NCBI RefSeq assembly: GCF_023630255.1
Contig: NZ_JALPRS010000001.1
Location: 806,001-870,000 of the forward strand
Direction of reading: 5' to 3'
Source of the DNA: Pontibacter deserti
GTDB lineage: Bacteria > Bacteroidota > Bacteroidia > Cytophagales > Hymenobacteraceae
DNA length: 64,000 nt
The translations under genes were made by a program, and so were the position numbers. This document shows, piece by piece, positions 1 through 64,000 of the stretch (within the stretch, counting starts at the first letter, position 1; each line of letters starts with the position of its first letter). Below the pieces are notes generated by a model that was not told where the DNA came from, searched no databases, and saw nothing but the letters and a program-made list of their open reading frames with translations.

Positions 1-210
1 CTTATACTTTTAAGAGCAACCCTGTAGTTATTGCTGGCTTTAAGTATTTGTTGGTAAATAGCTGAATTTGTTACTAAAAATAGTGCTGCGTTGTCACAGA
101 TTGCACAGCATCAAAGTATAAAAGTTTGTACATACACCGGTTGTTAGCGGCAAGAACCTGGGTTTGGAGGTTCCGGTACTACAGTCTTATTACTATATCT
201 ACTACATAAA

Positions 211-558
211 TTGAATAACATTAATCTTAAAACTGGATACCTGGTAGCTGCTTTCCCAAATTTTGAGTCAGCGTATGCAGCAACGGGAAAGTATTCAGAG
301 GATGGATACCGGATTGTGTATCTTAATGAAGTTGCCTGTATTCGAGATCGGGAAGTGGAGAGTTTTGTTTTAAAGCATCCTACACAGCAAGTATGCCTTT
401 ATCATAATTATCGTTTAGCGAAGCCCAGAAAACAAAAGCAAAGTGCTACAGAGAGTCTCCGATCTGCTTTAAAAGTTTTGGAGAAGAAAAATAAACAGCG
501 GGCTAAATTTGTTATGATTGTTTCCCAAAAATCGACCACGGCAAAAGCAGCGCTGTAA
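211..558 (+). CDS. hypothetical protein, 115 aa
   Basis: I do not recognise this protein. The reading frame is open from a stop at 145-147. No ATG lies near its 5' end, so a TTG at 211 is the likely start. The sequence is soluble and mildly basic. The N-terminal half is hydrophobic/mixed (KTGYLVAAFPNFESAYAATG), and the C-terminal half is a lysine- and arginine-rich helix (about residues 70-105). No signal peptide or membrane segment is visible. It stands alone, and a weak hairpin with a T-run lies about 100 bases downstream. It could be a small nucleic-acid-binding protein, but that is only a guess from charge. Confidence 0.5.
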   Translation: MNNINLKTGYLVAAFPNFESAYAATGKYSEDGYRIVYLNEVACIRDREVESFVLKHPTQQVCLYHNYRLAKPRKQKQSATESLRSALKVLEKKNKQRAKFVMIVSQKSTTAKAAL

Positions 559-659
559 TCACTAAGTAATTCAGAATTACCCAAGACTGTAAAAAATGGT
601 CTTTAATTTTAACTAAGTATGTTTTCTCTTAATGTGTACAAAGCTTCCTAATAGGAGGG

Positions 660-679
660 GGCTGTTCCTGGCAGCTTTT
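660..679 (+). terminator. weak possible terminator
   Basis: A short GC-rich stem (GCTG at 660-663 with CAGC at 671-674) is followed by five T. It lies 100 bases after the small gene at 211-558. The stem is only 4-5 bp. The rest of 559-1124 holds several TATACTT/AAGTATA motifs and no recognisable gene. Confidence 0.3.
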
Positions 680-1124
680 TGTTTCTTATACTTCAAGAGT
701 TAAAACTGCTTATACTTTGTTCAGCTGTCATCAGGATTTATCAGGTCACTATCTATTAATAGACTTTTACTGGTTGGTTAATAAACTGGATCACACAACT
801 GCTAATGCATAAGTAATTGTAGGGAATAAAAGTATAACTGAAATTTAGCACTACCTCAAATAGGATACTTTTATACTTTGTTAGAGAAGTATGCAACTAA
901 CAAACTATACTACTTCGTAATGGCTTGCAGAAGAGCCAGTTTCTGCAGGTTCTGGTTTGATGCGTTAATCTTCTTTATAGCTTACCAGGGTATAGAACTA
1001 TAAATCATAGTGCGCTCTTACAGCGTGCTTCAATAATAGTTTTGTATCGTAGATTTTATCACACAGCCTTTTGCGTCCTATTAATTATTAGCCCGCAATT
1101 GAGATAGTTGTCATAATTGTTAAA

Positions 1125-4100
1125 ATGAATCATACTCCAGATATATTCCGCCTTGTAATTGAAAAGTCTCAGGACGCAATATCACAGTGGAATAGAGAGT
1201 TTAAGCTCATTTTCGCAAATCAATCCTTTACCGAAAGTATAGGGATCACGGAAGATTTGCTGTTAGGTAAAACAATACTGGAGCTCAGCCAGCCTGAAAT
1301 ACCCACCCCCTGTACGAAAAAGCTAAAAGCAGTTTTTGAAACGGCCCAACCCCTTACGTATGAATTCGACTTTGCTACAAAAGCAGGAGATCTTATTTTT
1401 CAGTCTCAGCTGCTTCCTGAGCTGGCCGCAGATGGTACAGTGCAAAGCGTTCTGGTAATTAACCGGGATATTACGCTCCAGAGAAAAAGTGAACAAGCTC
1501 TAAAAAAATGTGAGGAAAACAGTCAGAGGTTATCTGAACTGGTAGAAAACATTCCCGACCCTTATCTCATTCTATATCCTGATGATACTATCTGCCAGGT
1601 AAGTGATGCCTACCTACAAGCTACGCTTACAAAGCGAAAGAGCATTATTGGCAAGAACCTATTTGATGTATTTCCCGACAACCCCGCTGCACCTGGTGCC
1701 AATGCTGTTAGAAATCTTCGTGCTTCTTTAGACCGGGTAAGGCAGACTAATAAGCCCCACCGCATGGCTATTCAGCAATACGATGTACCCCAGTCTGCTG
1801 AACTGGGTGGTGGTTTTGTAGTAAAATACTGGCTGCCGCTGAACACGCCCGTGCTCGATGAACAGGGCCAGCTACAGTACATCATCCATAAGGTAGAAGA
1901 TGTAACAGAAAAGATTTTAACAGAAAATAAACTGGCTCGGGAGTTTCGCCACCTGAAGGATGCACAGACAATGGGGCAAATAGGCAGCTTTGAGCATTTA
2001 TTGACTGAAAATATCATTACCTGCTCTAAGGAATGGTATCGCATTCATGGTCTGGAGTCACAGTCTGAGGTTGTCACCCTGGACAGGATGTACTCTTTCT
2101 TCCATCCGGAGGACTGGCAGGAATCTCGGGAGGCCATACACCATACCCTTACCACAGGAGATCACCTGCACCTGATCCACCGGATTGTACGGGCAGATGG
2201 CACCGTGCGGTTCGTACAGCGAAAGGCAGAGATATTGAATAATGAGCAGGGAACGCCTTACAAGGTCTATGGCACCATACAGGATATTACAGAACATGTA
2301 GAGGCCCAGAAAAAGGTAGAAGAACGGGAAGCCCTGTTACGGGCAACCGAAGAGGTGGCACAACTGGGTAGCTACGAACTGAACGTCGCCACCATGTCCT
2401 TCCGTTTTTCCGATGGCATGTACCGGCTGTTTGGCGAAGAGCCGCACACCTTTGTGCCGACATTAGCATTTCTTGACGAGCATACCCACCCCGATGATGT
2501 GCTGTTGGTAAAAGCTATACTTGATAAGGCCATACAGGATAAATCCACATACTACTACAACCGCCGCATTTGCCGCGCAGATGGTGAATGGAGAACACTG
2601 GAAGCCCGGGGAAGAGTAGAGTGTAACAATGCTGGTGAGGCGATAAAACTGATCGGGCTGGTGCAGGATGTAACAGACCGTAATAAAGCAGAGCAGGAAT
2701 TAAAGCAGAGCCGTAAGTTGCTGCAAACCACCATCGACAGCTCCCTCGACATGATCCAGGTGTTTGAAGCAGTTCGGAATGAGAATGGTGAGATCATCGA
2801 CTTTAAATGGATCTTAAATAACCATACTTCCGAAAAGATCTATGGCGATGTGCTCGGAAAAAACCTGCTGGAGTATAACCCGGGCGTGGTGGAGACAGGC
2901 ATATTTGATACTTTTAAACAGGTAGTGGAAACCGGCATCCCTGACCAGAGCGAGCGGCATTATGTGCACGAACAATTTGATGGCTGGTTCTTTCAGTCAA
3001 CAGTAAAGATGTATGACGGTGTTGCCACAACCACAAGAGATATAACCGAGCACAAAAGAGCCGAGCAAGAGCTTGAGGAAAGTAGAGCATTGTTTCAGTC
3101 TGTACTGAACAATACAGCAAGCAGTATCATGCTCCTGAAACCGGTACGGAATTCAGAAAATGCCATAATAGATTTTCAATACACATACACAAACGAGCAA
3201 ACCTTAAAATCTGTAAACCGCAGTTCACTTACCGGCAAATTTTTCACAGAGGAATTTCCTGAAGCGCAAAACTCTGACCTTTTTCAATACTATGCCCGGG
3301 TGATTGAAACTGGCGAAGAGTTCCATGATCAGGTAGATTTATCCTCCTTCGGCTTTCCGGTGTGGGCCCAGGTATTTGCTCAAAAACTGAACGATGTGTT
3401 GCTGGTGACTTATTTTGACATAACCGAACGCAAAAATGCAGAGCAGGAGCTTATTAGCACAAAAGAATTCCTGCAGGTTACCCTTGACACAACCTTGCAG
3501 GTGGTACAGGCATTTGAGGCGGTTAGGGACGAAGAAGGTAAGATCATTGACTTTGTCTGGATATATACTAATCAAAGGTGGAAGGAGCAGCATGGAGTCG
3601 AAATGGTTGGCAAGCGGATGTTGCAGGAGAACCCAGGTGTCATCGAAAGCGGCTTGTTCGAAAAGTTTATCCAGGTGACGGAAACAGGTGTGCCTTTGGA
3701 CCATGAACAGCATTATGCTTTCGAACAATTCGACGGCTGGTTCTTTCAAACTCTTGCCAAACTGGGCGATGGCTTTGTAATGACTACAGTTGATATAACC
3801 GAGCGCAAAAGAACCGAGCAGGAAATTCTTTTCCTTAAAGACGAGATAGCACAAAGATTCACTGATAAGTACTACTCAATTTTCAATGCCATTGATGAAG
3901 GCTTTTGTATTTATGAACTGGTGTACGACGATAAGGGGGAGCCGGTAGACCTCCGCTGGGTGGAAGTAAACCCTGCCTACGAAAAGCAAACGGGATTAAA
4001 AGACGTAGTAGGCATGTTGCACAGTGAGCTTTCATTGGCCACAGAAAAATATTGGCTTGAAATCTACGACAAGGTAGCTAAAACAGGAGAATCTACATAT

Positions 4101-6542
4101 TTTGAAAACTGGCACGAACCCACCCAACGTTGGTATTATGTTTTTGCTTCCCAGATTGGCGGAGAGGGTAGCCGGCAGGTAGCGGTTGTCTTCGAGGACA
4201 TCACCGAACGCAAACAACGGGAGCAACAGCAGGAATATTTGTTCAGAATAAATGATACCCTTCGCTCCAGGGGCACCTCCATCGAAATAGAAGAAACCAT
4301 TACCGCCTTGGCGATGGAGCACTTCGGTGTTGACCGGTGTTATTACTGCACCATTGAAGGCGACAGTTCCATCATTAGGCGCGATGCCCGCAGGGTAGGG
4401 CTGCAGTCCGCTGCCGGAAACTACCCTCTGAGCTCCTTTGCCCTGTTTAAAAAAGTGATTGACGGCGGTGCTCCTGTTATAGTGAACGACGCCCATTCCA
4501 CCCATCTGCTCGACGAGTCCTTGCGCGACCTGTGCCTTCAGTTGCAGGTGGTCTCCTTTGTGGATGTGCCGGTGATCAAAAACGGGAAAGTGGCCGGTAT
4601 CCTTTGTCTGGTGCAATCGACCCCACGGGTTTGGACAGAGGTGGACGTGCAATTGGCAGTGGAAACCGCCGAACGCACCTGGGCAGCGGTAGAAAGGGCA
4701 AGAACAGAAGAAGCTTTGCGTGAGAGCGAAGAAAAGTACCGCACTCTGTTCGACTCCATGGACGAAGGCTACTGCATCATTCAGATGTTGTATGATGAAG
4801 TCGGCAAAGCTATAGACTTCCGTTACTTGCAGGTAAATCAGGCCTTTGAACGCAACAACGGCTTACAGAATGCAGAAGGTAAAACCATCCGTGAACTGGC
4901 CCCAGACATAGAGCCGAAGTGGATAAACATTTACAACCAGGTTGCTCAATCAGGTATTCCACGCCGATTCGAGGAAGATTCTGAAGCTCTCCAACGTGTT
5001 TTCTCACTTTATGCTTTCCGTATCGGAGATCCTGCCGAACACAAAGTTGCTGTTATTTTCTCTGATATCACCGAGCACAAAAAAGGGCAACAAGCATTAC
5101 GCCAGTCAGAAGAGCAATTCAGGTTATTTGTTACTGCAAGTTCCGATATCATCTATAAAATGAATGCGGACTTGAGCCGTATGCACGAACTGACTGATAA
5201 AAACTTTCTGCCTGATACCGAAGAATCCGGTGATTCCTGGGTTGATATGTACATCCCTTCAGAGGACAGGCCATTAGTTGCTGCAGCAATACAGGAAGCC
5301 ATCCGGACAAAGAGCATCTTTGAACTGGAGCATAGAATAATCAAATCAGATGACACTATTGCCTGGATATCATCCCGCGCTATACCGGTCACAGATTGCC
5401 TAGGAAATATTATAGAGTGGTTCGGAACAGCTAGTGACATTTCCTTGCGCAAACAGGCCGAACAACAACTTCATAACCTGAATGTAACGTTGGAGCAACA
5501 GGTAACCGAGCGCACACATGAGCTTCATGAAAGCAAACAGCTGCTTCAAACTGTTTTTGATACAACGCTGATAGAAATGTCTATCCTGAAGGCAGTACGG
5601 GATGAACAGAGCAATATCCTTGACTTCAGGATTGAGCTGGTTAATAAAGAGCTTGAAAAGGAAACAGGACGTAAGGATCTGGTTGGTAAGCTTTACGCCG
5701 AAGAATACCCAAGTATAAAAACTACTGGCCTGTTTGATATAATGCTGCAGGTTATGGAGACAGGTCAACCAAAAGGAACGGAATATTATTTCCCCTATGA
5801 TGGCTTTAACAAGTGGTTCTCCTGCATGTTTGTACGGTTAAAGGATGGGCTGATAGCAACCAACCTGGACATTACAGAGCGAAAAAATGCAGAACTAAAA
5901 CACCTGAATTCAAAGTTACAGCAGCAAAAAGAGCTGCTTATAGCCATACTGGAAGCTCAGGAAGAAGAACGCAGTCGTATTTCAGAGTCTTTACATAATG
6001 GTGTCGCACAAATACTGTATGCTACAAAATTGCATGTAGAAGATTTGGTTAAGGAAGTGCCGGGAGAGTATGTGCAAAAACTGAATAAGCTGCTGCTAAA
6101 TGCTATAAGTGAGATCAGGAGGGTTTCGCATGAATTGGTGCCTTTAATTCTGAAAGACTTTGGCCTGAAGAGAGCAATAATGGATATGTGTGGGAGCCTT
6201 AAAAACAAGAGCCTGCAATTAGAGTGTGAAATAGAAAACTTTGAAACAGCATTAGATACATATTATGAACTGGTGCTGTACCGCATTAGCCAGGAATTAA
6301 TCAACAACATCCTGAAGCATTCTAAGGCTACTGAAGCTAAAATTCTGCTTTACCAGGAGGAAGATCTGGTTTATTTAAAAGTGAGGGATAACGGTATTGG
6401 TATGAAAGCAGCGGTAACAGAACATAAAGGAATAGGGCTGCGCAGCATTAGAGACAGGGTTAAATTGTTAAATGGTACCTTTGAAATTTCAGTACCTTCA
6501 TCAGGTAAGGGTACACAGGTCATCATCTCTATACCTATATAA
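1125..6542 (+). CDS. giant multi-PAS/GAF sensor histidine kinase, 1805 aa
   Basis: This is a histidine kinase that autophosphorylates and would pass phosphate to a separate response regulator. No receiver domain is fused to it. I count about eleven PAS domains (roughly residues 7-120, 130-260, 285-400, 405-515, 525-645, 655-775, 785-905, 915-1030, 1200-1320, 1325-1450, 1465-1590). Most end in the linker DITERK-xx-EQ. A GAF domain sits at about 1036-1195. The C-terminus is NarX/DegS-like: a HisKA_3 box (ERSRISESLHNGVAQ, His near 1623) and a HATPase (about 1705-1805, with DNGIGM and GIGLRSI). No signal peptide or clear membrane segment is visible, so it is probably cytoplasmic. Several PAS units are close copies of one another. 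No LuxR-type regulator lies next to it, so its partner is elsewhere. A strong hairpin terminator follows. Confidence 0.93.
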   Translation: MNHTPDIFRLVIEKSQDAISQWNREFKLIFANQSFTESIGITEDLLLGKTILELSQPEIPTPCTKKLKAVFETAQPLTYEFDFATKAGDLIFQSQLLPELAADGTVQSVLVINRDITLQRKSEQALKKCEENSQRLSELVENIPDPYLILYPDDTICQVSDAYLQATLTKRKSIIGKNLFDVFPDNPAAPGANAVRNLRASLDRVRQTNKPHRMAIQQYDVPQSAELGGGFVVKYWLPLNTPVLDEQGQLQYIIHKVEDVTEKILTENKLAREFRHLKDAQTMGQIGSFEHLLTENIITCSKEWYRIHGLESQSEVVTLDRMYSFFHPEDWQESREAIHHTLTTGDHLHLIHRIVRADGTVRFVQRKAEILNNEQGTPYKVYGTIQDITEHVEAQKKVEEREALLRATEEVAQLGSYELNVATMSFRFSDGMYRLFGEEPHTFVPTLAFLDEHTHPDDVLLVKAILDKAIQDKSTYYYNRRICRADGEWRTLEARGRVECNNAGEAIKLIGLVQDVTDRNKAEQELKQSRKLLQTTIDSSLDMIQVFEAVRNENGEIIDFKWILNNHTSEKIYGDVLGKNLLEYNPGVVETGIFDTFKQVVETGIPDQSERHYVHEQFDGWFFQSTVKMYDGVATTTRDITEHKRAEQELEESRALFQSVLNNTASSIMLLKPVRNSENAIIDFQYTYTNEQTLKSVNRSSLTGKFFTEEFPEAQNSDLFQYYARVIETGEEFHDQVDLSSFGFPVWAQVFAQKLNDVLLVTYFDITERKNAEQELISTKEFLQVTLDTTLQVVQAFEAVRDEEGKIIDFVWIYTNQRWKEQHGVEMVGKRMLQENPGVIESGLFEKFIQVTETGVPLDHEQHYAFEQFDGWFFQTLAKLGDGFVMTTVDITERKRTEQEILFLKDEIAQRFTDKYYSIFNAIDEGFCIYELVYDDKGEPVDLRWVEVNPAYEKQTGLKDVVGMLHSELSLATEKYWLEIYDKVAKTGESTYFENWHEPTQRWYYVFASQIGGEGSRQVAVVFEDITERKQREQQQEYLFRINDTLRSRGTSIEIEETITALAMEHFGVDRCYYCTIEGDSSIIRRDARRVGLQSAAGNYPLSSFALFKKVIDGGAPVIVNDAHSTHLLDESLRDLCLQLQVVSFVDVPVIKNGKVAGILCLVQSTPRVWTEVDVQLAVETAERTWAAVERARTEEALRESEEKYRTLFDSMDEGYCIIQMLYDEVGKAIDFRYLQVNQAFERNNGLQNAEGKTIRELAPDIEPKWINIYNQVAQSGIPRRFEEDSEALQRVFSLYAFRIGDPAEHKVAVIFSDITEHKKGQQALRQSEEQFRLFVTASSDIIYKMNADLSRMHELTDKNFLPDTEESGDSWVDMYIPSEDRPLVAAAIQEAIRTKSIFELEHRIIKSDDTIAWISSRAIPVTDCLGNIIEWFGTASDISLRKQAEQQLHNLNVTLEQQVTERTHELHESKQLLQTVFDTTLIEMSILKAVRDEQSNILDFRIELVNKELEKETGRKDLVGKLYAEEYPSIKTTGLFDIMLQVMETGQPKGTEYYFPYDGFNKWFSCMFVRLKDGLIATNLDITERKNAELKHLNSKLQQQKELLIAILEAQEEERSRISESLHNGVAQILYATKLHVEDLVKEVPGEYVQKLNKLLLNAISEIRRVSHELVPLILKDFGLKRAIMDMCGSLKNKSLQLECEIENFETALDTYYELVLYRISQELINNILKHSKATEAKILLYQEEDLVYLKVRDNGIGMKAAVTEHKGIGLRSIRDRVKLLNGTFEISVPSSGKGTQVIISIPI

Positions 6543-6560
6543 AGCAGGCACTACACAAAT

Positions 6561-6609
6561 AAAAGGATCAGTTATACTTTATTATTTTTAAAGTATAACT
6601 GATCCTTTT
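6561..6609. terminator. perfect 20-bp hairpin terminator
   Basis: AAAAGGATCAGTTATACTTT (6561-6580) pairs perfectly with 6590-6609 across a 9-nt AT loop. The stem is flanked by A and T runs, so it can act in both directions. It lies 18 bases after the giant kinase. The arms carry the TATACTT/AAGTATA motif that is common in this genome. Confidence 0.85.
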
Positions 6610-7145
6610 AAACAATTCCAGGGTCTTAATAAAAAGGGACTTCTTTATACTTAAGCCATTAACTGCACCTCACAAGACGCGCTGACCTAAACGTGATGTA
6701 ATAACCATGCGTTAAGAATACCTGCCTATACTTTACAAGATAACATCAGCCAGCGTTGCAGATATACGAAGCCAGTATACCGCATATAAATACTTTAAAG
6801 CCAAGTTGCCGCTAAGGCCTGACGACGATCAGGCGCCAGCTAATAATACCCTGACTTGTATGGCAATTGAGCTGAAATTGGAAAACTGCAGAACGCAAAA
6901 CTAACTATAACCTATATTTCAGGATTAAGCTGGCTTTTACTTTTATTAAAAACTAAATTGATAAGTAAAGGCATACGGCCATTATTCTGAGGTTTACAAA
7001 CTATGCACTTATTAACCAGCATGAAATGTATTAAACGCCCCTCTACCTATGCTTGTATTTTTAGAACTAGCCTGGTAAGTAACAAAAGAGCTTTAAAACT
7101 ACTTCATGATCGGCAAGAGATTAAAAATTATATACTTTTATCAAC
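6610..7145. other. gap without a supported gene
   Basis: This is AT-rich DNA between the kinase terminator and the 3' end of the amidohydrolase gene. It has scattered TATACTT copies. I see no gene, RNA or repeat array. A 73-codon frame starting at 7003 runs into the opposite-strand gene and shows no protein-like features. Confidence 0.5.
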
Positions 7146-7847
7146 TCAGTTGATTGCTTTTTTGAAAGCAGTGGAAACTACATTTTTTAGCTTTTCCCAA
7201 ACCTCAGTATTACCACTTAGATAGAATCTTTGGTTGACTTCCAATTCGAAACCAGAATAAAATTCATCCGGAAATATTTTCCGGAGGTGGGCTGGCAAAC
7301 CATCTGTCGTTCCTGGGTAAGGTGAATTGTATAAAACTTTCAGGTTATGGTTTTGATATAAAAGTTCTGTCTTCAGTTTTTTAGCAAGCTTCTTTTCAGT
7401 TGTACGTTCCGGATCAAATAAGATTCCAATATCGGCCTTGCGCACTTCTCCATCCATAGCAGGAGTAAAGGAATGGACAGCCACATGTACTACGCGGTTT
7501 CCAACAGCTATTTCCTTTCCAACTGCTTCCTCTATTTGCTGCCTGTGCGGAAAATAATAACTATCCAGTATATGTTTTTTCTCTTCTGATGGTAAGCTTT
7601 TGGTATACTTTGAAAATAGCTCTTCATTTTCCAGAGACCGGTTTGCCTCTACAAGGAGCCTGGTAGTGCTGGGGTAATATAAAGCAAGCTCCAATTCAGC
7701 TGCTAAATGTTCTGCTAATTGCAATGCTCCAAAGTCTATTGCTTTGTGAGTGTAAAGCACTTCTTCTTTACCTTTAAACAGGTGTTCATAGCTGCTAGGA
7801 ACTTCGTTTCCTGCATGTTCACAGGAAAGTATAAAGGTTACAGGCAT
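7146..7847 (-). CDS. N-formylglutamate amidohydrolase family protein
   Basis: This 233-aa protein belongs to the FGase family (PF05013). These metal-dependent hydrolases release formate from N-formylglutamate in histidine breakdown or act on related N-acyl amino acids. The N-terminal signature SCEHAGNEVP is clear. Further family-like segments are TRLLVEANRS, HVAVHSFTP and GFELEVNQRF. No signal peptide is seen. It lies 30 bases downstream of the LD-carboxypeptidase gene on the same strand, so they are probably co-transcribed. No hut genes are nearby, so a role in amino-acid or peptide salvage is as likely as histidine catabolism. The exact substrate cannot be read from sequence. Confidence 0.85.
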   Translation of the reverse strand: MPVTFILSCEHAGNEVPSSYEHLFKGKEEVLYTHKAIDFGALQLAEHLAAELELALYYPSTTRLLVEANRSLENEELFSKYTKSLPSEEKKHILDSYYFPHRQQIEEAVGKEIAVGNRVVHVAVHSFTPAMDGEVRKADIGILFDPERTTEKKLAKKLKTELLYQNHNLKVLYNSPYPGTTDGLPAHLRKIFPDEFYSGFELEVNQRFYLSGNTEVWEKLKNVVSTAFKKAIN

Positions 7848-7877
7848 AGTATTCAGCCAATGTTTAAGGAATTATAC

Positions 7878-8783
7878 TTAGATATCAAAACGAACAGTAG
7901 TACCCTTAGCAGTAACAGCCATATGTACAGGTGCCCCAAAAATCATGGCTTTGTTTACGCCACTGTGACCAGCCGGAAAACCAAAACAAACCGGAAAGTC
8001 ATACTCTTTTACTGCATCCAGGATTATCTCTTCAGGTGTCTTTCCAAAAGGCGGATCATCTTCTTGTATATCAGTTAACTGACCTACCAGTAAACCCCTG
8101 ACGTAATCAAACTTGCCGGCACTCTTTAGAGAGGTAAGATAGCTATCCAGTCTGTAGTATTTTTCGCCGACTTCCTCCATAAAAAGAATTTTGCCGTTTG
8201 TGTTAGCTTCAGATTTAGTCCCTTTGGCATTACATAAAATACTGATTGTTCCACCTACCAACATGGCATCACCTTTACCTTCCCGGTTGAGCGGGTGCGG
8301 CTTTACCTGGTAGCTAAGTGGCTCCCCGAATAATGCCTTTCGCAGAGACTCCCAAGAACCTGATTTATACCCGCCTTTGAGATCTACGGCCATGGTAGCG
8401 TGTATGGTGGCAGTGCTTAACATGCCTTGCACATGACAATGCAAAAAAGTTGTATCACTGTAACCAACGAGCCACTTTGGTTTAGATTTAAACTTGTTAA
8501 AATCAACCTGATCTATCACTCTGGCTATTCCATAGCCACCCATCGTTTCAAGTACAGCTTTGATTTCATCATCATCTAACATCTGCTGCAAATCGCTTGC
8601 ACGAAGTTTGTCAGATCCTGCAAAGCTTCCTTTACGTGGGCCAATGGATTTGCCTAATACAGGTACCAGTTTCCACCCTTCCAGAATATTGACTAGCTGG
8701 TCTATATATTCTTTCTCTGTGAAATTACTGGTGCTGATTATTCCGACCTTATCTCCAGCTTTTAAGAATGGTGGTAAAATCAT
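7878..8783 (-). CDS. ldcA: LD-carboxypeptidase (peptidase S66)
   Basis: This 301-aa protein is a serine peptidase of family S66. Members cut the terminal D-alanine from murein tetrapeptides during cell-wall recycling; some relatives act on microcin-type peptides. The nucleophile motif GYSD is present with Ser109. The later acid and base regions are visible as FMEEVGEKYYRLD and FGFPAGHSG, supplying the expected Glu and His. Length fits the family (about 300). No signal peptide is visible, which fits the cytoplasmic LdcA type. It is the first gene of a likely two-gene operon with the FGase-like gene. Confidence 0.9.
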   Translation of the reverse strand: MILPPFLKAGDKVGIISTSNFTEKEYIDQLVNILEGWKLVPVLGKSIGPRKGSFAGSDKLRASDLQQMLDDDEIKAVLETMGGYGIARVIDQVDFNKFKSKPKWLVGYSDTTFLHCHVQGMLSTATIHATMAVDLKGGYKSGSWESLRKALFGEPLSYQVKPHPLNREGKGDAMLVGGTISILCNAKGTKSEANTNGKILFMEEVGEKYYRLDSYLTSLKSAGKFDYVRGLLVGQLTDIQEDDPPFGKTPEEIILDAVKEYDFPVCFGFPAGHSGVNKAMIFGAPVHMAVTAKGTTVRFDI

Positions 8784-9354
8784 ACAATTTTTTTTTACCC
8801 GTTACGGCTGGTATATGAAGTAGTTTATTTAGGGAATTAAATCAGGTAGTTTTTTCAGGGAAGTACGTATTAATACAGTAAGTAGTAGCTACTATCTTCA
8901 CTTGTTATTTCAGTAAGAGTGTCAGTTAATTACTGGTAGCACTATTTAAAAGATGATCACATCTATACTGTCGTTTACCCTATAGCTTACAATAATAGAT
9001 CAGTGGGCTTAGATTATACTTCTTAAGCAACTATGTCTCACTGGTTTGGTAAGGTTCTATATTTCTGATCAAAGAGGATAATTATCTAACTAAAGAAGCA
9101 GTGCTATTTAATGTAGAGTGGCTTCTATACTTTAGTAGAGCAAAGACTGGAATTATCAATCTATTTCATAAAGATTTGACTGCTCTATGGTTTTAAAGTA
9201 AGTAGATGAGTAGTACGAGCATCAATCTGATGAATTAAGAGCATCCAAGTAAAGCTTCCTGCCGTTATACTGTTCGGATATAGTTATAGACTTGCAGTGA
9301 CAGGGTGGAACACAAGTAGATCTACCAGCATTCACTGCATTAAAAAAGATTATT
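8784..9354. other. intergenic stretch between divergent genes
   Basis: These 571 bases separate the S66 peptidase (leftward) from the zinc peptidase (rightward). They must hold both promoters. I see AT-rich sequence with a few TATACTT motifs but no clear operator, RNA or open frame worth calling. Confidence 0.5.
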
Positions 9355-10257
9355 ATGAAATGGCAAGGCAGAAGAAAAAGCAGCAATATAGAAGACCGTA
9401 GAGGCCAATCAGCAGGTGGTTTCGGGGGAGGTGGCAGAGGCATCAGTCCTATGTTGCTTATACCTTTATTCCGGCTCCTCTTCTCGAAAGTGGGGTTGAT
9501 TATTGTGGCGGTGCTGGTGCTGCTGATGTTTTTAACAGGAACAAACCCTATAGCACTTCTGCAGCAGTTTGTGGGTGGAGAACCACAGTATGCCCAGTCA
9601 ACGACTTACCAGCCAAGCCCGGAAGAGCAGGCGCTGGCCGATCAGACAGCCGTTGTGCTGGCAGATACCGAAGATGTCTGGAACAAGCTATTACAAGGGT
9701 ACAGAGAACCTACCCTGGTGCTGTTTTCAGAACAGGTAAACTCTGCCTGTGGGCTTGCTTCTTCAGCCACAGGACCATTTTACTGCCCCGGAGATGAAAA
9801 ATTGTATATCGATCTTAGCTTTTTTGGAGAAATGGAAAGCAAGTTGGGTGCTGAAGGAGACTTTGCGCAAGCCTATGTGGTTGGTCACGAAGTAGGTCAC
9901 CATATTCAGAATCTTACAGGTACAATGGAAAAGGTAAATGCCATGCGGGGCCAGCTATCAGAAGTTGAATTTAACAAACTTATGGTAAGAGTAGAACTAC
10001 AGGCTGATTTCTATGCAGGTGTGTGGGCGCATCATACCCAACGTTCAACAGGATTCTTGGAGCCCGGCGACCTCGAAGAAGCGCTGAATGCAGCAAGTGC
10101 CATCGGCGATGACCGTCTACAAAAGCAAGCCACAGGAAGAGTGGTGCCAGATTCTTTCACTCACGGCACTTCGGCCCAACGGGTACGCTGGTTCAGAAAA
10201 GGCTTCGAGACAGGTGATGTGAATCAGGGAGATACCTTTAATGCCACGCAGCTATAG
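9355..10257 (+). CDS. neutral zinc metallopeptidase, membrane-anchored
   Basis: This 300-aa protein belongs to the putative neutral zinc metallopeptidase family (PF04228, YpfJ-like). The N-terminus is basic and Gly-rich (residues 1-30). One membrane segment follows at about 33-60. The catalytic domain carries HEVGHH, with His178, Glu179 and His182 as zinc ligands and base. FCPGDEKLYIDL-like and ELQADFYAGVWAHH segments are typical of the family. The active domain is likely outside the inner membrane. Its substrate is unknown. A 27-residue scrap of a related gene lies at 31604-31684, where 19 of 27 residues match this protein. Confidence 0.92.
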   Translation: MKWQGRRKSSNIEDRRGQSAGGFGGGGRGISPMLLIPLFRLLFSKVGLIIVAVLVLLMFLTGTNPIALLQQFVGGEPQYAQSTTYQPSPEEQALADQTAVVLADTEDVWNKLLQGYREPTLVLFSEQVNSACGLASSATGPFYCPGDEKLYIDLSFFGEMESKLGAEGDFAQAYVVGHEVGHHIQNLTGTMEKVNAMRGQLSEVEFNKLMVRVELQADFYAGVWAHHTQRSTGFLEPGDLEEALNAASAIGDDRLQKQATGRVVPDSFTHGTSAQRVRWFRKGFETGDVNQGDTFNATQL

Positions 10258-10325
10258 TTTAGCATCAGTAACGAGAAAATAAGTTTGGCTATTTAGGAGA
10301 AGAAAGGATATGAGTAGTTTGTTTA

Positions 10326-11054
10326 TTATGTCAATCCTCTCAATTTCTTGTAAAAACTCTCACTGTAGCTGTCACTAATCGGTATAACTTGTTCTGCAAT
10401 CCAGATCCTGTTCTTTTCAATGTGATCTATTTTATCAATTGCAACCATAAAAGACCTGTGCACGCGGGCAAAGTCCTGGGCAGGTAACAGTTCTTCCAAT
10501 TTAGCAAAACTCAGCAGGGTCATGATCTTTTCTTTAGAAGTATGAATACGCAGGTAGTCTTTCATGCCCTCTACAAAAAGTATATCGCGCGTCGCAATTT
10601 TCTGGATACGATGGCCAACCTTCAGAAAGATATACTCCTGTTCATGCTTTGACTCTGCTTTTATTTCCTTCACCTCAGGTTGCTGTTTGAAGCTTGCTTC
10701 CTGATACAAGCGCAATACACCTTTATAGAAACGTTCGAACGAAAAAGGCTTTACCAAATAATCTTTCACTTCCAGCTCAAAAGCTTTCAGAGCATACTGA
10801 TCATAAGCAGTCGTCAGGATGATCATGGGCTTAGGGTTCAGCATTGGGATGAAACTGAGTCCATCCAGGTCAGGCATGTTAATGTCCAGGAAAAGCAGGT
10901 CGGGCTTATCTTCGTCCAGTTGGGCAGCTGCTTCCAAGGGACTCATAAAGGTGCCTTTCAGCTCCAGGAATGGAACTTTCGCTATATACTCTTCCAGAAT
11001 TTCCTGGGCCAGATGCTCGTCATCAATTATAAAGCAGGTGAGCTTCTCTTTCAT
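10326..11054 (-). CDS. LytTR response regulator
   Basis: This 242-aa protein is a LytR/AlgR-type transcription regulator. The receiver domain spans about residues 5-120, with acidic pair Asp11-Asp12, phosphoacceptor Asp57 in LFLDINMPDLDG, and Lys in LVKPF. The LytTR DNA-binding domain occupies about 140-242 (KVGHRIQKIATRDILFVEG, then FARVHRSFMVAIDKI). It overlaps the kinase gene upstream by 32 bases, so the two are co-translated. The pair diverges from an ABC-M1 aminopeptidase operon starting at 12305, which makes that operon its likeliest target (inference). Confidence 0.94.
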   Translation of the reverse strand: MKEKLTCFIIDDEHLAQEILEEYIAKVPFLELKGTFMSPLEAAAQLDEDKPDLLFLDINMPDLDGLSFIPMLNPKPMIILTTAYDQYALKAFELEVKDYLVKPFSFERFYKGVLRLYQEASFKQQPEVKEIKAESKHEQEYIFLKVGHRIQKIATRDILFVEGMKDYLRIHTSKEKIMTLLSFAKLEELLPAQDFARVHRSFMVAIDKIDHIEKNRIWIAEQVIPISDSYSESFYKKLRGLT

Positions 11055-12060
11055 GAACCTGTGAATGAAGACCGTGAATCTTTAAAGTAACTATAAACAT
11101 TTCTCCCGAGTTACAGATCTCCAGGTTATGCTGACCCGGATATAACAAAGCCAGCCTTTTACGAACATTTGGCAGACCAATACCACCCGGTTCTTCCAAA
11201 GCGGTGCCCGCCTTGTTTCCGATTGGGTTCTGAATACGGAAGGTAAGGGTATTTTCCTTTATCTCTACACTCACTTTTATAGCACCTGGTTCCAGTCGTG
11301 CAGGGCTGTGTTTGTAGGCATTCTCCATGAGGTGTATGAACAGCAAAGGGGCAACGTGACAGGACTCTGTATCTCCTTCTATTTCCAAGCCTACCACCGG
11401 ACTGTTTTTATAACGGAGCTGCTGCAAACTCACATAATCCTGTAGGTAGTTCATTTCCCTTGAGAGCGGAACCGTTAGAGAATTAGATTCATAGATCATG
11501 TAGCGCATTAACGAAGACAAACGAAGGACTGCTTCCGGAGCAGTAGCAGCTTGTTTGTAAACTAAAGTATGGATGTTATTGAGGGTATTGAATAAGAAGT
11601 GCGGATTGATCTGTGACTTTAAATAATATAGTTCAGCCTCTACAGCTTGTTTCTCCAGTTGTTCTTTCCTGATCGTATTGAGCACCAGATTCTCTGTGAT
11701 TCTGGCCAGCCAGCTAAGAAAGATAAAGGGAACTACAATTGAGATCAGAGAAATAGGATAGTACTCCAATAAAAGGTCGAAAGTATCCAGCCTTCTGGGA
11801 TGTAAAAGGATGTATAGAACAGGACCAGTCAGCATAATTCCTGCCAGCCTGAGGAAATAAGCACCCTTTTTTCTTTTGCCTAAATAGCGGGTCAGGAGAA
11901 AGAAATGGCTGTAAAAAACATACAAAGTTGTCAGGATAACTGCGAAAGTTAAGGTAAGCCAATAGGTAGTATCCTGACTTAGTTGTAAAGCTATCAGCAG
12001 GCTAAACAGGATCCAGAGACCAATGTGGATCAGCGTGAATACCTTTTTAATTCGATTCAT
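11023..12060 (-). CDS. LytS/YehU-type sensor histidine kinase
   Basis: This 345-aa kinase is of the His_kinase (PF06580) type. Four hydrophobic segments fill about residues 8-125. The phospho-acceptor box is INPHFLFNTLNNIHTL, with His154, and a HATPase domain follows (HLMENAYKHS, then GGIGLPNVRKRL). No periplasmic sensor domain is visible, so the membrane part itself or a partner membrane protein may sense the signal. It overlaps the LytTR regulator by 32 bases and is transcribed with it. The 244-base region at its 5' end is shared with the divergent ABC-M1 operon. Confidence 0.93.
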   Translation of the reverse strand: MNRIKKVFTLIHIGLWILFSLLIALQLSQDTTYWLTLTFAVILTTLYVFYSHFFLLTRYLGKRKKGAYFLRLAGIMLTGPVLYILLHPRRLDTFDLLLEYYPISLISIVVPFIFLSWLARITENLVLNTIRKEQLEKQAVEAELYYLKSQINPHFLFNTLNNIHTLVYKQAATAPEAVLRLSSLMRYMIYESNSLTVPLSREMNYLQDYVSLQQLRYKNSPVVGLEIEGDTESCHVAPLLFIHLMENAYKHSPARLEPGAIKVSVEIKENTLTFRIQNPIGNKAGTALEEPGGIGLPNVRKRLALLYPGQHNLEICNSGEMFIVTLKIHGLHSQVHEREAHLLYN

Positions 12061-12304
12061 AAGACAAATATATTTTTTCCTGCCACTCCATTACTACCTA
12101 CTCGGCAGGAGCCTGATACCAATCTGCGAAATCGCCAATTGATTCTGCAAGCGTTTTGGCGGATGCAAAACAGCAATTAGTCGATTACTTTACAGCAGCA
12201 GCATATCGCTTTTTGTTTTCTGTTCTGGTACAGTTTCCTTTATTCTGAAAATGAGTTAGCAGGATCTGTAAAGATGCCCACTCTCTGCTGGAAAAAAGTA
12301 TAAA
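12061..12304. promoter_or_regulatory. divergent promoter region, ABC-M1 operon and LytTR pair
   Basis: These 244 bases separate two divergent operons and so must carry both promoters and probably LytTR sites. An AAAAGTATAAAATG stretch runs straight into the start codon of the ABC ATPase. I could not identify a convincing LytTR direct repeat by eye. Confidence 0.5.
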
Positions 12305-13240
12305 ATGATCAGAACTATGGAAAATCACCCAGTCAACCTGTCCATCTGCAATGTCTCTAAAACCTACGCGAATGGTGTGCAGGCGTTGAGCAATATTACC
12401 CTAGACATTCCGCAGGGCATGTTCGGCTTGCTGGGCCCTAACGGAGCCGGAAAGTCTACTCTCATGCGTACGCTGGCCACACTGCAGGAACCCGACGTAG
12501 GAAGTATAAGTCTTGGTACCTTAGATGTGTTAAACCAGAAAGAGCAGGTTCGCCAAACACTCGGTTACTTGCCCCAGGAGTTTGGTGTGTACCCTAAAGT
12601 GAGCGCGGAAGAAATGCTGGACTACTTTGCCGTGCTCAAAGGCATTACTAACCGAGTCTCCCGAAAGGAAGTGACGGAAGGATTGCTCAGACAAACCAAC
12701 CTCTGGGATAAGCGCAAACAGAAGTTGGGAGGCTTTTCAGGCGGGATGAAGCAACGCTTTGGGGTAGCGGTGGCGCTGCTGGGCGACCCCAAGCTATTGA
12801 TTGTGGACGAGCCAACGGCTGGCCTGGACCCAGCTGAGCGTGTACGTTTCCTGAACCTGTTGAGCGAAGTAGGCGAGAATAGCGTGGTGCTTCTGTCTAC
12901 CCACATCGTGGAAGATGTATCAGAACTATGCACCAACATGGCCATCATCAACCAAGGTAAAATACTGTTACAGGCAAATACCCAACAAGCAGTAGCGTCT
13001 CTGAATGGCAGAATCTGGCGCAAACTAATGGATAAGAATGCCCTTCCTGAACTGGAGCAGGAACACCAGGTCATTTCTGCTAAACTCCTGAGCGGGCGTA
13101 CCATGGTCCATATCTATAGTGAGGAAAATCCAGGTAATGGTTTTGAACTGACGGAACCGGACTTGGAGGATGTTTATTTCTCTACCATGACAGGCAATTA
13201 TGGGCAACCCCAGCAAGTAAAAGAGGAGGTACAACTATGA
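12305..13240 (+). CDS. ABC transporter ATP-binding protein (ABC-M1 system 1)
   Basis: This 311-aa ABC-2 type ATPase powers or gates the permease encoded next. It has Walker A GPNGAGKST, signature FSGGMKQR, Walker B LLIVDEPTAGLD and H-loop STHIVED. A C-terminal extension (about 225-311) ends in EPDLEDVYFSTM, as in CcmA-type ATPases. The start at 12305 is tentative; an in-frame ATG four codons later (12317) is also plausible. It overlaps the permease gene by 4 bases (ATGA), so the two are translationally coupled. A close paralogue lies at 43637-44542. Confidence 0.94.
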   Translation: MIRTMENHPVNLSICNVSKTYANGVQALSNITLDIPQGMFGLLGPNGAGKSTLMRTLATLQEPDVGSISLGTLDVLNQKEQVRQTLGYLPQEFGVYPKVSAEEMLDYFAVLKGITNRVSRKEVTEGLLRQTNLWDKRKQKLGGFSGGMKQRFGVAVALLGDPKLLIVDEPTAGLDPAERVRFLNLLSEVGENSVVLLSTHIVEDVSELCTNMAIINQGKILLQANTQQAVASLNGRIWRKLMDKNALPELEQEHQVISAKLLSGRTMVHIYSEENPGNGFELTEPDLEDVYFSTMTGNYGQPQQVKEEVQL

Positions 13241-16200
13241 AGTTCCGGAAAATTCTTCACCTGGAGTTCAACTACCAGTTACGCAACGTTACAACCTGGC
13301 TATACTTCCTGGTTCAGTTGGTCCTTGCTTTTCTATGGATGATAGGCAATTACATCCATGATGCGCGGGACGGTTATTTCCTGGTTAATGCGCCCATCGT
13401 GATTGGGGCGGTTACCGTGTTATGCACTGTTGCGTGGCTATTGATAGGCGCATCGGTAGCGGGGGATGCAGCGGCACGCGATGTGGAGACGCGCATGTTC
13501 TCTCTTACCTACACTGCACCCACCAGCAAAGCCGACTATCTGGGAGGTAGGTTCCTGTCGGCTTTAGGTCTCAATTTCATCATCCTGTTTGGCATTCCTT
13601 TGGGCATCCTGATTGCTCTGTATTGCACGGGTGTAGAACATGAGATTTTAGGTCCGTTTAGGTTATCAGCCTATCTGACTACCTTTTTGTTTATTATTCT
13701 ACCCAACACGCTTATTGTTACAGCCATCCAGTTCTCGCTGGCGGCGCTCACCCGGCGGGCTATGGCCAGCTACTTGGGTGGGGCCATCCTTTTTGTGGCG
13801 GCGTTCATTTTAGGGCAAGTTCTGCAGGACAAGGGGGAATGGGGAAATTTAATAGATCCCGTCGGTTTCACCCCAATCCAAAGTCAGCTGTCTAATGAAT
13901 GGAGTCCGCTGGAAAAGAATACGCGCCTGCTCGCGCTGGAGGGTACCCTGCTTCTAAACCGCCTCCTGTGGCTGGCTATAGCCGGCGGGATGCTGACACT
14001 TACCTATTCCCGTTTTCGGTTTAGTTTACCGGAAACTGGTCAAAGACGGAAGCCAGCCAACAAACCACAAATAACGGTGGCAGGTTTAAAGTGGGGAAAC
14101 TATGGTTCAGGGAAAGCCTTGCCGCAGATCAGGGGAACTTTCGGCTTTGCCACGCAGCTGCGCCAATTACGTCTCATTACCTGGAAAGCCTTTCTGCCAC
14201 TCGCCAGGAGTTTAGCGGGACTTCCTCTGTTGGCAACCCTGGCCCTGATGTCGGGCATAGCCTTGTACGGAAACCTGAAGGCCAAGGGTGTTCCCCTGCT
14301 GCCCAGAACCGACTATATTCTAAATCTCCTGACGGCGCCCCTGGCGGAACTGGATTTCTTATGGATCATCATCGCCCTGCTTACTATTTTCTATGCTGGG
14401 GAGCTGGTGTGGAGGGAACGGGAGACAGGCCTGAGCGAGATTGCCAACGCCACACCGGTGCCGGAATGGGTTCTTTTCCTGAGCAGGTTTCTGGCTCTTA
14501 GTCTTATACTTGTGGTATGGCTGGTATTTCTGTTCACGGCAGGTATACTATCACAAAAGAGCATGGGTGGTAGTGCAGAGATAGAACTTTACCTGCAAGG
14601 TATTTTTGGGCTACAGTTGGTGGATTGCCTAATTTTCGCCCTGCTGGCTCTTTTTGTGCACGTGTTGGTCAACCAAAAATTCGTGGCTCATTTGGTGGCA
14701 CTCTTGGTTTACGGGTTTATACTCTTTGCCCCTAATCTGGGCGTTGAGCACAAGCTCCTTATTTATGGAGCCGGCCCAAAATGGTCATACACAGATATGG
14801 CGGGGTATGGCACTTCCCTGGCGCCGTGGCTGTGGTTCAAACTATATTGGGTGGCTTGGGCGTTACTGGTGGCTGTGGCAGCGAAGTTGCTCTGGGTGCG
14901 GGGTCGGGATGGAAGTTTAGCTCCCAGATTCCATCTTGCCCGTCATCGTTTTAGCCGTTCCACGGTGTTAGTTACCGTTGTCTCAGTGGGGCTTGTTCTC
15001 ACGTTGGGCAGCTTCATTTTCTATAATACCAATGTACTCAACGACTATACTTCCGCATCTGATGCTATGAAGCAGCGGGCAGCCTATGAGCAACGGCACA
15101 ACAAGTATAAATATCGGCCTCAGCCACGCTTAACAGGTACTAAGCTACACGTTGAGATTTATCCGGAGAGGCGGGAAGTAGAGATACGAGGCACCTATTT
15201 TCTGGTAAACAACACAAAATCCGCTATTGATTCCATCCATCTGGCCACTACTGCGGGAGTTCAAACCACCAAAGTTGCCTTTGACCGGGCAGCATCGCAG
15301 GTACTTACCGATAAAGGGCTGGGTCACCAGATTTATAAGCTTGCCGAATCGCTCCAGCCCGGTGACTCGCTGCGACTCAGTTTTGAGATATACTCTATGA
15401 CTCGCGGCTTTGCGAACAACGGAGCAGACGCTTCTGTGATCGCCAATGGGACCAACTTCCGGAATTATGAATGGTTGCCTGCCATTGGGTATCAGTCATA
15501 TCGGGAACTCGATGATGCAGGCGCCCGAAAAAAATATGGACTCGCTCACCGCCCCGTAACTCCCTCTCTGCATGATGAGGAAGCACGCAAAGACGCACCA
15601 TTTAGCGAGCGGATCTCTGTTGAAGCGGTGGTGGGTACTAGTGGTGATCAGACTGTGGTAGCGCCGGGATCGTTGCGCCGGACCTGGACCAAAGGCGGCC
15701 GAAAGTATTTCCATTATGTAACTGATGCTCCCATCAAAAATGAATACAACTTCTTTTCTGCCAACTACGCGGTGCATGAAAGGCGGTGGAAGGATGTAGT
15801 CATACAGATTTACTATGACCCTGGCCAGACAGAGAACCTGGAGCGCATGATACAGAGCGTTCAGTCTTCATTAGAATATTATACGCAACAGTTTGGTAAG
15901 TACCCGCACCGGCAGATCAGGTTTGTGTCGTACCCAGGATATGATTTTGGAAACCACGCAGCTCCCATTAATATTACGGCTCAGGAGGGATTTTTCCTTT
16001 TGAACCCTAAAAAGGACGAACGAGGCTTTGATCTGGTAACAGCGGTGGTGGCTCATGAAGTAGCGCACCAGTGGTGGGGCAACCAGGTTGACCCGGCAAA
16101 TGTAGAAGGGGCGGGGCTGCTTTCAGAAAGCCTTGCCTGGTATTCTGCCATGGGGGTTATGGAAGAGAAATATGAACCTGAGCATCTTCGGCGGCTACAA

Positions 16201-16824
16201 AGGTTCTTACAGGAGGAATATAAAACCCCACGTACTAAGGCGGCAGTACCGCTGCTTCGGGCCACCGACTGGTACCACAACTACCGTAAAGGCCCATTCG
16301 CGCTGTATGCACTGAGCAGGTATATCGGCAGGGAGAAAGTAAACCTTGCGCTGCACCGTTTGCTGGAGAAGCATAAATCAGGAACGCCACCGCTACCGAC
16401 CTCTCTTGACCTATACCAAGAACTACGGGCAGTAACACCTGACTCGGCTCAGTCATTGTTGCACGATCTCTTTGAGAAGAATACTTTCTGGGAACTCAAG
16501 ACAGAGCAGGCCACCGCGAAGCAGACTAAAACAGGTGCCTGGCAGGTAACATTCAATGTGCAGGCACGGAAGTTTATGGTAGACAGTATAGGAGTAGAAA
16601 CTAAATTACCAATGAAAGATTGGATAGAAATTGGTGTCTTCGCCGCTGCAAAAGAGGGTGAAAAGCTGGGCAAGCCGCTATACTTGAAGAAGCATTATAT
16701 AAATTCCACTAAAAAGACGATCACGGTAACGGTGCCACGCAAACCCGGCCGCGCCGGCATTGATCCAAACTACCTGCTTATCGATTGGGAGATGAAAGAT
16801 AATATTGATAATGTGAAGATGTAG
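13237..16824 (+). CDS. ABC permease fused to M1 aminopeptidase domain (system 1)
   Basis: This 1195-aa fusion has an ABC-2 permease part and a zinc aminopeptidase part. Two sets of membrane helices occupy about residues 15-260 and 320-590. The rest is a soluble M1-like peptidase domain (about 630-1190), presumably on the outer face of the inner membrane. The zinc motif is HEVAHQWWGN (His940, Glu941, His944), with the third ligand Glu in LLSESLAWYS about 20 residues on. This architecture is known in Bacteroidota, but its substrate is not established. The simplest idea is that an exported or membrane peptide is trimmed as it is moved. The gene is coupled to its ATPase and divergent from a LytTR pair. 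Confidence 0.93.
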   Translation: MKFRKILHLEFNYQLRNVTTWLYFLVQLVLAFLWMIGNYIHDARDGYFLVNAPIVIGAVTVLCTVAWLLIGASVAGDAAARDVETRMFSLTYTAPTSKADYLGGRFLSALGLNFIILFGIPLGILIALYCTGVEHEILGPFRLSAYLTTFLFIILPNTLIVTAIQFSLAALTRRAMASYLGGAILFVAAFILGQVLQDKGEWGNLIDPVGFTPIQSQLSNEWSPLEKNTRLLALEGTLLLNRLLWLAIAGGMLTLTYSRFRFSLPETGQRRKPANKPQITVAGLKWGNYGSGKALPQIRGTFGFATQLRQLRLITWKAFLPLARSLAGLPLLATLALMSGIALYGNLKAKGVPLLPRTDYILNLLTAPLAELDFLWIIIALLTIFYAGELVWRERETGLSEIANATPVPEWVLFLSRFLALSLILVVWLVFLFTAGILSQKSMGGSAEIELYLQGIFGLQLVDCLIFALLALFVHVLVNQKFVAHLVALLVYGFILFAPNLGVEHKLLIYGAGPKWSYTDMAGYGTSLAPWLWFKLYWVAWALLVAVAAKLLWVRGRDGSLAPRFHLARHRFSRSTVLVTVVSVGLVLTLGSFIFYNTNVLNDYTSASDAMKQRAAYEQRHNKYKYRPQPRLTGTKLHVEIYPERREVEIRGTYFLVNNTKSAIDSIHLATTAGVQTTKVAFDRAASQVLTDKGLGHQIYKLAESLQPGDSLRLSFEIYSMTRGFANNGADASVIANGTNFRNYEWLPAIGYQSYRELDDAGARKKYGLAHRPVTPSLHDEEARKDAPFSERISVEAVVGTSGDQTVVAPGSLRRTWTKGGRKYFHYVTDAPIKNEYNFFSANYAVHERRWKDVVIQIYYDPGQTENLERMIQSVQSSLEYYTQQFGKYPHRQIRFVSYPGYDFGNHAAPINITAQEGFFLLNPKKDERGFDLVTAVVAHEVAHQWWGNQVDPANVEGAGLLSESLAWYSAMGVMEEKYEPEHLRRLQRFLQEEYKTPRTKAAVPLLRATDWYHNYRKGPFALYALSRYIGREKVNLALHRLLEKHKSGTPPLPTSLDLYQELRAVTPDSAQSLLHDLFEKNTFWELKTEQATAKQTKTGAWQVTFNVQARKFMVDSIGVETKLPMKDWIEIGVFAAAKEGEKLGKPLYLKKHYINSTKKTITVTVPRKPGRAGIDPNYLLIDWEMKDNIDNVKM

Positions 16825-17091
16825 GGTATCATGTGCGCTGTCGTGATGGTTCGTCTATAATGGTTAAGCGGAATTGACAACGGCTACTTATAACTTTCTT
16901 TTATTCTGGAAACAGAACCCTTTAATTGATGAAGCAAGAGGCTTTTAGAGTGTCTTGATCTAGACTAAATGTGTGAAATATCGAACTTCCCAAGGCAAGA
17001 TTGACATTTTATAGTTAGTTTTTGAAATTGGAGAATTAACCATTTTCTTCCCCATGCAGAAAATAATAATTTAATTTCATTTAAGCGTATA
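16825..17091. other. AT-rich gap after ABC-M1 operon
   Basis: No gene is supported here and no strong terminator hairpin follows the permease stop. Together with the short coding and leader signals to 17161 it forms a 337-base stretch without a substantial gene. Confidence 0.4.
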
Positions 17092-17133
17092 AGGAGGATT
17101 ATGAAGGGAATTATGGCTTTACAAAGTCCCTAA
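17092..17133 (+). other. Shine-Dalgarno plus 10-codon ORF
   Basis: AGGAGG at 17092-17097 is followed three bases later by ATG at 17101. The frame of ten codons (MKGIMALQSP) ends at 17133. A consensus ribosome site is unusual in this window. It may be a leader peptide for the small ORF at 17162, or the 5' end of a lost gene. Confidence 0.3.
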
Positions 17134-17161
17134 ATTAGTTGTAGCTAAATCAAATTAATCA

Positions 17162-17323
17162 ATGAGTACCAGATCAAGAGACCAACAAAAGAAGCAGCGT
17201 CAAAAAGAATTCAAGGAAAGAAAAGAACATCAGGAGCTCCTTAAGGCTGAGGCAAAAAAAGCTAAACGCGGTTCAGCTAGAAATAATAACGCAATTGATG
17301 AAATACCCCAAAATGAAGACTAA
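17162..17323 (+). CDS. small highly charged protein, 53 aa
   Basis: ATG at 17162 opens a 53-codon frame ending TAA at 17321-17323. The product begins MSTRSRDQQKKQRQKEF. It is almost entirely Lys, Arg, Gln and Glu up to residue 36 and then Asn-rich and acidic. Such composition suggests a long helix that could bind RNA, ribosomes or DNA, but no family is recognised. It sits alone between the ABC-M1 operon and a decayed cupin gene. A 10-codon ORF with a strong Shine-Dalgarno lies just upstream. The strong compositional pattern favours a real gene, but it is too short to be certain. Confidence 0.45.
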   Translation: MSTRSRDQQKKQRQKEFKERKEHQELLKAEAKKAKRGSARNNNAIDEIPQNED

Positions 17324-17514
17324 AGTTTGTCTTTTTCTTCTTCAGAAGATTAAGTGATTCCTTGCTCTGTGCTCCTACTTGCATAGTGCGGATAAACGTG
17401 TATTTACTAGCACTTTATATAATGCTAAACATTAGAGGTCACTATCTTAAATGGTTAAATTTTAGCTTAACTGATATCTATACTCACTTGGTGTAACGCC
17501 CAGAAGTTGAGTTA

Positions 17515-17874
17515 GGCCCGGCAGAAAACTTCACAGGAAGAGCCTAATATTATGGTTTTGTTCCTGGGGGATTCTACTTATACACCACTGGCAGGCAATG
17601 TTCACCTTGAGCCAGGTGTCAGAATCAACTGGCATATCCATCCGGCGGGCCAAATTTTGATCATTACTGATAGTATAGGCTATTACCAAATAGAGGGCCA
17701 ACGCCGGCAACTATTATAATGGGCGATGTAGTAAAATGCCCGCCGAATGTGAAGCATCGGCATGGGGCAAGCCCGGATACGGGATTACAAAAACTATACA
17801 TTGTATCTAACACAGAAAAGGGAATTGTGAAATGGATGGAGCCCGTAACGGATAAAGTATACATTAACCAGTAA
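17515..17874 (+). pseudogene. decayed cupin-domain gene
   Basis: Three frames must be joined to read a cupin of the type found with carboxymuconolactone decarboxylases. The frame from about 17518 gives PAENFTGRA and then a stop (TAA at 17545). A shift near 17565-17570 gives GDSTYTPLAGNVHLEPGVRI followed by NWHIHPAGQ. A second shift near 17715 gives GDVVKCPPNVKHRHGA, ending KVYINQ and TAA at 17872-17874. The metal-binding histidines of both cupin motifs are still legible. No start codon is clear. One internal stop and two shifts cannot plausibly be sequencing error alone. Confidence 0.8.
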
Positions 17875-18098
17875 ATGTCGTTTAAGAGGGATGACCAGAG
17901 CAGGATACGAGGCATTGAGTTTTTTCTCCTCTCCTAAATGTTCTGACAAGAATTAATTTATATAAACTGAATATTATTAAAGCTATCAGCTTAACTATCT
18001 AAAATTTCGGGCTGAATAATGATTAAAAAAGTAAAGTTCCTGGTGCAAAAAATATAGCAACTAACATCAGGTTAACTCAATACTTTAAACTAAGAACT

Positions 18099-19193
18099 AT
18101 GGATACAATCAGAACAATGGCGGAAGGGGGCACTTCTGCAAGAACAAAAGAAGTAAGGGCATTCGGAACAGAAGCAGCAACGGCTCCTTTAGATCAGTTA
18201 AATATAAAGAGAAGAATACCGAAGCCACACGATGTAGAGATTGATATTCTGTATTGCGGGGTTTGCCACTCTGATCTGCACACGGCACGAAATGAATGGC
18301 ACGGCACCATTTACCCTTGTGTACCCGGACATGAAATTGTTGGCAGAGTGGTAAGTGTTGGGGATCATGTTACCAAGTTTAAGGTCGGCGATCTTGCTGC
18401 CGTAGGGTGTATGGTAGATAGCTGCCGGGAGTGCGATTACTGTAATGAAGGATTAGAGCAGTATTGTGCAGAAGGCAACATCCAGACCTACAATTCGCCG
18501 GATAAATACTTGGGTACACAAACCTATGGCGGCTATTCCGAAAGTATTGTTGTTACCGAAAGCTTTGTGTTACGGGTACCTGAAAACCTTGACCTGGCAG
18601 CTGTCGCACCGTTGTTGTGCGCAGGTATCACAACATATTCACCGCTGAAGCATTGGCACGTTGGTCCTGGCCAGAAGGTAGGTGTGGTTGGTCTAGGTGG
18701 TTTGGGACACATGGCCGTTAAAATTGCGAAAGCCATGGGGGCAGATGTAATCGTATTTACCACCTCACCATCCAAAGTAGAAGATGCCAAGCGTTTGGGG
18801 GCCGATGAGGTAGTGCTATCCAGAGACGAAACACAAATGGCCAAGTATGCAGGCAAGCTCCATTTTGTGTTGGATGCTGTTTCAGCAGAGCACGACATCA
18901 ACGCTTACCTGAACCTGTTGAGAGTAGATGGTTCTTTGGTACTGGTAGGAGCACCTGAGCTGCCTCTTCCGGTAGCTGCGTTCAGCCTGATACCTTCCCG
19001 CAGAAGCTTCTCCGGATCTATGATCGGTGGTATTGCGGAGACACAGGAAATGCTAGACTTCTGTGGCAAACATAATATCGTCTCAGACATAGAGCTGATC
19101 AACATCCAGCAGATCAATGAGGCGTATGAGCGCTTGCTCAAAGGAGATGTTAAATATCGATTTGTGATTGATATGGCTTCTTTGAAGAATTAA
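18099..19193 (+). CDS. zinc-dependent NAD(P) alcohol dehydrogenase (YahK/CAD type)
   Basis: This 364-aa medium-chain dehydrogenase probably interconverts aldehydes and alcohols with NADPH. The catalytic zinc site is CGVCHSD with Cys53, plus PGHE (His78, Glu79) and a later Cys in LLCAGIT. The structural zinc loop has four Cys within GCMVDSCRECDYCNEG and the following QYC. The Rossmann motif is GLGGLG at about 200. It most resembles the cinnamyl-alcohol dehydrogenase/YahK group, which act broadly on aldehydes. The N-terminus carries about 20 residues more than usual; an internal ATG (codon 7) is an alternative start. It is monocistronic, with a hairpin terminator 50 bases downstream. Confidence 0.92.
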   Translation: MDTIRTMAEGGTSARTKEVRAFGTEAATAPLDQLNIKRRIPKPHDVEIDILYCGVCHSDLHTARNEWHGTIYPCVPGHEIVGRVVSVGDHVTKFKVGDLAAVGCMVDSCRECDYCNEGLEQYCAEGNIQTYNSPDKYLGTQTYGGYSESIVVTESFVLRVPENLDLAAVAPLLCAGITTYSPLKHWHVGPGQKVGVVGLGGLGHMAVKIAKAMGADVIVFTTSPSKVEDAKRLGADEVVLSRDETQMAKYAGKLHFVLDAVSAEHDINAYLNLLRVDGSLVLVGAPELPLPVAAFSLIPSRRSFSGSMIGGIAETQEMLDFCGKHNIVSDIELINIQQINEAYERLLKGDVKYRFVIDMASLKN

Positions 19194-19242
19194 GTAACTG
19201 AGCTATAAGTATAGTTACTCAAAAGTGCAACAAGTTAAAAAG

Positions 19243-19271
19243 AAGCCGCTCCATTTAATGTGGGGCGGCTT
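19243..19271 (+). terminator. terminator after alcohol dehydrogenase
   Basis: AAGCCGCTCCA (19243-19253) pairs with TGGGGCGGCTT (19261-19271), with one G-T wobble and a 7-nt loop, followed by TT. The left arm sequence AGCCGCTCCATTT recurs in the hairpin at 36536. The remaining bases up to 19522 hold two AAGTATA motifs and no gene. Confidence 0.85.
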
Positions 19272-19522
19272 TTCTGTATTTTCTATAGTAGTAGATCAAG
19301 TATAGAATTATCTACTATTATATACTGGATTTGACATCTGGTAAGGACTTATGATATCTAGTTAACTTTCCTTCAGTTCTGCATTAATATGATAGATAGT
19401 ACTAACAACCAATTACTACTTAGCTTACAAAACCAACTATAACTTTAACCACAAATTTTTCTGTTTAATTAAATCGATGTATAACTTGAGAGTTATTCTT
19501 TTGATGATAAAATACATACTAT

Positions 19523-20398
19523 ATGAATAAATTTACGCTCGGAGTTGACATTGGAGGCACACACATCACAGCTGCGGTTGTTGACCTTTCAAATCGTTCA
19601 ATAATTCAGGAAAGTATAACCCGTCAGGTTGTAGATGCAGGCGGAAGTATAGCAGATATAATTTCTGACTGGAGTAATGCCATGCGTGCTGCTATGGGAA
19701 AGTATAAAGCTGAAATAACCCAAGTTGGCATTGCTATGCCGGGCCCGTTTAACTATGAATGCGGTATTTCCCTGATGCAGAACCAGGACAAATATGATGC
19801 GCTTTATGGTATAAATGTAAAGGAACTGCTGGCGAAAGCTCTACACTTTGATATTCAAAATATAAGGTTTCAAAACGATGCCCCCTGCTTTTTACAAGGC
19901 GAGGCTTTTGCCGGCGCAGCACAAGGGTATGACAGGGCAATTGGCTTAACACTTGGTACCGGGCTGGGCTCAGCTGTTATTGTGGATGGCAAGGCGTGGG
20001 ACGCAAACTTATGGGATACACCATTTAATAGCAGTATAGCAGAGGAGTATTTAAGCTCGCGCTGGTTTGTGAAGCGGTATTATGAACTGAGCGGGAAAAG
20101 GACAAATAATGTAAAAAGTATAGTGGAGGAGATGCCTGCCGAACCAAAAGTGCAGGTGCTGTTTTCTGAGTATGCCGATAATCTATCTACCTTTTTAAGA
20201 GACTTTGTGAAACAGGAGCAACCGGAGGTAATTGTACTTGGTGGTAACATTACAAAAGCTTTCGATTTATTCGGAGATAAACTGCGTGAAAAGTTAAAAG
20301 AACAGAACATCACTATACCTATTAAAACAGCACAGCTAGGAGAAGAGGCAGCTTTGCTAGGTGCTGCCAGTTTGTGGGAGGAGAGGGCCAAAGTATAA
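19523..20398 (+). CDS. ROK-family sugar kinase
   Basis: This 291-aa protein has the ROK/ASKHA fold: phosphate-1 motif LGVDIGGTHITAAVVD at the N-terminus, AMPGPFNY, a catalytic-region Asp in FQNDAPCF, and LTLGTGLGSAV. The CxCGxxGCxE zinc motif typical of many ROK kinases is absent. It likely phosphorylates a hexose such as mannose, glucose or N-acylated hexosamine released by the neighbouring mannosidases; the substrate is inferred from context. It sits 75 bases upstream of a GH92 gene in the same direction, so co-transcription is likely. The stop codon lies inside an AAGTATAA motif. Confidence 0.88.
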   Translation: MNKFTLGVDIGGTHITAAVVDLSNRSIIQESITRQVVDAGGSIADIISDWSNAMRAAMGKYKAEITQVGIAMPGPFNYECGISLMQNQDKYDALYGINVKELLAKALHFDIQNIRFQNDAPCFLQGEAFAGAAQGYDRAIGLTLGTGLGSAVIVDGKAWDANLWDTPFNSSIAEEYLSSRWFVKRYYELSGKRTNNVKSIVEEMPAEPKVQVLFSEYADNLSTFLRDFVKQEQPEVIVLGGNITKAFDLFGDKLREKLKEQNITIPIKTAQLGEEAALLGAASLWEERAKV

Positions 20399-20473
20399 AA
20401 TTATACTATACAGAAATAAGTCTTAATTTTAGATATCACTCTAAATTATTCCCCTGCCTTAACAGCTTAACAA

Positions 20474-22792
20474 ATGAAAAAACTTGTACTCTCTGTTCTA
20501 CTGTTTTCTCCGCTACTAACTTTTGCACAAGCCAAACAGACGACTAACCTGGTAAAGTATGTCAATCCCATGATCGGTACGGCAAAAATGGGCCATACAT
20601 ACCCAGGGGCTACCGTACCTTTCGGCATGGTGCAACTAAGCCCCGACACCGACACGATACCTTACGAAGTGAATGGCAAGTATAACAAGGACGTTTACAA
20701 GTACTGCGCCGGCTACCAGCACGACGATAAAACGATTGTAGGTTTCAGTCACACGCATTTCAGCGGCACCGGACACTCTGACCTAGGCGATTTTCTGATT
20801 GCCCCAACAACAGGCAAATTGCAGCTGAACCCTGGTACAGAAGATAACCCTAAAAGCGGCTACCGTTCTGCTTTCTCACACGCCAACGAAGTTGCAGAAC
20901 CAGCCTACTATAAAGTAAAGCTCGACGACCACAACATCTTGGCAGAACTCACAGCTACCAACCGTGTGGGCATGCACCAGTATACTTTCCCGAAGTCTGA
21001 TGAGGCGCATATTATACTTGACCTGATGTCAGGTATTTACAACTACGACGGCAAAACCACCTGGACTTTTGTACGCGTGGAGAACGATACACTGATCACA
21101 GGTTACCGACAGACCAACGGCTGGGCACGCACCCGTACGGTATATTTTGCCATGGCCTTCAGCAAGCCGTTCAAACAGTATGGTAATAAGGATTATTCGG
21201 AGGCACAGGCATACAAAGGCTTCTGGCGCAAGTTTGATCAGACCAAAAACTTCCCGGAGTTCGCCGGCAAAAAGCTGCGGGCATACTTTGATTTCAAGAC
21301 AACTGAAGGGGAGAAGGTCAAGATCAAATTTGCGCTGTCGCCGGTGAGTACGGAAGGAGCTTTGGCAAACATGCGCGCCGAGATTCCGCACTGGGATTTC
21401 GACAGAGTAAAGCGCGAAGGACAAGCTGCCTGGAACAAGGAACTGAACAAAGTAGTGGTAGATGCCGGCAAGGATGACCTGGTGAATTTCTATACGGCCA
21501 TGTACCATTCTTTCCTGGGCCCGACTACTTATATGGATGTGGATGGCAAGTATAAAGGCCTTGACATGAACGTGCACCAGGCCAAAGACTTTACAAACTA
21601 TACCAGCTTCTCGCTCTGGGATACCTACCGCGCCCTGCACCCGCTATTTAACATACTGCAGCCTGCCCGCAACAACGACATGGTAAAATCTATGCTGGCG
21701 CACTACGACCAGAGCGTGCACAAAATGCTGCCGGTATGGTCGCACCACGCCAACGAGAACTGGTGTATGATCGGGTACCATTCGGTGCCTGTAATTGCTG
21801 ATGCCGTGATGAAAGGCAATGCTAATTTTGATGCAAATCGTGCGCTGGATGCCTGCGTACAAACTGCCCGAACACGCTACTACGACGGCCTGGAATACTA
21901 CATGCAGCTAGGTTATGTGCCGGAAGACAAAAACGGTTCATCAGTATCCAAAACACTTGAATATGCTTATGATGACTGGTGCATAGCGCAAATGGCCAAA
22001 AAACTGAACCGACGGGATATTTACGAAGAGTTCAGCAAGCGTGCGCTCAACTATAAGAATGTGTACGATGCGAAATCAGGTTATATGCGCCCTAAGTTGA
22101 GCGATGGTTCCTGGAAAAAAGAATTCGACCCGCTGGACACGCACGGGCAGGGCTTTATTGAAGGCAACTCCTGGAACTATAGTTTGTATGTACCACACGA
22201 CCCGGCCCAGATGATCTCAATGATGGGAGGAAAGGCCCGCTTTGCGCAGCACCTGGATTCACTTTTCACAATGGAACTTCCTGATAAGTACTTTGAGAAT
22301 ACAGAAGATATCTCCCGCGATGGCATCATTGGCAACTATGTGCACGGCAACGAACCATCTCACCATGTTGCTTATTTGTACAACTGGACCGATCAGCCCT
22401 GGAAAACACAAGAGCGTACGCGTATGGTTTTGAAAGCTATGTATAGACCAACTGTAGACGGCCTTGGCGGTAATGACGATTTTGGGCAGATGAGTGCGTG
22501 GTACATTTTTTCAGCTTTAGGGTTCTACCCTGTGGCTCCTGGCTCAGACCAGTATGCCATTACCAGTCCGGCCGTGAAGTCAGCAAGTATAAACCTGGAG
22601 AACGGCAAGACTTTTACTATTGAAGCGAAAAACCAGAAAGATAAAAACGTTTATATTCAGAAAATGGAGCTGAACGGCAAACCTATTAACCGGACCTACC
22701 TGACACACGCTGAGATCATGAATGGTGGGAAGATCATCTTTTACATGGGTAATAAGGCTAATAAGAAGCTAATGGCTGTTGCTCCTCAATAA
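20474..22792 (+). CDS. GH92 alpha-mannosidase, secreted
   Basis: This 772-aa family 92 glycoside hydrolase is a calcium-dependent exo-alpha-mannosidase that trims mannose from high-mannose N-glycans or fungal mannan. The signal peptide is MKKLVLSVLLFSPLLTFAQA. The N-terminal sandwich domain includes VNPMIGTAKMGHTYPGATVP and FSHTHFSGTGHSDLGDF. The catalytic barrel includes EGNSWNYS (the general acid Glu region) and GNDDFGQMSAWYIFSALGFYP (the catalytic Asp region). The THFSGTG motif is the form I associate with alpha-1,2-mannosidases, but linkage is not proven. It follows the ROK kinase and faces another GH92 gene across a bidirectional terminator. Confidence 0.95.
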   Translation: MKKLVLSVLLFSPLLTFAQAKQTTNLVKYVNPMIGTAKMGHTYPGATVPFGMVQLSPDTDTIPYEVNGKYNKDVYKYCAGYQHDDKTIVGFSHTHFSGTGHSDLGDFLIAPTTGKLQLNPGTEDNPKSGYRSAFSHANEVAEPAYYKVKLDDHNILAELTATNRVGMHQYTFPKSDEAHIILDLMSGIYNYDGKTTWTFVRVENDTLITGYRQTNGWARTRTVYFAMAFSKPFKQYGNKDYSEAQAYKGFWRKFDQTKNFPEFAGKKLRAYFDFKTTEGEKVKIKFALSPVSTEGALANMRAEIPHWDFDRVKREGQAAWNKELNKVVVDAGKDDLVNFYTAMYHSFLGPTTYMDVDGKYKGLDMNVHQAKDFTNYTSFSLWDTYRALHPLFNILQPARNNDMVKSMLAHYDQSVHKMLPVWSHHANENWCMIGYHSVPVIADAVMKGNANFDANRALDACVQTARTRYYDGLEYYMQLGYVPEDKNGSSVSKTLEYAYDDWCIAQMAKKLNRRDIYEEFSKRALNYKNVYDAKSGYMRPKLSDGSWKKEFDPLDTHGQGFIEGNSWNYSLYVPHDPAQMISMMGGKARFAQHLDSLFTMELPDKYFENTEDISRDGIIGNYVHGNEPSHHVAYLYNWTDQPWKTQERTRMVLKAMYRPTVDGLGGNDDFGQMSAWYIFSALGFYPVAPGSDQYAITSPAVKSASINLENGKTFTIEAKNQKDKNVYIQKMELNGKPINRTYLTHAEIMNGGKIIFYMGNKANKKLMAVAPQ

Positions 22793-22803
22793 GCAATGTA
22801 ATA

Positions 22804-22847
22804 ATAAAACAAAAAGGCCTGCAGCAATGTAGGCCTTTTTGTTTTAT
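22804..22847. terminator. bidirectional terminator between convergent GH92 genes
   Basis: ATAAAACAAAAAGGCCT (22804-22820) pairs perfectly with 22831-22847 across a 10-nt loop. The A and T runs on both sides suit termination from both strands. It lies between the stops of the two GH92 genes. Confidence 0.9.
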
Positions 22848-22868
22848 ACTTTACTTTATAGTTCTTTA

Positions 22869-25190
22869 TTACTGGTTCTGAGGATGCTCATGCTTCGAGA
22901 AAGAGTAAGGTACTGCTGCATCCTGTGTTCCCCGGTTCTTGTTTGGTGTCTTGACCATTTTAATTTTCATCTTCCCACCTTTCACTAGATCTTCATGAGC
23001 TATCCAGTTCTTCTCAAACTTTTTACCGTTGAGCGTAGCTGACTGGATGTATCTGTTTTCTGAACTGTTATCCGGGGCTTCTATCACGAATTTTTTCCCG
23101 TTCTCTAAGTGTATAGTTGCTTTCTTAAACAATGGTGCACCCATTACATATTGGTTTACAGCAGGTGTAACCGGGTAAAAACCTAAGGCTGAGAAAATGT
23201 ACCAGGCTGATGTCTGACCATTGTCTTCGTCGCCGCAATAACCGTCCGGTGTTGGCTGGTACATGCGATTCATGGTTTCGCGTGCCCAGTACTGCGCTTT
23301 CCAGGGCTCGCCGCCATAGTTATAGAGGTAGATCATGTGCTGGATAGGCTGGTTGCCATGTGCGTATTGCCCCATATTGGCGATCTGCATCTCGCGTATC
23401 TCGTGTATCACACCGCCATAGTAGCTTTCGTCGTAGATAGGAGGAAGTGAAAAAACAGAATCCAGTTTGGCTGTAAAGTTTTGCTTACCACCCATCAGAT
23501 CCATCAAGCCCTGCACATCATGGAAGACGGACCAACTGTAATGCCAGCTGTTACCTTCGGTAAATGCATCGCCCCATTTAAAAGGGTTAAACGGCGACTG
23601 AAATGTGCCATCCTGGTTTTTACCGCGCATCAGGCCTGTGGCAGGATCAAACAAATTGCGGTAGTTCTGGCTGCGTTTCGCATAAAGGTCTATTTCTGCC
23701 TGTGGTCTATTTAAGGCTTTGGCTAACTGGTAAATCGCAAAATCGTCGTAAGCATACTCCAGGGTGCGGGCTGCGTTTTCGTTTATCTTTACATCATAAG
23801 GCACATAGCCCAGCTTGTTATAGTATGCTACACCTGCGCGGCCAATGGCAGTAATCGGGCCTTCGTTATTAGCGCCATGCAGCAACGCTTCATATAAGGT
23901 ATTGATGTCGTATCCATTGAGTCCTTTAATATGTGCATCTGCCACCACAGAAGCAGAATTGTTCCCGATCATGATGTTGGCATAACCCGGACTAGACCAC
24001 TCGGGCAACCAGCCACCTTCTTTGTAATCGTTTACCAGACCAGCCTGCATTTCTTTATTTATACTTGGGTAAGCCAGGTTCAGGAAAGGGTAGAGAGCCC
24101 GGAAGGTATCCCAGAAGCCAGTGCCGGCAAAACGATAGCCAGCATAAGTTTTGCCATCGTACGGGCTGTAATGTATAGGTTTGCCAGCTGCATCCAACTC
24201 ATACATTTTGTGAGGGAAAAACAGCGTGCGGTACAGGCAACTATAAAATGTACGCCTCTGTTCATCGGTGCCTCCTTCTACGGTAATGCGGCTCATAGCC
24301 TTGTTCCATAAGGTTTTGGCTTTTTGTTTTGTAACTTCAAAATCGTCAGTGGCCAGTTCACGTTGCAGGTTAAGTTCAGCCTGCTCCATACTTATAAATG
24401 AAGAAGCTACACGCAGGTTTACCTTTTCGCCTTTCGCGGTCTTAAACCCAACTATAGCGCCGGCATGGTTGGCAGTCTGCTCCAGTTTGTTTTTTACCAG
24501 TGTGGTATCGTGCCAGGTATAAGCTACTGTAAAAGGCTTGTCAGTATAAATTACAAAGTAGTTCTTAAAGTCTTTCGGGTTGCTGCGGGCAGCGCGGGTC
24601 GTGTAGCCAATGATCTTGTTTTCAGATGGGATGACCTTGATGTAAGAACCTTTGTCCAGCGCATCGATAACGATAAACGAGCTGTCGGATTTAGGATAGG
24701 TGAACCGGAATTGTGCAGCGCGTTCTGTTGGGGTGAACTCGGTGGTAACGTCGTGGTCGGCCAGGTATACGCTGTAATAGTACGGTTTAGCAACCTCTGA
24801 TTTATGAGAGAACCAACTGGCGCGGTCATCTTCACTGAACCTGAGTTTACCCGTAACTGGCATGATCACAAACTGACCATAGTCGTTCATCCAGGGCGAA
24901 GGCTGGTGTGTCTGCTTAAAGCCCCTGATCTTGTCATCATCGTAAGTATAAGCCCATCCATTTCCCATTTTGCCGGTTTGGGCTGTCCACAGGTTCATTC
25001 CCCAGGGCACAGCCACTGCAGGGTATGTATTGCCATTGGAGAGGCTGACTTTGGAGTCGGTGCCCATTAGTGGATTGGCCAGTTCTTCAGGCTCAAATAT
25101 GTACTTTTTCTTTTGCGCCAGCAGAGGTGCTGGAGTAGTAAGTATGGTTGTCAGGACGATTAAAGAAAAGGAAAGTATTTGTTTCTTCAT
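22869..25190 (-). CDS. GH92 alpha-mannosidase, divergent subtype
   Basis: This 773-aa GH92 enzyme has signal peptide MKKQILSFSLIVLTTILTTP, with cleavage probably near LLAQ. Family segments are NPLMGTDSKVSLSNGNTYPA, TEGNSWHYSWSVFHD (acid Glu region) and GDEDNGQTSAWYIFSALGFYP (base Asp region). It differs from its convergent neighbour at the substrate loop: KQTHQPSPWMNDYGQF replaces the THFSGTGHSD motif. That suggests another linkage preference, such as alpha-1,3 or alpha-1,6 (inference). The extended tail after the last strand is Asn-, Lys- and His-rich. It is a single gene, with about 260 bases between its start and the end of the next gene. Confidence 0.94.
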   Translation of the reverse strand: MKKQILSFSLIVLTTILTTPAPLLAQKKKYIFEPEELANPLMGTDSKVSLSNGNTYPAVAVPWGMNLWTAQTGKMGNGWAYTYDDDKIRGFKQTHQPSPWMNDYGQFVIMPVTGKLRFSEDDRASWFSHKSEVAKPYYYSVYLADHDVTTEFTPTERAAQFRFTYPKSDSSFIVIDALDKGSYIKVIPSENKIIGYTTRAARSNPKDFKNYFVIYTDKPFTVAYTWHDTTLVKNKLEQTANHAGAIVGFKTAKGEKVNLRVASSFISMEQAELNLQRELATDDFEVTKQKAKTLWNKAMSRITVEGGTDEQRRTFYSCLYRTLFFPHKMYELDAAGKPIHYSPYDGKTYAGYRFAGTGFWDTFRALYPFLNLAYPSINKEMQAGLVNDYKEGGWLPEWSSPGYANIMIGNNSASVVADAHIKGLNGYDINTLYEALLHGANNEGPITAIGRAGVAYYNKLGYVPYDVKINENAARTLEYAYDDFAIYQLAKALNRPQAEIDLYAKRSQNYRNLFDPATGLMRGKNQDGTFQSPFNPFKWGDAFTEGNSWHYSWSVFHDVQGLMDLMGGKQNFTAKLDSVFSLPPIYDESYYGGVIHEIREMQIANMGQYAHGNQPIQHMIYLYNYGGEPWKAQYWARETMNRMYQPTPDGYCGDEDNGQTSAWYIFSALGFYPVTPAVNQYVMGAPLFKKATIHLENGKKFVIEAPDNSSENRYIQSATLNGKKFEKNWIAHEDLVKGGKMKIKMVKTPNKNRGTQDAAVPYSFSKHEHPQNQ

Positions 25191-25421
25191 GAGGTGCTGT
25201 TTAAAAGTGTCAGTCCAAAAAGCGATCTAATATAGTGAAATCATAGATATATTCTCCTTACATAGTCTAGCTGGATTGTTGCTGCTTTACATGAGGAAAA
25301 AGACTTGTCCTGCACTTGTTATTGCTACTATACTTCTGTGTTGTGTATTCGGGTAGTAAGCGCTACCAACAGCTTGCAAAGGAGGATGACACTTAGATAT
25401 TTTACTTAGGTAAAGAAATTA

Positions 25422-25455
25422 AATAGCATCTTTTGCACTAGCAAAAGATGCTATT
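25422..25455 (-). terminator. hairpin overlapping kinase stop codon
   Basis: AATAGCATCTTTTGC (25422-25436) and its exact complement at 25441-25455 are separated by ACTA. The stem includes the stop codon of the kinase at 25451-25453. On the minus strand it is followed by a TTTC-rich tract, so it should end the kinase transcript. Confidence 0.75.
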
Positions 25456-26539
25456 CTTTTGGCAGTTCAATGAAAAAAGTGGTGCCAACATTTTCTTCAC
25501 TTTCAAACCAGATTTTCCCGTTGTGCCATTCTATAATTGTTTTAATGATGGACATGCCAAGTCCTGTAGATGGCTCGCCCCGTAGCCCTTCGCGTCTGGC
25601 TTTGGTGAATTTTTCAAATAATTCATCATGGTATTTTAGGGGAATACCAATGCCATTGTCTTTTAGTGTAATGAATACGGTGTCCTGCTGGTCGCTTAAG
25701 TGAATGGAGATGTGTCCATCATCACGTGTAAACTTAATAGCATTTGAAATTAAGTTATTAATCACTTGCATAAATTTTGCATCATCAATGCAGGCGAAGA
25801 ATTTATTATTGGTAGCAGTGAAGGTGAAGGTCTTGTTTATGTGTGCCTCACTTTCTTTGTATTGATCAATAACCTCTTTTATTTTACCACAGAGGTTTAC
25901 TCTTCTCTTGACCATGCCAGCGTTGGCAGATTCTAAAAATTCCTGCTGTACCAAGTCTCTTATCAGGCATATGTTTCTCGCACTACTCTCCCGGATAAGA
26001 TGAATAATATGAGTTGTTTCTGGGCTTACGTTATCTTTTGTTCCTTCTGCCAGCAGATCAGCCATGTTCTGAATATTGGCTAGGGGGCCTGCTAAGTCAT
26101 GAGCAAGTATTTCCAAGACAGAGTTCTTTTTTGCTGCGAACCGCTCCAGCACGTTGTAATTATCCTTTTGCGTTGTAATGTCTTCTGCAATCCCTGCAAT
26201 AAAGCGCCTGTTCTGGTTATCTATGACTAGTTGTGGGTTTACTAGCAGCCAACTCACCGACTTGTCTGGAAGTACAATACGAAACTCAACGGAGGGTTTC
26301 AGAATGCCTTCTAGCAAGTCACTATACGTTTTTTCTACATACTCTCTGTCATCGGGATGAACTGTATCCAACAGGATGGCTGGTTTTGCCAAGACACTTT
26401 CTCTTGTCCGACGCCAGATCTGACTGAAGGAATTATTCAGAAAGGTGATGGATGCAGATTCAACATCAAATGAAAACAGCACCTTGCTGCTTCGCCTGAT
26501 CAGGTTTTTAAACACTTCAAAGTTGCTGCTTTCATCCAT
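25451..26539 (-). CDS. PAS sensor histidine kinase, cytoplasmic orphan
   Basis: This 362-aa kinase has one PAS domain with PAC tail (about residues 10-130: VLFSFDVESASITFLNNSFSQIW, cut here for clarity as the start, ending ITTQKDN). The HisKA box is ILEILAHDLAGPLANIQ, with His near 146. The HATPase is at about 240-362, with NAIKF, DNGIGIP, GLGMSI and GTTFFIELP. There is no membrane segment and no fused receiver. No response regulator is adjacent, so it is an orphan. It stands between the GH92 gene and a LytTR pair, all on the minus strand but separated by large gaps. Confidence 0.9.
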   Translation of the reverse strand: MDESSNFEVFKNLIRRSSKVLFSFDVESASITFLNNSFSQIWRRTRESVLAKPAILLDTVHPDDREYVEKTYSDLLEGILKPSVEFRIVLPDKSVSWLLVNPQLVIDNQNRRFIAGIAEDITTQKDNYNVLERFAAKKNSVLEILAHDLAGPLANIQNMADLLAEGTKDNVSPETTHIIHLIRESSARNICLIRDLVQQEFLESANAGMVKRRVNLCGKIKEVIDQYKESEAHINKTFTFTATNNKFFACIDDAKFMQVINNLISNAIKFTRDDGHISIHLSDQQDTVFITLKDNGIGIPLKYHDELFEKFTKARREGLRGEPSTGLGMSIIKTIIEWHNGKIWFESEENVGTTFFIELPKE

Positions 26540-27062
26540 ACATCATAGAGCTATCGTCATCTAAGTATCTACTCTGGATGCAGGTTTTAGTTAACTTTTT
26601 CTTTTCATCAATTGTTAAAGGTTGTTTAGAATTCTGTGCGGATAGCTACAGTTATAGCTTTATATTGTATGAATATACTGGCAGAATAAATCAGTCTTGT
26701 ATGCTGAACATTATGATCCTGTCCCATGATTACAAAAAGTGTTGGTATTGTATTAGGAACTGTTTTGAAAACGAAGGGAAGATTGTTAAAGAAGTTAAAG
26801 TATGGCTCGTAAGAAAGTGCAATTAGCTTAAAGGCAGTTTATAGGGGATATAGGGGTGGCGCAACAAGCAAGAACTCATTTATGTTACTCTGAAAACAAG
26901 AACCCATTTATTTAATTAAATAGGTGGGTTTTTAATTTTATTGAATAGAACAACGGACTGAATTATCGAACAATACACATATTAACTTAGAAGTGTGTTT
27001 GCAAGAGAGCAGTTAAACATGATCCTGTTCCTTTAAAAATAATAAGGTTTTTGTCTGACTAA
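26540..27062. other. intergenic stretch, 523 bases
   Basis: This region contains the kinase promoter on its left and a hairpin at 26901-26930 on its right. An 82-codon frame at 26578-26826 has no family features and is rich in Cys and Tyr in an unstructured way, so I do not call it. No other feature is seen. Confidence 0.45.
26901..26930 (+). terminator. possible terminator
   Basis: AACCCATTTATTT (26901-26913) pairs with AAATAGGTGGGTT (26918-26930), with wobbles and one weak step, then a T-run. It lies about 130 bases beyond the stop of the minus-strand LytTR gene. The T-run serves the plus strand, where no gene is supported upstream. Confidence 0.5.
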
Positions 27063-27821
27063 TTACAAATCCAGCCAATCCTTAAAACCCGGAGCTTTGC
27101 TGCTGCTAATGATAACTTCTTTTTCAGTGGAAGGGTGTAACAACACGGAAAGCCTGCCTTTGAAGTAAGGGCGTACTTCCTGCACCGCATTAATGTGCAC
27201 TATCAGCTGCCTGTTTGCCCGGAAAAAGATTGCACTATCGATTTGTTCTTCCAGCTGGTCCAGGGTATAGTTAACGATAAAGCGTTTATTTTGCTTTGTT
27301 ACCAGAAACACTACTCCTTCTTCTGCCCAAAAGTACGACACTTCTTCCACTGGAATGGTTTTTATGGCCTGGCCCTGCTTTACCAGGAACGTGGATTTTA
27401 CTTGTTGCTGTAGCTGTTGGGATTGCAGGAAATGTTGCAGGTGGCTCACGTCCGGAGGCAAGGGACGTTGCTGGTTTTCATACTTTTTCAGGGCAAGTGC
27501 TACATCTTCTGCCTTAATAGGTTTTAGTAAGTAATCGATACTATTTACCTTAAAAGCTTCTATAGCATATTGGTTATAGGCCGTCGTGAAGATGACCGGG
27601 CAGCTAATGGCTACCTGCCTGAAGATCTCAAAACTGTTGCCATCAGAGAGGTGTATGTCACAGAAGATCAGATCTGGTGCCTGGTGCAGGGTGAACCATT
27701 GCACAGCCTCTTCCACCGATCCGATCTTGGAGAGAACTTCTGTATGCGGCCGAAGCCTTTTCACGATAGCAGCCAAAGCATCGGCCGCCAATTGCTCATC
27801 CTCAACTATAACTACTTTCAT
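27063..27821 (-). CDS. LytTR response regulator
   Basis: This 252-aa regulator has a receiver domain (about residues 1-115; acidic pocket Glu7-Asp8, phosphoacceptor Asp55 in LIFCDIHLSDG, and LLKPI). A LytTR DNA-binding domain occupies about 145-250 (FLVKQGQAIKTIPVEEVSYF, then FFRANRQLIVHI). It lies one base after the upstream kinase gene, so they are an operon. The divergent gene at 29148 encodes an outer-membrane beta-barrel protein and could be a target (inference). Confidence 0.94.
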   Translation of the reverse strand: MKVVIVEDEQLAADALAAIVKRLRPHTEVLSKIGSVEEAVQWFTLHQAPDLIFCDIHLSDGNSFEIFRQVAISCPVIFTTAYNQYAIEAFKVNSIDYLLKPIKAEDVALALKKYENQQRPLPPDVSHLQHFLQSQQLQQQVKSTFLVKQGQAIKTIPVEEVSYFWAEEGVVFLVTKQNKRFIVNYTLDQLEEQIDSAIFFRANRQLIVHINAVQEVRPYFKGRLSVLLHPSTEKEVIISSSKAPGFKDWLDL

Positions 27822-27822
27822 A

Positions 27823-28878
27823 TCAGGCTACATCAAGTAAAGGTAAAGCTACTATAAAAGACCGCTCATTTTGCGCCACTTCCACTTTCTCATCAGTAAA
27901 ATATTTATACCTGCTGCTGATGTTCTGCAACCCTACTTTAGTGGAGACTACTTCATCAAGGCGGGGCTGGAGGTTGTTTTCAACTACCAGCTTAGCATCT
28001 TTTACAAATACAGAGATGTGCAGCGGTTTAGTTGGGGTAGAGCCATTGTGCTTTATGGCATTTTCAAGCAGCATCTGCAACGACGTAGGGGGCAGTTGCA
28101 AGTGCAGGCAGGAAGGTGGTACCTCTACCTTAAACTGCACGTTTTCGCCAAACCGGGTTTGCATGAGGTAGATGTAAGCATTGGCCAATTCCATTTCTGT
28201 TTCGAGCGGTACAAGTGGCTTGTCACCACTATCAAGCAGCGCCCGGTATACTTCTGCCAACTGGCTCGAAAAAGTTGCTGCTTTGTCCGGATCAACATAA
28301 ATAAGCGAGTTGAGTACGTTTAAGCTGTTGAAAAGGAAGTGCGGATTTACCTGGTTCTTTAAGGCCTCCAACTGTGCCCGGAAGTTTTCTTTCTGCAACT
28401 GCTCAGCGCGTAAGTGCTCTTCCTGTAGTTGCTTCCTGTTGCGCTCGCGCTCTACAAAATAGTAGAAGAAAAGCGCCGCAACGCTACTAATGACATATGC
28501 CAGACGCACCCGCTCAGGCAGTAGTGTTATTTGTTCACCAGCCAGGTTATAAATGAGCTTGTAGGGTATATAGTAGAGCAGGAAGCAGAGGGTGACGCTG
28601 CTGGCTACAACCGTAATGCCTTCCAGAACTGGTTTCCAGCTGCCTGCAATACGGCTGAGTGGGCCTGAAGTATAGGCTTTGGAAATGAAACTGTTTGATA
28701 GGAAAATGGCCAGCAGAAAGAAAAAAGCAACTACCAGCTCTACCAGAATGCCTGTGTTAAAGAGCCAGATGGTACCTTGGTGTACAAACACTAACGCATA
28801 GTATAAAAGCACAGTCGTCAGGGCGGCGATGGCAACCTGGTTCAGGAAGAGTTTATACTTGACGCGCATCTTTCTCAT
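27823..28878 (-). CDS. LytS/YehU-type sensor histidine kinase
   Basis: This 351-aa PF06580 kinase has four hydrophobic segments in the first 150 residues. A short coiled region rich in Gln and Glu (about 145-170) follows. Next is the phospho-acceptor box NPHFLFNSLNVLNSL, with His180. The HATPase shows LLENAIKHNG and VGLQNISSRYKY. No extracellular sensor domain is visible. It is paired with the LytTR regulator immediately downstream. It is a paralogue of the kinase at 11023-12060. Confidence 0.93.
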   Translation of the reverse strand: MRKMRVKYKLFLNQVAIAALTTVLLYYALVFVHQGTIWLFNTGILVELVVAFFFLLAIFLSNSFISKAYTSGPLSRIAGSWKPVLEGITVVASSVTLCFLLYYIPYKLIYNLAGEQITLLPERVRLAYVISSVAALFFYYFVERERNRKQLQEEHLRAEQLQKENFRAQLEALKNQVNPHFLFNSLNVLNSLIYVDPDKAATFSSQLAEVYRALLDSGDKPLVPLETEMELANAYIYLMQTRFGENVQFKVEVPPSCLHLQLPPTSLQMLLENAIKHNGSTPTKPLHISVFVKDAKLVVENNLQPRLDEVVSTKVGLQNISSRYKYFTDEKVEVAQNERSFIVALPLLDVA

Positions 28879-29147
28879 TATAAAAGGTCACAATCTAGCT
28901 AGCGGGAGGGGTTAATTCTTCACATCGAAGTAAATCTATTTGCAGCTTAAAAACAAACAGGAGATCTAGTGTGATAGCTTACTATAGATCCTGCATTGGC
29001 TATTTCATTCAATAAGCTTTCCTCTTCAACTATCCATTATCTCACTTCATTAGGCTCATGTCCCGCTTCATCAGAAACAGGTTTCTATCCTTTATCTGAT
29101 GTCACATCTTTGAATCAACTATTTGATTTCAGGACAAATAAAACTTA

Positions 29148-31589
29148 ATGAAAATGAAAAGTTTACAACACATCATCATCCTGCTGCTGATAACTGTTTT
29201 GCCGCAGGCAGGTATTGCACAAACAAGTGGTTTTTTAACAGGTGCCGTAAAAGACGAGCAGGGGCAGCCGGTGGGTTTTGCCAATGTGGCGCTTTTAGAG
29301 GCTTCAAACGCTAAGGTCATTAACGGTACTACCGCAGATGCCGAAGGCAGATTCCAGATCAAGTCGCCGGGGAAAGGTACTTACTTCCTGCGGTTCAATT
29401 TTCTGGGTTATGTGCAGCTAAACTCTGAGCCTTTTGAAGTTACCGGCGACAGCTTTACAAAAGACTTTGGGAGTACGACTTTAAAAGAGAATGCCCAGGT
29501 ATTGCAAGTGGTAGAGGTACAGGCCATGCGCCCAACTATAGTTGCCTATGCTGATAAAATGGTGGTAAACGTGGAGGGCACAGCCCTGGCTGGCGGAAGC
29601 TCTGCTTATGAAGTATTATCAAATTCACCGGGTGTGTGGATTGATCAGAATGGCGAACTGAAGCTGAATGGCAAAGCAGGCGTAAAAGTGATGATCAATA
29701 ACAAACTTGTCCATATTACCGGGAAAGAGCTGCAAAACCTCCTTCAAAACATGTCCGGCGACAACATCAAAGAGCTGGAGATCATAACCAATCCATCTGC
29801 AAAGTATGATGCGGAAGGCGCGTCAGGCATCATTAACATTAGCCTGAAGCAGCATAAAGAAACTGGCCTGAATGGCAGCCTGCATGCCGGTTACCAATAC
29901 AACGAGTTGAACGGTTATACAGCCGGTGCTGAAGTAAACTATAAAAAAGGCCCGTGGAATTCTTTCGCCGGTTTTGATTTTGCCGAGCGTGCTACCTTCC
30001 GGACAAACAACATGAAGCGTACCTTCCAGGGCCAACAGAACAGTGGCCTTAACCAGAACCTGAGAGAGGAGGGAACAAGCACAGTACCCACCTTTAGAAT
30101 AGGTTCAGATTTTGATCTTAACCAGCAACACAGCATTGGTTTTCTGGCCGATGTATCCTTTTACAACACCAGAAACCAGATCAAAACATTGGCAAAACTA
30201 ACAGATGGCAATCCGGAAAACGACCTGCTGATAGACGCGCTAAACAATGGAAGATCTGACAATCAGAACAGCGCTGTTAACCTGCACTACCTGGGCAAAC
30301 TGGACACGTTGGGTACTACCTTCTCTGCAGACTTTGATTATGTGCGGCTCTACAGCCAGAGCGATGCCACTTTTGTGAATCGTTTAGACAGCCTGGGGGT
30401 ACCTGCCGGTGTATCCATTAGCAGATTGATGTATGAAAACCCAAATAACTACGACATCTACGCAGCAAAAGCAGATTTTTCTAAAGCTATAGGCAAGGCA
30501 GGCAAACTGGAATTAGGTGCGAAAGCGAGTCACGTAATCTCTGACAATGAGCTGAAATTTTATGAAGAGACGGACGGTAAAATGCTACCGGATGTTAAGA
30601 GAAGCAACCACTTTATTTATAAAGAGAACATTTTAGCAGCCTACGCATCTTTCTCCACCGTAATTGGTAGTAAACTCAGCATGCAGGCAGGACTCCGTGC
30701 CGAGCAAACTTTTGCCGAAGGTAACTCCGTTACGATGGGGCAAAAAACAAACAGAGACTATCTCGATCTGTTCCCAACTTTATTTGTGCAGCATTCGGTA
30801 AATGATAACTACCAGGTAAGTTATTCCTACAACCGCCGCGTGAACAGGCCACAGTACAGTGACCTGAACCCTTTCATCTTTTACATTGACCCTTACTCCT
30901 GGGTAGTTGGCAATCCATACTTAAAGCCGCAGTACACCAACGCTTTTAGCGTAACACAAACTATAAGCCAGCGCTACAATGTAGTAGTAGGCTACGCGGT
31001 AACGAAAGACTTTATAACAGAAATACCACAGCAAAACGCAGCAGATAAAACCACTTACTTCCAGCAGCAGAACGTGGAAGATATGAAGAGCATTAACGCA
31101 ACAGTAATAGTACCGGTGCAAGTTTTGCCAACATGGCAGATCAACAATACCGCTACGGGCCTATTTCATAAGTTCACAAAAGAACTGGATCATCAGATGC
31201 AGGCAAACGAGCAAGTCACTTTTATGCTGCAGTCAAACCACTCCATTCAGATGCCAAAGGATGTAAAGTTAGAGGTAAATGCTGGCTATCAGGGACCAAT
31301 GGCATACGGTTTATACCACATCAATGCCAATTGGGGTGTAGATGCAGGCCTGAAGCGCTCTTTTATGGATGATAAACTGGATGTAAGCGTGGGTATTACG
31401 GATATCTTTAAAACTAAAAGAATGGCAGGAACTATTGATATTGACGGTAACAAAATCGAATCCGACCAATATAGAGGCACTCAAAGCTTTAAAATCAATC
31501 TTCGTTACCGCTTCAGCCAGGGCAGTGAGTTTAAGTCAGGCAAGATAAGTATGAACCTGGATGAGGTGAATAGAGCAGGTGGTAAGTAA
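29148..31589 (+). CDS. outer-membrane beta-barrel protein (OMP_b-brl_3 / TonB-receptor-like)
   Basis: This 813-aa outer-membrane protein has a signal peptide ending near GIAQT (about residue 25). A carboxypeptidase-regulatory-like domain follows (about 28-115; GAVKDEQGQPVGFANVALLE). Next is a plug-like domain (about 125-230; SNSPGVWIDQNGELKLNGKA, ITNPSAKYDAEGASGIINI). A long beta-barrel extends to the end (PF14905-like; SYNRRVNRPQYSDLNPF). These proteins resemble TonB-dependent receptors but lack a SusD partner; their cargo is unknown. A second ATG two codons on (29154) is an alternative start. The gene is divergent from a LytTR/kinase pair. Confidence 0.88.
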   Translation: MKMKSLQHIIILLLITVLPQAGIAQTSGFLTGAVKDEQGQPVGFANVALLEASNAKVINGTTADAEGRFQIKSPGKGTYFLRFNFLGYVQLNSEPFEVTGDSFTKDFGSTTLKENAQVLQVVEVQAMRPTIVAYADKMVVNVEGTALAGGSSAYEVLSNSPGVWIDQNGELKLNGKAGVKVMINNKLVHITGKELQNLLQNMSGDNIKELEIITNPSAKYDAEGASGIINISLKQHKETGLNGSLHAGYQYNELNGYTAGAEVNYKKGPWNSFAGFDFAERATFRTNNMKRTFQGQQNSGLNQNLREEGTSTVPTFRIGSDFDLNQQHSIGFLADVSFYNTRNQIKTLAKLTDGNPENDLLIDALNNGRSDNQNSAVNLHYLGKLDTLGTTFSADFDYVRLYSQSDATFVNRLDSLGVPAGVSISRLMYENPNNYDIYAAKADFSKAIGKAGKLELGAKASHVISDNELKFYEETDGKMLPDVKRSNHFIYKENILAAYASFSTVIGSKLSMQAGLRAEQTFAEGNSVTMGQKTNRDYLDLFPTLFVQHSVNDNYQVSYSYNRRVNRPQYSDLNPFIFYIDPYSWVVGNPYLKPQYTNAFSVTQTISQRYNVVVGYAVTKDFITEIPQQNAADKTTYFQQQNVEDMKSINATVIVPVQVLPTWQINNTATGLFHKFTKELDHQMQANEQVTFMLQSNHSIQMPKDVKLEVNAGYQGPMAYGLYHINANWGVDAGLKRSFMDDKLDVSVGITDIFKTKRMAGTIDIDGNKIESDQYRGTQSFKINLRYRFSQGSEFKSGKISMNLDEVNRAGGK

Positions 31590-31603
31590 GCCTAACAATA
31601 AAG

Positions 31604-31684
31604 CTACAGACTTATTTCTATGCCAGTGTGTTGGCACGCCATACCCAACGAGACACAGGATTTATGGAACCCGGCGATCTGAAA
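31604..31684 (+). pseudogene. 27-codon scrap of a neutral zinc peptidase gene
   Basis: The frame LQTYFYASVLARHTQRDTGF followed by MEPGDLK matches residues of the intact zinc peptidase at 9355-10257 (LQADFYAGVWAHHTQRSTGF). Over 27 residues 19 are identical. Nothing upstream or downstream continues the gene. The scrap is fused directly to a GH13 remnant in another frame. Confidence 0.75.
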
Positions 31685-32031
31685 AGCCTTTACCGGCAAA
31701 GGGCTTACAAAGGATGAACGCGAAATTCAGAACCTAGTCAAAAAAGCTGGGCAATTTCAGGAAAAACTCATCGGCTATAAAGATGGGGAAGATGATGCAT
31801 TATGTACCGGTTGACGGAGTATATGTATGCTTCCGCTATGACGATGATCAAAATATAATGTGCATGATGAACACGGATAGCAAAGCCCATGAACTGGATT
31901 TTAAAAAGTATACTGAAAGGACAAGTACCTTCTCGGAAGCAGTGAATATCATCAGCAACAATAAACTAAAAACCTCAGAGAAAGCTACCATCCCGGCGAT
32001 GCAGATGTGGGTGTTAGAATTAAAGAAATGA
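31685..32031 (+). pseudogene. C-terminal remnant of a GH13 alpha-amylase-type gene
   Basis: The first frame reads KAFTGKGLTKDEREIQNLVK and then KAGQFQEKLIGYKDG. A shift near 31775-31783 leads into MMHYVPVDGVYVCFRYDDDQ, and the frame runs to MWVLELKK and TGA at 32029-32031. This matches the end of GH13 neopullulanase/cyclomaltodextrinase-like enzymes, including their C-terminal beta domain. The whole catalytic barrel is missing. An 82-codon frame from 31783 might still be translated, but it has no independent function that I can propose. Confidence 0.75.
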
Positions 32032-32068
32032 GTACAAAAAATCAGCACTTTATACTTTATAACCCCGG

Positions 32069-33203
32069 ATGGATCAGCAACAATACTATATCACATCATT
32101 AACTTCATTGCGTGGTATAGCTGCCTTGTGGGTCATGCTGATTCACCTGGATGTGATTTTCTTTTACAGGGATTTTGGCCCTTTAATTCCGCACGAGCTA
32201 ACCGGCATTATAACAAAAGGATATTTATGGGTTGACTTTTTCTTTTTACTCAGCGTCTTTGTAATAAGCCATGTATACGGTGCAGCATTTGCAAGTTCTT
32301 CAGACAAAGTAAGTCTGATCAAATCTTTTTTATGGGCACGCTTTACCCGAATTTATCCGCTGCATCTTTTTATACTTGTGTTATTGATCCCACTTGCTGC
32401 CATTGTTCCGCTATTATTTCCTGCTGTGGTAGACGGCAGTTGGGAAACATTTATGGCTTGGCCTGCGCTTCTGGATAACCTGCTCCTGATCAATGCCATG
32501 AATCAACATGTGTTCCTTTCGTGGAATATTGTTTTCTGGTCTATTGGCGCAGAGTGGTGGGCTTATGTTTGTGCTTGTTTTATACTTCCGTTTGTATTCA
32601 AGAGTAACCTTACCTATAAAAGTATAGCCCTGGTTGTTGCAAGTGCAGTACTTATCGGCATTTCCTCGATCCGGGGTAACCTAGATATTACATTTGATTA
32701 TGGTTGGGTTAGATGCTTGGCCGAATTTACACTAGTAACTATAGCTTACCAGGTCTTTGTGCATCGAGTTGGGGAAGTATGGCTGTCAAAAAGCGGCTGT
32801 TTTTTTAATGGCTGCGCTTATGATTGTGATAGCTTTTCATTTTAGTCTGAGTGATATACTCCTGATTCCGTTACTTATAGCATTGTTACTTTGTGCTGCT
32901 TATAATAATAGGTTGATTAAAAAGGTCCTGGAAAAGAAAACCTTACGCTATCTGGGAGATATATCTTACTCTATTTACATGATGCATGGATTCTGGTTCT
33001 TAGTGTTTTGGTTTTCCTTGACCTATCTTAAAAATGAATTAATGATCACCTCACTATCCGTTCCCCTAAAACTTGGTCTTGGGGTTTCTTTTGTAAGTTT
33101 AACGATTATTAGTGCTCATTATACTTACCATTATTTAGAGATCAGGGCGCGGCAATTTTTAAGAAGCAGTTTGTTTATAACCAGGGAGAAAGTCAAAGTA
33201 TAG
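32069..33203 (+). pseudogene. acyltransferase-3 gene broken by one frameshift
   Basis: Two overlapping frames together give a full-length acyltransferase 3 (OafA/YrhL) membrane enzyme that would O-acylate a cell-surface glycan. The first (32069 onward) starts MDQQQYYITSLTSLRGIAAL, including the conserved SLRGIAAL and HLDV region. The second carries KKTLRYLGDISYSIYMMH and ends KVKV. The shift lies at about 32790-32815, where an A5 run and a T7 run occur; adding one base restores a single frame. It could be a real mutation, a phase-variable tract or a sequencing error. The stop codon again lies in an AAGTATAG motif. Confidence 0.82.
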
Positions 33204-33270
33204 GCCATCTACTGGAGAGAGAAAAGAGCAGTTGATTTATCTATAAACTATAGTTTATAACTTTATAAAA

Positions 33271-33307
33271 GAAGGAATTACTTGTGTTAAAAGTAATTCA
33301 GCCTTTC
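33271..33307. terminator. terminator between convergent genes
   Basis: GAATTACTT (33275-33283) pairs with AAGTAATTC (33291-33299). AAGG and CCTT extend the stem past a small bulge. A T-run follows at 33307-33315. Just upstream is a perfect 16-base AT palindrome, ATAAACTATAGTTTAT (33243-33258). Confidence 0.65.
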
Positions 33308-33312
33308 TATTT

Positions 33313-34440
33313 TTAAGGGAATTTTATACCTGCCCGAACATCCAGGAAGTCTGCAACATGCCGGTGCGCTTTCAGGTTAATTCCCCAGAATACTTTTCTG
33401 GGAGTATGGTACTCCAGTCCGTAGCGTTGGTAGACAGGATCCCGGGCAGCGGCAGGTGCATACACGTAAATACCCAATTGCTGGCTAAACCTGAACCGGC
33501 CAATGTGCAGTTCATGTCCAGCTAACAAAGCTCCTCGCTGAAAGTCTTCTTTTTGTCCTTGGTCCTGCAGTTTTTCTTTTAAGGTGTAATCTAACACCCA
33601 TTCTGCACCAGCTGTAAGTGCACTTAGCCTGCTAATTTTCTGGCTAACATAGAGGTTACCACCAAGTACAGGTAACTTATCTGATGGATTGTCATCCCTG
33701 TCTTTTAAGGTAAACAAGAATGCAAATAAATAGTGCCTGAATTTAACGAGAGAGTCATTTGTCACTAATTCACGAGGAGCAAAGTATGTGGGCCGTAATG
33801 CACAATCCAAACCAAGGGTAGCGGATGGGAAATTAATCCCTTTATTAGGCTGGCGTAGACCTCCATTGGAAATGTGGTTGTATGTGCCCCCAGCTCGCAG
33901 GTTGAGGTACTTAGTAAGTCTATAATTGGCCATTAAGTTGGCGACCAGAGGAAAGCTGATTTTTGTGCTGTAGAATAAATTATTAGGATTACTATCAGGA
34001 TGGTACACGTTATCAAGGTAAGCTATGCCTGCACCTAAACGGAAAGAGATGCTAAATTTATGCTGCGCTGCCAGAAAAGGTTCCACAAATAAAATTAAGG
34101 AATACCCATTCCCTAAAACAGCTGGATTATTAAAATTATGATAAGTGAAAGAGGCACCCAATCTGGGGTAAGCCTGCAGGTACTGCCAGGATAAACTGTC
34201 GGAGAAGTGAAAGCTTAAATCAATTGATACCCCCCACGGATTAGAATTAGAAATTTGGCGGATGTCTTCTGAATGAGGGATGATAAACCCATAATGACTA
34301 TAAACCCCCAGATTTATCGCGGGGCGTGAAGCAGTATCTGCACTTACCGTGGTGAAAGCGTAAAGGGGAGGAGCGTTAGCCATGACTTTTACCACTAGCA
34401 ATACAAACAGTATATGTTTTATTCCTAAAAAAGCGTGCAT
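33313..34440 (-). CDS. PagL-like lipid A 3-O-deacylase / acyloxyacyl hydrolase
   Basis: This 375-aa protein is probably an outer-membrane beta-barrel. Its signal peptide covers about residues 1-30 (HILFVLLVVKVMANAPPLYA). The PagL-type active-site stretch is GGTYNHISNGGLRQPNKGIN, which holds the His-x-Ser pair. Repeated aromatic amphipathic strands follow. PagL removes the 3-O-linked acyl chain of lipid A in the outer leaflet. The protein is longer than PagL (about 170-190 aa): a second set of barrel-like strands covers about residues 230-375. That is typical of the Bacteroidota acyloxyacyl hydrolase group, though function here is inferred from the motif. It is convergent with the broken acyltransferase. 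Confidence 0.8.
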   Translation of the reverse strand: MHAFLGIKHILFVLLVVKVMANAPPLYAFTTVSADTASRPAINLGVYSHYGFIIPHSEDIRQISNSNPWGVSIDLSFHFSDSLSWQYLQAYPRLGASFTYHNFNNPAVLGNGYSLILFVEPFLAAQHKFSISFRLGAGIAYLDNVYHPDSNPNNLFYSTKISFPLVANLMANYRLTKYLNLRAGGTYNHISNGGLRQPNKGINFPSATLGLDCALRPTYFAPRELVTNDSLVKFRHYLFAFLFTLKDRDDNPSDKLPVLGGNLYVSQKISRLSALTAGAEWVLDYTLKEKLQDQGQKEDFQRGALLAGHELHIGRFRFSQQLGIYVYAPAAARDPVYQRYGLEYHTPRKVFWGINLKAHRHVADFLDVRAGIKFP

Positions 34441-34513
34441 AGAAACTCGGGCTATTAATTACCTTAACGAAAAATAGATGGTTTGAGCAGAAGCGTGATA
34501 AGACAATATAGTT

Positions 34514-35021
34514 ATGAAGAATGTATTTAAACTATTTGTTTTCCTGTTGTTCTTTTGGGGTTAACCGCACAAAGTTTTGCGCAGGAACATACAAAAATGC
34601 AGGAGCAGAACCTTGCAGGCCATAAAATGTTAAATTTAGATAAACTGCAGTGTATGATGGACCAGCAGGCTTACCTGCAGGGGCAAAGCTAACAGTCCTC
34701 CCTAGAGATCCATTCAAAGAAGGGCCGTTTACCATCAGGTTAATATTCCCGGCAAACTATAAAATAAGCCCGCACTGGCACCCTACAGCCGAACATTTAA
34801 CCGTAATAGAAGGTGCGTTTTATATGGGTACGGGCGAAAAGCCAGCTATGAATAGTACTACCAGCCTTCAGCCCGGAGGGTTTGCCTTGATGCCAGCTAA
34901 AAGTGTTCATAATGCTTTTACAAAAGAACAGGCTATTGTACATGTGCATGGAACAAGTCCTTATATGATTACCTATATTAATAAAGTTGATGACCCAAGA
35001 AACAAGGAGAAGATGCGTTAA
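34514..35021 (+). pseudogene. secreted cupin gene with two frameshifts
   Basis: A signal-peptide start is present at 34514 (MKNVFKLFVFLLFF), but the frame stops after 16 codons. A shift in the T/G run near 34555 restores GLTAQSFAQEHTKMQEQNLA. A second shift near 34645 leads into YDGPAGLPAGAKLTVL, and the cupin core follows: KISPHWHPTAEHLTVIEGAF and ALMPAKSVHNAFTKEQAIV. The frame from 34650 to 35021 (123 codons) is intact and contains the metal-binding His residues, but it would lack export and the first strand. It is most simply a recent pseudogene. Confidence 0.75.
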
Positions 35022-35144
35022 AAAGTAAAGATTTAAAAGTTTTTGCAAGTTACGTTCTAAGGGCTCAACTAGAGTTGTTTAGGAAAATGTAGTAATGCTC
35101 TATCTAATTTAAAATTCAACTAGAGGATATAAAGTATAGAATTG

Positions 35145-35177
35145 AAAATCCGCACCTTTTTAGAAGGAGCGGATTTT
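35145..35177. terminator. bidirectional terminator
   Basis: AAAATCCGCACCTT (35145-35158) pairs with AAGGAGCGGATTTT (35164-35177), with one A-A mismatch and a 5-nt loop. It lies between the cupin pseudogene and the convergent NmrA-type gene. Confidence 0.8.
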
Positions 35178-35225
35178 TACTGTAATAGCCTAAACGATGC
35201 CTTGAGAATATTTTGCTACCTAAGT

Positions 35226-36176
35226 TTATTCCATAGGTATTTGCTTTGCTTTTTCTGCCAGCCACATTTCAAAGGATTTCAAGGCTGGATTCAACTCCTT
35301 TGAATAACTGACGTCTCTCACGCTGTTGCAGACCTCGTCAAAATCTCGGTAGAACTGGAACATATTGCCCAGGTCGTCTGCTCCGGGAAAACCGAAGCCA
35401 CGGTAAGTTTCCGGGGATACACAATTATAGGTTACCTCTTGCCCTAATGCCTTGGTCATCGCTTCTGCCATCTCCTGCCCGGTTAGCTGATCGCCTGCCA
35501 CACCCACCGTCTTACCGATCATTTCTTTGCCACGTTTAAAAATGCCATAGGCACATTTCCCAATGTCTTCTGCAGCTATACCTGCCATTTTCTTGTCACC
35601 CATGGGCAAGGTAAGGTAATATTTCCCATCGCTTACTTTTTTAGGTCCCATACCGAAGAATATGAAGTTATCCCAATAGAAAGAGGCTCTTAGGAAAGTG
35701 GTAGGCACACCCAAATCAGAAAAAAAATGATCTGCTTCGCCTTTTGCATCGAAGTGGGGCACCTTATACTTTTCCTGTAGGGTGGGCATCCGATCATCAT
35801 CCAATGGAACCCATTTTCGGGTATCTTCCAGCGTAGACCAAATCACGTGCTTTAAATTTGCTTCTTTAGCAGCTTCGGCCATGCTTTTGGCTTCAGCATA
35901 CTCTTTTTCAGGAGAAAAGTGCGCCCAGAAAAAGGTGACAAAGTAAGCCCCATAAGCACCATCCAGTGCCCGTTTCATGCTTTCTTTGTCGTCAATATCT
36001 GCAGTTACTATTTCAGCACCCATAGCCGCTAGTTCCCTTGCCTTGTCTGAACCAGGATTTCGGGTAACAGCACGAACCGAAAACTCACTGTTGCTATCTT
36101 GTAATATAGCCCGTGCAACTCCGCCTCCCTGAGCGCCTGTTGCACCAAACACTGTTATAATCTTTTTATCTGGCAT
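35226..36176 (-). CDS. NmrA/HSCARG-type NAD(P)-binding protein
   Basis: This 316-aa short-chain dehydrogenase-like protein has the N-terminal dinucleotide motif VFGATGAQGGGVARAIL. RAVTRNP follows, which suits NADP binding. The middle segment VIWSTLEDTRKW lacks the YxxxK catalytic pair of true dehydrogenases, as is usual for NmrA and HSCARG proteins that sense the NADPH/NADP ratio. Length fits the family. No signal peptide or partner gene is seen. It is transcribed alone toward a strong terminator. Its role, redox sensing or an unknown reductase activity, cannot be decided. Confidence 0.85.
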   Translation of the reverse strand: MPDKKIITVFGATGAQGGGVARAILQDSNSEFSVRAVTRNPGSDKARELAAMGAEIVTADIDDKESMKRALDGAYGAYFVTFFWAHFSPEKEYAEAKSMAEAAKEANLKHVIWSTLEDTRKWVPLDDDRMPTLQEKYKVPHFDAKGEADHFFSDLGVPTTFLRASFYWDNFIFFGMGPKKVSDGKYYLTLPMGDKKMAGIAAEDIGKCAYGIFKRGKEMIGKTVGVAGDQLTGQEMAEAMTKALGQEVTYNCVSPETYRGFGFPGADDLGNMFQFYRDFDEVCNSVRDVSYSKELNPALKSFEMWLAEKAKQIPME

Positions 36177-36863
36177 AGTACTATTACCGTTACTTTATTA
36201 CACTAAAGTTGTAGTATGTTATGCTTACGCAAGGGTTTGTGATGTGATTGCGAAAAAAGAAAAACTACGTAAAGAGCTATTGTACTGTACCAAACGAGCT
36301 TTATTGTATAGTAATGCGAGGTTGATTTCAAGAGATAAGAATACTTAGACCCGGCAAAATGAATGGCGTAAATGAATCGCTCTTTATACTTTGCACAAGA
36401 TATTGAGGAAGATGAGCTTGGTTCTTTAGGATAAGTTACATTATGAAAATAGAGTAGATGTGTTTTTGAATGTGTGAGTAACTCTGTTTACTGAAATGTT
36501 CGATAAGCCCAACCACAGTGGAAATTTATCGATCCAAAAAAGCCGCTCCATTTGACATAGAGCGGTTTTTTTATGGTTGTAGAACAAAGGATAGAATTCT
36601 CGAACCAAGTTCGCAAGGGCTTAGCTATAATAAAAGGGATATTATCACCTTTATACAAGTATACCTGTCATCAATCTTTCATGAGCTCCTTTTACACCCA
36701 TACTTAGAACAGAATCCTCTGTTTGTTTCTATTCAAAATTTCATATATATTCAAAATAATAAGTTGGCTATTTATGCTTCTGATTCAGTGGTAATACTTG
36801 ACTTTGATCAAAAACAAAGGCCTTTATGAAGTAATGTCTGGCTTTCAAAACTAGAATATATAT
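36177..36863. other. intergenic stretch, 687 bases
   Basis: This gap separates two divergent genes and holds a terminator-like hairpin at 36536-36571 that has no evident gene upstream of it. A 103-codon frame (36518-36829) runs through that hairpin and shows no protein-like features. The region may be the scar of a deleted gene. Confidence 0.45.
36536..36571 (+). terminator. orphan terminator hairpin
   Basis: AAAAAAGCCGCTC (36536-36548) pairs with GAGCGGTTTTTTT (36559-36571) across a 10-nt loop, with one mismatch/wobble. The left arm and start of the loop (AGCCGCTCCATTT) are the same as in the terminator at 19243. No plus-strand gene ends just upstream. Confidence 0.75.
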
Positions 36864-38300
36864 ATGCCTACCAGAAGGGAATTTGTTAAGACAGGAAGTA
36901 TAGCTACAGCAGGTCTTGCAGCCACCGGGTTTTCTTTTATGTCGTTTGCGCAGAAAGATACATTTACCAGCCAGCGCCCTGCCTTATCAGCACGGAACTT
37001 CACCAGCAAAGCTGTAGAAAATAAGATAAAGGAAGTAAAGAAAGCTATAGCCGATAAAGAACTGGCCTGGATCTTTGAAAACTGCCTGCCTAGTACCCTT
37101 GATACCACTGTAACTCACCGGGAGAAAAACGGAAGACCAGATACCTATGTCATAACCGGCGATATTGATGCGATGTGGCTGCGCGACAGTTCGGCACAAG
37201 TATGGCCTTACCTTGCGCTAATGGATAAAGATAAGCCGCTACAACGTTTAATAGCCGGTGTTATCAACCGTCAGACGAGTTACATTCTGAAGGACCCATA
37301 CGCCAACGCTTTTTACAACGACCCAGCCAAAGAAGGAGAGTGGGCAAAAGACCTTACCAAGATGCAGCCGGGTGTGCACGAGCGCAAGTGGGAGATCGAT
37401 TCGCTTTGCTACCCGATCAGGCTGGGTTACCATTACTGGAAGACTTCCGGCGATACCGATCCCTTTGATGCCAACTGGGAAAAGGCCATGAAACTGGTGG
37501 TAAAAACATTTAAGGAACAGCAGCGAAAGGCGGACAAGGGACCTTACAAGTTTCAGCGGGTAACAGGTTGGCAAACCGATACCGTGGCTGGTGCCGGTTA
37601 CGGAAATCCGATAAAACCGGTGGGCCTGATTTGCTCCACTTTCCGCCCATCCGACGATGCCACGACCTACTTGTTCCTAATTCCTTCCAACTACTTTGCG
37701 GTTACATCGCTCCGCCAGTTAGCCGAGATGAGCCAGAAACTAAAACAGGATAAAGCCTTTGCAACCGAATGTACCGCGCTGGCTGACGAAGTAGAGAAAG
37801 CGCTTCAACAGTATGCTGTATTTGAACATCTTAAGTATGACAAAATCCATCCGTTTGAGGTGGATGGTTATGGCAATGAATTGTTTATGGATGATGCCAA
37901 TATTCCGAGCCTGCTTTCTTTGCCATACTTAGGCAGTTGTGCTGCGGATGATCCAGTATACTTGAATACCCGCCGGTTTGTGCTAAGCGAGGATAACCCC
38001 TGGTTTTTTAAAGGCAAAGCTGGCGAGGGCATCGGTGGGCCGCATGTAGGCGCTGATATGATCTGGCCGATGAGCATCATTATGAGAGCCATGACGAGCC
38101 AGTCGGACGAAGAAATAAAGAACTGCCTGCATACTTTAAAAACGACGCATGCAGGTACAGGCTTTATGCACGAAACTTTTCACAAGGACAATCCTGAAAA
38201 GTTTACCAGAAAATGGTTTGCCTGGGTTAATACCCTTTTTGGTGAACTAATTCTGAAACTCCATGCTGAGCGTCCGCATTTGCTAAAAGCACAAGTATAA
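36864..38300 (+). CDS. GH125 exo-alpha-1,6-mannosidase
   Basis: This 478-aa glycoside hydrolase of family 125 (formerly DUF1237) removes alpha-1,6-linked mannose from N-glycan cores by an inverting mechanism. The N-terminus MPTRREFVKTGSIATAGLAA has the twin Arg and hydrophobic stretch of a Tat signal, so it is exported folded. The catalytic-site hallmark is ITGDIDAMWLRDSSAQVWPY. Family segments GPHVGADMIWPM and MHETFHKDNPEKFTRKWFAW follow. Length fits. It is the first gene of a run with glycosylasparaginase and CutC (62-base gap and then an overlap), so they are likely one operon. It complements the GH92 enzymes in complete mannose removal. Confidence 0.93.
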   Translation: MPTRREFVKTGSIATAGLAATGFSFMSFAQKDTFTSQRPALSARNFTSKAVENKIKEVKKAIADKELAWIFENCLPSTLDTTVTHREKNGRPDTYVITGDIDAMWLRDSSAQVWPYLALMDKDKPLQRLIAGVINRQTSYILKDPYANAFYNDPAKEGEWAKDLTKMQPGVHERKWEIDSLCYPIRLGYHYWKTSGDTDPFDANWEKAMKLVVKTFKEQQRKADKGPYKFQRVTGWQTDTVAGAGYGNPIKPVGLICSTFRPSDDATTYLFLIPSNYFAVTSLRQLAEMSQKLKQDKAFATECTALADEVEKALQQYAVFEHLKYDKIHPFEVDGYGNELFMDDANIPSLLSLPYLGSCAADDPVYLNTRRFVLSEDNPWFFKGKAGEGIGGPHVGADMIWPMSIIMRAMTSQSDEEIKNCLHTLKTTHAGTGFMHETFHKDNPEKFTRKWFAWVNTLFGELILKLHAERPHLLKAQV

Positions 38301-38361
38301 AATAATATTTTACTGAACTGAATCAGTTGTCATACAACTTGAACACCACCAACTATAGCCC

Positions 38362-39339
38362 ATGAGCACCAGACGTAAATTCATAAAAATATCAGCTATA
38401 GGCGCTACTTTTTTGAGCGGCGGCTTTCAGTTTGCCAGCGCCTTTGCCGGTTCTGTTAAACAAGGAAAAGGCAGCAAACCCATAGTCATTTCTACCTGGG
38501 ACCACGGCATACCCGCCAACGAGGCCGCCTGGAAGATTCTATCCAAAAACGGCAGTGCCTTGGATGCGGTAGAGGCAGGTGTACGTGTGCCTGAAGCAGA
38601 CCCGAATGTGCGTACTGTTGGTTATGGCGGTTACCCGGACCGGGAAGGAAAAGTAACGCTGGATGCCTGCATTATGGATAAGGACAGCAACTGCGGATCT
38701 GTAGCCTTCCTGCAGAACATCAAGCACCCTATTTCGGTTGCCCGCAAGGTAATGGAAGATACACCGCATGTGATGTTAGTAGGTGAAGGTGCTTTGCAAT
38801 TTGCTTTATCCAAAGGATTTAAAAAGGAGAACCTGCTGACTCCTGAGTCTGAAAAGGATTGGAAAAACTGGCTCAAAGAATCAAAGTATAAACCAGTCAT
38901 TAACATCGAAAACCACGACACCATTGGCATGCTGGCTTTGGATGCTAATGGTGACCTGGCAGGAGCTTGTACCACCAGCGGTGCTTCTTTTAAAATGCAC
39001 GGGCGCGTGGGGGATTCACCCATTATCGGAGCGGGCTTGTTCGTGGATAATGAAGTAGGAGCTGCCACGGCCACAGGCCTGGGCGAAGCGGTAATCCGGA
39101 TGGTGGGCAGCCATTTGGTTGTTGAACTCATGCGACAGGGCAATTCCCCGGAAGATGCCTGCCGATTAGCCGTAGAACGTATCATTTCCAAGCAAAAAGA
39201 TGTGAAAGACCTACAGGTTGGTTTTATTGCCCTGAATAAGAACGGGGAGTATGGCGGCTTCTGCATCCACAAGGGCTTTAACTATGCCTTACAGGATAAA
39301 TCGGGAACTAAGCTACTGGATGGAAAGAGCAAGTTCTAA
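38362..39339 (+). CDS. N4-(beta-N-acetylglucosaminyl)-L-asparaginase
   Basis: This 325-aa Ntn hydrolase cuts the GlcNAc-asparagine bond, the last link of an N-glycan to its peptide. The N-terminus MSTRRKFIKISAIGATFLSG is a Tat-type signal. The nucleophile Thr187 lies in NHDTIGMLALDANG, where autocleavage creates the active beta chain. GACTTSGASFKMHGRVGDSP and GAGLFVDNEVGAATATGLGE supply the substrate-binding loops. The family is the lysosomal AGA and flavobacterial glycosylasparaginase group. It overlaps cutC by 20 bases and follows GH125 by 62 bases. With GH92 and GH125 it completes the route from high-mannose glycan to free sugars and Asn. Confidence 0.93.
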   Translation: MSTRRKFIKISAIGATFLSGGFQFASAFAGSVKQGKGSKPIVISTWDHGIPANEAAWKILSKNGSALDAVEAGVRVPEADPNVRTVGYGGYPDREGKVTLDACIMDKDSNCGSVAFLQNIKHPISVARKVMEDTPHVMLVGEGALQFALSKGFKKENLLTPESEKDWKNWLKESKYKPVINIENHDTIGMLALDANGDLAGACTTSGASFKMHGRVGDSPIIGAGLFVDNEVGAATATGLGEAVIRMVGSHLVVELMRQGNSPEDACRLAVERIISKQKDVKDLQVGFIALNKNGEYGGFCIHKGFNYALQDKSGTKLLDGKSKF

Positions 39340-40084
39340 CCTGGTTCCGGTACTGGAAATTTGTGTAGATTCTGTTGCCTCTGCACTGGCTGCCGAGCAA
39401 GGCGGGGCACAGCGCGTCGAGCTATGCGATTACCTGGCGGGAGGTGGTACAACACCCAGTACCGGTATGATCGAGGTGGTTCGGAAAAGTATAAATATAG
39501 GCCTGCACGTACTCATTCGTCCACGCCGGGGAGATTTTCTGTACTCTGAGGCGGAGTTTGAAGTGATGAAAAAGGATATTGCCCTGTGCCGTGAACTAGG
39601 AGCGGATGGTGTAGTGATCGGTGCGCTGACGAAGTATGGAAGTATAGATACTGCCGGAACAGCAGAATTAATGGCGCAGGCCGAACCGATGAGCATTACC
39701 TTCCACAGAGCCTTCGATCTTTGTGCTGATCCTATAAAAGCGTTGGATGATTTACTGGCTCTGGGTGTAGATCGCTTGCTCACATCCGGTCAGCAGGAAA
39801 CAGCACTACAGGGAGCGGAACTGATCCGGGAACTTCATAAAAGAGCTGCGGGAAAAATGATCATTATGCCCGGTGGGGGAGTAACTCCTGCCAATGTACA
39901 GGAGTTACTAAGTATAACCGGTGTGCGAGAAGTACATGCCTCCTTTCGCAAATCCGTGGCAAGCGAAATGCAATTCCGCCAAGACTCTCCGCCCATGTTT
40001 AGCTTTAAGCAAATTTCAGAGTTCGAGCAGCTGGTAGCCGATGTGGAGCAGGTGAGAGCTATGCGTGCAACTTTTAAGGTATAA
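39320..40084 (+). CDS. cutC: CutC family protein
   Basis: This 254-aa TIM-barrel protein of the CutC family (PF03932) starts VPVLEICVDSVASALAAEQG and continues with RVELCDYLAGGGTTPS, VLIRPRRGDFLYS, ITFHRAFDL, LTSGQQ and IMPGGGV. I place the start at the ATG at 39320; the frame is open further upstream only inside the preceding gene. CutC was named for copper tolerance in E. coli, a role that has been questioned, and its enzymatic function is not settled. Here it overlaps the glycosylasparaginase gene by 20 bases, which ties it to N-glycan breakdown rather than to metals. No copper genes are nearby. No export signal is seen. Confidence 0.9.
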   Translation: MERASSNLVPVLEICVDSVASALAAEQGGAQRVELCDYLAGGGTTPSTGMIEVVRKSINIGLHVLIRPRRGDFLYSEAEFEVMKKDIALCRELGADGVVIGALTKYGSIDTAGTAELMAQAEPMSITFHRAFDLCADPIKALDDLLALGVDRLLTSGQQETALQGAELIRELHKRAAGKMIIMPGGGVTPANVQELLSITGVREVHASFRKSVASEMQFRQDSPPMFSFKQISEFEQLVADVEQVRAMRATFKV

Positions 40085-40100
40085 AAATATACTTCTGTTT

Positions 40101-42401
40101 TTACTCAACAATTGATTTCGACCTGTCCTCTTTGGCTGTTCCCCAGATTGAACTTGGAAGGTTTCCCATCTCAAAAACCAGCTTGCCACCCAGCATCAAA
40201 TCCTTGTGTAGGATGTATGACTTTGTGTAGAGTTTTCCGTTGAGGGTTATACTTTGAATGTACTTATTCTCCGAGCTATTATTCAGGGCTTCTATCTCGA
40301 GTATTTTCCCGTTAGGCAATGTTAAAGTAGCCTGTTTTACTGCCGGACTTCCAAACACATAAGCTCCATTGGCAGGATTTACTGGGTAGAAGCCAAGTGA
40401 CGAAAAAATATACCAGGCTGACATCTGCCCCACATCCTCATTGCCGATCAGGCCATCAGGTTTAGCAGTATACATGTTGTCAACTATAAACCGCACCTTC
40501 TCCGCTGTTTTCCAGGGCTGTCCGGCATAGGCGTACAGGTAAGTAATGTGGTGACTGGGCTCGTTGCCATGTGCGTATTGCCCAATCAAACCGGTTATGT
40601 CGTTAGACGCTTCTTCGCCCATGTCGCCTTCAGCGGTAAACAGCGAATCGAGTTTATGAGCAAAGGCTTCCTCGCCGCCCAATAAGTTCATCAGCCCTTC
40701 CACATCCTGTGGCACCAGCCAGGTATATTGCCATGAATTTCCTTCGGCATAATCATCTTTGCGGTGGGCCGACTTGAACGGATCGAATGGTGTGCGCCAC
40801 TCGTTCTGCGAAACGCGGCCACGCATAAAACGGGTCTGTTTGTCGAAGTAGTTTTCGTAGTTTCTGCCGCGCTTGCTGAAGTATTCGTAGTCCGCCTGTT
40901 TGCCCATCTTCTTAGCAACCTGTGCAATGCTCCAGTCTGCAATAGCATATTCCAAGCCTTTGGCTACACTTTCTACCTCAGCGTCTGCAGGTATAAAACC
41001 CTTTTCCTTAACATGTGCCAGACCAAACTCATTACCCATTGCGGTGGCTTTCATTGCCTCGAAAGCTAGCTCATGATCAAAACCGTTGAAGCCCTTAAGT
41101 ATGGCATCGGCCACGACCGGCACGCTGCTATAGCCCACCATGGTATTGGTCTCGTTGCCCATCAGGTGCCACACCGGTAACTTGCCCTGCTGTTGGTAAA
41201 TTGCCAACATGGAATTGATCATGTCATTCACCCTGTTCGATTGAAGGATGGTAAATAGTGGGTGTGCTGCTCTGTAGGTATCCCAGAGGGAGAAAGTAGT
41301 TAAGTTTGTAAAGTTTGCCTTCGGGTATACTTTCTTATCGGTGCCACGGTAATCGCCGTTGTAGTCGTTGAAAACAGAGGGTGCGATCATGGTATGGTAC
41401 AGCGCAGTGTAGAAAGTTATTAGCTGTGCCAGTGTATCAGTTTTTATGCGCACCTTTTGTAACTCACTATTCCAGGCAGCATCGGCTTCCGCTGCTACTC
41501 TGTTAAAATCCCAATGCGGGATTTCAGCTTTGATGTTGGCCAATGCATTCTCGGAACTTACAGGAGAGATACCTACTTTCAGTTTTATCTTTTCACCACT
41601 CTTTGTAGCAAAATTGGCGACCCCTTTAATTCTGTTCCCTTTAGAAGCAGCAACCATATTACCCAACGAATCACTTACCTGAAAGCTGGAAAAACCCTCG
41701 ATAGGCTTGGAGAAAACGGCTGCGAAGAAAACGCGCTGGTCTGCGGCCCAGCCCTTAGAGTAGCGGTAGCCATAAAGTATGCTGTCGTTGATTTGGGTAA
41801 TAAATGTTTCGGTTGGTTGGTCCCAGCCAATGCCTTCTTCCAGGTCAAAAATGATATGCCCCTGATCAGTCTCCGGAAAAGTATACTGATGGAAGCCCAC
41901 CCGTTCCGTGGCCGTCAGCTCGGCCTGTATATCGTAGCGCTGTAGCTTTACGGCATAGTAACCTGGCTTGGCAGTTTCTTCCTGGTGCGAGTACAGCGAC
42001 AAAAAGCCCTTCTCCGGATTTTTATGGGTTCCTTTAAGCAGCTTTAGTGTGCCTGTGGTTGGCATAACCGCTATATCACCCAAATCGCCTATACCTGTGC
42101 CGCTCAGGTGTGTGTGCGAAAAACCAACAATGGTAGAGTCGGAGTAATGATAACCAGAACACCAGTCCCAGCCTTCAGTCAGGTTATTCGGACCCAGTTG
42201 CACTGCTCCAAACGGCACATTGGCTCCCATAAAAACATGCCCGTGGTAGCCGGTACCAATATAGGGGTCTACATATTGGGTAAGGCTGGCATTATTCTCT
42301 GAAGTCGCAACTTTATTCGTGCTTTTACATGCTGCAATTGTACTTATAACAATGGCAAAAACAGCTGCAAATTTTATAAAGGGGATGTACTTACTTAGCA
42401 T
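40101..42401 (-). CDS. GH92 alpha-mannosidase lipoprotein
   Basis: This 766-aa GH92 enzyme has a lipoprotein signal: hydrophobic stretch FAAVFAIVISTIAAC with Cys at about residue 25, so it is membrane-anchored and possibly surface-exposed. Family segments are YVDPYIGTGYHGHVFMGANV, GFSHTHLSGTGIGDLGD, AEGNSWQYTWLVPQD (acid Glu region) and GNEDVGQMSAWYIFSSLGFYP (base Asp region). The THLSGTG motif groups it with the enzyme at 20474 rather than that at 22869. It is convergent with cutC across only 16 bases, with no room for a separate terminator. It is the third GH92 in the window. Confidence 0.95.
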   Translation of the reverse strand: MLSKYIPFIKFAAVFAIVISTIAACKSTNKVATSENNASLTQYVDPYIGTGYHGHVFMGANVPFGAVQLGPNNLTEGWDWCSGYHYSDSTIVGFSHTHLSGTGIGDLGDIAVMPTTGTLKLLKGTHKNPEKGFLSLYSHQEETAKPGYYAVKLQRYDIQAELTATERVGFHQYTFPETDQGHIIFDLEEGIGWDQPTETFITQINDSILYGYRYSKGWAADQRVFFAAVFSKPIEGFSSFQVSDSLGNMVAASKGNRIKGVANFATKSGEKIKLKVGISPVSSENALANIKAEIPHWDFNRVAAEADAAWNSELQKVRIKTDTLAQLITFYTALYHTMIAPSVFNDYNGDYRGTDKKVYPKANFTNLTTFSLWDTYRAAHPLFTILQSNRVNDMINSMLAIYQQQGKLPVWHLMGNETNTMVGYSSVPVVADAILKGFNGFDHELAFEAMKATAMGNEFGLAHVKEKGFIPADAEVESVAKGLEYAIADWSIAQVAKKMGKQADYEYFSKRGRNYENYFDKQTRFMRGRVSQNEWRTPFDPFKSAHRKDDYAEGNSWQYTWLVPQDVEGLMNLLGGEEAFAHKLDSLFTAEGDMGEEASNDITGLIGQYAHGNEPSHHITYLYAYAGQPWKTAEKVRFIVDNMYTAKPDGLIGNEDVGQMSAWYIFSSLGFYPVNPANGAYVFGSPAVKQATLTLPNGKILEIEALNNSSENKYIQSITLNGKLYTKSYILHKDLMLGGKLVFEMGNLPSSIWGTAKEDRSKSIVE

Positions 42402-42690
42402 GAAGCATACATTTTACGATTGTAGAAGGTTAGGTATCTTTTACTAAAAGTGGCCTTTAATTTAGAATATAAAAACTGGTTTAGCTAATGGATATTCGAG
42501 GCAATAGAATATCTAATATTAAATAATTAGTTATGCCTTAGCATATAACTCATACCTAATAAGTGCCAGGTGCAAGCTATTAGTTGGTTATAGTAGCATT
42601 GTAAAGCTACTGCTATTTAATGAATAGTTTTAGGGAGATGCTCATGCAAATTTATTCACCTCAATTTTAAATTTATTACTAAAATAGATT
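42402..42690. other. AT-rich divergent promoter region
   Basis: This region separates the GH92 lipoprotein gene from the DUF2975-type operon. I see AT-rich sequence with no gene. A palindrome at 42691-42719 adjoins the rightward operon. Confidence 0.45.
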
Positions 42691-42719
42691 AATAAATTAT
42701 TGTAATTCGATAATTTATT
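42691..42719. promoter_or_regulatory. candidate operator palindrome
   Basis: AATAAATTAT (42691-42700) is matched exactly by ATAATTTATT (42710-42719) around a 9-nt centre. It lies 20 bases before the likely start of the DUF2975-type gene. It may be the binding site of the small Xre regulator encoded in that operon (inference), or simply an AT-rich hairpin. Confidence 0.45.
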
Positions 42720-42739
42720 GTTATTTTTGGTTATTGAAA

Positions 42740-43279
42740 ATGCATAAGACTATGAAGAACGTAAGAATTATCGCCAGCATCCTTTTTTTAATCAGCAGAG
42801 CAGTAGCTGTGGTTTATTTTGTTACAGCACTTTATGCCACACTTGTACTGGCAGCAAACGAAGTTTTTTCCGGCATAAGCTGGGTCGAAACAACTGCGCA
42901 GGGGCGGTTTACTATTATGTATCCATTTACGAAGACGCCCTTCCTTCTTGGGGAATATACTTTTGAGTTTATACTGATGATGATGCTGGGCGTTGTTGGG
43001 TATGGCACGTTTGCCTGGCTGCTAAGTGAAGTGTTTAAAATATTTAAACAGGAAAAGCTCTTTACGCAGAATGGCGTGCAAACGCTTACCATTTTCTACA
43101 TGGCCAATTTCATAGTACCAACAGTTGTGCTGCTTATTAGTCTTTTCTTCGAAGAATACATCCAGTACCTGATCGTCTTTACGCTGCTGCATGGTGTGAT
43201 AGGCATTTTTGCTTATTTCATGGCCAGCATTTTTAATCAGGGGGTTTTACTACAAAACGACCAGGACCTTACAATTTAG
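42740..43279 (+). CDS. DUF2975-like four-helix membrane protein
   Basis: This small integral membrane protein has four hydrophobic segments (about residues 8-40, 70-95, 113-135 and 140-165), as in DUF2975 proteins. The frame also has a TTG at 42734 and an ATG at 42752; I prefer the ATG at 42740, giving 179 aa. Two bases separate it from a 67-aa Xre-type regulator, and this gene pair is common in Firmicutes and Bacteroidota. The function is unknown; the pairing suggests that it modulates the regulator or senses a membrane signal. The following ABC-M1 operon starts 350 bases on and may be controlled by the pair. Confidence 0.75.
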   Translation: MHKTMKNVRIIASILFLISRAVAVVYFVTALYATLVLAANEVFSGISWVETTAQGRFTIMYPFTKTPFLLGEYTFEFILMMMLGVVGYGTFAWLLSEVFKIFKQEKLFTQNGVQTLTIFYMANFIVPTVVLLISLFFEEYIQYLIVFTLLHGVIGIFAYFMASIFNQGVLLQNDQDLTI

Positions 43280-43281
43280 CT

Positions 43282-43485
43282 ATGCCCATTATTATAAACC
43301 TCGACGTGATGCTTGCAAAACGGAAAATGAAGTCGAATGAGCTGGCCGAGATTATTGGTCTGACTACTGCTAACTTATCTATACTTAAAACAGGAAAAGC
43401 CAAAGCAATTAAGCTTAATACACTGGAGAGTATCTGCCGGGCGTTGGATTGCCAGCCAGGAGATATTCTGGAATACCGCGAGTAA
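43282..43485 (+). CDS. small Xre-family regulator (YozG-like)
   Basis: This 67-aa protein is a single helix-turn-helix domain of the Cro/C1 type. The core is MKSNELAEIIGLTTANLSIL followed by KTGKAKAIKLNTLESICRAL and DCQPGDILEY. The last motif is typical of the YozG/HTH_26 group. It is translated two bases after the DUF2975-type gene, so the two are co-expressed. A 29-base palindrome in front of the operon is a possible autoregulatory site. A hairpin at 43571-43588 separates it from the ABC-M1 genes. Confidence 0.9.
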   Translation: MPIIINLDVMLAKRKMKSNELAEIIGLTTANLSILKTGKAKAIKLNTLESICRALDCQPGDILEYRE

Positions 43486-43570
43486 TAAAAACAACAATAC
43501 TATAATATACTTTTTTCAGCTTTAACAAAGGCTGAACAGACTCCACTTTGCCAGTATGTATCACTTTACA

Positions 43571-43588
43571 CCTGCTTAAAAAAGCAGG
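43571..43588. other. small hairpin before ABC-M1 system 2
   Basis: CCTGCTT (43571-43577) and AAGCAGG (43582-43588) form a perfect 7-bp stem with an A4 loop. No T-run follows, so it may be an attenuator or regulatory hairpin rather than a terminator. A second weaker inverted repeat, TTCAGC/GCTGAA, lies at 43515-43536. Confidence 0.4.
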
Positions 43589-43636
43589 ACAGGCTGCCCT
43601 TTGCCTAAATATTTACGATAAAGCTTTTGAAATAAG

Positions 43637-44542
43637 ATGATGAACACGCTAAGTATTAAGAATATCCGAAAAACATACGCTAACGGAGTCACAGCCCTTA
43701 TCCAGGTATCGCTGGAAATAACCAACGGGATGTTTGGTTTGCTAGGGCCGAACGGGGCCGGTAAATCTACACTTATGCGTACCATTGCTGCCCTGCAGGA
43801 ACCTGATACCGGAAGTATAACCTTTAACGGAGTTGATATACTTCAGGAACCTGACTACATGCGAAAGAGCTTAGGGTACCTTCCTCAGGAGTTTGGGGTT
43901 TATCCTAATGTATCAGCCTATCATTTACTTGATCACATTGCCGTTTTAAAAGGAATCCTGAACTATAGTGACCGAAGCAAGCAAATTAAAGAGCTGTTAC
44001 ACCAGACAAACCTGTGGCAGCACAAAGACAAAGCTGTAAGCTCTTTTTCTGGTGGAATGCGCCAACGCTTCGGTATTGCGCAGGCGCTGTTAGGAAATCC
44101 CAAAGTAATTATTGCGGATGAACCTACTGCCGGCCTAGATCCTGAGGAACGCAATCGCTTCCATAATCTACTGCTGGAAATTGGGGAGCAGGTAATAGTT
44201 ATACTTTCAACCCATATTGTGGAAGACGTTCGGGATCTATGCCCGCAGATGGCGATTATCAGCGAGGGGAGCGTACTGGCGCAAGGCTCACCGGATATAT
44301 TCATACAGGAGTTGCAGGGTAAAGTATGGGCTAAAACCTTAAACATAACTGAACTGGCAGAACAGGCCCATTTAAACATTATATCAAAGCGTTTTTATGC
44401 GGGCAAAACTAAAATACATGCACTGTCTGATGGAAAGCCTGGTGATGGTTTTGAACTGGTAACTCCGGATCTGGAAGATGTCTACTTCAGCACTTTATTT
44501 TCTGCATTTACTCCTAACCTTAAAACCGCGGAACTATGCTGA
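43637..44542 (+). CDS. ABC transporter ATP-binding protein (ABC-M1 system 2)
   Basis: This 301-aa ATPase is clearly paralogous to the one at 12305: shared stretches include TYANGV, GPNGAGKSTLMRT, LGYLPQEFGVYP and PDLEDVYFST. Walker A, signature FSGGMRQR, Walker B VIIADEPTAGLDP and H-loop STHIVEDV are all intact. It overlaps the permease-peptidase gene by 7 bases. The start at 43637 gives MMNTLSIKNI; the second Met may be the true start. The Xre/DUF2975 pair lies just upstream on the same strand, in place of the LytTR pair of system 1. Confidence 0.94.
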   Translation: MMNTLSIKNIRKTYANGVTALIQVSLEITNGMFGLLGPNGAGKSTLMRTIAALQEPDTGSITFNGVDILQEPDYMRKSLGYLPQEFGVYPNVSAYHLLDHIAVLKGILNYSDRSKQIKELLHQTNLWQHKDKAVSSFSGGMRQRFGIAQALLGNPKVIIADEPTAGLDPEERNRFHNLLLEIGEQVIVILSTHIVEDVRDLCPQMAIISEGSVLAQGSPDIFIQELQGKVWAKTLNITELAEQAHLNIISKRFYAGKTKIHALSDGKPGDGFELVTPDLEDVYFSTLFSAFTPNLKTAELC

Positions 44543-47500
44543 TGTACTTAACCAGGTTTGAGCTACTGTACCAACTGCGCAAGCCCTTAACCTATGTGGC
44601 GTTGCTAAGCTTTTTGCTCTTCGGCTTTATGATGGGGAGTGTGCGCCATTTACCTTATCCGGATGTGTACCGCAATGCTCCATACAGCATTACCTACATG
44701 GTTGGCATTCTGACTTTAGGTATAATTTTCCCGGTAACAGTAACAGTAGCTCAGTCATTCCTGAAAGACAGGGAGTTTAAGTTTGAGGGAATCTTATATG
44801 CAACACCTATAGGCAAAAGCAGTTACCTGTCTAGTCAGTTTATAGCCTTATTTGGTACATCATTATTTATACTTTGTGTTGGCGCTTTGGGGATCCTGAT
44901 TGGGGCTTACATGCCATGGTTGCCTGCCGCAGAGCGTGGGTCGTTTACAGCAATCCATTACGTATGGCCTGTACTTGTTCTTGCCATTCCGAACATCATT
45001 TTATGCATAGCTTTTACAGCCAGCATTGCATGGTTAAGCAAAAGTTCATTGGGTGTGTACACTGCTGGCTTATTGTTATACATCTTATACATTACAGGCT
45101 CCATTTTCTCTAACTCGCCCCTTATGGCTGGTGCTTCTCCTGCATCTCCTGAAGCAATGGCTCTGATGGCAAAATTAGATCCCTTCGGACTAGCCGCCTT
45201 TTTCGAACAAACCCGTTACTGGACAATAGAAAACCGCAATGCTAACCTTTTAAAGTTGAGTGGTAATTTCATGATCAATAGGATTCTATGGCTGGGAGTT
45301 TCTATAGTTATAGTTGCTTTATCTTATAGAATATTCTCCTTCAGAAGTATAAAAACTTCTGCGCCCAAGAAAGGAAGTAAACTAAAAGCTGTCGAAGAGT
45401 TGCCTGCTACCTATAAGCCTATCAATGTTGAGTTAAAATCATCAATTCATATCCTAAAAAGTAGCTGGAGCCTGACAAGAATTGATCTGAGCCAGGTGGT
45501 GAGGGGAATACCATTTGTACTAATTCTTCTGATGGTAACAGGGCTTTTGATAATTGAAACGGCTAACAAAATAGACGGTGGGACGCGCTTTGCTGCACAC
45601 TTTGCACATTCCAGTTTAATGGCAACAGCCATTTTCGAAACGGTGCCTTTCATGGGTACTCTTATACTTCTGTTTTATAGCAGCGAATTGCTGTGGAAGA
45701 GCAAGAGCGTTAATTTTCTTGCTATAGTTAGTTCTACTCCGGTTTCCAATGTTGCCCTTTATCTTTCAAAACTGATAACTCTTGGTCTGATCGTTTTTGG
45801 GTTAGTGTTATGGAGTGTGGTGGTAGCAGTGGCGGTGCAGTTTTACTACCAGTATACGATTATAGAATGGCAGGTGTATACTTCGCTGTTATACTACATT
45901 GGGTTGCCCTTAGTGCTTTTAACCATCCTGTTGCTGTTTGTGCAGAACCTGTTTGCAAACAAGTACCTGGCATTGTTAGCCAGTGCTATAGTTGTTTTGC
46001 TTCTTAACAGTAAGTTAGGAGTGGCTCTAGGAATCAAACACCCGTTGCTCCGTTTTGCCAATACCCTGGAAGTACCCTTGTTTCAGATGAACGGCTTTGA
46101 CAACTATGGTATGGCCTTCCGTTGGCAGATGTTTCATGAAATTTCGGTAGCTGTTATACTTCTGATTATTACCGTAATGCTATGGAACAGAAATCAGGTA
46201 GCAACTCTTATTCGCCGCACGCGTGGTGTAAGGTTTAATCCGGCTGCTACTGTATTAATTGGATTTGCTGCAGTACTGTTGCTTTCTAGTTCTGTTTTTA
46301 TTTACCGGCAGGTAGCTGCCGATCCAGAAAGTATAAACCAAAAGGAAAAGTTTGACTGGCGGTACGCATATGAGCTGAAGTATAAAACGTATGAAAGCCT
46401 TCCGCAGCCATCCATCACCCATGTCACCACCACCATCGATTTATATCCGGGTGAGCATCGTTACGAAGTAAAAGGGAAGTATAAAGCAGTCAACAGGGAA
46501 GCAGTAAGTATAGATAGCCTGTTGATTTCTGTTGACCAAAATATTGAGCTTACTTCCCTGAAAATTGAAAATGCCAGCCTGGTTAGGGAAGACAAAGCGT
46601 TCGGACATAACATTTACTATTTGCGAAAACCACTGGTGCCGCAGGACAGCATCACGATAGCGTTTAGCTTTACAGCTGCCTGGTCACCTTTACAGCAGCA
46701 CGTGCCTACCAATGCTATTCTATCTAATGGGTCATTTATGAGGATCAGCAGGTATTTCCCTGTTTTGGGCTATCAACCAGAAAATGAAATAGACAACGTG
46801 AAGGAAAGGCTGGAGCGGGGACTACCTGAACAGGAACCTTTAAGGCACGCACTTGCTGATGCGCTTGATGATTACCAGTTTATTATACTGGATGCTGTGG
46901 TATCGACAGACGAAGACCAAACTCCCTTAGGAGTCGGTGAACTAGTAGGAAGCTGGAAGAAGCAAGGTAGAAACTATGCACGTTTTAAAACTGATCGCCC
47001 GATACCTTTTCGTTTTGCAGTAGCCTCTGCCAAGTACAAAGTGAAAAAAGATAGCTTTCAGGACATTGCTATAGAAGTGTATTATGACGCCCGGCACTAC
47101 CAGAATGTAGATAGGCTGATTGAAAATGCGAAAGCAACCTTAGCATACGGGCATAATAATTTCGGACCCTTTCCCCATAAAAGCATACGGTTTGCTGAAA
47201 TTTCATCTTATGCTACAGGCTTTGCCGCTACAGCTTATCCTACCATTATTTTTTCCAAAGAAGACCAAGGCTTTCAGGCAGATTTGCGCAAAGGAGATGA
47301 ACAGGATATAACCAACCAGTTGGCAGGCCATGAACTGGCGCATTTGTGGTGGGGGAGTGCACAAGTTAACCCCGACATTCGGGAAGGCCACAGCTTGATG
47401 ACAGAGACGTTGGCACAGTACACAGAACTCATGCTCTACCGCAGAGCACACGGCTTTACAAAAAGTCTGGAGCTTTTAAAAGTGCACCTGGACTTATACT

Positions 47501-48084
47501 TAAGCAGTAGGGGCTACGACCCGGAGATGCCTCTTTACAAGGTTGATTTTGAGAGTCCGCATATAGTCTACAACAAAGGTATGGTAGTGATGCACCAACT
47601 GGAGCAGCTGATAGGCGAGACCAAGGTGAATGAGGCCTTGAAAGCCTTTTACTGCAAGTATAAATTTCCGAATCCGGCTCCAAGATCTACTGATCTGTTA
47701 AACTGTTTTTATGCTGTAGCTCCTGCTAGTGCACATGCCAAAATAGATGAACTGTTCAAGCAAATTATCACTTATGACGCCAAAGTTGAAGGTGTAAGTA
47801 TCAGAAAGCAACCGGATGGCACTTATGAAACAATCTTTACGGCAAGCATTCAAAAGTATAGCACAACAGAGAAAGGGAAAAAGTATACGATAGCTCCTGA
47901 TCCATTTCTGGAAGTTGGCGTGATGACCTCAAAAGGCAATCAGGTTGTAAAGCGGTTCCGGGTGCAAAACAGCAGGATTACAGGTACTTTTTTAACCTCT
48001 AAAAAGCCACAACTCCTGGTACTTGATCCACTACTGAAAAACATGGAAGTATTTCCAAAAGATAATGAAAAGGTAATTCCTTAA
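44536..48084 (+). CDS. ABC permease fused to M1 aminopeptidase domain (system 2)
   Basis: This 1182-aa protein has the same layout as 13237-16824: membrane helices at about residues 15-265 and 310-575, then an M1-type peptidase domain (about 620-1175). The zinc motif HELAHLWWG is intact, with the third ligand Glu in SLMTETLAQYTEL. The aminopeptidase half most likely faces the periplasm. Overall similarity to system 1 is clear, but the sequences have diverged well beyond a recent duplication. A start at the ATG two codons on (44542) is possible. It is followed after 45 bases by a WD40 lipoprotein gene in the same direction, which may belong to the system. Confidence 0.93.
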   Translation: MLMYLTRFELLYQLRKPLTYVALLSFLLFGFMMGSVRHLPYPDVYRNAPYSITYMVGILTLGIIFPVTVTVAQSFLKDREFKFEGILYATPIGKSSYLSSQFIALFGTSLFILCVGALGILIGAYMPWLPAAERGSFTAIHYVWPVLVLAIPNIILCIAFTASIAWLSKSSLGVYTAGLLLYILYITGSIFSNSPLMAGASPASPEAMALMAKLDPFGLAAFFEQTRYWTIENRNANLLKLSGNFMINRILWLGVSIVIVALSYRIFSFRSIKTSAPKKGSKLKAVEELPATYKPINVELKSSIHILKSSWSLTRIDLSQVVRGIPFVLILLMVTGLLIIETANKIDGGTRFAAHFAHSSLMATAIFETVPFMGTLILLFYSSELLWKSKSVNFLAIVSSTPVSNVALYLSKLITLGLIVFGLVLWSVVVAVAVQFYYQYTIIEWQVYTSLLYYIGLPLVLLTILLLFVQNLFANKYLALLASAIVVLLLNSKLGVALGIKHPLLRFANTLEVPLFQMNGFDNYGMAFRWQMFHEISVAVILLIITVMLWNRNQVATLIRRTRGVRFNPAATVLIGFAAVLLLSSSVFIYRQVAADPESINQKEKFDWRYAYELKYKTYESLPQPSITHVTTTIDLYPGEHRYEVKGKYKAVNREAVSIDSLLISVDQNIELTSLKIENASLVREDKAFGHNIYYLRKPLVPQDSITIAFSFTAAWSPLQQHVPTNAILSNGSFMRISRYFPVLGYQPENEIDNVKERLERGLPEQEPLRHALADALDDYQFIILDAVVSTDEDQTPLGVGELVGSWKKQGRNYARFKTDRPIPFRFAVASAKYKVKKDSFQDIAIEVYYDARHYQNVDRLIENAKATLAYGHNNFGPFPHKSIRFAEISSYATGFAATAYPTIIFSKEDQGFQADLRKGDEQDITNQLAGHELAHLWWGSAQVNPDIREGHSLMTETLAQYTELMLYRRAHGFTKSLELLKVHLDLYLSSRGYDPEMPLYKVDFESPHIVYNKGMVVMHQLEQLIGETKVNEALKAFYCKYKFPNPAPRSTDLLNCFYAVAPASAHAKIDELFKQIITYDAKVEGVSIRKQPDGTYETIFTASIQKYSTTEKGKKYTIAPDPFLEVGVMTSKGNQVVKRFRVQNSRITGTFLTSKKPQLLVLDPLLKNMEVFPKDNEKVIP

Positions 48085-48129
48085 CGCTTGTTCGTGTCAT
48101 CACATTCATCAATTTTCTAATCAACTTTT

Positions 48130-49197
48130 ATGAAAAAATCATCTTTTAAGGTATTTGTAAGCAGAAAGCATTTGCTTATACTTTTTGCGCTGCTTCTTGG
48201 CTCCAATATACTCTTCTCCTGTAATGCCCAATCCCCTGAAACTAAAGGAAAAATGGCTACGCTGTATCAGGCCTATCAGATGCATAAGGCAAGTATATGG
48301 GATGTAAAATTTAGTCCTGACAGTAAATACCTGGCCAGCGCAAGTATAGATAGCACAGCTAAGATTTTTCTGGTGGAGAATGGCCAGGTTGTGCAGAATT
48401 TAAAGCACCCTATAGGCGTTACATCCATTGCTTTTAGTCCCGATGGAGCCTATGTAGTGACCAGTTGCTACGACGCTATAATCAGGCTATGGCGGGTTGC
48501 AGACGGGGCGCTCGTCAGAACTTATTTAGGACACGAAAATACGGTTTGGGACGTAACTTTTAGCCCGGATGGAAGCATGTTAGCAAGTTGCGGAGAAGAT
48601 AAAAAAATTAGGTTGTGGAATGTTGAAAGCGGTGCATTGATAAAGGCATTTGAAGGACATACCTTAAATATTTGGTCTGTGGCTTTTAGTCCGGATGGGC
48701 ATACTTTGGCAAGCGGCAGCTTTGATGCAACTGTAAAGGTTTGGGATGTACAAACTGGTAAATCATTAACTACACTATCTGACCATAAACAAGCCATCAT
48801 CTCAGTTGCTTTTAGTCCTGATGGTACAAAGCTGGCTAGTGGCAGCGATGATAAATCCGTGAAAATCTGGAGTACTTATGACTGGCGTTTACAACAGGGT
48901 TTAACAGGAGGAGCTGAGTGTGTCTATTCCGTCGCTTTTAGCCCCGACGGAAAATATTTACTGAGTGGCAGCCGGGACAAAGGACCTATTGGTGAGCTTA
49001 TACAAAATGTCTTTGGCCATTCAGAAGTGAACAAGGAAACAACTGTCCGGCTCTGGGACATAGAAAATGGAAGGCTTTTAGATGCGTATTCTGAGAATGC
49101 AAACGAAGTGAATGCGGTTGCTTTTAGCAATGATGGAAAATGGATGGCAAGTGGAAGCCAAGACAAAAAAGTCGTGGTTTGGCGGTTTTTAAAGTAG
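48130..49197 (+). CDS. WD40-repeat lipoprotein
   Basis: This 355-aa protein has a lipoprotein signal (LLILFALLLGSNILFSC, Cys at about 31), then seven WD40 repeats filling residues 50-355, enough for one closed propeller. Repeats carry the core xVAFSPDGxxLASGSxDxxVxxW. Blade 6 has an insertion of about 20 residues (GPIGELIQNVFGHSEVNKET). The last blade ends at the C-terminus. WD40 propellers act as protein-binding platforms; this one is anchored in the inner or outer membrane. It lies 45 bases after the ABC-M1 permease gene without a terminator, so it may be a periplasmic subunit or docking protein of that system (inference). Confidence 0.92.
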   Translation: MKKSSFKVFVSRKHLLILFALLLGSNILFSCNAQSPETKGKMATLYQAYQMHKASIWDVKFSPDSKYLASASIDSTAKIFLVENGQVVQNLKHPIGVTSIAFSPDGAYVVTSCYDAIIRLWRVADGALVRTYLGHENTVWDVTFSPDGSMLASCGEDKKIRLWNVESGALIKAFEGHTLNIWSVAFSPDGHTLASGSFDATVKVWDVQTGKSLTTLSDHKQAIISVAFSPDGTKLASGSDDKSVKIWSTYDWRLQQGLTGGAECVYSVAFSPDGKYLLSGSRDKGPIGELIQNVFGHSEVNKETTVRLWDIENGRLLDAYSENANEVNAVAFSNDGKWMASGSQDKKVVVWRFLK

Positions 49198-49714
49198 CTG
49201 AATGGATTAAATTATTTTGACTGCAATATATATAGTCTCTTCTCCTTCTCACATTTAATGAATGAAGGGTCCTCTGACATAGATAAATTGGTTAAATAGG
49301 CAACTGTTCCTGATTGTTCACCATATATAGTCGGATAGTGTATAAAGGTAAGATATAAAAAGAGAGAGCAAATAGCAGCTATAATCCCCTTTGTTACTCT
49401 CGAAATAAAATACTGTTTACTTATTTAAGTAAGCGATATTTAAAGCTTTCGAAATAGGCCAAAGAATGGAATAATCATACCTTATGCTTGGGGACTTGGT
49501 GGGGTTGTATGAGAATTTGGGGATTAATGTTCCTCCTAACTATATCAGTAAAGCACCTCATTTAACAGTTTCCGCAAACTGGATGAGGAAGTTTCTATGA
49601 CTCCTTGTGGTAGTAATACCTTGACAGATGAAAAACCATTGATGATGAAAAACTATTGATTAAATACTTTGTTAAGAGTCTGCTGAAAGCAATCATTAAC
49701 TATAAATACTATTA
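49198..49714. other. intergenic stretch, 517 bases
   Basis: No gene of normal size is present. A 38-codon frame at 49484-49600 (MLGDLVGLYENLGINVPPNY, and so on) reads like a folded-protein fragment, but I cannot assign it. No terminator is evident after the WD40 gene. Confidence 0.4.
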
Positions 49715-50725
49715 ATGGAACTAAGAAAATTAGGTAATTCAGATGTAAAGGTAACACCAATGGCTTTTGGTGCCTGGGCTATTGGTGGATGGATGTGGGG
49801 TGGAGCTGAGGAACAGGCTGCTATCCGTGCCATTAAAGCTGCTTTTGATGCAGGTATCACAACTATAGATACTGCTCCTGTGTATGGATTTGGCCGCAGT
49901 GAAGAGCTAGTAGGTAAGGCACTGGCAGGTATCCCCCGTGAGCAATATCAGATATTAACCAAGTTTGGCATGAACTGGCAAACCGAACAGGGAGAGTATT
50001 TCTTTGATTCTGTCGATAATGATGGAAGGCCGTTTAAAATGTATAAATGGGCATCAAAGGAAAAAGTGGTGCAGGAGTGTGAAGCTAGTCTGCGCCGCCT
50101 TAAAACAGATTATATCGATCTTTTCCAAATTCACTGGCCTGATGCTACTACCCCTATTAGCGAAACATTTGAAGCAGTGCAACGCCTGATAGAACAAGGC
50201 AAAGTAAGAGCTGCAGGCGTGTGCAATTATAATATAGCACAGGTCGTAGAAGCATTAGAGACCATTCAATTAGTATCAAACCAGGTACCGTATTCCATGA
50301 TCAATCGTGGTATTGAAAAAGATGTTATGCCGCAGGCAATTGAGAAAGGGTTAGGTATTATTCCTTACAGCCCTTTACAAAGGGGGCTGCTGACGGGTAA
50401 GATAAGAACTGGGCATAAGTTTAATGAAGGTGATACCAGAGAGGGAAATATTTTTTATACAGATGAAAACATACGTCGAACGCAGGCACTTTTGGATGTG
50501 ATAAGACCTATTGCTGAAAAGTATAATATAACTTTAGGGCAGTTGGTGATTAACTGGACGATACACCGGCCAGGAGTTGCCTGTGTATTGGTAGGAGCCC
50601 GAGACGAACAGCAGGTGGCTGACAATGCGAAAGCTTTGGAGTTCACCCTGACTTCTGAAGAATTAAATGCTATTACTGCCGCTGCTGATAAATTCAGTCT
50701 GGCACCGTTAACTCCGGAAGTATAA
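49715..50725 (+). CDS. aldo/keto reductase
   Basis: This 336-aa NADP-dependent oxidoreductase of the AKR superfamily has a TIM barrel with the catalytic tetrad visible: Asp52 and Tyr57 in TIDTAPVYG, Lys83 in LTKFG, and His in FQIHWPD. The C-terminal cofactor motif is VLVGARDEQQVADN. It belongs to the general AKR type acting on aldehydes or sugars; the substrate is unknown. No neighbours support a pathway. The stop codon is embedded in GAAGTATAAA, and a hairpin terminator follows within 11 bases. Confidence 0.93.
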   Translation: MELRKLGNSDVKVTPMAFGAWAIGGWMWGGAEEQAAIRAIKAAFDAGITTIDTAPVYGFGRSEELVGKALAGIPREQYQILTKFGMNWQTEQGEYFFDSVDNDGRPFKMYKWASKEKVVQECEASLRRLKTDYIDLFQIHWPDATTPISETFEAVQRLIEQGKVRAAGVCNYNIAQVVEALETIQLVSNQVPYSMINRGIEKDVMPQAIEKGLGIIPYSPLQRGLLTGKIRTGHKFNEGDTREGNIFYTDENIRRTQALLDVIRPIAEKYNITLGQLVINWTIHRPGVACVLVGARDEQQVADNAKALEFTLTSEELNAITAAADKFSLAPLTPEV

Positions 50726-50735
50726 ATGATTATAA

Positions 50736-50762
50736 AAGGCAGACTAGTTAATGGTCTGCCTT
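50736..50762 (+). terminator. terminator after aldo/keto reductase
   Basis: AAGGCAGAC (50736-50744) pairs perfectly with GTCTGCCTT (50754-50762) across a 9-nt loop. ATTTAAAA follows. Confidence 0.8.
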
Positions 50763-50841
50763 ATTTAAAAATATGGTGTTGGTTTGGTTTCTTTCCTAGG
50801 CACAAGTTCTGCTCCAGAAGACTTGCTGAAAAATATTGCCT

Positions 50842-50982
50842 ATGTACACTCCTCCGACCTCTTTCAACAATGCAGAAGAGCAAGGACCAACTTTCAAGTA
50901 TACTTACACAGATGACCAGCCTTTTCAGCCAGATACAGCAGTTTTTGGAGCAAAAAGAAAAAGGGAAAAGCGATCTAAATAA
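50842..50982 (+). CDS. small protein or gene remnant, 46 aa
   Basis: ATG at 50842 opens 46 codons ending TAA at 50980-50982. The product begins MYTPPTSFNNAEEQGPTFKY and ends in a basic tail KRKREKRSK. The frame is closed upstream by a TGA a few codons before. A good terminator hairpin overlaps the stop codon, which argues that something is transcribed and ends here. It is either a genuine small basic protein or the tail of a lost gene. No family is recognised. Confidence 0.4.
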   Translation: MYTPPTSFNNAEEQGPTFKYTYTDDQPFQPDTAVFGAKRKREKRSK

Positions 50983-50996
50983 TCACTTTTCCCTTT
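50960..50996 (+). terminator. terminator at the edge of the accessory region
   Basis: AAAGGGAAAAGCGA (50960-50973) pairs with TCACTTTTCCCTTT (50983-50996), with one mismatch and a 9-nt loop. It ends the 46-codon ORF and is the last core-like feature before the integrase. Confidence 0.75.
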
Positions 50997-51021
50997 CAGT
51001 AGTCCGTAGGGCAACATCATA

Positions 51022-51133
51022 TGATAACATCTGATAAAAAGTGCAAGTATCTGCTAACAAAAGTGCTTATATTCAATTTAAACGCATATTTGTTATTACA
51101 TCTTATCCGATGTTAGCAGGTGTTATAAAATGT
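51022..51133. repeat. left cluster of arm-type-like motifs
   Basis: Variants of TAACATCTG / CAGATGTTA occur here: GATAACATCTGATAA at about 51022, TATCTGCTAACA at about 51048, and GATGTTAGCAGGTGTTATAA at about 51109. Related copies lie behind the integrase gene. They resemble the repeated arm sites that tyrosine integrases bind near att. Confidence 0.5.
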
Positions 51134-51215
51134 TTTGTTACTTTTTTGTTACTCTTGTTGCTTTCTTGTAGGTTTGGATCAGCTTCAAAACAGCTGCTAA
51201 AAATCCAACTGCAAC

Positions 51216-52403
51216 ATGGCAAAAAAGACAACTGAATCCACTCCTGAAAAGACACCACAAACCCGTGTGGTAGTAAAAGGAAAGCTGGTAAAACTACGCG
51301 CTAGGAAAATGCCTAAGGGTGGTGAATCGCTTTACCTAGACTACAACGAAAATGGCAAGCGCAAGTACGACTTTTTAGGGCTCCACCTAACAGAGAACCC
51401 GAAGACCAGCAAAGAGCGCCAGCAGAACAAAGACAATCAACTATTAGCCGAGCGCATACGGTCCGAGCGCGAATTACAGCTTTCCAAGAACACGCTCATC
51501 GTCAAAGCATCCGTTCAGCGCAAGGCGGACTTTCTACTGTATTTGAAAGAATATACTGAAGCGTATCCAAAGAAAGATAAACGTGTGATCAAGGCCATGG
51601 CCAGCCAGTTCAAGAAGTTTGTAGGAGAGCCGCCTATCTTTCCTTTCTCTGAAATTACGGTGCGTTTGTGTTCCCGCTTCCGAATGCATTTAGAGCTAAA
51701 CTGCAAAGGCTCTACCCCCTATAACTACTTCAAAAAGTTTCGTAAAGTAATCAAGCAGGCCGTGAAAGACGGGATTATCGGCTATAACCCGGCTGAAGAT
51801 GTAGAGAACCGCTATACTGAAGGCATTGAAAAAGATGTGCTTACCACTGATGAAATACAGAAGATGGCCGATAAGGAGTGTTTCCTGCCGGAAGTAAAAC
51901 GAGCCTTTCTGTTTAGCTGCGTGACGGGCCTTCGCTTTTGCGATGTAAAGGAACTGGAATGGAAGTCTATTGCTGATAACGTGATGCGTTTAAAGCAGCA
52001 GAAAACAAGCAAGGATGTAGTGATCAACTTAAATTCTTCAGCGCTAAAACTGCTGGGCAAAAGACCTAAGCCAAAAGTTAAAGCTACCGGAAAGAAAAAA
52101 GATAAGGTAGCAGCTGTCCCTGAAGTACAAGATGAACGCCAATTGGTTTTTACGCTTCCAACTAGTAACACCTGCAATAAACATTTGCAAAGCTGGGCAA
52201 AAAAAGCAGGTATAGAGAAGAAAGTGACCTGGCACTGTGCCCGCCACTCCTTTGGCACCAACCTGTTCATTACAGGAGCAGACATTCGTTCGGTGTCAGG
52301 CTTACTAGGGCACTCCAGCCTGGTAGAAACACAGAAGTATGTACGACTAGTAGAGTCCCTGAAAGAGAAGGCAGTTGATAACCTCCCTGAGATTACTTTT
52401 TAA
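51216..52403 (+). CDS. tyrosine recombinase / integrase
   Basis: This 395-aa site-specific recombinase would insert and excise the element. The N-terminal DNA-binding region includes an Arm-type segment (about 20-90) and a SAM-like core-binding domain (about 105-205). The catalytic residues are all present: Arg240 in GLRFCD, His340 and Arg343 in HCARHSFG, His366 in LLGHSS, and nucleophile Tyr375 in TQKYVRL. The type is that of Bacteroidota conjugative and mobilisable elements. Repeated CAGATGTTA motifs lie on both sides of the gene. A short terminator follows. Confidence 0.94.
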   Translation: MAKKTTESTPEKTPQTRVVVKGKLVKLRARKMPKGGESLYLDYNENGKRKYDFLGLHLTENPKTSKERQQNKDNQLLAERIRSERELQLSKNTLIVKASVQRKADFLLYLKEYTEAYPKKDKRVIKAMASQFKKFVGEPPIFPFSEITVRLCSRFRMHLELNCKGSTPYNYFKKFRKVIKQAVKDGIIGYNPAEDVENRYTEGIEKDVLTTDEIQKMADKECFLPEVKRAFLFSCVTGLRFCDVKELEWKSIADNVMRLKQQKTSKDVVINLNSSALKLLGKRPKPKVKATGKKKDKVAAVPEVQDERQLVFTLPTSNTCNKHLQSWAKKAGIEKKVTWHCARHSFGTNLFITGADIRSVSGLLGHSSLVETQKYVRLVESLKEKAVDNLPEITF

Positions 52404-52430
52404 GAAAGCATGCTATGTTATTTTTATATT

Positions 52431-52460
52431 GAAAAGAAGGTGAACCTAACCTTTTTTTTC
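52431..52460 (+). terminator. terminator after integrase
   Basis: GAAAAGAAGGT (52431-52441) pairs with ACCTTTTTTTTC (52449-52460) around a short loop and carries its own T8 run. It lies 27 bases after the integrase stop. Confidence 0.6.
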
Positions 52461-52982
52461 TTCTGATGTATCAATAGGGAAGTTGAGAAAAATTATTTTA
52501 ATTTTTTTTCAAAGCTTCTTTTTTTCCAATCAGACCATTTTTTGTCAGATGTTATATGTTTCTTAACAGATGTTAACAATGGCGTTGAAATATGAAAATA
52601 TATTAACTTTAATATGTTAATAACCAGTTAGTTATATGTTTGCAGATTTTGAATTTGTCTATAACTTGCAGTGCCAAAATGATAGTATTATTTAATATTA
52701 AATTATTTTTCAATCCTTAAAATTCTATAGCCTATGGTATAAAAGAAGCAGTCACAAATATTTAGAAAGAAGAATTTATTAGCCTAGAAGTTCATTGGAG
52801 GAACCATTACATTGAAACAACGAAGCAATAATCAATTTTTTGAAGAGTAAATACCATACTGGGAAGATTGGCAAAGTAATACCCTAATCCTTTTCCAAAT
52901 TCTTAAGTGGAGCAATGTCTAACTCTTCACAGTTAACCAATAATGCGTTCTATCGAGCAGCATTAGACTAATAAATTTTAAG
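52461..52982. repeat. AT-rich non-coding stretch with right arm-type-like motifs
   Basis: Two further direct copies of CAGATGTTA lie at about 52549-52557 and 52567-52575. The rest of the 579-base gap between integrase and excisionase-like genes is strongly AT-rich, and I see no gene. It would suit an att/regulatory region of the element. Confidence 0.5.
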
Positions 52983-53282
52983 ATGAAATATAACAACGAA
53001 CATAAAAGTAAACCTAATGTTAGGCCTACTATGGAAGAGCGCTTAAACTCTTCTCGGTCTAAGATTTTTAGAGTCCCTGAAGCTGCCGAATACCTCGGTG
53101 TTTCCAGATCACAGATCTATAAACTAACCCGCGAACGGCTCATCAACATATCAAAGCCAGGCGGAAAAATCATCTACATTTCCCAAGAAAGCCTGGATGC
53201 GTACGCTTTAAGCAATGGGTTGAAAACCGTTGAACAAATCGGCGCAGAAGCCTCTCACTATTTGTCTTCCCGTAAATCTTAA
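52983..53282 (+). CDS. excisionase-like HTH_17 protein
   Basis: This 99-aa protein carries one MerR/excisionase-type winged helix (HTH_17): FRVPEAAEYLGVSRSQIYKL, then the wing GGKIIYISQESLDAYAL. Such proteins bend att DNA and steer integrase towards excision, or regulate element genes. The first 28 residues are basic and unstructured. It is the first gene of a tight run (5-base gap to the next). Confidence 0.88.
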   Translation: MKYNNEHKSKPNVRPTMEERLNSSRSKIFRVPEAAEYLGVSRSQIYKLTRERLINISKPGGKIIYISQESLDAYALSNGLKTVEQIGAEASHYLSSRKS

Positions 53283-53287
53283 CGAGT

Positions 53288-53611
53288 ATGAGTACTTTCA
53301 ATCATATTCTAAAGCAGCTCCAGGAGTTGCTAGGGAAAGTTATATCCTATTTTAAGCTTGGCATCGTGCATGATAATGAAGTGGCTAAACAGGAATGTGA
53401 ATCTTGTGATAAATTGTTAAACTGGCGTGGCGCAGTCCAATTGGTCAGCTTTAGTGAAGATTATCGTAGGTCCCTAGTTTCTAATAGAAGAATTAAACAT
53501 AGAAGATTAAAAGGAAGAATCTTCATTCAACGTTCAGAGCTCCTGCGATGGGATAAAAAGTGGAAAGATGATTTATCTGGTAAAGAACCTTTTAAGGAAA
53601 ACCAGATATGA
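53288..53611 (+). CDS. small element protein, probable DNA-binding
   Basis: This 107-aa basic protein is not confidently assigned. The middle (about 55-95) reads LVSFSEDYRRSLVSNRRIKH and RRLKGRIFIQRSELLRWDKK, which has the outline of a degenerate HTH_17 helix-wing unit as in the preceding gene. The N-terminal 50 residues are helical with two Cys (CESC). It lies five bases after the excisionase-like gene and overlaps the next by four (ATGA), so it is in the same operon. Confidence 0.6.
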   Translation: MSTFNHILKQLQELLGKVISYFKLGIVHDNEVAKQECESCDKLLNWRGAVQLVSFSEDYRRSLVSNRRIKHRRLKGRIFIQRSELLRWDKKWKDDLSGKEPFKENQI

Positions 53612-53955
53612 ATGCATCACGAGTAGCCTTAGATGAGTTGAATCTTTTGGTGGAAGAAGCATCCCTATTAGCAGTTGTAAATAAGGAAAAGCTTCTTAGT
53701 TATCTGGCTGAAACCAGCGATAGCCCAGCCATTAGAGAAAGAAGAATTGCTCATGTCATGAAACTGGAGGAGCAGTACGAGGGACTAGTTGCTTTCAGGC
53801 AGCGCTTTCATCAGAGTATGTTGGAAGCGATTGCGGAAATCTATCATGTGCTTTCAAAGGATAAAATGCTGAAAGGCGCTAAACTCATTGTTGAGTATAC
53901 AGATGATAAGTTCAGTCCTACATATCCTTTTCAAATCAATCTTTACTTCATTTAA
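53608..53955 (+). CDS. hypothetical element protein, helical
   Basis: This 115-aa protein of unknown function is largely helical with coiled-coil character (about residues 10-90: ALDELNLLVEEASLLAVVNK, then IRERRIAHVMKLEEQYEGLV). The C-terminus is Tyr- and Phe-rich. Its start overlaps the previous stop (ATGA), so the two are translationally coupled. It lies 12 bases before the RepA-like ATPase gene. Position suggests a replication or mobilisation accessory role. Confidence 0.6.
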   Translation: MNASRVALDELNLLVEEASLLAVVNKEKLLSYLAETSDSPAIRERRIAHVMKLEEQYEGLVAFRQRFHQSMLEAIAEIYHVLSKDKMLKGAKLIVEYTDDKFSPTYPFQINLYFI

Positions 53956-53967
53956 AATTAATTTACA

Positions 53968-55119
53968 GTGATACATACTAATTCATCTGCTGCTGGCAAA
54001 GGGGCCAGCAGCACCCTAGAGCTTATCCGAAACTCCCGGGAACGTTTGCGTCAACGGATAGCGGATAAAATAAAGTTTGCCGACCCATATGTGCTCTTTC
54101 ACGACAAGGGCCTTATTTATCCAAACACAATAAATCTAATCCAGGGAAAGACCGGCTCTCACAAGAGCCGCCTGGTGGAGTTAATCTGCGTCATATTGTT
54201 GGCCCGGAACCCGGAACTGGTAGAGCGCATTTCCTGGGTCAGGCGCGGAAGCAGCACTCAGAAATTCCGTGTGGTTTACATTGATACAGAGCGGAATGAA
54301 AGGGACCAGTTGCCTTACGCCTTGCAGCAAATTCAGCTAAAAGCAGGATACAAGAAAAATGAAAAGCCGGAGAACTTCGATTACTTTTCCTTTATTCAAG
54401 TACCCCGAATGGAAAGACACCAAGCTTTGGAAGACTATTTGCGCCTAGAGCTGAATGCCAAATCGGACGAAGCAGTGGTGGTGGTGTTAGATGTGATCAC
54501 AGACTGCGTTTCCAATTTCAACGATTCGGCTGACAGCATGCAGTTACTGGATTTCTTGAACATGCAAATCTCGCAGCACAACATCACTTTTATCTGTGTG
54601 ATACATGAGAATCCGACGGGTGGAGATAAGCCACGAGGACATGTGGGAACAGAACTACAGAATAAGTCTAGTTCCCAGCTGCAGATCGGCTACGAGCAGG
54701 ATGCCGGAAAGCGCGATACGGAACTTATCCGGGTGTCCACACTCAAGAACAGGGTAAATGCCAAGCAACCACCTGTTTACCTGCGTTATGATGTGCATGA
54801 ACGCGGATTGGTATTGGCTGAAGATGCATTGATTCAGCAGACGATAGACAGTAGGCGGACAAAGGTACCTGCTGCGGACTTGCTTGATTTCCTGAAGGAA
54901 AACCTGCGCGAGCCCATGAGTAGTGCGGATTTGATCGTAATGATCAAAAAGCACTTCGGCTGCAGTCGCGGAACGGCCTTTGACCGCATTAAAGAATTGC
55001 TTCTAGACGGAAACCGGCAACTGATTGCGGCCAATGTGACCGGACCGCGTTTGGAGAAAATTCCGCACGGAAAAAAGGAGCTTTACCACCTTGTTTTTCC
55101 GGGTGTTTTTGAAGAATAA
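53968..55119 (+). CDS. RepA-like AAA ATPase of mobile element
   Basis: This 383-aa protein, with a GTG start, has a RecA/RepA-type ATPase core. The P-loop is GKTGSHKSRL, where His replaces the usual Gly before Lys-Ser. Walker B is VVVVLDVITD, and a CVIHENP motif follows. The C-terminal 80 residues form a winged-helix-like unit (DLIVMIKKHFGCSRGTAFDR). Such proteins serve as replicative helicases or loaders on Bacteroidota mobile elements. It ends the excisionase-led operon; a long hairpin lies seven bases after the stop. Confidence 0.8.
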   Translation: MIHTNSSAAGKGASSTLELIRNSRERLRQRIADKIKFADPYVLFHDKGLIYPNTINLIQGKTGSHKSRLVELICVILLARNPELVERISWVRRGSSTQKFRVVYIDTERNERDQLPYALQQIQLKAGYKKNEKPENFDYFSFIQVPRMERHQALEDYLRLELNAKSDEAVVVVLDVITDCVSNFNDSADSMQLLDFLNMQISQHNITFICVIHENPTGGDKPRGHVGTELQNKSSSQLQIGYEQDAGKRDTELIRVSTLKNRVNAKQPPVYLRYDVHERGLVLAEDALIQQTIDSRRTKVPAADLLDFLKENLREPMSSADLIVMIKKHFGCSRGTAFDRIKELLLDGNRQLIAANVTGPRLEKIPHGKKELYHLVFPGVFEE

Positions 55120-55125
55120 TTGATG

Positions 55126-55167
55126 AGTCCAAGTCCAACGCCTATATATGGTCTTTGGACTTGGACT
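55126..55167. terminator. terminator after RepA-like gene
   Basis: AGTCCAAGTCCAA (55126-55138) is matched perfectly by TTGGACTTGGACT (55155-55167) around a 16-nt loop, followed by TCTTTATTT. The 260 bases from here to the next gene are AT-rich with alternating TATA/ATGTAT tracts and no gene. Confidence 0.8.
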
Positions 55168-55427
55168 TCTTTATTTCCGCACTTTTTGGAGGCTTTTTCA
55201 TAAGTACATTTTTAGTTTTTCACTACCATGATATTTCATATTACTATACATGTAATGCGCTTTCATTTACATGGTATGTATTCTTATGTATATGTATGTG
55301 TTTTTGAATTGTAAGTATTTAATACACTGTAAATTAAGTTAAAAAAAGTTTCAGGACACCTGACTTTGATGTTGTATATAGGTATATTTGTATATAATTA
55401 ATTTATACACTCTAAACCCTTATTATC

Positions 55428-55778
55428 ATGGAAACAAGACTTGATCTTCTCACAGGAGAGGAGTTCACCCCGGGTCGCCGGAACCAGCGCTTTGCCAGTC
55501 GCGAAAACCAGGTGCGCTACAACAACCTGCTGGCCCAGCAGAAACGTGATGCCAAGCGCCCGCTGGACCGTGCCCTGGACACGAACCGCACCATCTTAAA
55601 GCGCCTGCTCGGAGAAGCCAAGAGCGTAACCTTTAGCCGGGAGTATCTTATGGGAGCGGGCTATGACTTTACGGCTTACACCCAGATCGCGCAAAATGAA
55701 AAAGCTTCTTACTGGTGCGTGTACGAGTTCGCCTTAACACCTCAACAAGACAGTAAACTTAAGATCAGCAGGAGGTAG
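55428..55778 (+). CDS. hypothetical element protein, 116 aa
   Basis: I know this only as the kind of short conserved protein found on Bacteroidota mobile elements. The N-terminus reads GEEFTPGRRNQRFASRENQV followed by RYNN, which resembles a zinc-ribbon motif whose Cys residues have been lost. The middle is basic and helical. The C-terminus (YLMGAGYDFTAYTQIAQNEK) is a compact aromatic segment. Base composition is more GC-rich than the neighbouring KAP gene. It precedes a 65-aa membrane protein with a good ribosome site, so the two form an operon. Confidence 0.6.
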   Translation: METRLDLLTGEEFTPGRRNQRFASRENQVRYNNLLAQQKRDAKRPLDRALDTNRTILKRLLGEAKSVTFSREYLMGAGYDFTAYTQIAQNEKASYWCVYEFALTPQQDSKLKISRR

Positions 55779-55780
55779 GT

Positions 55781-55978
55781 ATGGAACGACATTTTGAAGT
55801 AGGACAGCTCTCTGAACTTGCCGCTTACTGTATCGGCATGGCCTATGTAGTTAATACCAACAGTACCAACCGCTGGAACATGATCTTTTTCTTAATAATT
55901 GCTGCGGTGCTTACATGGATTATCTACAAATCTATAAATAAGAATCATAAAAAATCATTCAAAAAACATGTAATTTAA
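55781..55978 (+). CDS. small membrane protein, 65 aa
   Basis: ATG at 55781 follows AGGAGG at 55770-55775, which overlaps the end of the upstream gene; this strong ribosome site fixes the start. One membrane helix lies at about residues 32-52 (WNMIFFLIIAAVLTWIIYKS), followed by a Lys-rich tail. The function is unknown. It is coupled to the 116-aa gene just upstream and ends at a bidirectional terminator. Confidence 0.6.
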   Translation: MERHFEVGQLSELAAYCIGMAYVVNTNSTNRWNMIFFLIIAAVLTWIIYKSINKNHKKSFKKHVI

Positions 55979-55981
55979 TGT

Positions 55982-56026
55982 TAGGTTTACTATACACTTT
56001 ATAGTTTAGGGTGTATAGTAAACCTA
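55982..56026. terminator. bidirectional terminator, 16-bp perfect stem
   Basis: TAGGTTTACTATACAC (55982-55997) pairs exactly with 56011-56026 across a 13-nt AT-rich loop. It lies between the convergent small membrane protein and KAP genes. Confidence 0.75.
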
Positions 56027-56045
56027 CTTATTTCAATGAAGTAAT

Positions 56046-58616
56046 TTAATAGCTGAGGTCTATTGGTATCACATCGAATTTATATTCAATAGGGGTCTCA
56101 ATACCATTTACTGATAATAAGTTGTAGAAGTCTATAAACTCTTTGATATAAAGTGGGTTAACATCTTTATTAGCCTCAAGTATATCTAAAAACTCATCCC
56201 AATTTTTCCAAAAAGTTAAGACATAATTGGTTAGTGAAAATCTGGCTGAATTATTTCTATCTGGAACTATTAAGCTTTTAAGAAAACCTTCTAAATCTTT
56301 GGTGAGAATAAACTTCTTGAAAATGTGTCTCGCTTTATCTGGTATTATTTCCTTTTTTGTGCCGTCTTCTGCTTGAATAGTTATGTGTGTATATTGAAAA
56401 AAGCGCCAGAATTCATCATCTATCTGATTATTCCTATTTGCATATTCTTCAAAGTATGATACTGCACAATCCACTAAGTCGTCTTTAGTTACAGGTAAAT
56501 TCCAATTAGAATTTTTAAGCCATCTACCTATTAGCCTACTCTCAAAGGTAAATGGATATGTTGCTTCTTTAAACAGGCTTAAAAAGAACAATAAATATTC
56601 TTCAGGGGAAGGGTAAAATTTAGTACTAGCACTTGAATCATACATTGAAAGTTTATTGATTAAATCTTCATCGTTATAACCAACAATAGAAAAGTAGCGG
56701 TCATTATCAGTTGGCTTTAAATTAGCTAAGTAGAATATACCCCTGATTATTTTTTCAAAATCTTCTCTACTTTCATATTCTCTTATATCTTCAAATCTTG
56801 TCTTTAATTCTCTGTCTAATCCTTCTGATACTCGAGCAAGAATAAACTTATTGAACTCAGTTTGTGATTTTAATCTAGCATTTGTAAATGCTACCTCTGA
56901 TAAGTTATTATTTGTTAGGTTGTAAGTAAAATACTTTCTAAAATGAATAGGGTATACTACAGATAAGAAATCCTGATGGTGTTGATAGTCATAAGCGTGC
57001 TTATTAAATGTTAGCTCAAGCAGTTCTATTATGTTCTTTACAGAACCTTCATCAATAGAATAACGGTCAAGATTTAGTATCAAGTGCTTTTCAATCTCTG
57101 TAGAACAAGAAGAAGTTTTTAACTGGTCTGCACGAGCAGTATTTATGTTAACTATGTTGTCTTTATTAGGAGTTAAGATGTATTTATGTTTAATAGATGA
57201 TTGTTGCTGAGTTGTAAAGTACTTAAAATAATTTACCGAGATGTGTTCATATACTGCAGGGAATTTTAGGCGCAAAAGTTGTAAGTATATAAAGTCTTTT
57301 ATATAAACTTCTCCCTGTAGGCCTTCCATTGTAACCGATATAGAATTTGTAAGCCGAGTAACATCTCTCAAACTTGTTAACCAAGAAGTAAAATTTAACT
57401 CCTTTTCAAAATATTGCCTAAAGAGAGCTGTTGTGATTGATTGATGCAAATTTTTAGGGAAAATAGCTTTCAAGTTTTTCAATAAATTATCTTTAAAAAT
57501 ACTTGTATCAATAGCAGGAAGATTTATTTCTAGCTGAAAGATTTTTTCAAGGTATGATTGGTAATTATGAGAGTTGTAGTCTTGTACCGCTTTAAGTACA
57601 TAATCACGGTCATACGCTACAATAAAGATTGTATTATAGAAATTTGCTGTATTACGAATAAGACGCATAACTTCTAATATCTCATACTTATCTAATCGAT
57701 CTAAATCATCTACAAATATGATAAGCTTTTTACCAATCTTCCTTAGTTTATGATCAATAGCTTCATGTAAGTTTGAGATAGAAGAATCACCAGTTAATAA
57801 AACGGTAGATGCTCTGAAAGACTGGGTAAATGTGTTGTCATTAAGAGAACTGAGTTTATTCGCATACTTTATAAGTTGTTGAGCTAAAGATGAATAATAT
57901 GGTCGAAGTTCATCTTGTAGAGTATCAAAGAAATCCTGAATAATAGCCGTGGAGCTACTACTGTTCCAGGAGTTAAAATCAACAAGTATATGATTATCAG
58001 AAGTTAGGTTGGCTTTAATTAAGTTGAAGAAAGATGTTTTCCCCATTCCCCATTTTCCATTAACACCAATAGCAAAAGAGTTTTCAAAATTGGAGGACTC
58101 AATCTTTCCGGCTACAGTTTTTGCATACTCATTATACCCAAGTTCATCAGGTTTATTTTCATCTATAGGTTCATCATTGAAGAATGAAATAGATTGTTTT
58201 TCTCCTTTTTGTTCTCTTTTTGGCTGTACTACTTTTAATGCTTTTATAACCAAAGGCAGAGCAGTAGCAAGTAATACAATATCAAAATATTTGACACCTT
58301 CAAGCTTATAAAATGGAGTAAAAGACCAAGTTGCATCAGTTATTCTATAAAATAGATATATAGTGCTCACAATCAATAAAATAATTAATGTGTTGTTAGC
58401 AATGATTGCTTTTCGATGTATATAACTGTATATAATTAGGCCAATTGATAATAAAATAAAAATGAAGTTGTTTAACGGTGATTTCTCACAATAAGCAAGT
58501 ACATACTTGACTAATGTTGTATTAATTAAATTTTCAACTGGAACATGAAAGACTATTAATAAACAGAGGATTATGAACAGCGTTATAGTTGTTGGTTTAA
58601 GTATCTTGTTTTGCAA
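56046..58616 (-). CDS. KAP-family P-loop NTPase with membrane segments
   Basis: This 856-aa protein is of the KAP NTPase family. Four membrane helices come first (about residues 8-28, 48-66, 72-92 and 108-126). The ATPase follows: Walker A GKWGMGKTSF near 185-194 and Walker B FVDDLDRL near 303, with the KAP arginine-rich segment MRLIRNTANFYNTIF. The C-terminal 450 residues are helical and unassigned. KAP proteins include PifA (F-plasmid exclusion of phage T7) and QatA of the Qat defence system, so a membrane-linked defence role is likely. The gene is AT-rich. It lies back-to-back with a SIR2 gene (570 bases apart, with a doubtful small ORF between). Confidence 0.88.
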   Translation of the reverse strand: MQNKILKPTTITLFIILCLLIVFHVPVENLINTTLVKYVLAYCEKSPLNNFIFILLSIGLIIYSYIHRKAIIANNTLIILLIVSTIYLFYRITDATWSFTPFYKLEGVKYFDIVLLATALPLVIKALKVVQPKREQKGEKQSISFFNDEPIDENKPDELGYNEYAKTVAGKIESSNFENSFAIGVNGKWGMGKTSFFNLIKANLTSDNHILVDFNSWNSSSSTAIIQDFFDTLQDELRPYYSSLAQQLIKYANKLSSLNDNTFTQSFRASTVLLTGDSSISNLHEAIDHKLRKIGKKLIIFVDDLDRLDKYEILEVMRLIRNTANFYNTIFIVAYDRDYVLKAVQDYNSHNYQSYLEKIFQLEINLPAIDTSIFKDNLLKNLKAIFPKNLHQSITTALFRQYFEKELNFTSWLTSLRDVTRLTNSISVTMEGLQGEVYIKDFIYLQLLRLKFPAVYEHISVNYFKYFTTQQQSSIKHKYILTPNKDNIVNINTARADQLKTSSCSTEIEKHLILNLDRYSIDEGSVKNIIELLELTFNKHAYDYQHHQDFLSVVYPIHFRKYFTYNLTNNNLSEVAFTNARLKSQTEFNKFILARVSEGLDRELKTRFEDIREYESREDFEKIIRGIFYLANLKPTDNDRYFSIVGYNDEDLINKLSMYDSSASTKFYPSPEEYLLFFLSLFKEATYPFTFESRLIGRWLKNSNWNLPVTKDDLVDCAVSYFEEYANRNNQIDDEFWRFFQYTHITIQAEDGTKKEIIPDKARHIFKKFILTKDLEGFLKSLIVPDRNNSARFSLTNYVLTFWKNWDEFLDILEANKDVNPLYIKEFIDFYNLLSVNGIETPIEYKFDVIPIDLSY

Positions 58617-58707
58617 TTTTTAGGAATTTAGAGTTAAATAAATTAGGTCCCTATTTAAACTGATGCCATAAAGAAGCTAGGGAGTTCTCTACCTGACTAG
58701 TACTTAA

Positions 58708-58932
58708 TCACTCAAAGTGGGAATAAATCACTTCAAAGACTGCTCGTTTTCTGTTTGACGCAGCAAGCCCAATCCATGAAGTGTTTATAGCAGATTGTCG
58801 ATCTACTGGAGGCGCTGTTGTTGCTGTGCTCTTGCTACGGGCTTGAACTGTTGTAGCAGGCTTCAAAGATTGCCGAGTGCGTTCAGAAGCATCGTAAGCT
58901 TTCCAGCGGCTAATGATAGAGGTGTGCGGCAT
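58708..58932 (-). CDS. doubtful small protein, 74 aa
   Basis: This open frame of 74 codons starts with ATG at 58932. The product is basic and rich in Ser, Thr and Ala (MPHTSIISRWKAYDASERTR, with KPATTVQARSKSTATTAPP in the middle). Its composition is more GC-rich than the KAP gene beside it and resembles the integrase-region genes. No family is recognised. It could be a small gene co-transcribed with the KAP gene, the tail of a deleted gene, or chance. Confidence 0.35.
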   Translation of the reverse strand: MPHTSIISRWKAYDASERTRQSLKPATTVQARSKSTATTAPPVDRQSAINTSWIGLAASNRKRAVFEVIYSHFE

Positions 58933-59186
58933 GCTGAAAGTGTTGTCTGTTTTCGTATTTGAGGTCTATAACTTTTTGTTACAAGGCCTAATGTTATATT
59001 TGCTTTATACTATATAAAGTTAAAGTATTTCTCTGTTCAGATAAAACTTTAGGGTATTTTTATGATATGTTGCTAACCTACAATAATGTCTCCTCTTGCT
59101 GTGTATGTGGCAACTTTCGTTTTAAGTCTCCGATTGGTTAGATAGTAATACATTTTTTATATTGATTTTAACATAATATTGTCAAA

Positions 59187-60911
59187 ATGAACAATCAAAT
59201 CACCTCGGTTTCTTACACTGTGTCCAGCAATAAAGGAGCTTTTGCGCTTTTAGTAGGTTCTGGAGTTTCGAGAGGTGCCGGTATTCCTACAGGTTGGGAA
59301 GTGGTAATTGACCTGATTCGCAAAATTGCTGCTATGACGAATGAAAGCTGTGAACCAAACCCTGAGAAATGGTTTATTGAAAAGTTCAGAAAGGATCCTG
59401 ATTACTCTGACTTGTTAGAAAGCCTTACCAACACCCAAGCAGAACGATTGAACCTACTACGTCCATATTTTGAACCTACTGAAGATGAATTGGAAGAAGG
59501 ATTAAAAAAGCCCACGATCGCTCATCGTATGATGGCTCAGTTGATTGCTAAGAGCTACATAAGAGTAGTTGTAACAACTAACTTTGATAGGCTTTTAGAA
59601 AATGCATTAAAAGACATCGGTATAGAGCCTTCCGTGATAAGCAACCCTGGACACATTGAAAATACAATGCCACTTATCCATTCCCCTATAACAATAATTA
59701 AGATAAACGGTGATTACCTTGACACAAGCTTCCTAAATATAAAAAGTGAGCTTGATCAGTACGATGGACGGCTTATGGACCTATTGGGCTATGTGTTTGA
59801 GAACTTCGGGTTGATTACTTGTGGATGGTCAGCTGCCTGGGACATTGCATTAGTACAGTCCTTGAAAACCGCTAACAAATTCAGATTCTCCAACTACTTT
59901 ACTTATGTTGGTAAATCAGGAGAACATTTAGATGCTCTTGCATCCATCAGAAAAGGCCATACTATACCTATTGTTAATGCTGATACTTTTTTTACAGAGC
60001 TACATGAGAATATCGAGGCACTCGAGAACAACAATTCATCCCATCCATTAACACCCCAGATCGCTTTAGCCAGGTTAAAAAAGTATGTTGTACGCGATGA
60101 ACACATTATATCTCTTCACGACTTAATCAAAGGTGAGGTAGATAGGGTTTTCGAGAACTTTGATGCCTTACCAGTTACCGTTGCGTCAAGCAAAGAAGAA
60201 ATCAAAGTAAGAATAGAATATTACTTGCTGCATTGCCATACACTGTGTAGCCTGTTTGTGAACGGGATTTATTGGGGAAAAGAGCAACACCATTCAATTT
60301 GGCTTAACAGTTTGGCCCGGTTTTCATCAAGTAAGGAGCGAAGCGGAAATACAATTTGGCTAAGCCTCGAAACTCTCCCTGGACTTATTTTCTTATATAG
60401 TATAGGTCTAGCTAGCATTCTGAGTAAGGATTACAAGCTCCTGTCTAAGTTATTCTCTATGTCTGTTTATAAAAGCTATGGAGAAATAAATATTCTTGAT
60501 GGCATTAGTGCTCACAATACAATTGATCCTGACACCCTTAAAAAAGCTTTAGATAACCAAAATCTGGTACCTATGTCTGAACTGTTGTTCTCTTACTTGA
60601 AACCATTCTTTAGCAGCTATATCTCACATATTCGTGATTATGAAAGCCTTTTTGATAGGTTTGAATACATGCAGGCTTTAGCGTATACTAAGAAAATGGG
60701 TAAAGGCTGGAGTCCTATTGGTCGCTTTGGCTACCGGATAATTAGAGGTGGGAAGGAGCATCCATTTGGAAAGATCCTTCATGAGGTTGAGACTAATAAT
60801 GATGGAGCGAGTTTATTTTCCCCTACTTTATTTACAGATTTAGCTGATCTTAAGCAAGTAGAAGAGAGTTTTAAAGAGTACTTCAGCAAAGTGCAATATA
60901 ACTTTTTCTGA
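59187..60911 (+). CDS. SIR2-domain protein, candidate defence NADase
   Basis: This 574-aa protein has a SIR2-like NAD-binding domain over about residues 15-250. Motifs are LVGSGVSRGAGIPTGWEVV (nucleotide loop), VVTTNFDRLLENAL with Asn132 and Asp134, KINGDY at 172-177, and GLITCGWSAAWD. The position usually held by the catalytic His before Gly-Asp is Asn174. The C-terminal 320 residues are helical and unassigned, the usual place for a phage sensor or oligomer domain. SIR2 proteins of this kind deplete NAD in abortive phage defence (Thoeris, DSR). The gene is divergent from the KAP NTPase. No HerA, Argonaute or ThsB-like partner was seen. Confidence 0.85.
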   Translation: MNNQITSVSYTVSSNKGAFALLVGSGVSRGAGIPTGWEVVIDLIRKIAAMTNESCEPNPEKWFIEKFRKDPDYSDLLESLTNTQAERLNLLRPYFEPTEDELEEGLKKPTIAHRMMAQLIAKSYIRVVVTTNFDRLLENALKDIGIEPSVISNPGHIENTMPLIHSPITIIKINGDYLDTSFLNIKSELDQYDGRLMDLLGYVFENFGLITCGWSAAWDIALVQSLKTANKFRFSNYFTYVGKSGEHLDALASIRKGHTIPIVNADTFFTELHENIEALENNNSSHPLTPQIALARLKKYVVRDEHIISLHDLIKGEVDRVFENFDALPVTVASSKEEIKVRIEYYLLHCHTLCSLFVNGIYWGKEQHHSIWLNSLARFSSSKERSGNTIWLSLETLPGLIFLYSIGLASILSKDYKLLSKLFSMSVYKSYGEINILDGISAHNTIDPDTLKKALDNQNLVPMSELLFSYLKPFFSSYISHIRDYESLFDRFEYMQALAYTKKMGKGWSPIGRFGYRIIRGGKEHPFGKILHEVETNNDGASLFSPTLFTDLADLKQVEESFKEYFSKVQYNFF

Positions 60912-61088
60912 TTTTCCCTTGTAGTCGCGAAATCAGGTTGGATGTAAAGTTTAAGCTACCTAAGTTATTAATAGTTCTAATCAACTTTAGTGATATTTTT
61001 CAAAATAATAAGGATGCTCAAGGCAACTAGATAGATCACTTTAGCTGAATATTTCCTGCATTTAAATAGATCCAAGCTGGAATGCATT
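60912..61088. other. AT-rich gap after SIR2 gene
   Basis: This is the first part of a 446-base gap between the SIR2 and resolvase genes, without a gene. The rest of the gap is filled by inverted repeats described separately. Confidence 0.4.
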
Positions 61089-61150
61089 TTATGGTGCTGA
61101 GCTAATATCATGTTCCTTATGATAAATATTTGGAATTAGAAGCACCATAA
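61089..61150. repeat. 10-bp inverted repeat, 42 bases apart
   Basis: TTATGGTGCT (61089-61098) and AGCACCATAA (61141-61150) are exact complements. An inner ATCAT/ATGAT pair lies between them. It is upstream of the resolvase gene and could be part of a recombination site. Confidence 0.5.
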
Positions 61151-61217
61151 CAAATGACGGCAGCACAGCTTTTGAAACATTCACTATAAGTTATTTTATG
61201 TCTAGCTATAAATTTAC

Positions 61218-61247
61218 TATCTCAAAATACCTCCGTTTTATGAGATA
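61218..61247. repeat. inverted repeat in possible resolvase site
   Basis: TATCTCAAAATAC at 61218 faces GTTTTATGAGATA ending at 61247: an imperfect palindrome whose outer 7 bases, TATCTCA/TGAGATA, are exact. Further TGAGAT or ATCTCA half-sites occur at about 61303 and 61347. Serine resolvases bind such dyads in res sites and near their own promoters. Confidence 0.5.
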
Positions 61248-61345
61248 AAGTGATTAGATCAGAAACTACTCCTTATACTTTTTGATTCTTTCTCAAATTG
61301 CCATCTCACAAATCAAAAGCATTTTGCTATATTTGAGACGAGTTA

Positions 61346-61947
61346 CTGAGATAAAAAATGAAGATAGGCTACGCCCGGGTATCCACCCAGGATCAAAAAT
61401 TAGAATTGCAGCTTGATGCCCTTGCCCAGTACGGATGCAACCAGGTCTATAAAGAAAAAAAGTCCGGCAAAAGCAAAGAACGCCCCGAGCTCGAGAAGAT
61501 GATTGCGCAGCTTCGTGCTGGCGATACGGTAGTAGTCTGGAAGCTCGACCGGCTGGGCCGCTCGCTTCGGGATTTGATTGACTTAGTAGCGGAGTTTAAG
61601 CAAAAGGGAGTAGACTTTGTTAGCCTGCAGGATGGCATCAACACAGCCACTGCTACCGGTCGCTTTACCTTTAACATCTTTGCTTCGCTAGCAGAGTTTG
61701 AGCGCGAGATCATTCGTGAGCGTACCAAAGCCGGGCTTGATGCAGCTAAAGCCAGGGGCCGGAAAGGGGGGAGGCCTCAGGGACTTTCTAAGGCTGCAGT
61801 AGAAAAAGCAAAATCAGCGCGCATCCTGTTTGACTCTGGTACCAAATCTGTAGAAGAAATAGCCAAAATTCTGCATATATCCAGAGCTACTTGCTACCGC
61901 TACCTTAAGTATTTAGGGACATAACTAACTAAAATCTGAGATAAAAA
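61346..61947. repeat. 12-bp direct repeats flanking the resolvase gene
   Basis: CTGAGATAAAAA occurs at 61346-61357, abutting the start codon, and again at 61936-61947, 11 bases after the stop codon. The two copies are in direct orientation and bracket the whole resolvase gene. Confidence 0.7.
61358..61924 (+). CDS. serine recombinase (resolvase/invertase)
   Basis: This 188-aa recombinase of the Tn3-resolvase/Hin group has catalytic Ser9 in YARVSTQDQ. Conserved segments VVVWKLDRLGRSLRDLI and FNIFASLAEFEREIIRERTK follow. The C-terminal helix-turn-helix is KSVEEIAKILHISRATCYRY. Length and order are typical. It may resolve transposition cointegrates or invert DNA. No transposase is visible next to it. 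The gene is bracketed by 12-bp direct repeats, with palindromic TGAGATA sites upstream. Confidence 0.95.
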   Translation: MKIGYARVSTQDQKLELQLDALAQYGCNQVYKEKKSGKSKERPELEKMIAQLRAGDTVVVWKLDRLGRSLRDLIDLVAEFKQKGVDFVSLQDGINTATATGRFTFNIFASLAEFEREIIRERTKAGLDAAKARGRKGGRPQGLSKAAVEKAKSARILFDSGTKSVEEIAKILHISRATCYRYLKYLGT

Positions 61948-62149
61948 TACTTCTTCTTTAACATATGAAGCTTCAATTATTGCCTACATATATAAAGCTT
62001 ATATAAATTATCTATATAACTAACTTCTTTCTAACTTGATATAATGTATAAATAACTTTATAAGATTATATCCGTATCGTTCATAATTGCATTCAATATA
62101 GTTAATATTTTAATTATATAATTAACTCAAACATATAAAGAAGTTTTTT

Positions 62150-63148
62150 ATGAAGGTGAAAGAAAAATACTCGTTTGTATGTATACTTATTTGTTTTAGC
62201 CTTCTCTTTCTAACAAACTGTTCTGAAGAAAAAGATGAATCAGCATTTAACGACATCCAACTAAAAGAAACAGAAGTTATATCTTTTAACAAAGAAGCAA
62301 ATGCGCGACTAGTGCATAGTTATGGAGATATAAAATTGATTTATCAATCCTCAATTAATGCAGGCAAGGTTACTTCAAATTTAGATGTATTTGATAACGC
62401 TAAAGATAAACTTCTAGTCACTAATACAGTCACCGTAAATAAGGTAATTCCTAATTACAAATTAGGAGTTCATTATGATATTGAAAAAACAGCGAGGAAA
62501 TTAAAAGATAAACTATCACAAGAACAGTGGCAAGAGGTTTTACTTGCACATGAAAGTTTTATAAAGACTATTATTAATAAAATAGATCCGGATAAATATA
62601 GATCTGATCTCATTCAATCTCTGTATTTTCATTTAGCAGTATTAAACACGATTGATAGAAGCTTTAAAGAAAATGTAGACTGTGAATGTACCCCACATCC
62701 TGGTTATTTTATTGATAAAACTACATTTTGGTGTCAGGAAGATTACTTTTTAAATGTTAATCTGTTAAATAAACACTTAAGAGAAAATAAGGACTTTGTT
62801 GTTAATCTTGGAGGCAACGATCTTATAAATTATATTCAATCTCTAAAGGACAAAAGAGAGGTAGTTTCTTTTAAGGAGATTTACTTTTTGAATAGATCTG
62901 AAGCAGAATTTAAAACCCTGATAGCCAAAAAGTATAAGTCTGACATAGTATCTTCAGAAAAGGTTAAAATGGGGGATGCGCTAGTCTTAGAATCAGATTG
63001 TTTAATGGGAAAAGGAACTGATTTAGGATGTTGTGGTAATTATTCAGGATGTTGTTGGCTAGCAACTTATGAGTGTTGGTTACATGACGTTGAATGTTGG
63101 AATTGCGATAAGTGGCATTGTGGACCAGCCTGTAAATCAGGTGTCTAA
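62150..63148 (+). CDS. lipoprotein with Cys-rich C-terminus
   Basis: This 332-aa protein has a lipoprotein signal (CILICFSLLFLTNC, Cys at about 24). The body (30-280) is Lys-, Asp- and Asn-rich and has no recognised domain; a CECTPHPGYFIDKTTFWCQ segment occurs at about 178-198. The last 48 residues hold ten Cys, including two CC pairs, plus several Trp, like a disulfide-bonded or metal-binding knot. The gene is much more AT-rich than the core and is followed after 26 bases by a small membrane protein gene. It may be a secreted effector, a toxin-like protein or an adhesin; none can be claimed. Confidence 0.65.
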   Translation: MKVKEKYSFVCILICFSLLFLTNCSEEKDESAFNDIQLKETEVISFNKEANARLVHSYGDIKLIYQSSINAGKVTSNLDVFDNAKDKLLVTNTVTVNKVIPNYKLGVHYDIEKTARKLKDKLSQEQWQEVLLAHESFIKTIINKIDPDKYRSDLIQSLYFHLAVLNTIDRSFKENVDCECTPHPGYFIDKTTFWCQEDYFLNVNLLNKHLRENKDFVVNLGGNDLINYIQSLKDKREVVSFKEIYFLNRSEAEFKTLIAKKYKSDIVSSEKVKMGDALVLESDCLMGKGTDLGCCGNYSGCCWLATYECWLHDVECWNCDKWHCGPACKSGV

Positions 63149-63174
63149 TATCTATTATAATTTAGGTAAAAATT

Positions 63175-63492
63175 ATGAAAGACAAATTGAAAATTGGCTT
63201 AGGTATAGCTTTATCACTATTCCCACTTTACAGTTTTATAACCTGGCTATATATTTATAGTACTCATAAGTATTTAGATCATAGTAATAGAGTCATAAAG
63301 TATTTAGAGTTATTTCCTGATTTCCTTCATAATGCGCAAATTATAGGAGTTATTTCTATTTCATTAGCTTTAATATCTTTAATACTTATTGGAAATAGCA
63401 ATCACTTAAAGACGTTAGGATCAGTAGCTAAAATTACTTATATGGCATTCTTAGCGCTTATTTTAATCTTCAATGTGTGGAGCTTATTATAA
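63175..63492 (+). CDS. small membrane protein, 105 aa
   Basis: This small integral membrane protein has three likely helices (about residues 5-25, 47-67 and 84-104). ATG at 63175 follows the Cys-rich lipoprotein gene by 26 bases on the same strand, so the two are likely co-expressed. Three-helix proteins beside toxin-like genes are sometimes immunity or export partners, but I see no direct evidence for that here. Composition is very AT-rich, like the preceding gene. Confidence 0.6.
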   Translation: MKDKLKIGLGIALSLFPLYSFITWLYIYSTHKYLDHSNRVIKYLELFPDFLHNAQIIGVISISLALISLILIGNSNHLKTLGSVAKITYMAFLALILIFNVWSLL

Positions 63493-63634
63493 ATTATAAA
63501 TTACAGTATTATCTATATTAATAGACTATTAAAGTCTTAAAGAGATAAACTAACAATTAAGTATATCCAAGTAAAGCTATTTATGGGATGTAGTATCACA
63601 AAACCCTCGTTTTCTTGAGAAATATGACTTATTA

Positions 63635-63697
63635 AACGCCAATGATAAGTATAGGCGTTGAACGAGGCAAAGCCGAGTATAGAGCCTGTGCCTTGTT
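63635..63697. repeat. attC-like double inverted repeat
   Basis: AACGCC (63635-63640) pairs with GGCGTT (63654-63659). Immediately after, AACGAGGCA (63661-63669) pairs with TGCCTTGTT (63689-63697) with one mismatch. The nested GTT/AAC ends and position directly behind the 3' end of the SUKH-like gene resemble an integron cassette recombination site, though the site is shorter and does not fit the full consensus. Confidence 0.4.
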
Positions 63698-63711
63698 AGC
63701 ACCTATAATTC

Positions 63712-64000
63712 TTATTTTTGACTCTGGTAGTATTCTCTATTCCCTAATAATTGAGCAAGCTCCTGCGCCCAAAAGGTATTAGTTCTAAGCGCTTTATTGT
63801 CTACTTCTTCCATAGCCTTCTTTAATTCTTCGTACTGGCTATCCGTGAAGTCTGCGTCAAGAAAAGCGTCTTCGCCATTTACTCTAATGATTTTTTCGAC
63901 AAATTTTTTGTATAGAGTTAGAAACTGAAATAATTCATTAACTGAAGAGTTCATAAATGTTGGTTCAAAGTCTTCTTCATGGTTCAAAATAATGACATGG
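63712..64000 (-). CDS. SUKH-like immunity protein, C-terminal part (runs off window)
   Basis: The reading frame is open to the window edge and reads HVIILNHEEDFEPTFMNSSV then NELFQFLTLYKKFVEKI. That matches the C-terminal end of SUKH-4-type immunity proteins, which neutralise polymorphic or contact-dependent toxins. The TTG at 63987 is an internal codon rather than a start, in my reading. No toxin gene is visible. It is followed at its 3' end by an attC-like repeat, as in cassette arrays of immunity genes. The family call rests on a short C-terminal pattern. Confidence 0.55.
   Translation of the reverse strand, partial: HVIILNHEEDFEPTFMNSSVNELFQFLTLYKKFVEKIIRVNGEDAFLDADFTDSQYEELKKAMEEVDNKALRTNTFWAQELAQLLGNREYYQSQK

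What the first reader, a model, noticed from the sequence alone, without database searches (positions are those of the whole stretch)
1..51000. AAGTATA/TATACTT is strongly over-represented in the core and nearly absent from the accessory region
Between 19,207 and 22,851 I can place 13 copies (19207, 19298, 19612, 19645, 19700, 20116, 20391, 20678, 20981, 21013, 21548, 22585, 22845), where chance predicts about one or fewer for a 7-mer on two strands. They occur in both orientations, in coding and non-coding DNA, in terminator arms (6571, 6590) and at gene ends. From 51.2 to 55.3 kb I found none, and from 55.3 to 64 kb fewer than ten. It may be a DNA-uptake-like, Chi-like or structural signature of this genome that newly acquired DNA lacks.
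Basis: seen in the sequence. Interest (0 to 1): 0.7.

Follow-up and report, generated by a model that had tools for sequence, protein, structure and literature searches.

The report
Genome-wide dialect word in Pontibacter
The bacterium this stretch comes from, and most of its relatives in the genus Pontibacter, carry one or two of three related seven-letter DNA words thousands of times per genome; the pattern resembles the "own DNA" tags that some unrelated bacteria use when taking up DNA, but what reads the word here is unknown.

Summary
The window lies in a Pontibacter genome (nearest named relative P. ruber). AAGTATA occurs 103 times in the window (12.4 expected from dinucleotides) and 9,116 times in the genome, against 558 for the reversed word. 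Codon usage does not explain it: in 451 kb examined, 719 coding copies against 132 after synonymous shuffling, in excess in all six frames. There is no replication polarity (745:748), so it is not Chi- or KOPS-like.

The word is one dialect of A[A/G][G/C]TATA. Of 50 Pontibacter genomes, 19 have AAGTATA, 12 AGGTATA (one clade), 4 AACTATA, 4 both AAG and AAC (this one included) and 11 no strong word. Sites are conserved 1.2-2.25-fold above background within a dialect, not outside it, and switch by turnover. No other genus in a 390-genome order sample shows comparable AAGTATA enrichment.

It works like a DNA uptake sequence with dialects, but no pilus ATPase was found in 50 genomes, no receptor was found, and competence genes persist in motif-less species. 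A HIP1-like signal remains a serious rival.

The parts
1..51000 (.). Region carrying the motif: 95 AAGTATA and 40 AACTATA copies, both strands, genes and spacers
19207..22851 (.).
6560..6610 (.). 22-bp hairpin without mismatch, a copy of the motif in each arm (6573 -, 6591 +), just downstream of the ORF ending at 6542; terminator-like
45345..48348 (.). Second dense stretch: 15 AAGTATA copies, 12 of them inside the 1182-aa ORF 44536-48084 (M1-peptidase match)
51216..64000 (.). Accessory island (tyrosine integrase at 51216-52403, KAP NTPase, SIR2-like protein): 8 AAGTATA, 3 AACTATA and 4 AGGTATA copies in 51-64 kb

Best explanation
The word works like a DNA uptake sequence. In Pontibacter an unidentified envelope protein preferentially binds DNA carrying A[A/G][G/C]TATA(A/G) and feeds it to a pilus-independent transformation pathway (ComEA-like HHH protein, ComEC, recombination). 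Because fragments with the word are taken up and recombined more often, copies accumulate wherever proteins tolerate them; this is molecular drive rather than a role for each copy. When the receptor's preference shifts by one base, the new word fills in at new places and the old one decays, giving clade-specific dialects and, for a time, bilingual genomes like this one. SHOWN here: over-representation beyond codon usage, strand symmetry, clade-congruent dialects, dialect-dependent conservation, turnover, depletion in the window's island and in AT-rich stretches, presence of ComEC and HHH genes. INFERRED: the receptor, biased uptake, drive, and any role in isolating species.
For: 9,116 copies in 4.15 Mb, equal on both strands. 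Excess in all six reading frames over a synonymous shuffle. No leading-strand bias, 745:748. Three one-base dialects whose distribution follows the tree: AGG in one clade of 12; the four AAC genomes group with three of the four bilingual ones in both trees, with the fourth (G043) in one tree only. In these eight genomes AAG+AAC stays between 14,145 and 16,784 while the mix changes. Site conservation in 12 genes, at 76-80% identity: 2.2x background between AAG genomes, 0.81x towards other dialects, 0.32x towards motif-less genomes. New-dialect sites arise at new places: of 23 AAG sites of this genome only 1 is AAC in G083. Motif-poor island and AT-rich stretches. ComEC domain in 50 of 50 and an HHH protein of 304-346 aa with an open frame in 49 of 50 genomes. 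Riemerella, also Bacteroidota, transforms naturally without pilus genes (PMC8459023, passages and section 19 read), and a section of a second paper reports preference of R. columbina for its own DNA (PMC7965970, passages). Neisseriaceae DUS show the same clade-congruent dialects and a genome with two dialects at once (PMC3630211, passages).
Against: No PilB/PilT-type ATPase was found: PF00437 matched all 50 genomes only over a short P-loop stretch (about 19-26 bits; 3 of 50, this genome among them, over the 24.9-bit cut-off), and this genome's best match is an SF1 helicase; pili are part of every DUS/USS system I know of (recalled). ComEC and the HHH protein are kept in motif-less species, and motif-rich G046 (9,303 AGG copies) has an interrupted ComEC frame, which may be decay or assembly error. 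DUF5689, a domain of the proposed Riemerella DNA binder, is in 17 of 39 motif-bearing and 5 of 11 motif-less genomes, and this genome's copy sits in a SusC/SusD nutrient-type locus. DNA near sites is not homogenised: third-position divergence is higher close to sites (0.33) than far away (0.25-0.27). Unlike one DUS genome, overlapping dyads are not preferred here. Two full-text searches found no paper joining Pontibacter with competence or uptake sequences.
Confidence: 0.5

Rival explanations
1. HIP1-like signal: the word is the site of a stably inherited DNA methylase or other cytoplasmic DNA-binding protein (repair, nucleoid or segregation), and genome-wide selection or biased repair maintains it. 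A change of the protein's specificity gives the dialects.
For: HIP1 is highly frequent in cyanobacteria, is replaced by alternate words in some genomes, and these go with matching methylases (PMC4390886, abstract and passages). Clade-wide inheritance fits a core protein. No pilus ATPase was found.
Against: HIPs are palindromic and GC-rich; AAGTATA is neither. Several losses within the genus would need repeated loss of a core factor. Cognate methylases were not surveyed here.
Confidence: 0.27
2. Recombination or replication signal of the Chi or KOPS kind.
For: Frequent, and rare in an integrase-bearing island.
Against: No polarity: AAGTATA 745:748 and AACTATA 476:463 on leading:lagging strand in 32 of 40 own segments (8 with skew under 0.01 dropped). 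One-base dialects within a genus and this density are unlike Chi (recalled).
Confidence: 0.05
3. Context-dependent mutation bias or repair error that creates the word, without any function.
For: Copies lie in weakly constrained places: denser outside ORFs (3.25/kb against 1.9/kb) and in locally faster-evolving DNA.
Against: Existing copies are conserved 1.2-2.25-fold above background within a dialect, which needs maintenance as well as creation; all seven positions matter; the island lags; the preference changes by discrete single bases.
Confidence: 0.1
4. Codon or dipeptide usage (Lys-Tyr and the like).
For: The word can be read as Lys-Tyr in one frame.
Against: Excess in all six frames over shuffles that keep each protein and its codons (719 against 132), and 235 copies outside ORFs against 27 expected.
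Confidence: 0.01

Closest known systems
DNA uptake sequences (DUS) and their dialects in Neisseriaceae (Frye et al. 2013, PMC3630211; passages seen)
   Same: Short word, thousands of copies, dialects one or few bases apart around a fixed core, dialects congruent with phylogeny, a genome with two dialects in near-equal numbers
   Different: 7-8 bases instead of 10-12 (12 recalled); other phylum; no type IV pilus ATPase and no ComP-like receptor found; overlapping dyads, noted in one DUS genome, are not preferred here; no uptake experiment exists
Uptake signal sequences (USS) of Pasteurellaceae
   Same: Same kind of genome-wide tag with lineage types (recalled; PMC12616744 seen only as a listing with the start of its abstract)
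   Different: Longer motif with flanking segments (recalled); pilus-based uptake (recalled)
HIP1 and alternate HIPs of cyanobacteria (Elhai 2015, PMC4390886; abstract and passages seen)
   Same: High frequency, alternate words in some genomes, low or absent in others
   Different: Palindromic, GC-rich and linked to methylases; AAGTATA is AT-rich and not palindromic
Pilus-independent natural transformation of Riemerella (PMC8459023, PMC7965970; passages and one section seen)
   Same: Bacteroidota; ComEC and HHH proteins; no pilus genes; R. columbina is reported to prefer its own DNA
   Different: No uptake sequence established there: the authors list frequent k-mers (A-rich in the part I saw) and leave their function open

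Membership tests
DUS/USS uptake sequences | Non-palindromic word over-represented on both strands beyond composition and codon usage | tested here: met
DUS/USS uptake sequences | No replication-strand polarity | tested here: met
   745:748 and 476:463 in 32 of 40 segments
DUS/USS uptake sequences | Lineage dialects with shared core, congruent with phylogeny | tested here: met
   G043 unstable between trees
DUS/USS uptake sequences | Sparse in recently acquired DNA | tested here: met
   one island, P = 2e-8; five segments under 40% GC: 1.0-2.4/kb, median of 44 segments 3.8; phages and plasmids not examined
DUS/USS uptake sequences | Type IV pilus uptake machine | tested here: not met
   PF00437 only short matches of about 19-26 bits, 3 of 50 over the cut-off; this genome's match is an SF1 helicase. 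The matches in the other 49 genomes were not examined further
DUS/USS uptake sequences | ComEC and periplasmic HHH (ComEA-like) protein | tested here: inconclusive
   ComEC domain in 50 of 50 (frame interrupted in G046 and G087), HHH protein open in 49 of 50; motif-less genomes included, so not discriminating
DUS/USS uptake sequences | Dedicated sequence-specific receptor | tested here: inconclusive
   DUF5689 candidate did not track the word; no unbiased gene search was possible
DUS/USS uptake sequences | Preferential uptake of DNA carrying the word | not testable with these tools
   needs an experiment
HIP1-like palindromes | Palindromic, GC-rich word | tested here: not met
   AAGTATA, AGGTATA and AACTATA are neither; flanks add no palindrome
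HIP1-like palindromes | Cognate DNA methylase | not tested
   no genome search was left for methylase families
Chi / KOPS | Orientation bias with replication | tested here: not met
Terminator repeats | Systematic inverted pairs | tested here: not met
   neighbouring copies within 60 bp, same-strand pairs 172; inverted pairs 134 after removing the 82 overlaps at 3 bp

The most novel reading that the evidence does not exclude
The first DNA uptake sequence system in Bacteroidota: a pilus-independent transformation machine with its own sequence-specific receptor, whose one-base changes of taste rewrote up to about 15,000 sites per genome and split Pontibacter into at least three sexually isolated dialect groups, with bilingual genomes (this one included) caught in transition and several lineages that lost the language.
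Probability: 0.42. Interest if true: 0.92.

Novelty: new variant of a known kind. Interest (0 to 1): 0.77.

Why it matters
Genome-wide tags with dialects are known to me from two proteobacterial families that use type IV pili, and from cyanobacteria (HIP1, function open). A further kind, in a phylum whose transformation machine is barely known and has no pilus, would suggest that self-recognition of DNA evolved more than once. It would also give a handle, through dialect switches and repeated losses, for finding the receptor by comparing genomes. Bilingual sister species let the speed and mechanism of a dialect switch be measured.

Tried and rejected
Codon usage or AT content: rejected (451 kb of this genome, island left out). 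Chi/KOPS polarity: rejected. Terminator or inverted-pair role: one clear hairpin, but inverted pairs are not in excess. Palindromic overlaps (AASTATASTT): 82 against 25 expected by random placement, but given a shared TATA core there are 356 strand-counted overlaps against about 627 expected from the marginals (my arithmetic), so there is no dyad preference; the comparison printed for this is confounded, because its "other" class contains reverse-strand motifs, and is not used. In-place dialect switching: rejected. DUF5689 as receptor: this genome's copy is in a nutrient-type SusCD locus, and the family is present in motif-less genomes too. ComEC and HHH as discriminating genes: present almost everywhere. 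PF00437 match of this genome: an SF1 helicase. Homogenisation of DNA near sites: not seen, the opposite trend; the control words of that call gave small, mixed samples. Other words in motif-less genomes: in samples of 20-80 kb per genome none stands out like the three words, except CTATATA in G002 (48 in 80 kb, 12.7 expected) and perhaps G113.

Limits. In one search pairs are not independent, bilingual genomes were left out, motif-less genomes were used only as targets, and pairs under 72% identity were dropped. Dialect classes use thresholds I chose; G113 (3,132 AGG) and G105 (2,905 AAG) are counted as motif-less but are weakly enriched. The trees are FastTree trees of one gene cluster; outgroups fill about 30% of columns, and G043 and G095/G105 change place between the two trees. 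The name Pontibacter for the tool's genus g1 rests and on one contig-length match (2,015,371 bases, P. indicus). Outside the genus only AAGTATA was counted in whole genomes.
Full report
THE OBSERVATION. AAGTATA occurs 103 times in the window, 55 on + and 48 on -. A first-order Markov model expects 12.4, and it is the top 7-mer of the window by that measure; the maximal-order model, which takes its 6-mers as given, expects 88.7, because the 6-mers AAGTAT and AGTATA carry the excess. Forward positions: 114, 830, 1235, 5711, 6591, 7827, 10578, 12296, 12502, 15103, 17855, 19207, 19298, 19612, 19645, 19700, 20116, 20391, 20678, 21548, 22585, 24944, 28668, 31906, 32620, 33196, 35132, 36657, 36896, 38293, 38884, 39487, 39640, 39910, 41879, 43813, 45345, 46329, 46378, 46477, 46506, 47656, 47854, 47881, 48291, 48342, 50519, 50718, 50896, 56178, 57283, 57984, 62930, 63559, 63647. 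Reverse: 3, 687, 711, 872, 2516, 6573, 6646, 6727, 7131, 7604, 7873, 9015, 9126, 13301, 14505, 15046, 16679, 20981, 21013, 22845, 24060, 25329, 28247, 28854, 32051, 32371, 32581, 33120, 35765, 36385, 37957, 40088, 40248, 41326, 42956, 43380, 43506, 43837, 44200, 44868, 45663, 45877, 46155, 47495, 48177, 50899, 61274, 62182.

GENOME-WIDE. The whole genome (4,149,358 bases, 7 contigs) has 4,541 + 4,575 copies, while the word read backwards has 305 + 253. The organism is a Pontibacter: the nearest named genome is P. ruber, 87% identical over 1,190 residues of one protein. In named loci of 16-24 kb: AAGTATA 39 in P. ruber (2.5 expected), 36 in P. anaerobius (3.0), 19 in P. cellulosilyticus (3.8); AGGTATA 35 in P. 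indicus (1.5) and 28 in P. lucknowensis (1.5, with 8 AAGTATA, 1.7 expected); both AGGTATA 18 (2.3) and AAGTATA 13 (3.1) in Pontibacter sp. FD36. P. ummariensis has no excess, P. pamirensis 4 AGGTATA (1.1) and little else. In eight loci of other genera the counts are 0-8, the highest relative to expectation being 5-8 AGGTATA in two Rufibacter loci (0.8-1.4) and 6 AAGTATA in Sabulibacter (1.6).

NOT CODONS, NOT POLARITY. In window 1-51 kb plus 20 stretches of 20 kb (378,683 bp of ORFs and 72,317 bp outside ORFs), AAGTATA is found 719 times in ORFs against 131.7 after shuffling synonymous codons within genes (20 shuffles), and each of the six strand-and-frame classes exceeds its shuffle. Outside ORFs there are 235 against 27.3 expected. 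On the leading strand (by sign of GC skew) there are 745 copies and on the lagging strand 748; AACTATA gives 476 and 463 (32 of 40 segments, 8 with skew under 0.01 left out, as were the window and the 5.5-kb contig). Spacing is near Poisson, with an excess of 3-bp overlaps and of gaps over 1 kb. All seven positions matter: in 884 kb of this genome AAGTATA has 1,934 and AACTATA 1,217 copies, while each other single-base variant of either has 39-549; the eighth base is mostly A or G.

DIALECTS. Unbiased k-mer counts in 20-kb samples showed that Pontibacter genomes poor in AAGTATA can be rich in AGGTATA or AACTATA. Whole-genome counts in all 50 Pontibacter genomes held give, by my thresholds: 19 AAG, 12 AGG, 4 AAC, 4 bilingual and 11 without a strong word. 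The highest is 13,168 AACTATA in G083, 3.0 per kb of a 4.34-Mb contig. On a tree of 12 genes of the cell-division (murG) region the AGG genomes form one clade whose sister is an AAG genome, and the AAC and bilingual genomes group together; G043, the bilingual genome with least AAC, moves away in the second tree. Rooted with 7 genomes of five other genera, motif-less lineages are nested among motif-bearing ones, which suggests an AAG ancestor and several losses (parsimony gives 3 changes of presence and 7 changes for the five classes on the first, unrooted tree). In the eight AAC or bilingual genomes the sum AAG+AAC runs from 14,145 to 16,784 while AAG ranges from 10,614 (G043) down to 1,956 (G112). 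Outside the genus, no genome of a 390-genome order sample (129 genera, Pontibacter included) exceeds about 2.5 times the reversed control for AAGTATA; the highest are genus g3 (G003, 2.5) and G318 (2.4). AGGTATA and AACTATA were not counted in whole genomes outside the genus.

TURNOVER AND MAINTENANCE. In codon alignments of 12 genes, 23 AAG sites of this genome correspond in G083 to 2 AAG, 1 AAC, 1 AGG, 5 one-mismatch and 14 other sequences: the switch is mostly not in place. Conservation relative to same-GC 7-mers of the same genes, at 76-80% identity: AAG between AAG genomes 2.2 (1,236 of 2,724 sites), towards other dialects 0.81 (295 of 1,829), towards motif-less genomes 0.32 (71 of 1,232). 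Over all identity bins the within-dialect ratios are 1.21-2.2 for AAG, 1.45-1.8 for AAC and 1.45-2.25 for AGG, with the lowest values among the most similar pairs; outside the dialect they are 0.05-0.11 for AAC, 0.38-0.49 for AGG and 0.32-0.90 for AAG (pairs are not independent). So AAG looks ancestral, AGG and AAC derived, and only the current word of a lineage is maintained. Sites lie in locally faster-evolving DNA (third-position divergence 0.33 within 15 bp, 0.25-0.27 beyond 300 bp, 37 close pairs; control words gave small, mixed samples).

ACQUIRED DNA. The island from 51.2 kb starts with a tyrosine integrase and carries a KAP NTPase and a SIR2-like protein; 51-64 kb has 8 copies with 3.8 expected, against 95 with 8.7 expected in the rest. 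Five of 44 own-genome segments are under 40% GC (one is a quarter of the window, its last by composition); they have 1.0-2.4 AAG+AAC copies per kb, while the median is 3.8, although the word itself is AT-rich (Spearman 0.35, P = 0.019). One of them, L098, holds sugar-nucleotide epimerase and sugar-transferase genes.

MACHINERY. PF00437 (PilB/PilT) gives only short P-loop matches of about 19-26 bits in all 50 genomes, 3 over the 24.9-bit cut-off, this genome's being the best; that protein is an SF1 helicase (AAA_11/AAA_12). I take type IV pilus ATPases as absent; the matches in the other genomes were not looked into one by one. The ComEC domain is in 50 of 50, with interrupted frames in G046 and G087. 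HHH_3 matches are in 50 of 50; a protein of 304-346 aa is open in 49 and interrupted in G087, and it is syntenic in the five genomes compared. Riemerella transforms without pili; its essential genes include ComEC, DprA, ComF, RecA, an HHH protein and further novel proteins, one with DUF5689 (PMC8459023, passages and section 19). DUF5689 is in 22 of 50 Pontibacter genomes (17 of 39 motif-bearing, 5 of 11 motif-less); this genome's copy lies beside SusC, SusD, PLD-type, phosphoesterase and GDPD genes, so it looks like a scavenging locus.

INTERPRETATION. The pattern matches Neisseriaceae DUS closely: clade-congruent dialects with a shared core, bilingual genomes and very high density. There the highest reported is nearly 6,000 copies in 2.4 Mb, about 2.5% of the genome (PMC3630211, passages); here G083's 13,168 seven-letter copies amount to 2.1% of its letters. 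I therefore say it works like an uptake sequence. I do not file it as a member, because the pilus machine was tested and not met and uptake is untested. HIP1, with alternate words tied to methylases (PMC4390886, abstract and passages), is the main rival; against it stand the lack of a palindrome and the AT-rich word, but cognate methylases were not surveyed.

LITERATURE. Full-text searches for AAGTATA (82 papers; the 20 listed look unrelated by title), "uptake sequence" with Pontibacter (0), "natural competence" with Pontibacter (0), "DNA uptake sequences" with Cytophagales (1, on an earthworm symbiont, listing only), "uptake signal sequence" with Bacteroidota (0), "DNA uptake sequence" with Bacteroidetes and overrepresented (0), and "natural transformation" with Bacteroidetes and "uptake signal" (2, unrelated by title) found no report of this motif. 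The library holds open-licence PMC papers only.

Noticed in passing
window 20474-42401: Three GH92 proteins, a GH125 alpha-mannosidase and an outer-membrane beta-barrel protein lie in one region, perhaps for mannan or N-glycan degradation.
   Followed up: no
window 51216-63148: Integrase-led island with KAP NTPase and SIR2-like proteins, a possible defence cargo.
   Followed up: no
L101, L141, L168, L169 (G002); L147 (G113): The motif-less genome G002 is rich in CTATATA (48 in 80 kb, 12.7 expected), G113 perhaps too (11 in 20 kb, 1.7 expected): possibly a further word.
   Followed up: partly
genome G087: ComEC and the HHH protein both have interrupted frames in this single-contig assembly, whose AAG count (5,476) is lower than in all eight genomes of its sister clade (6,185-11,818); decay of competence or sequencing error.
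   Followed up: no
genome G046: ComEC frame interrupted by one stop although the genome is rich in AGGTATA (9,303).
   Followed up: no
L220:5649-15525; L229:4470-13012: SusC/SusD loci with a DUF5689 protein; the one in this genome also has PLD-type, phosphoesterase and GDPD genes: perhaps phosphate or nucleic-acid scavenging.
   Followed up: partly
12 genes of the murG region in 35 single-dialect genomes: Third codon positions diverge more close to motif sites than far from them; either sites settle in loose DNA or the neighbourhood mutates faster.
   Followed up: partly
L091 (own genome, C1:410-430 kb): Motif-poor, AT-rich stretch with a long one-strand gene run; of five proteins scanned one is trypsin-like, one weakly PP2C-like and three have no Pfam match.
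   Followed up: no
this genome, AGGTATA: This genome has 2,584 AGGTATA copies, more than the other AAG-bearing genomes (1,014-2,211), so a third word may be weakly favoured here.
   Followed up: no
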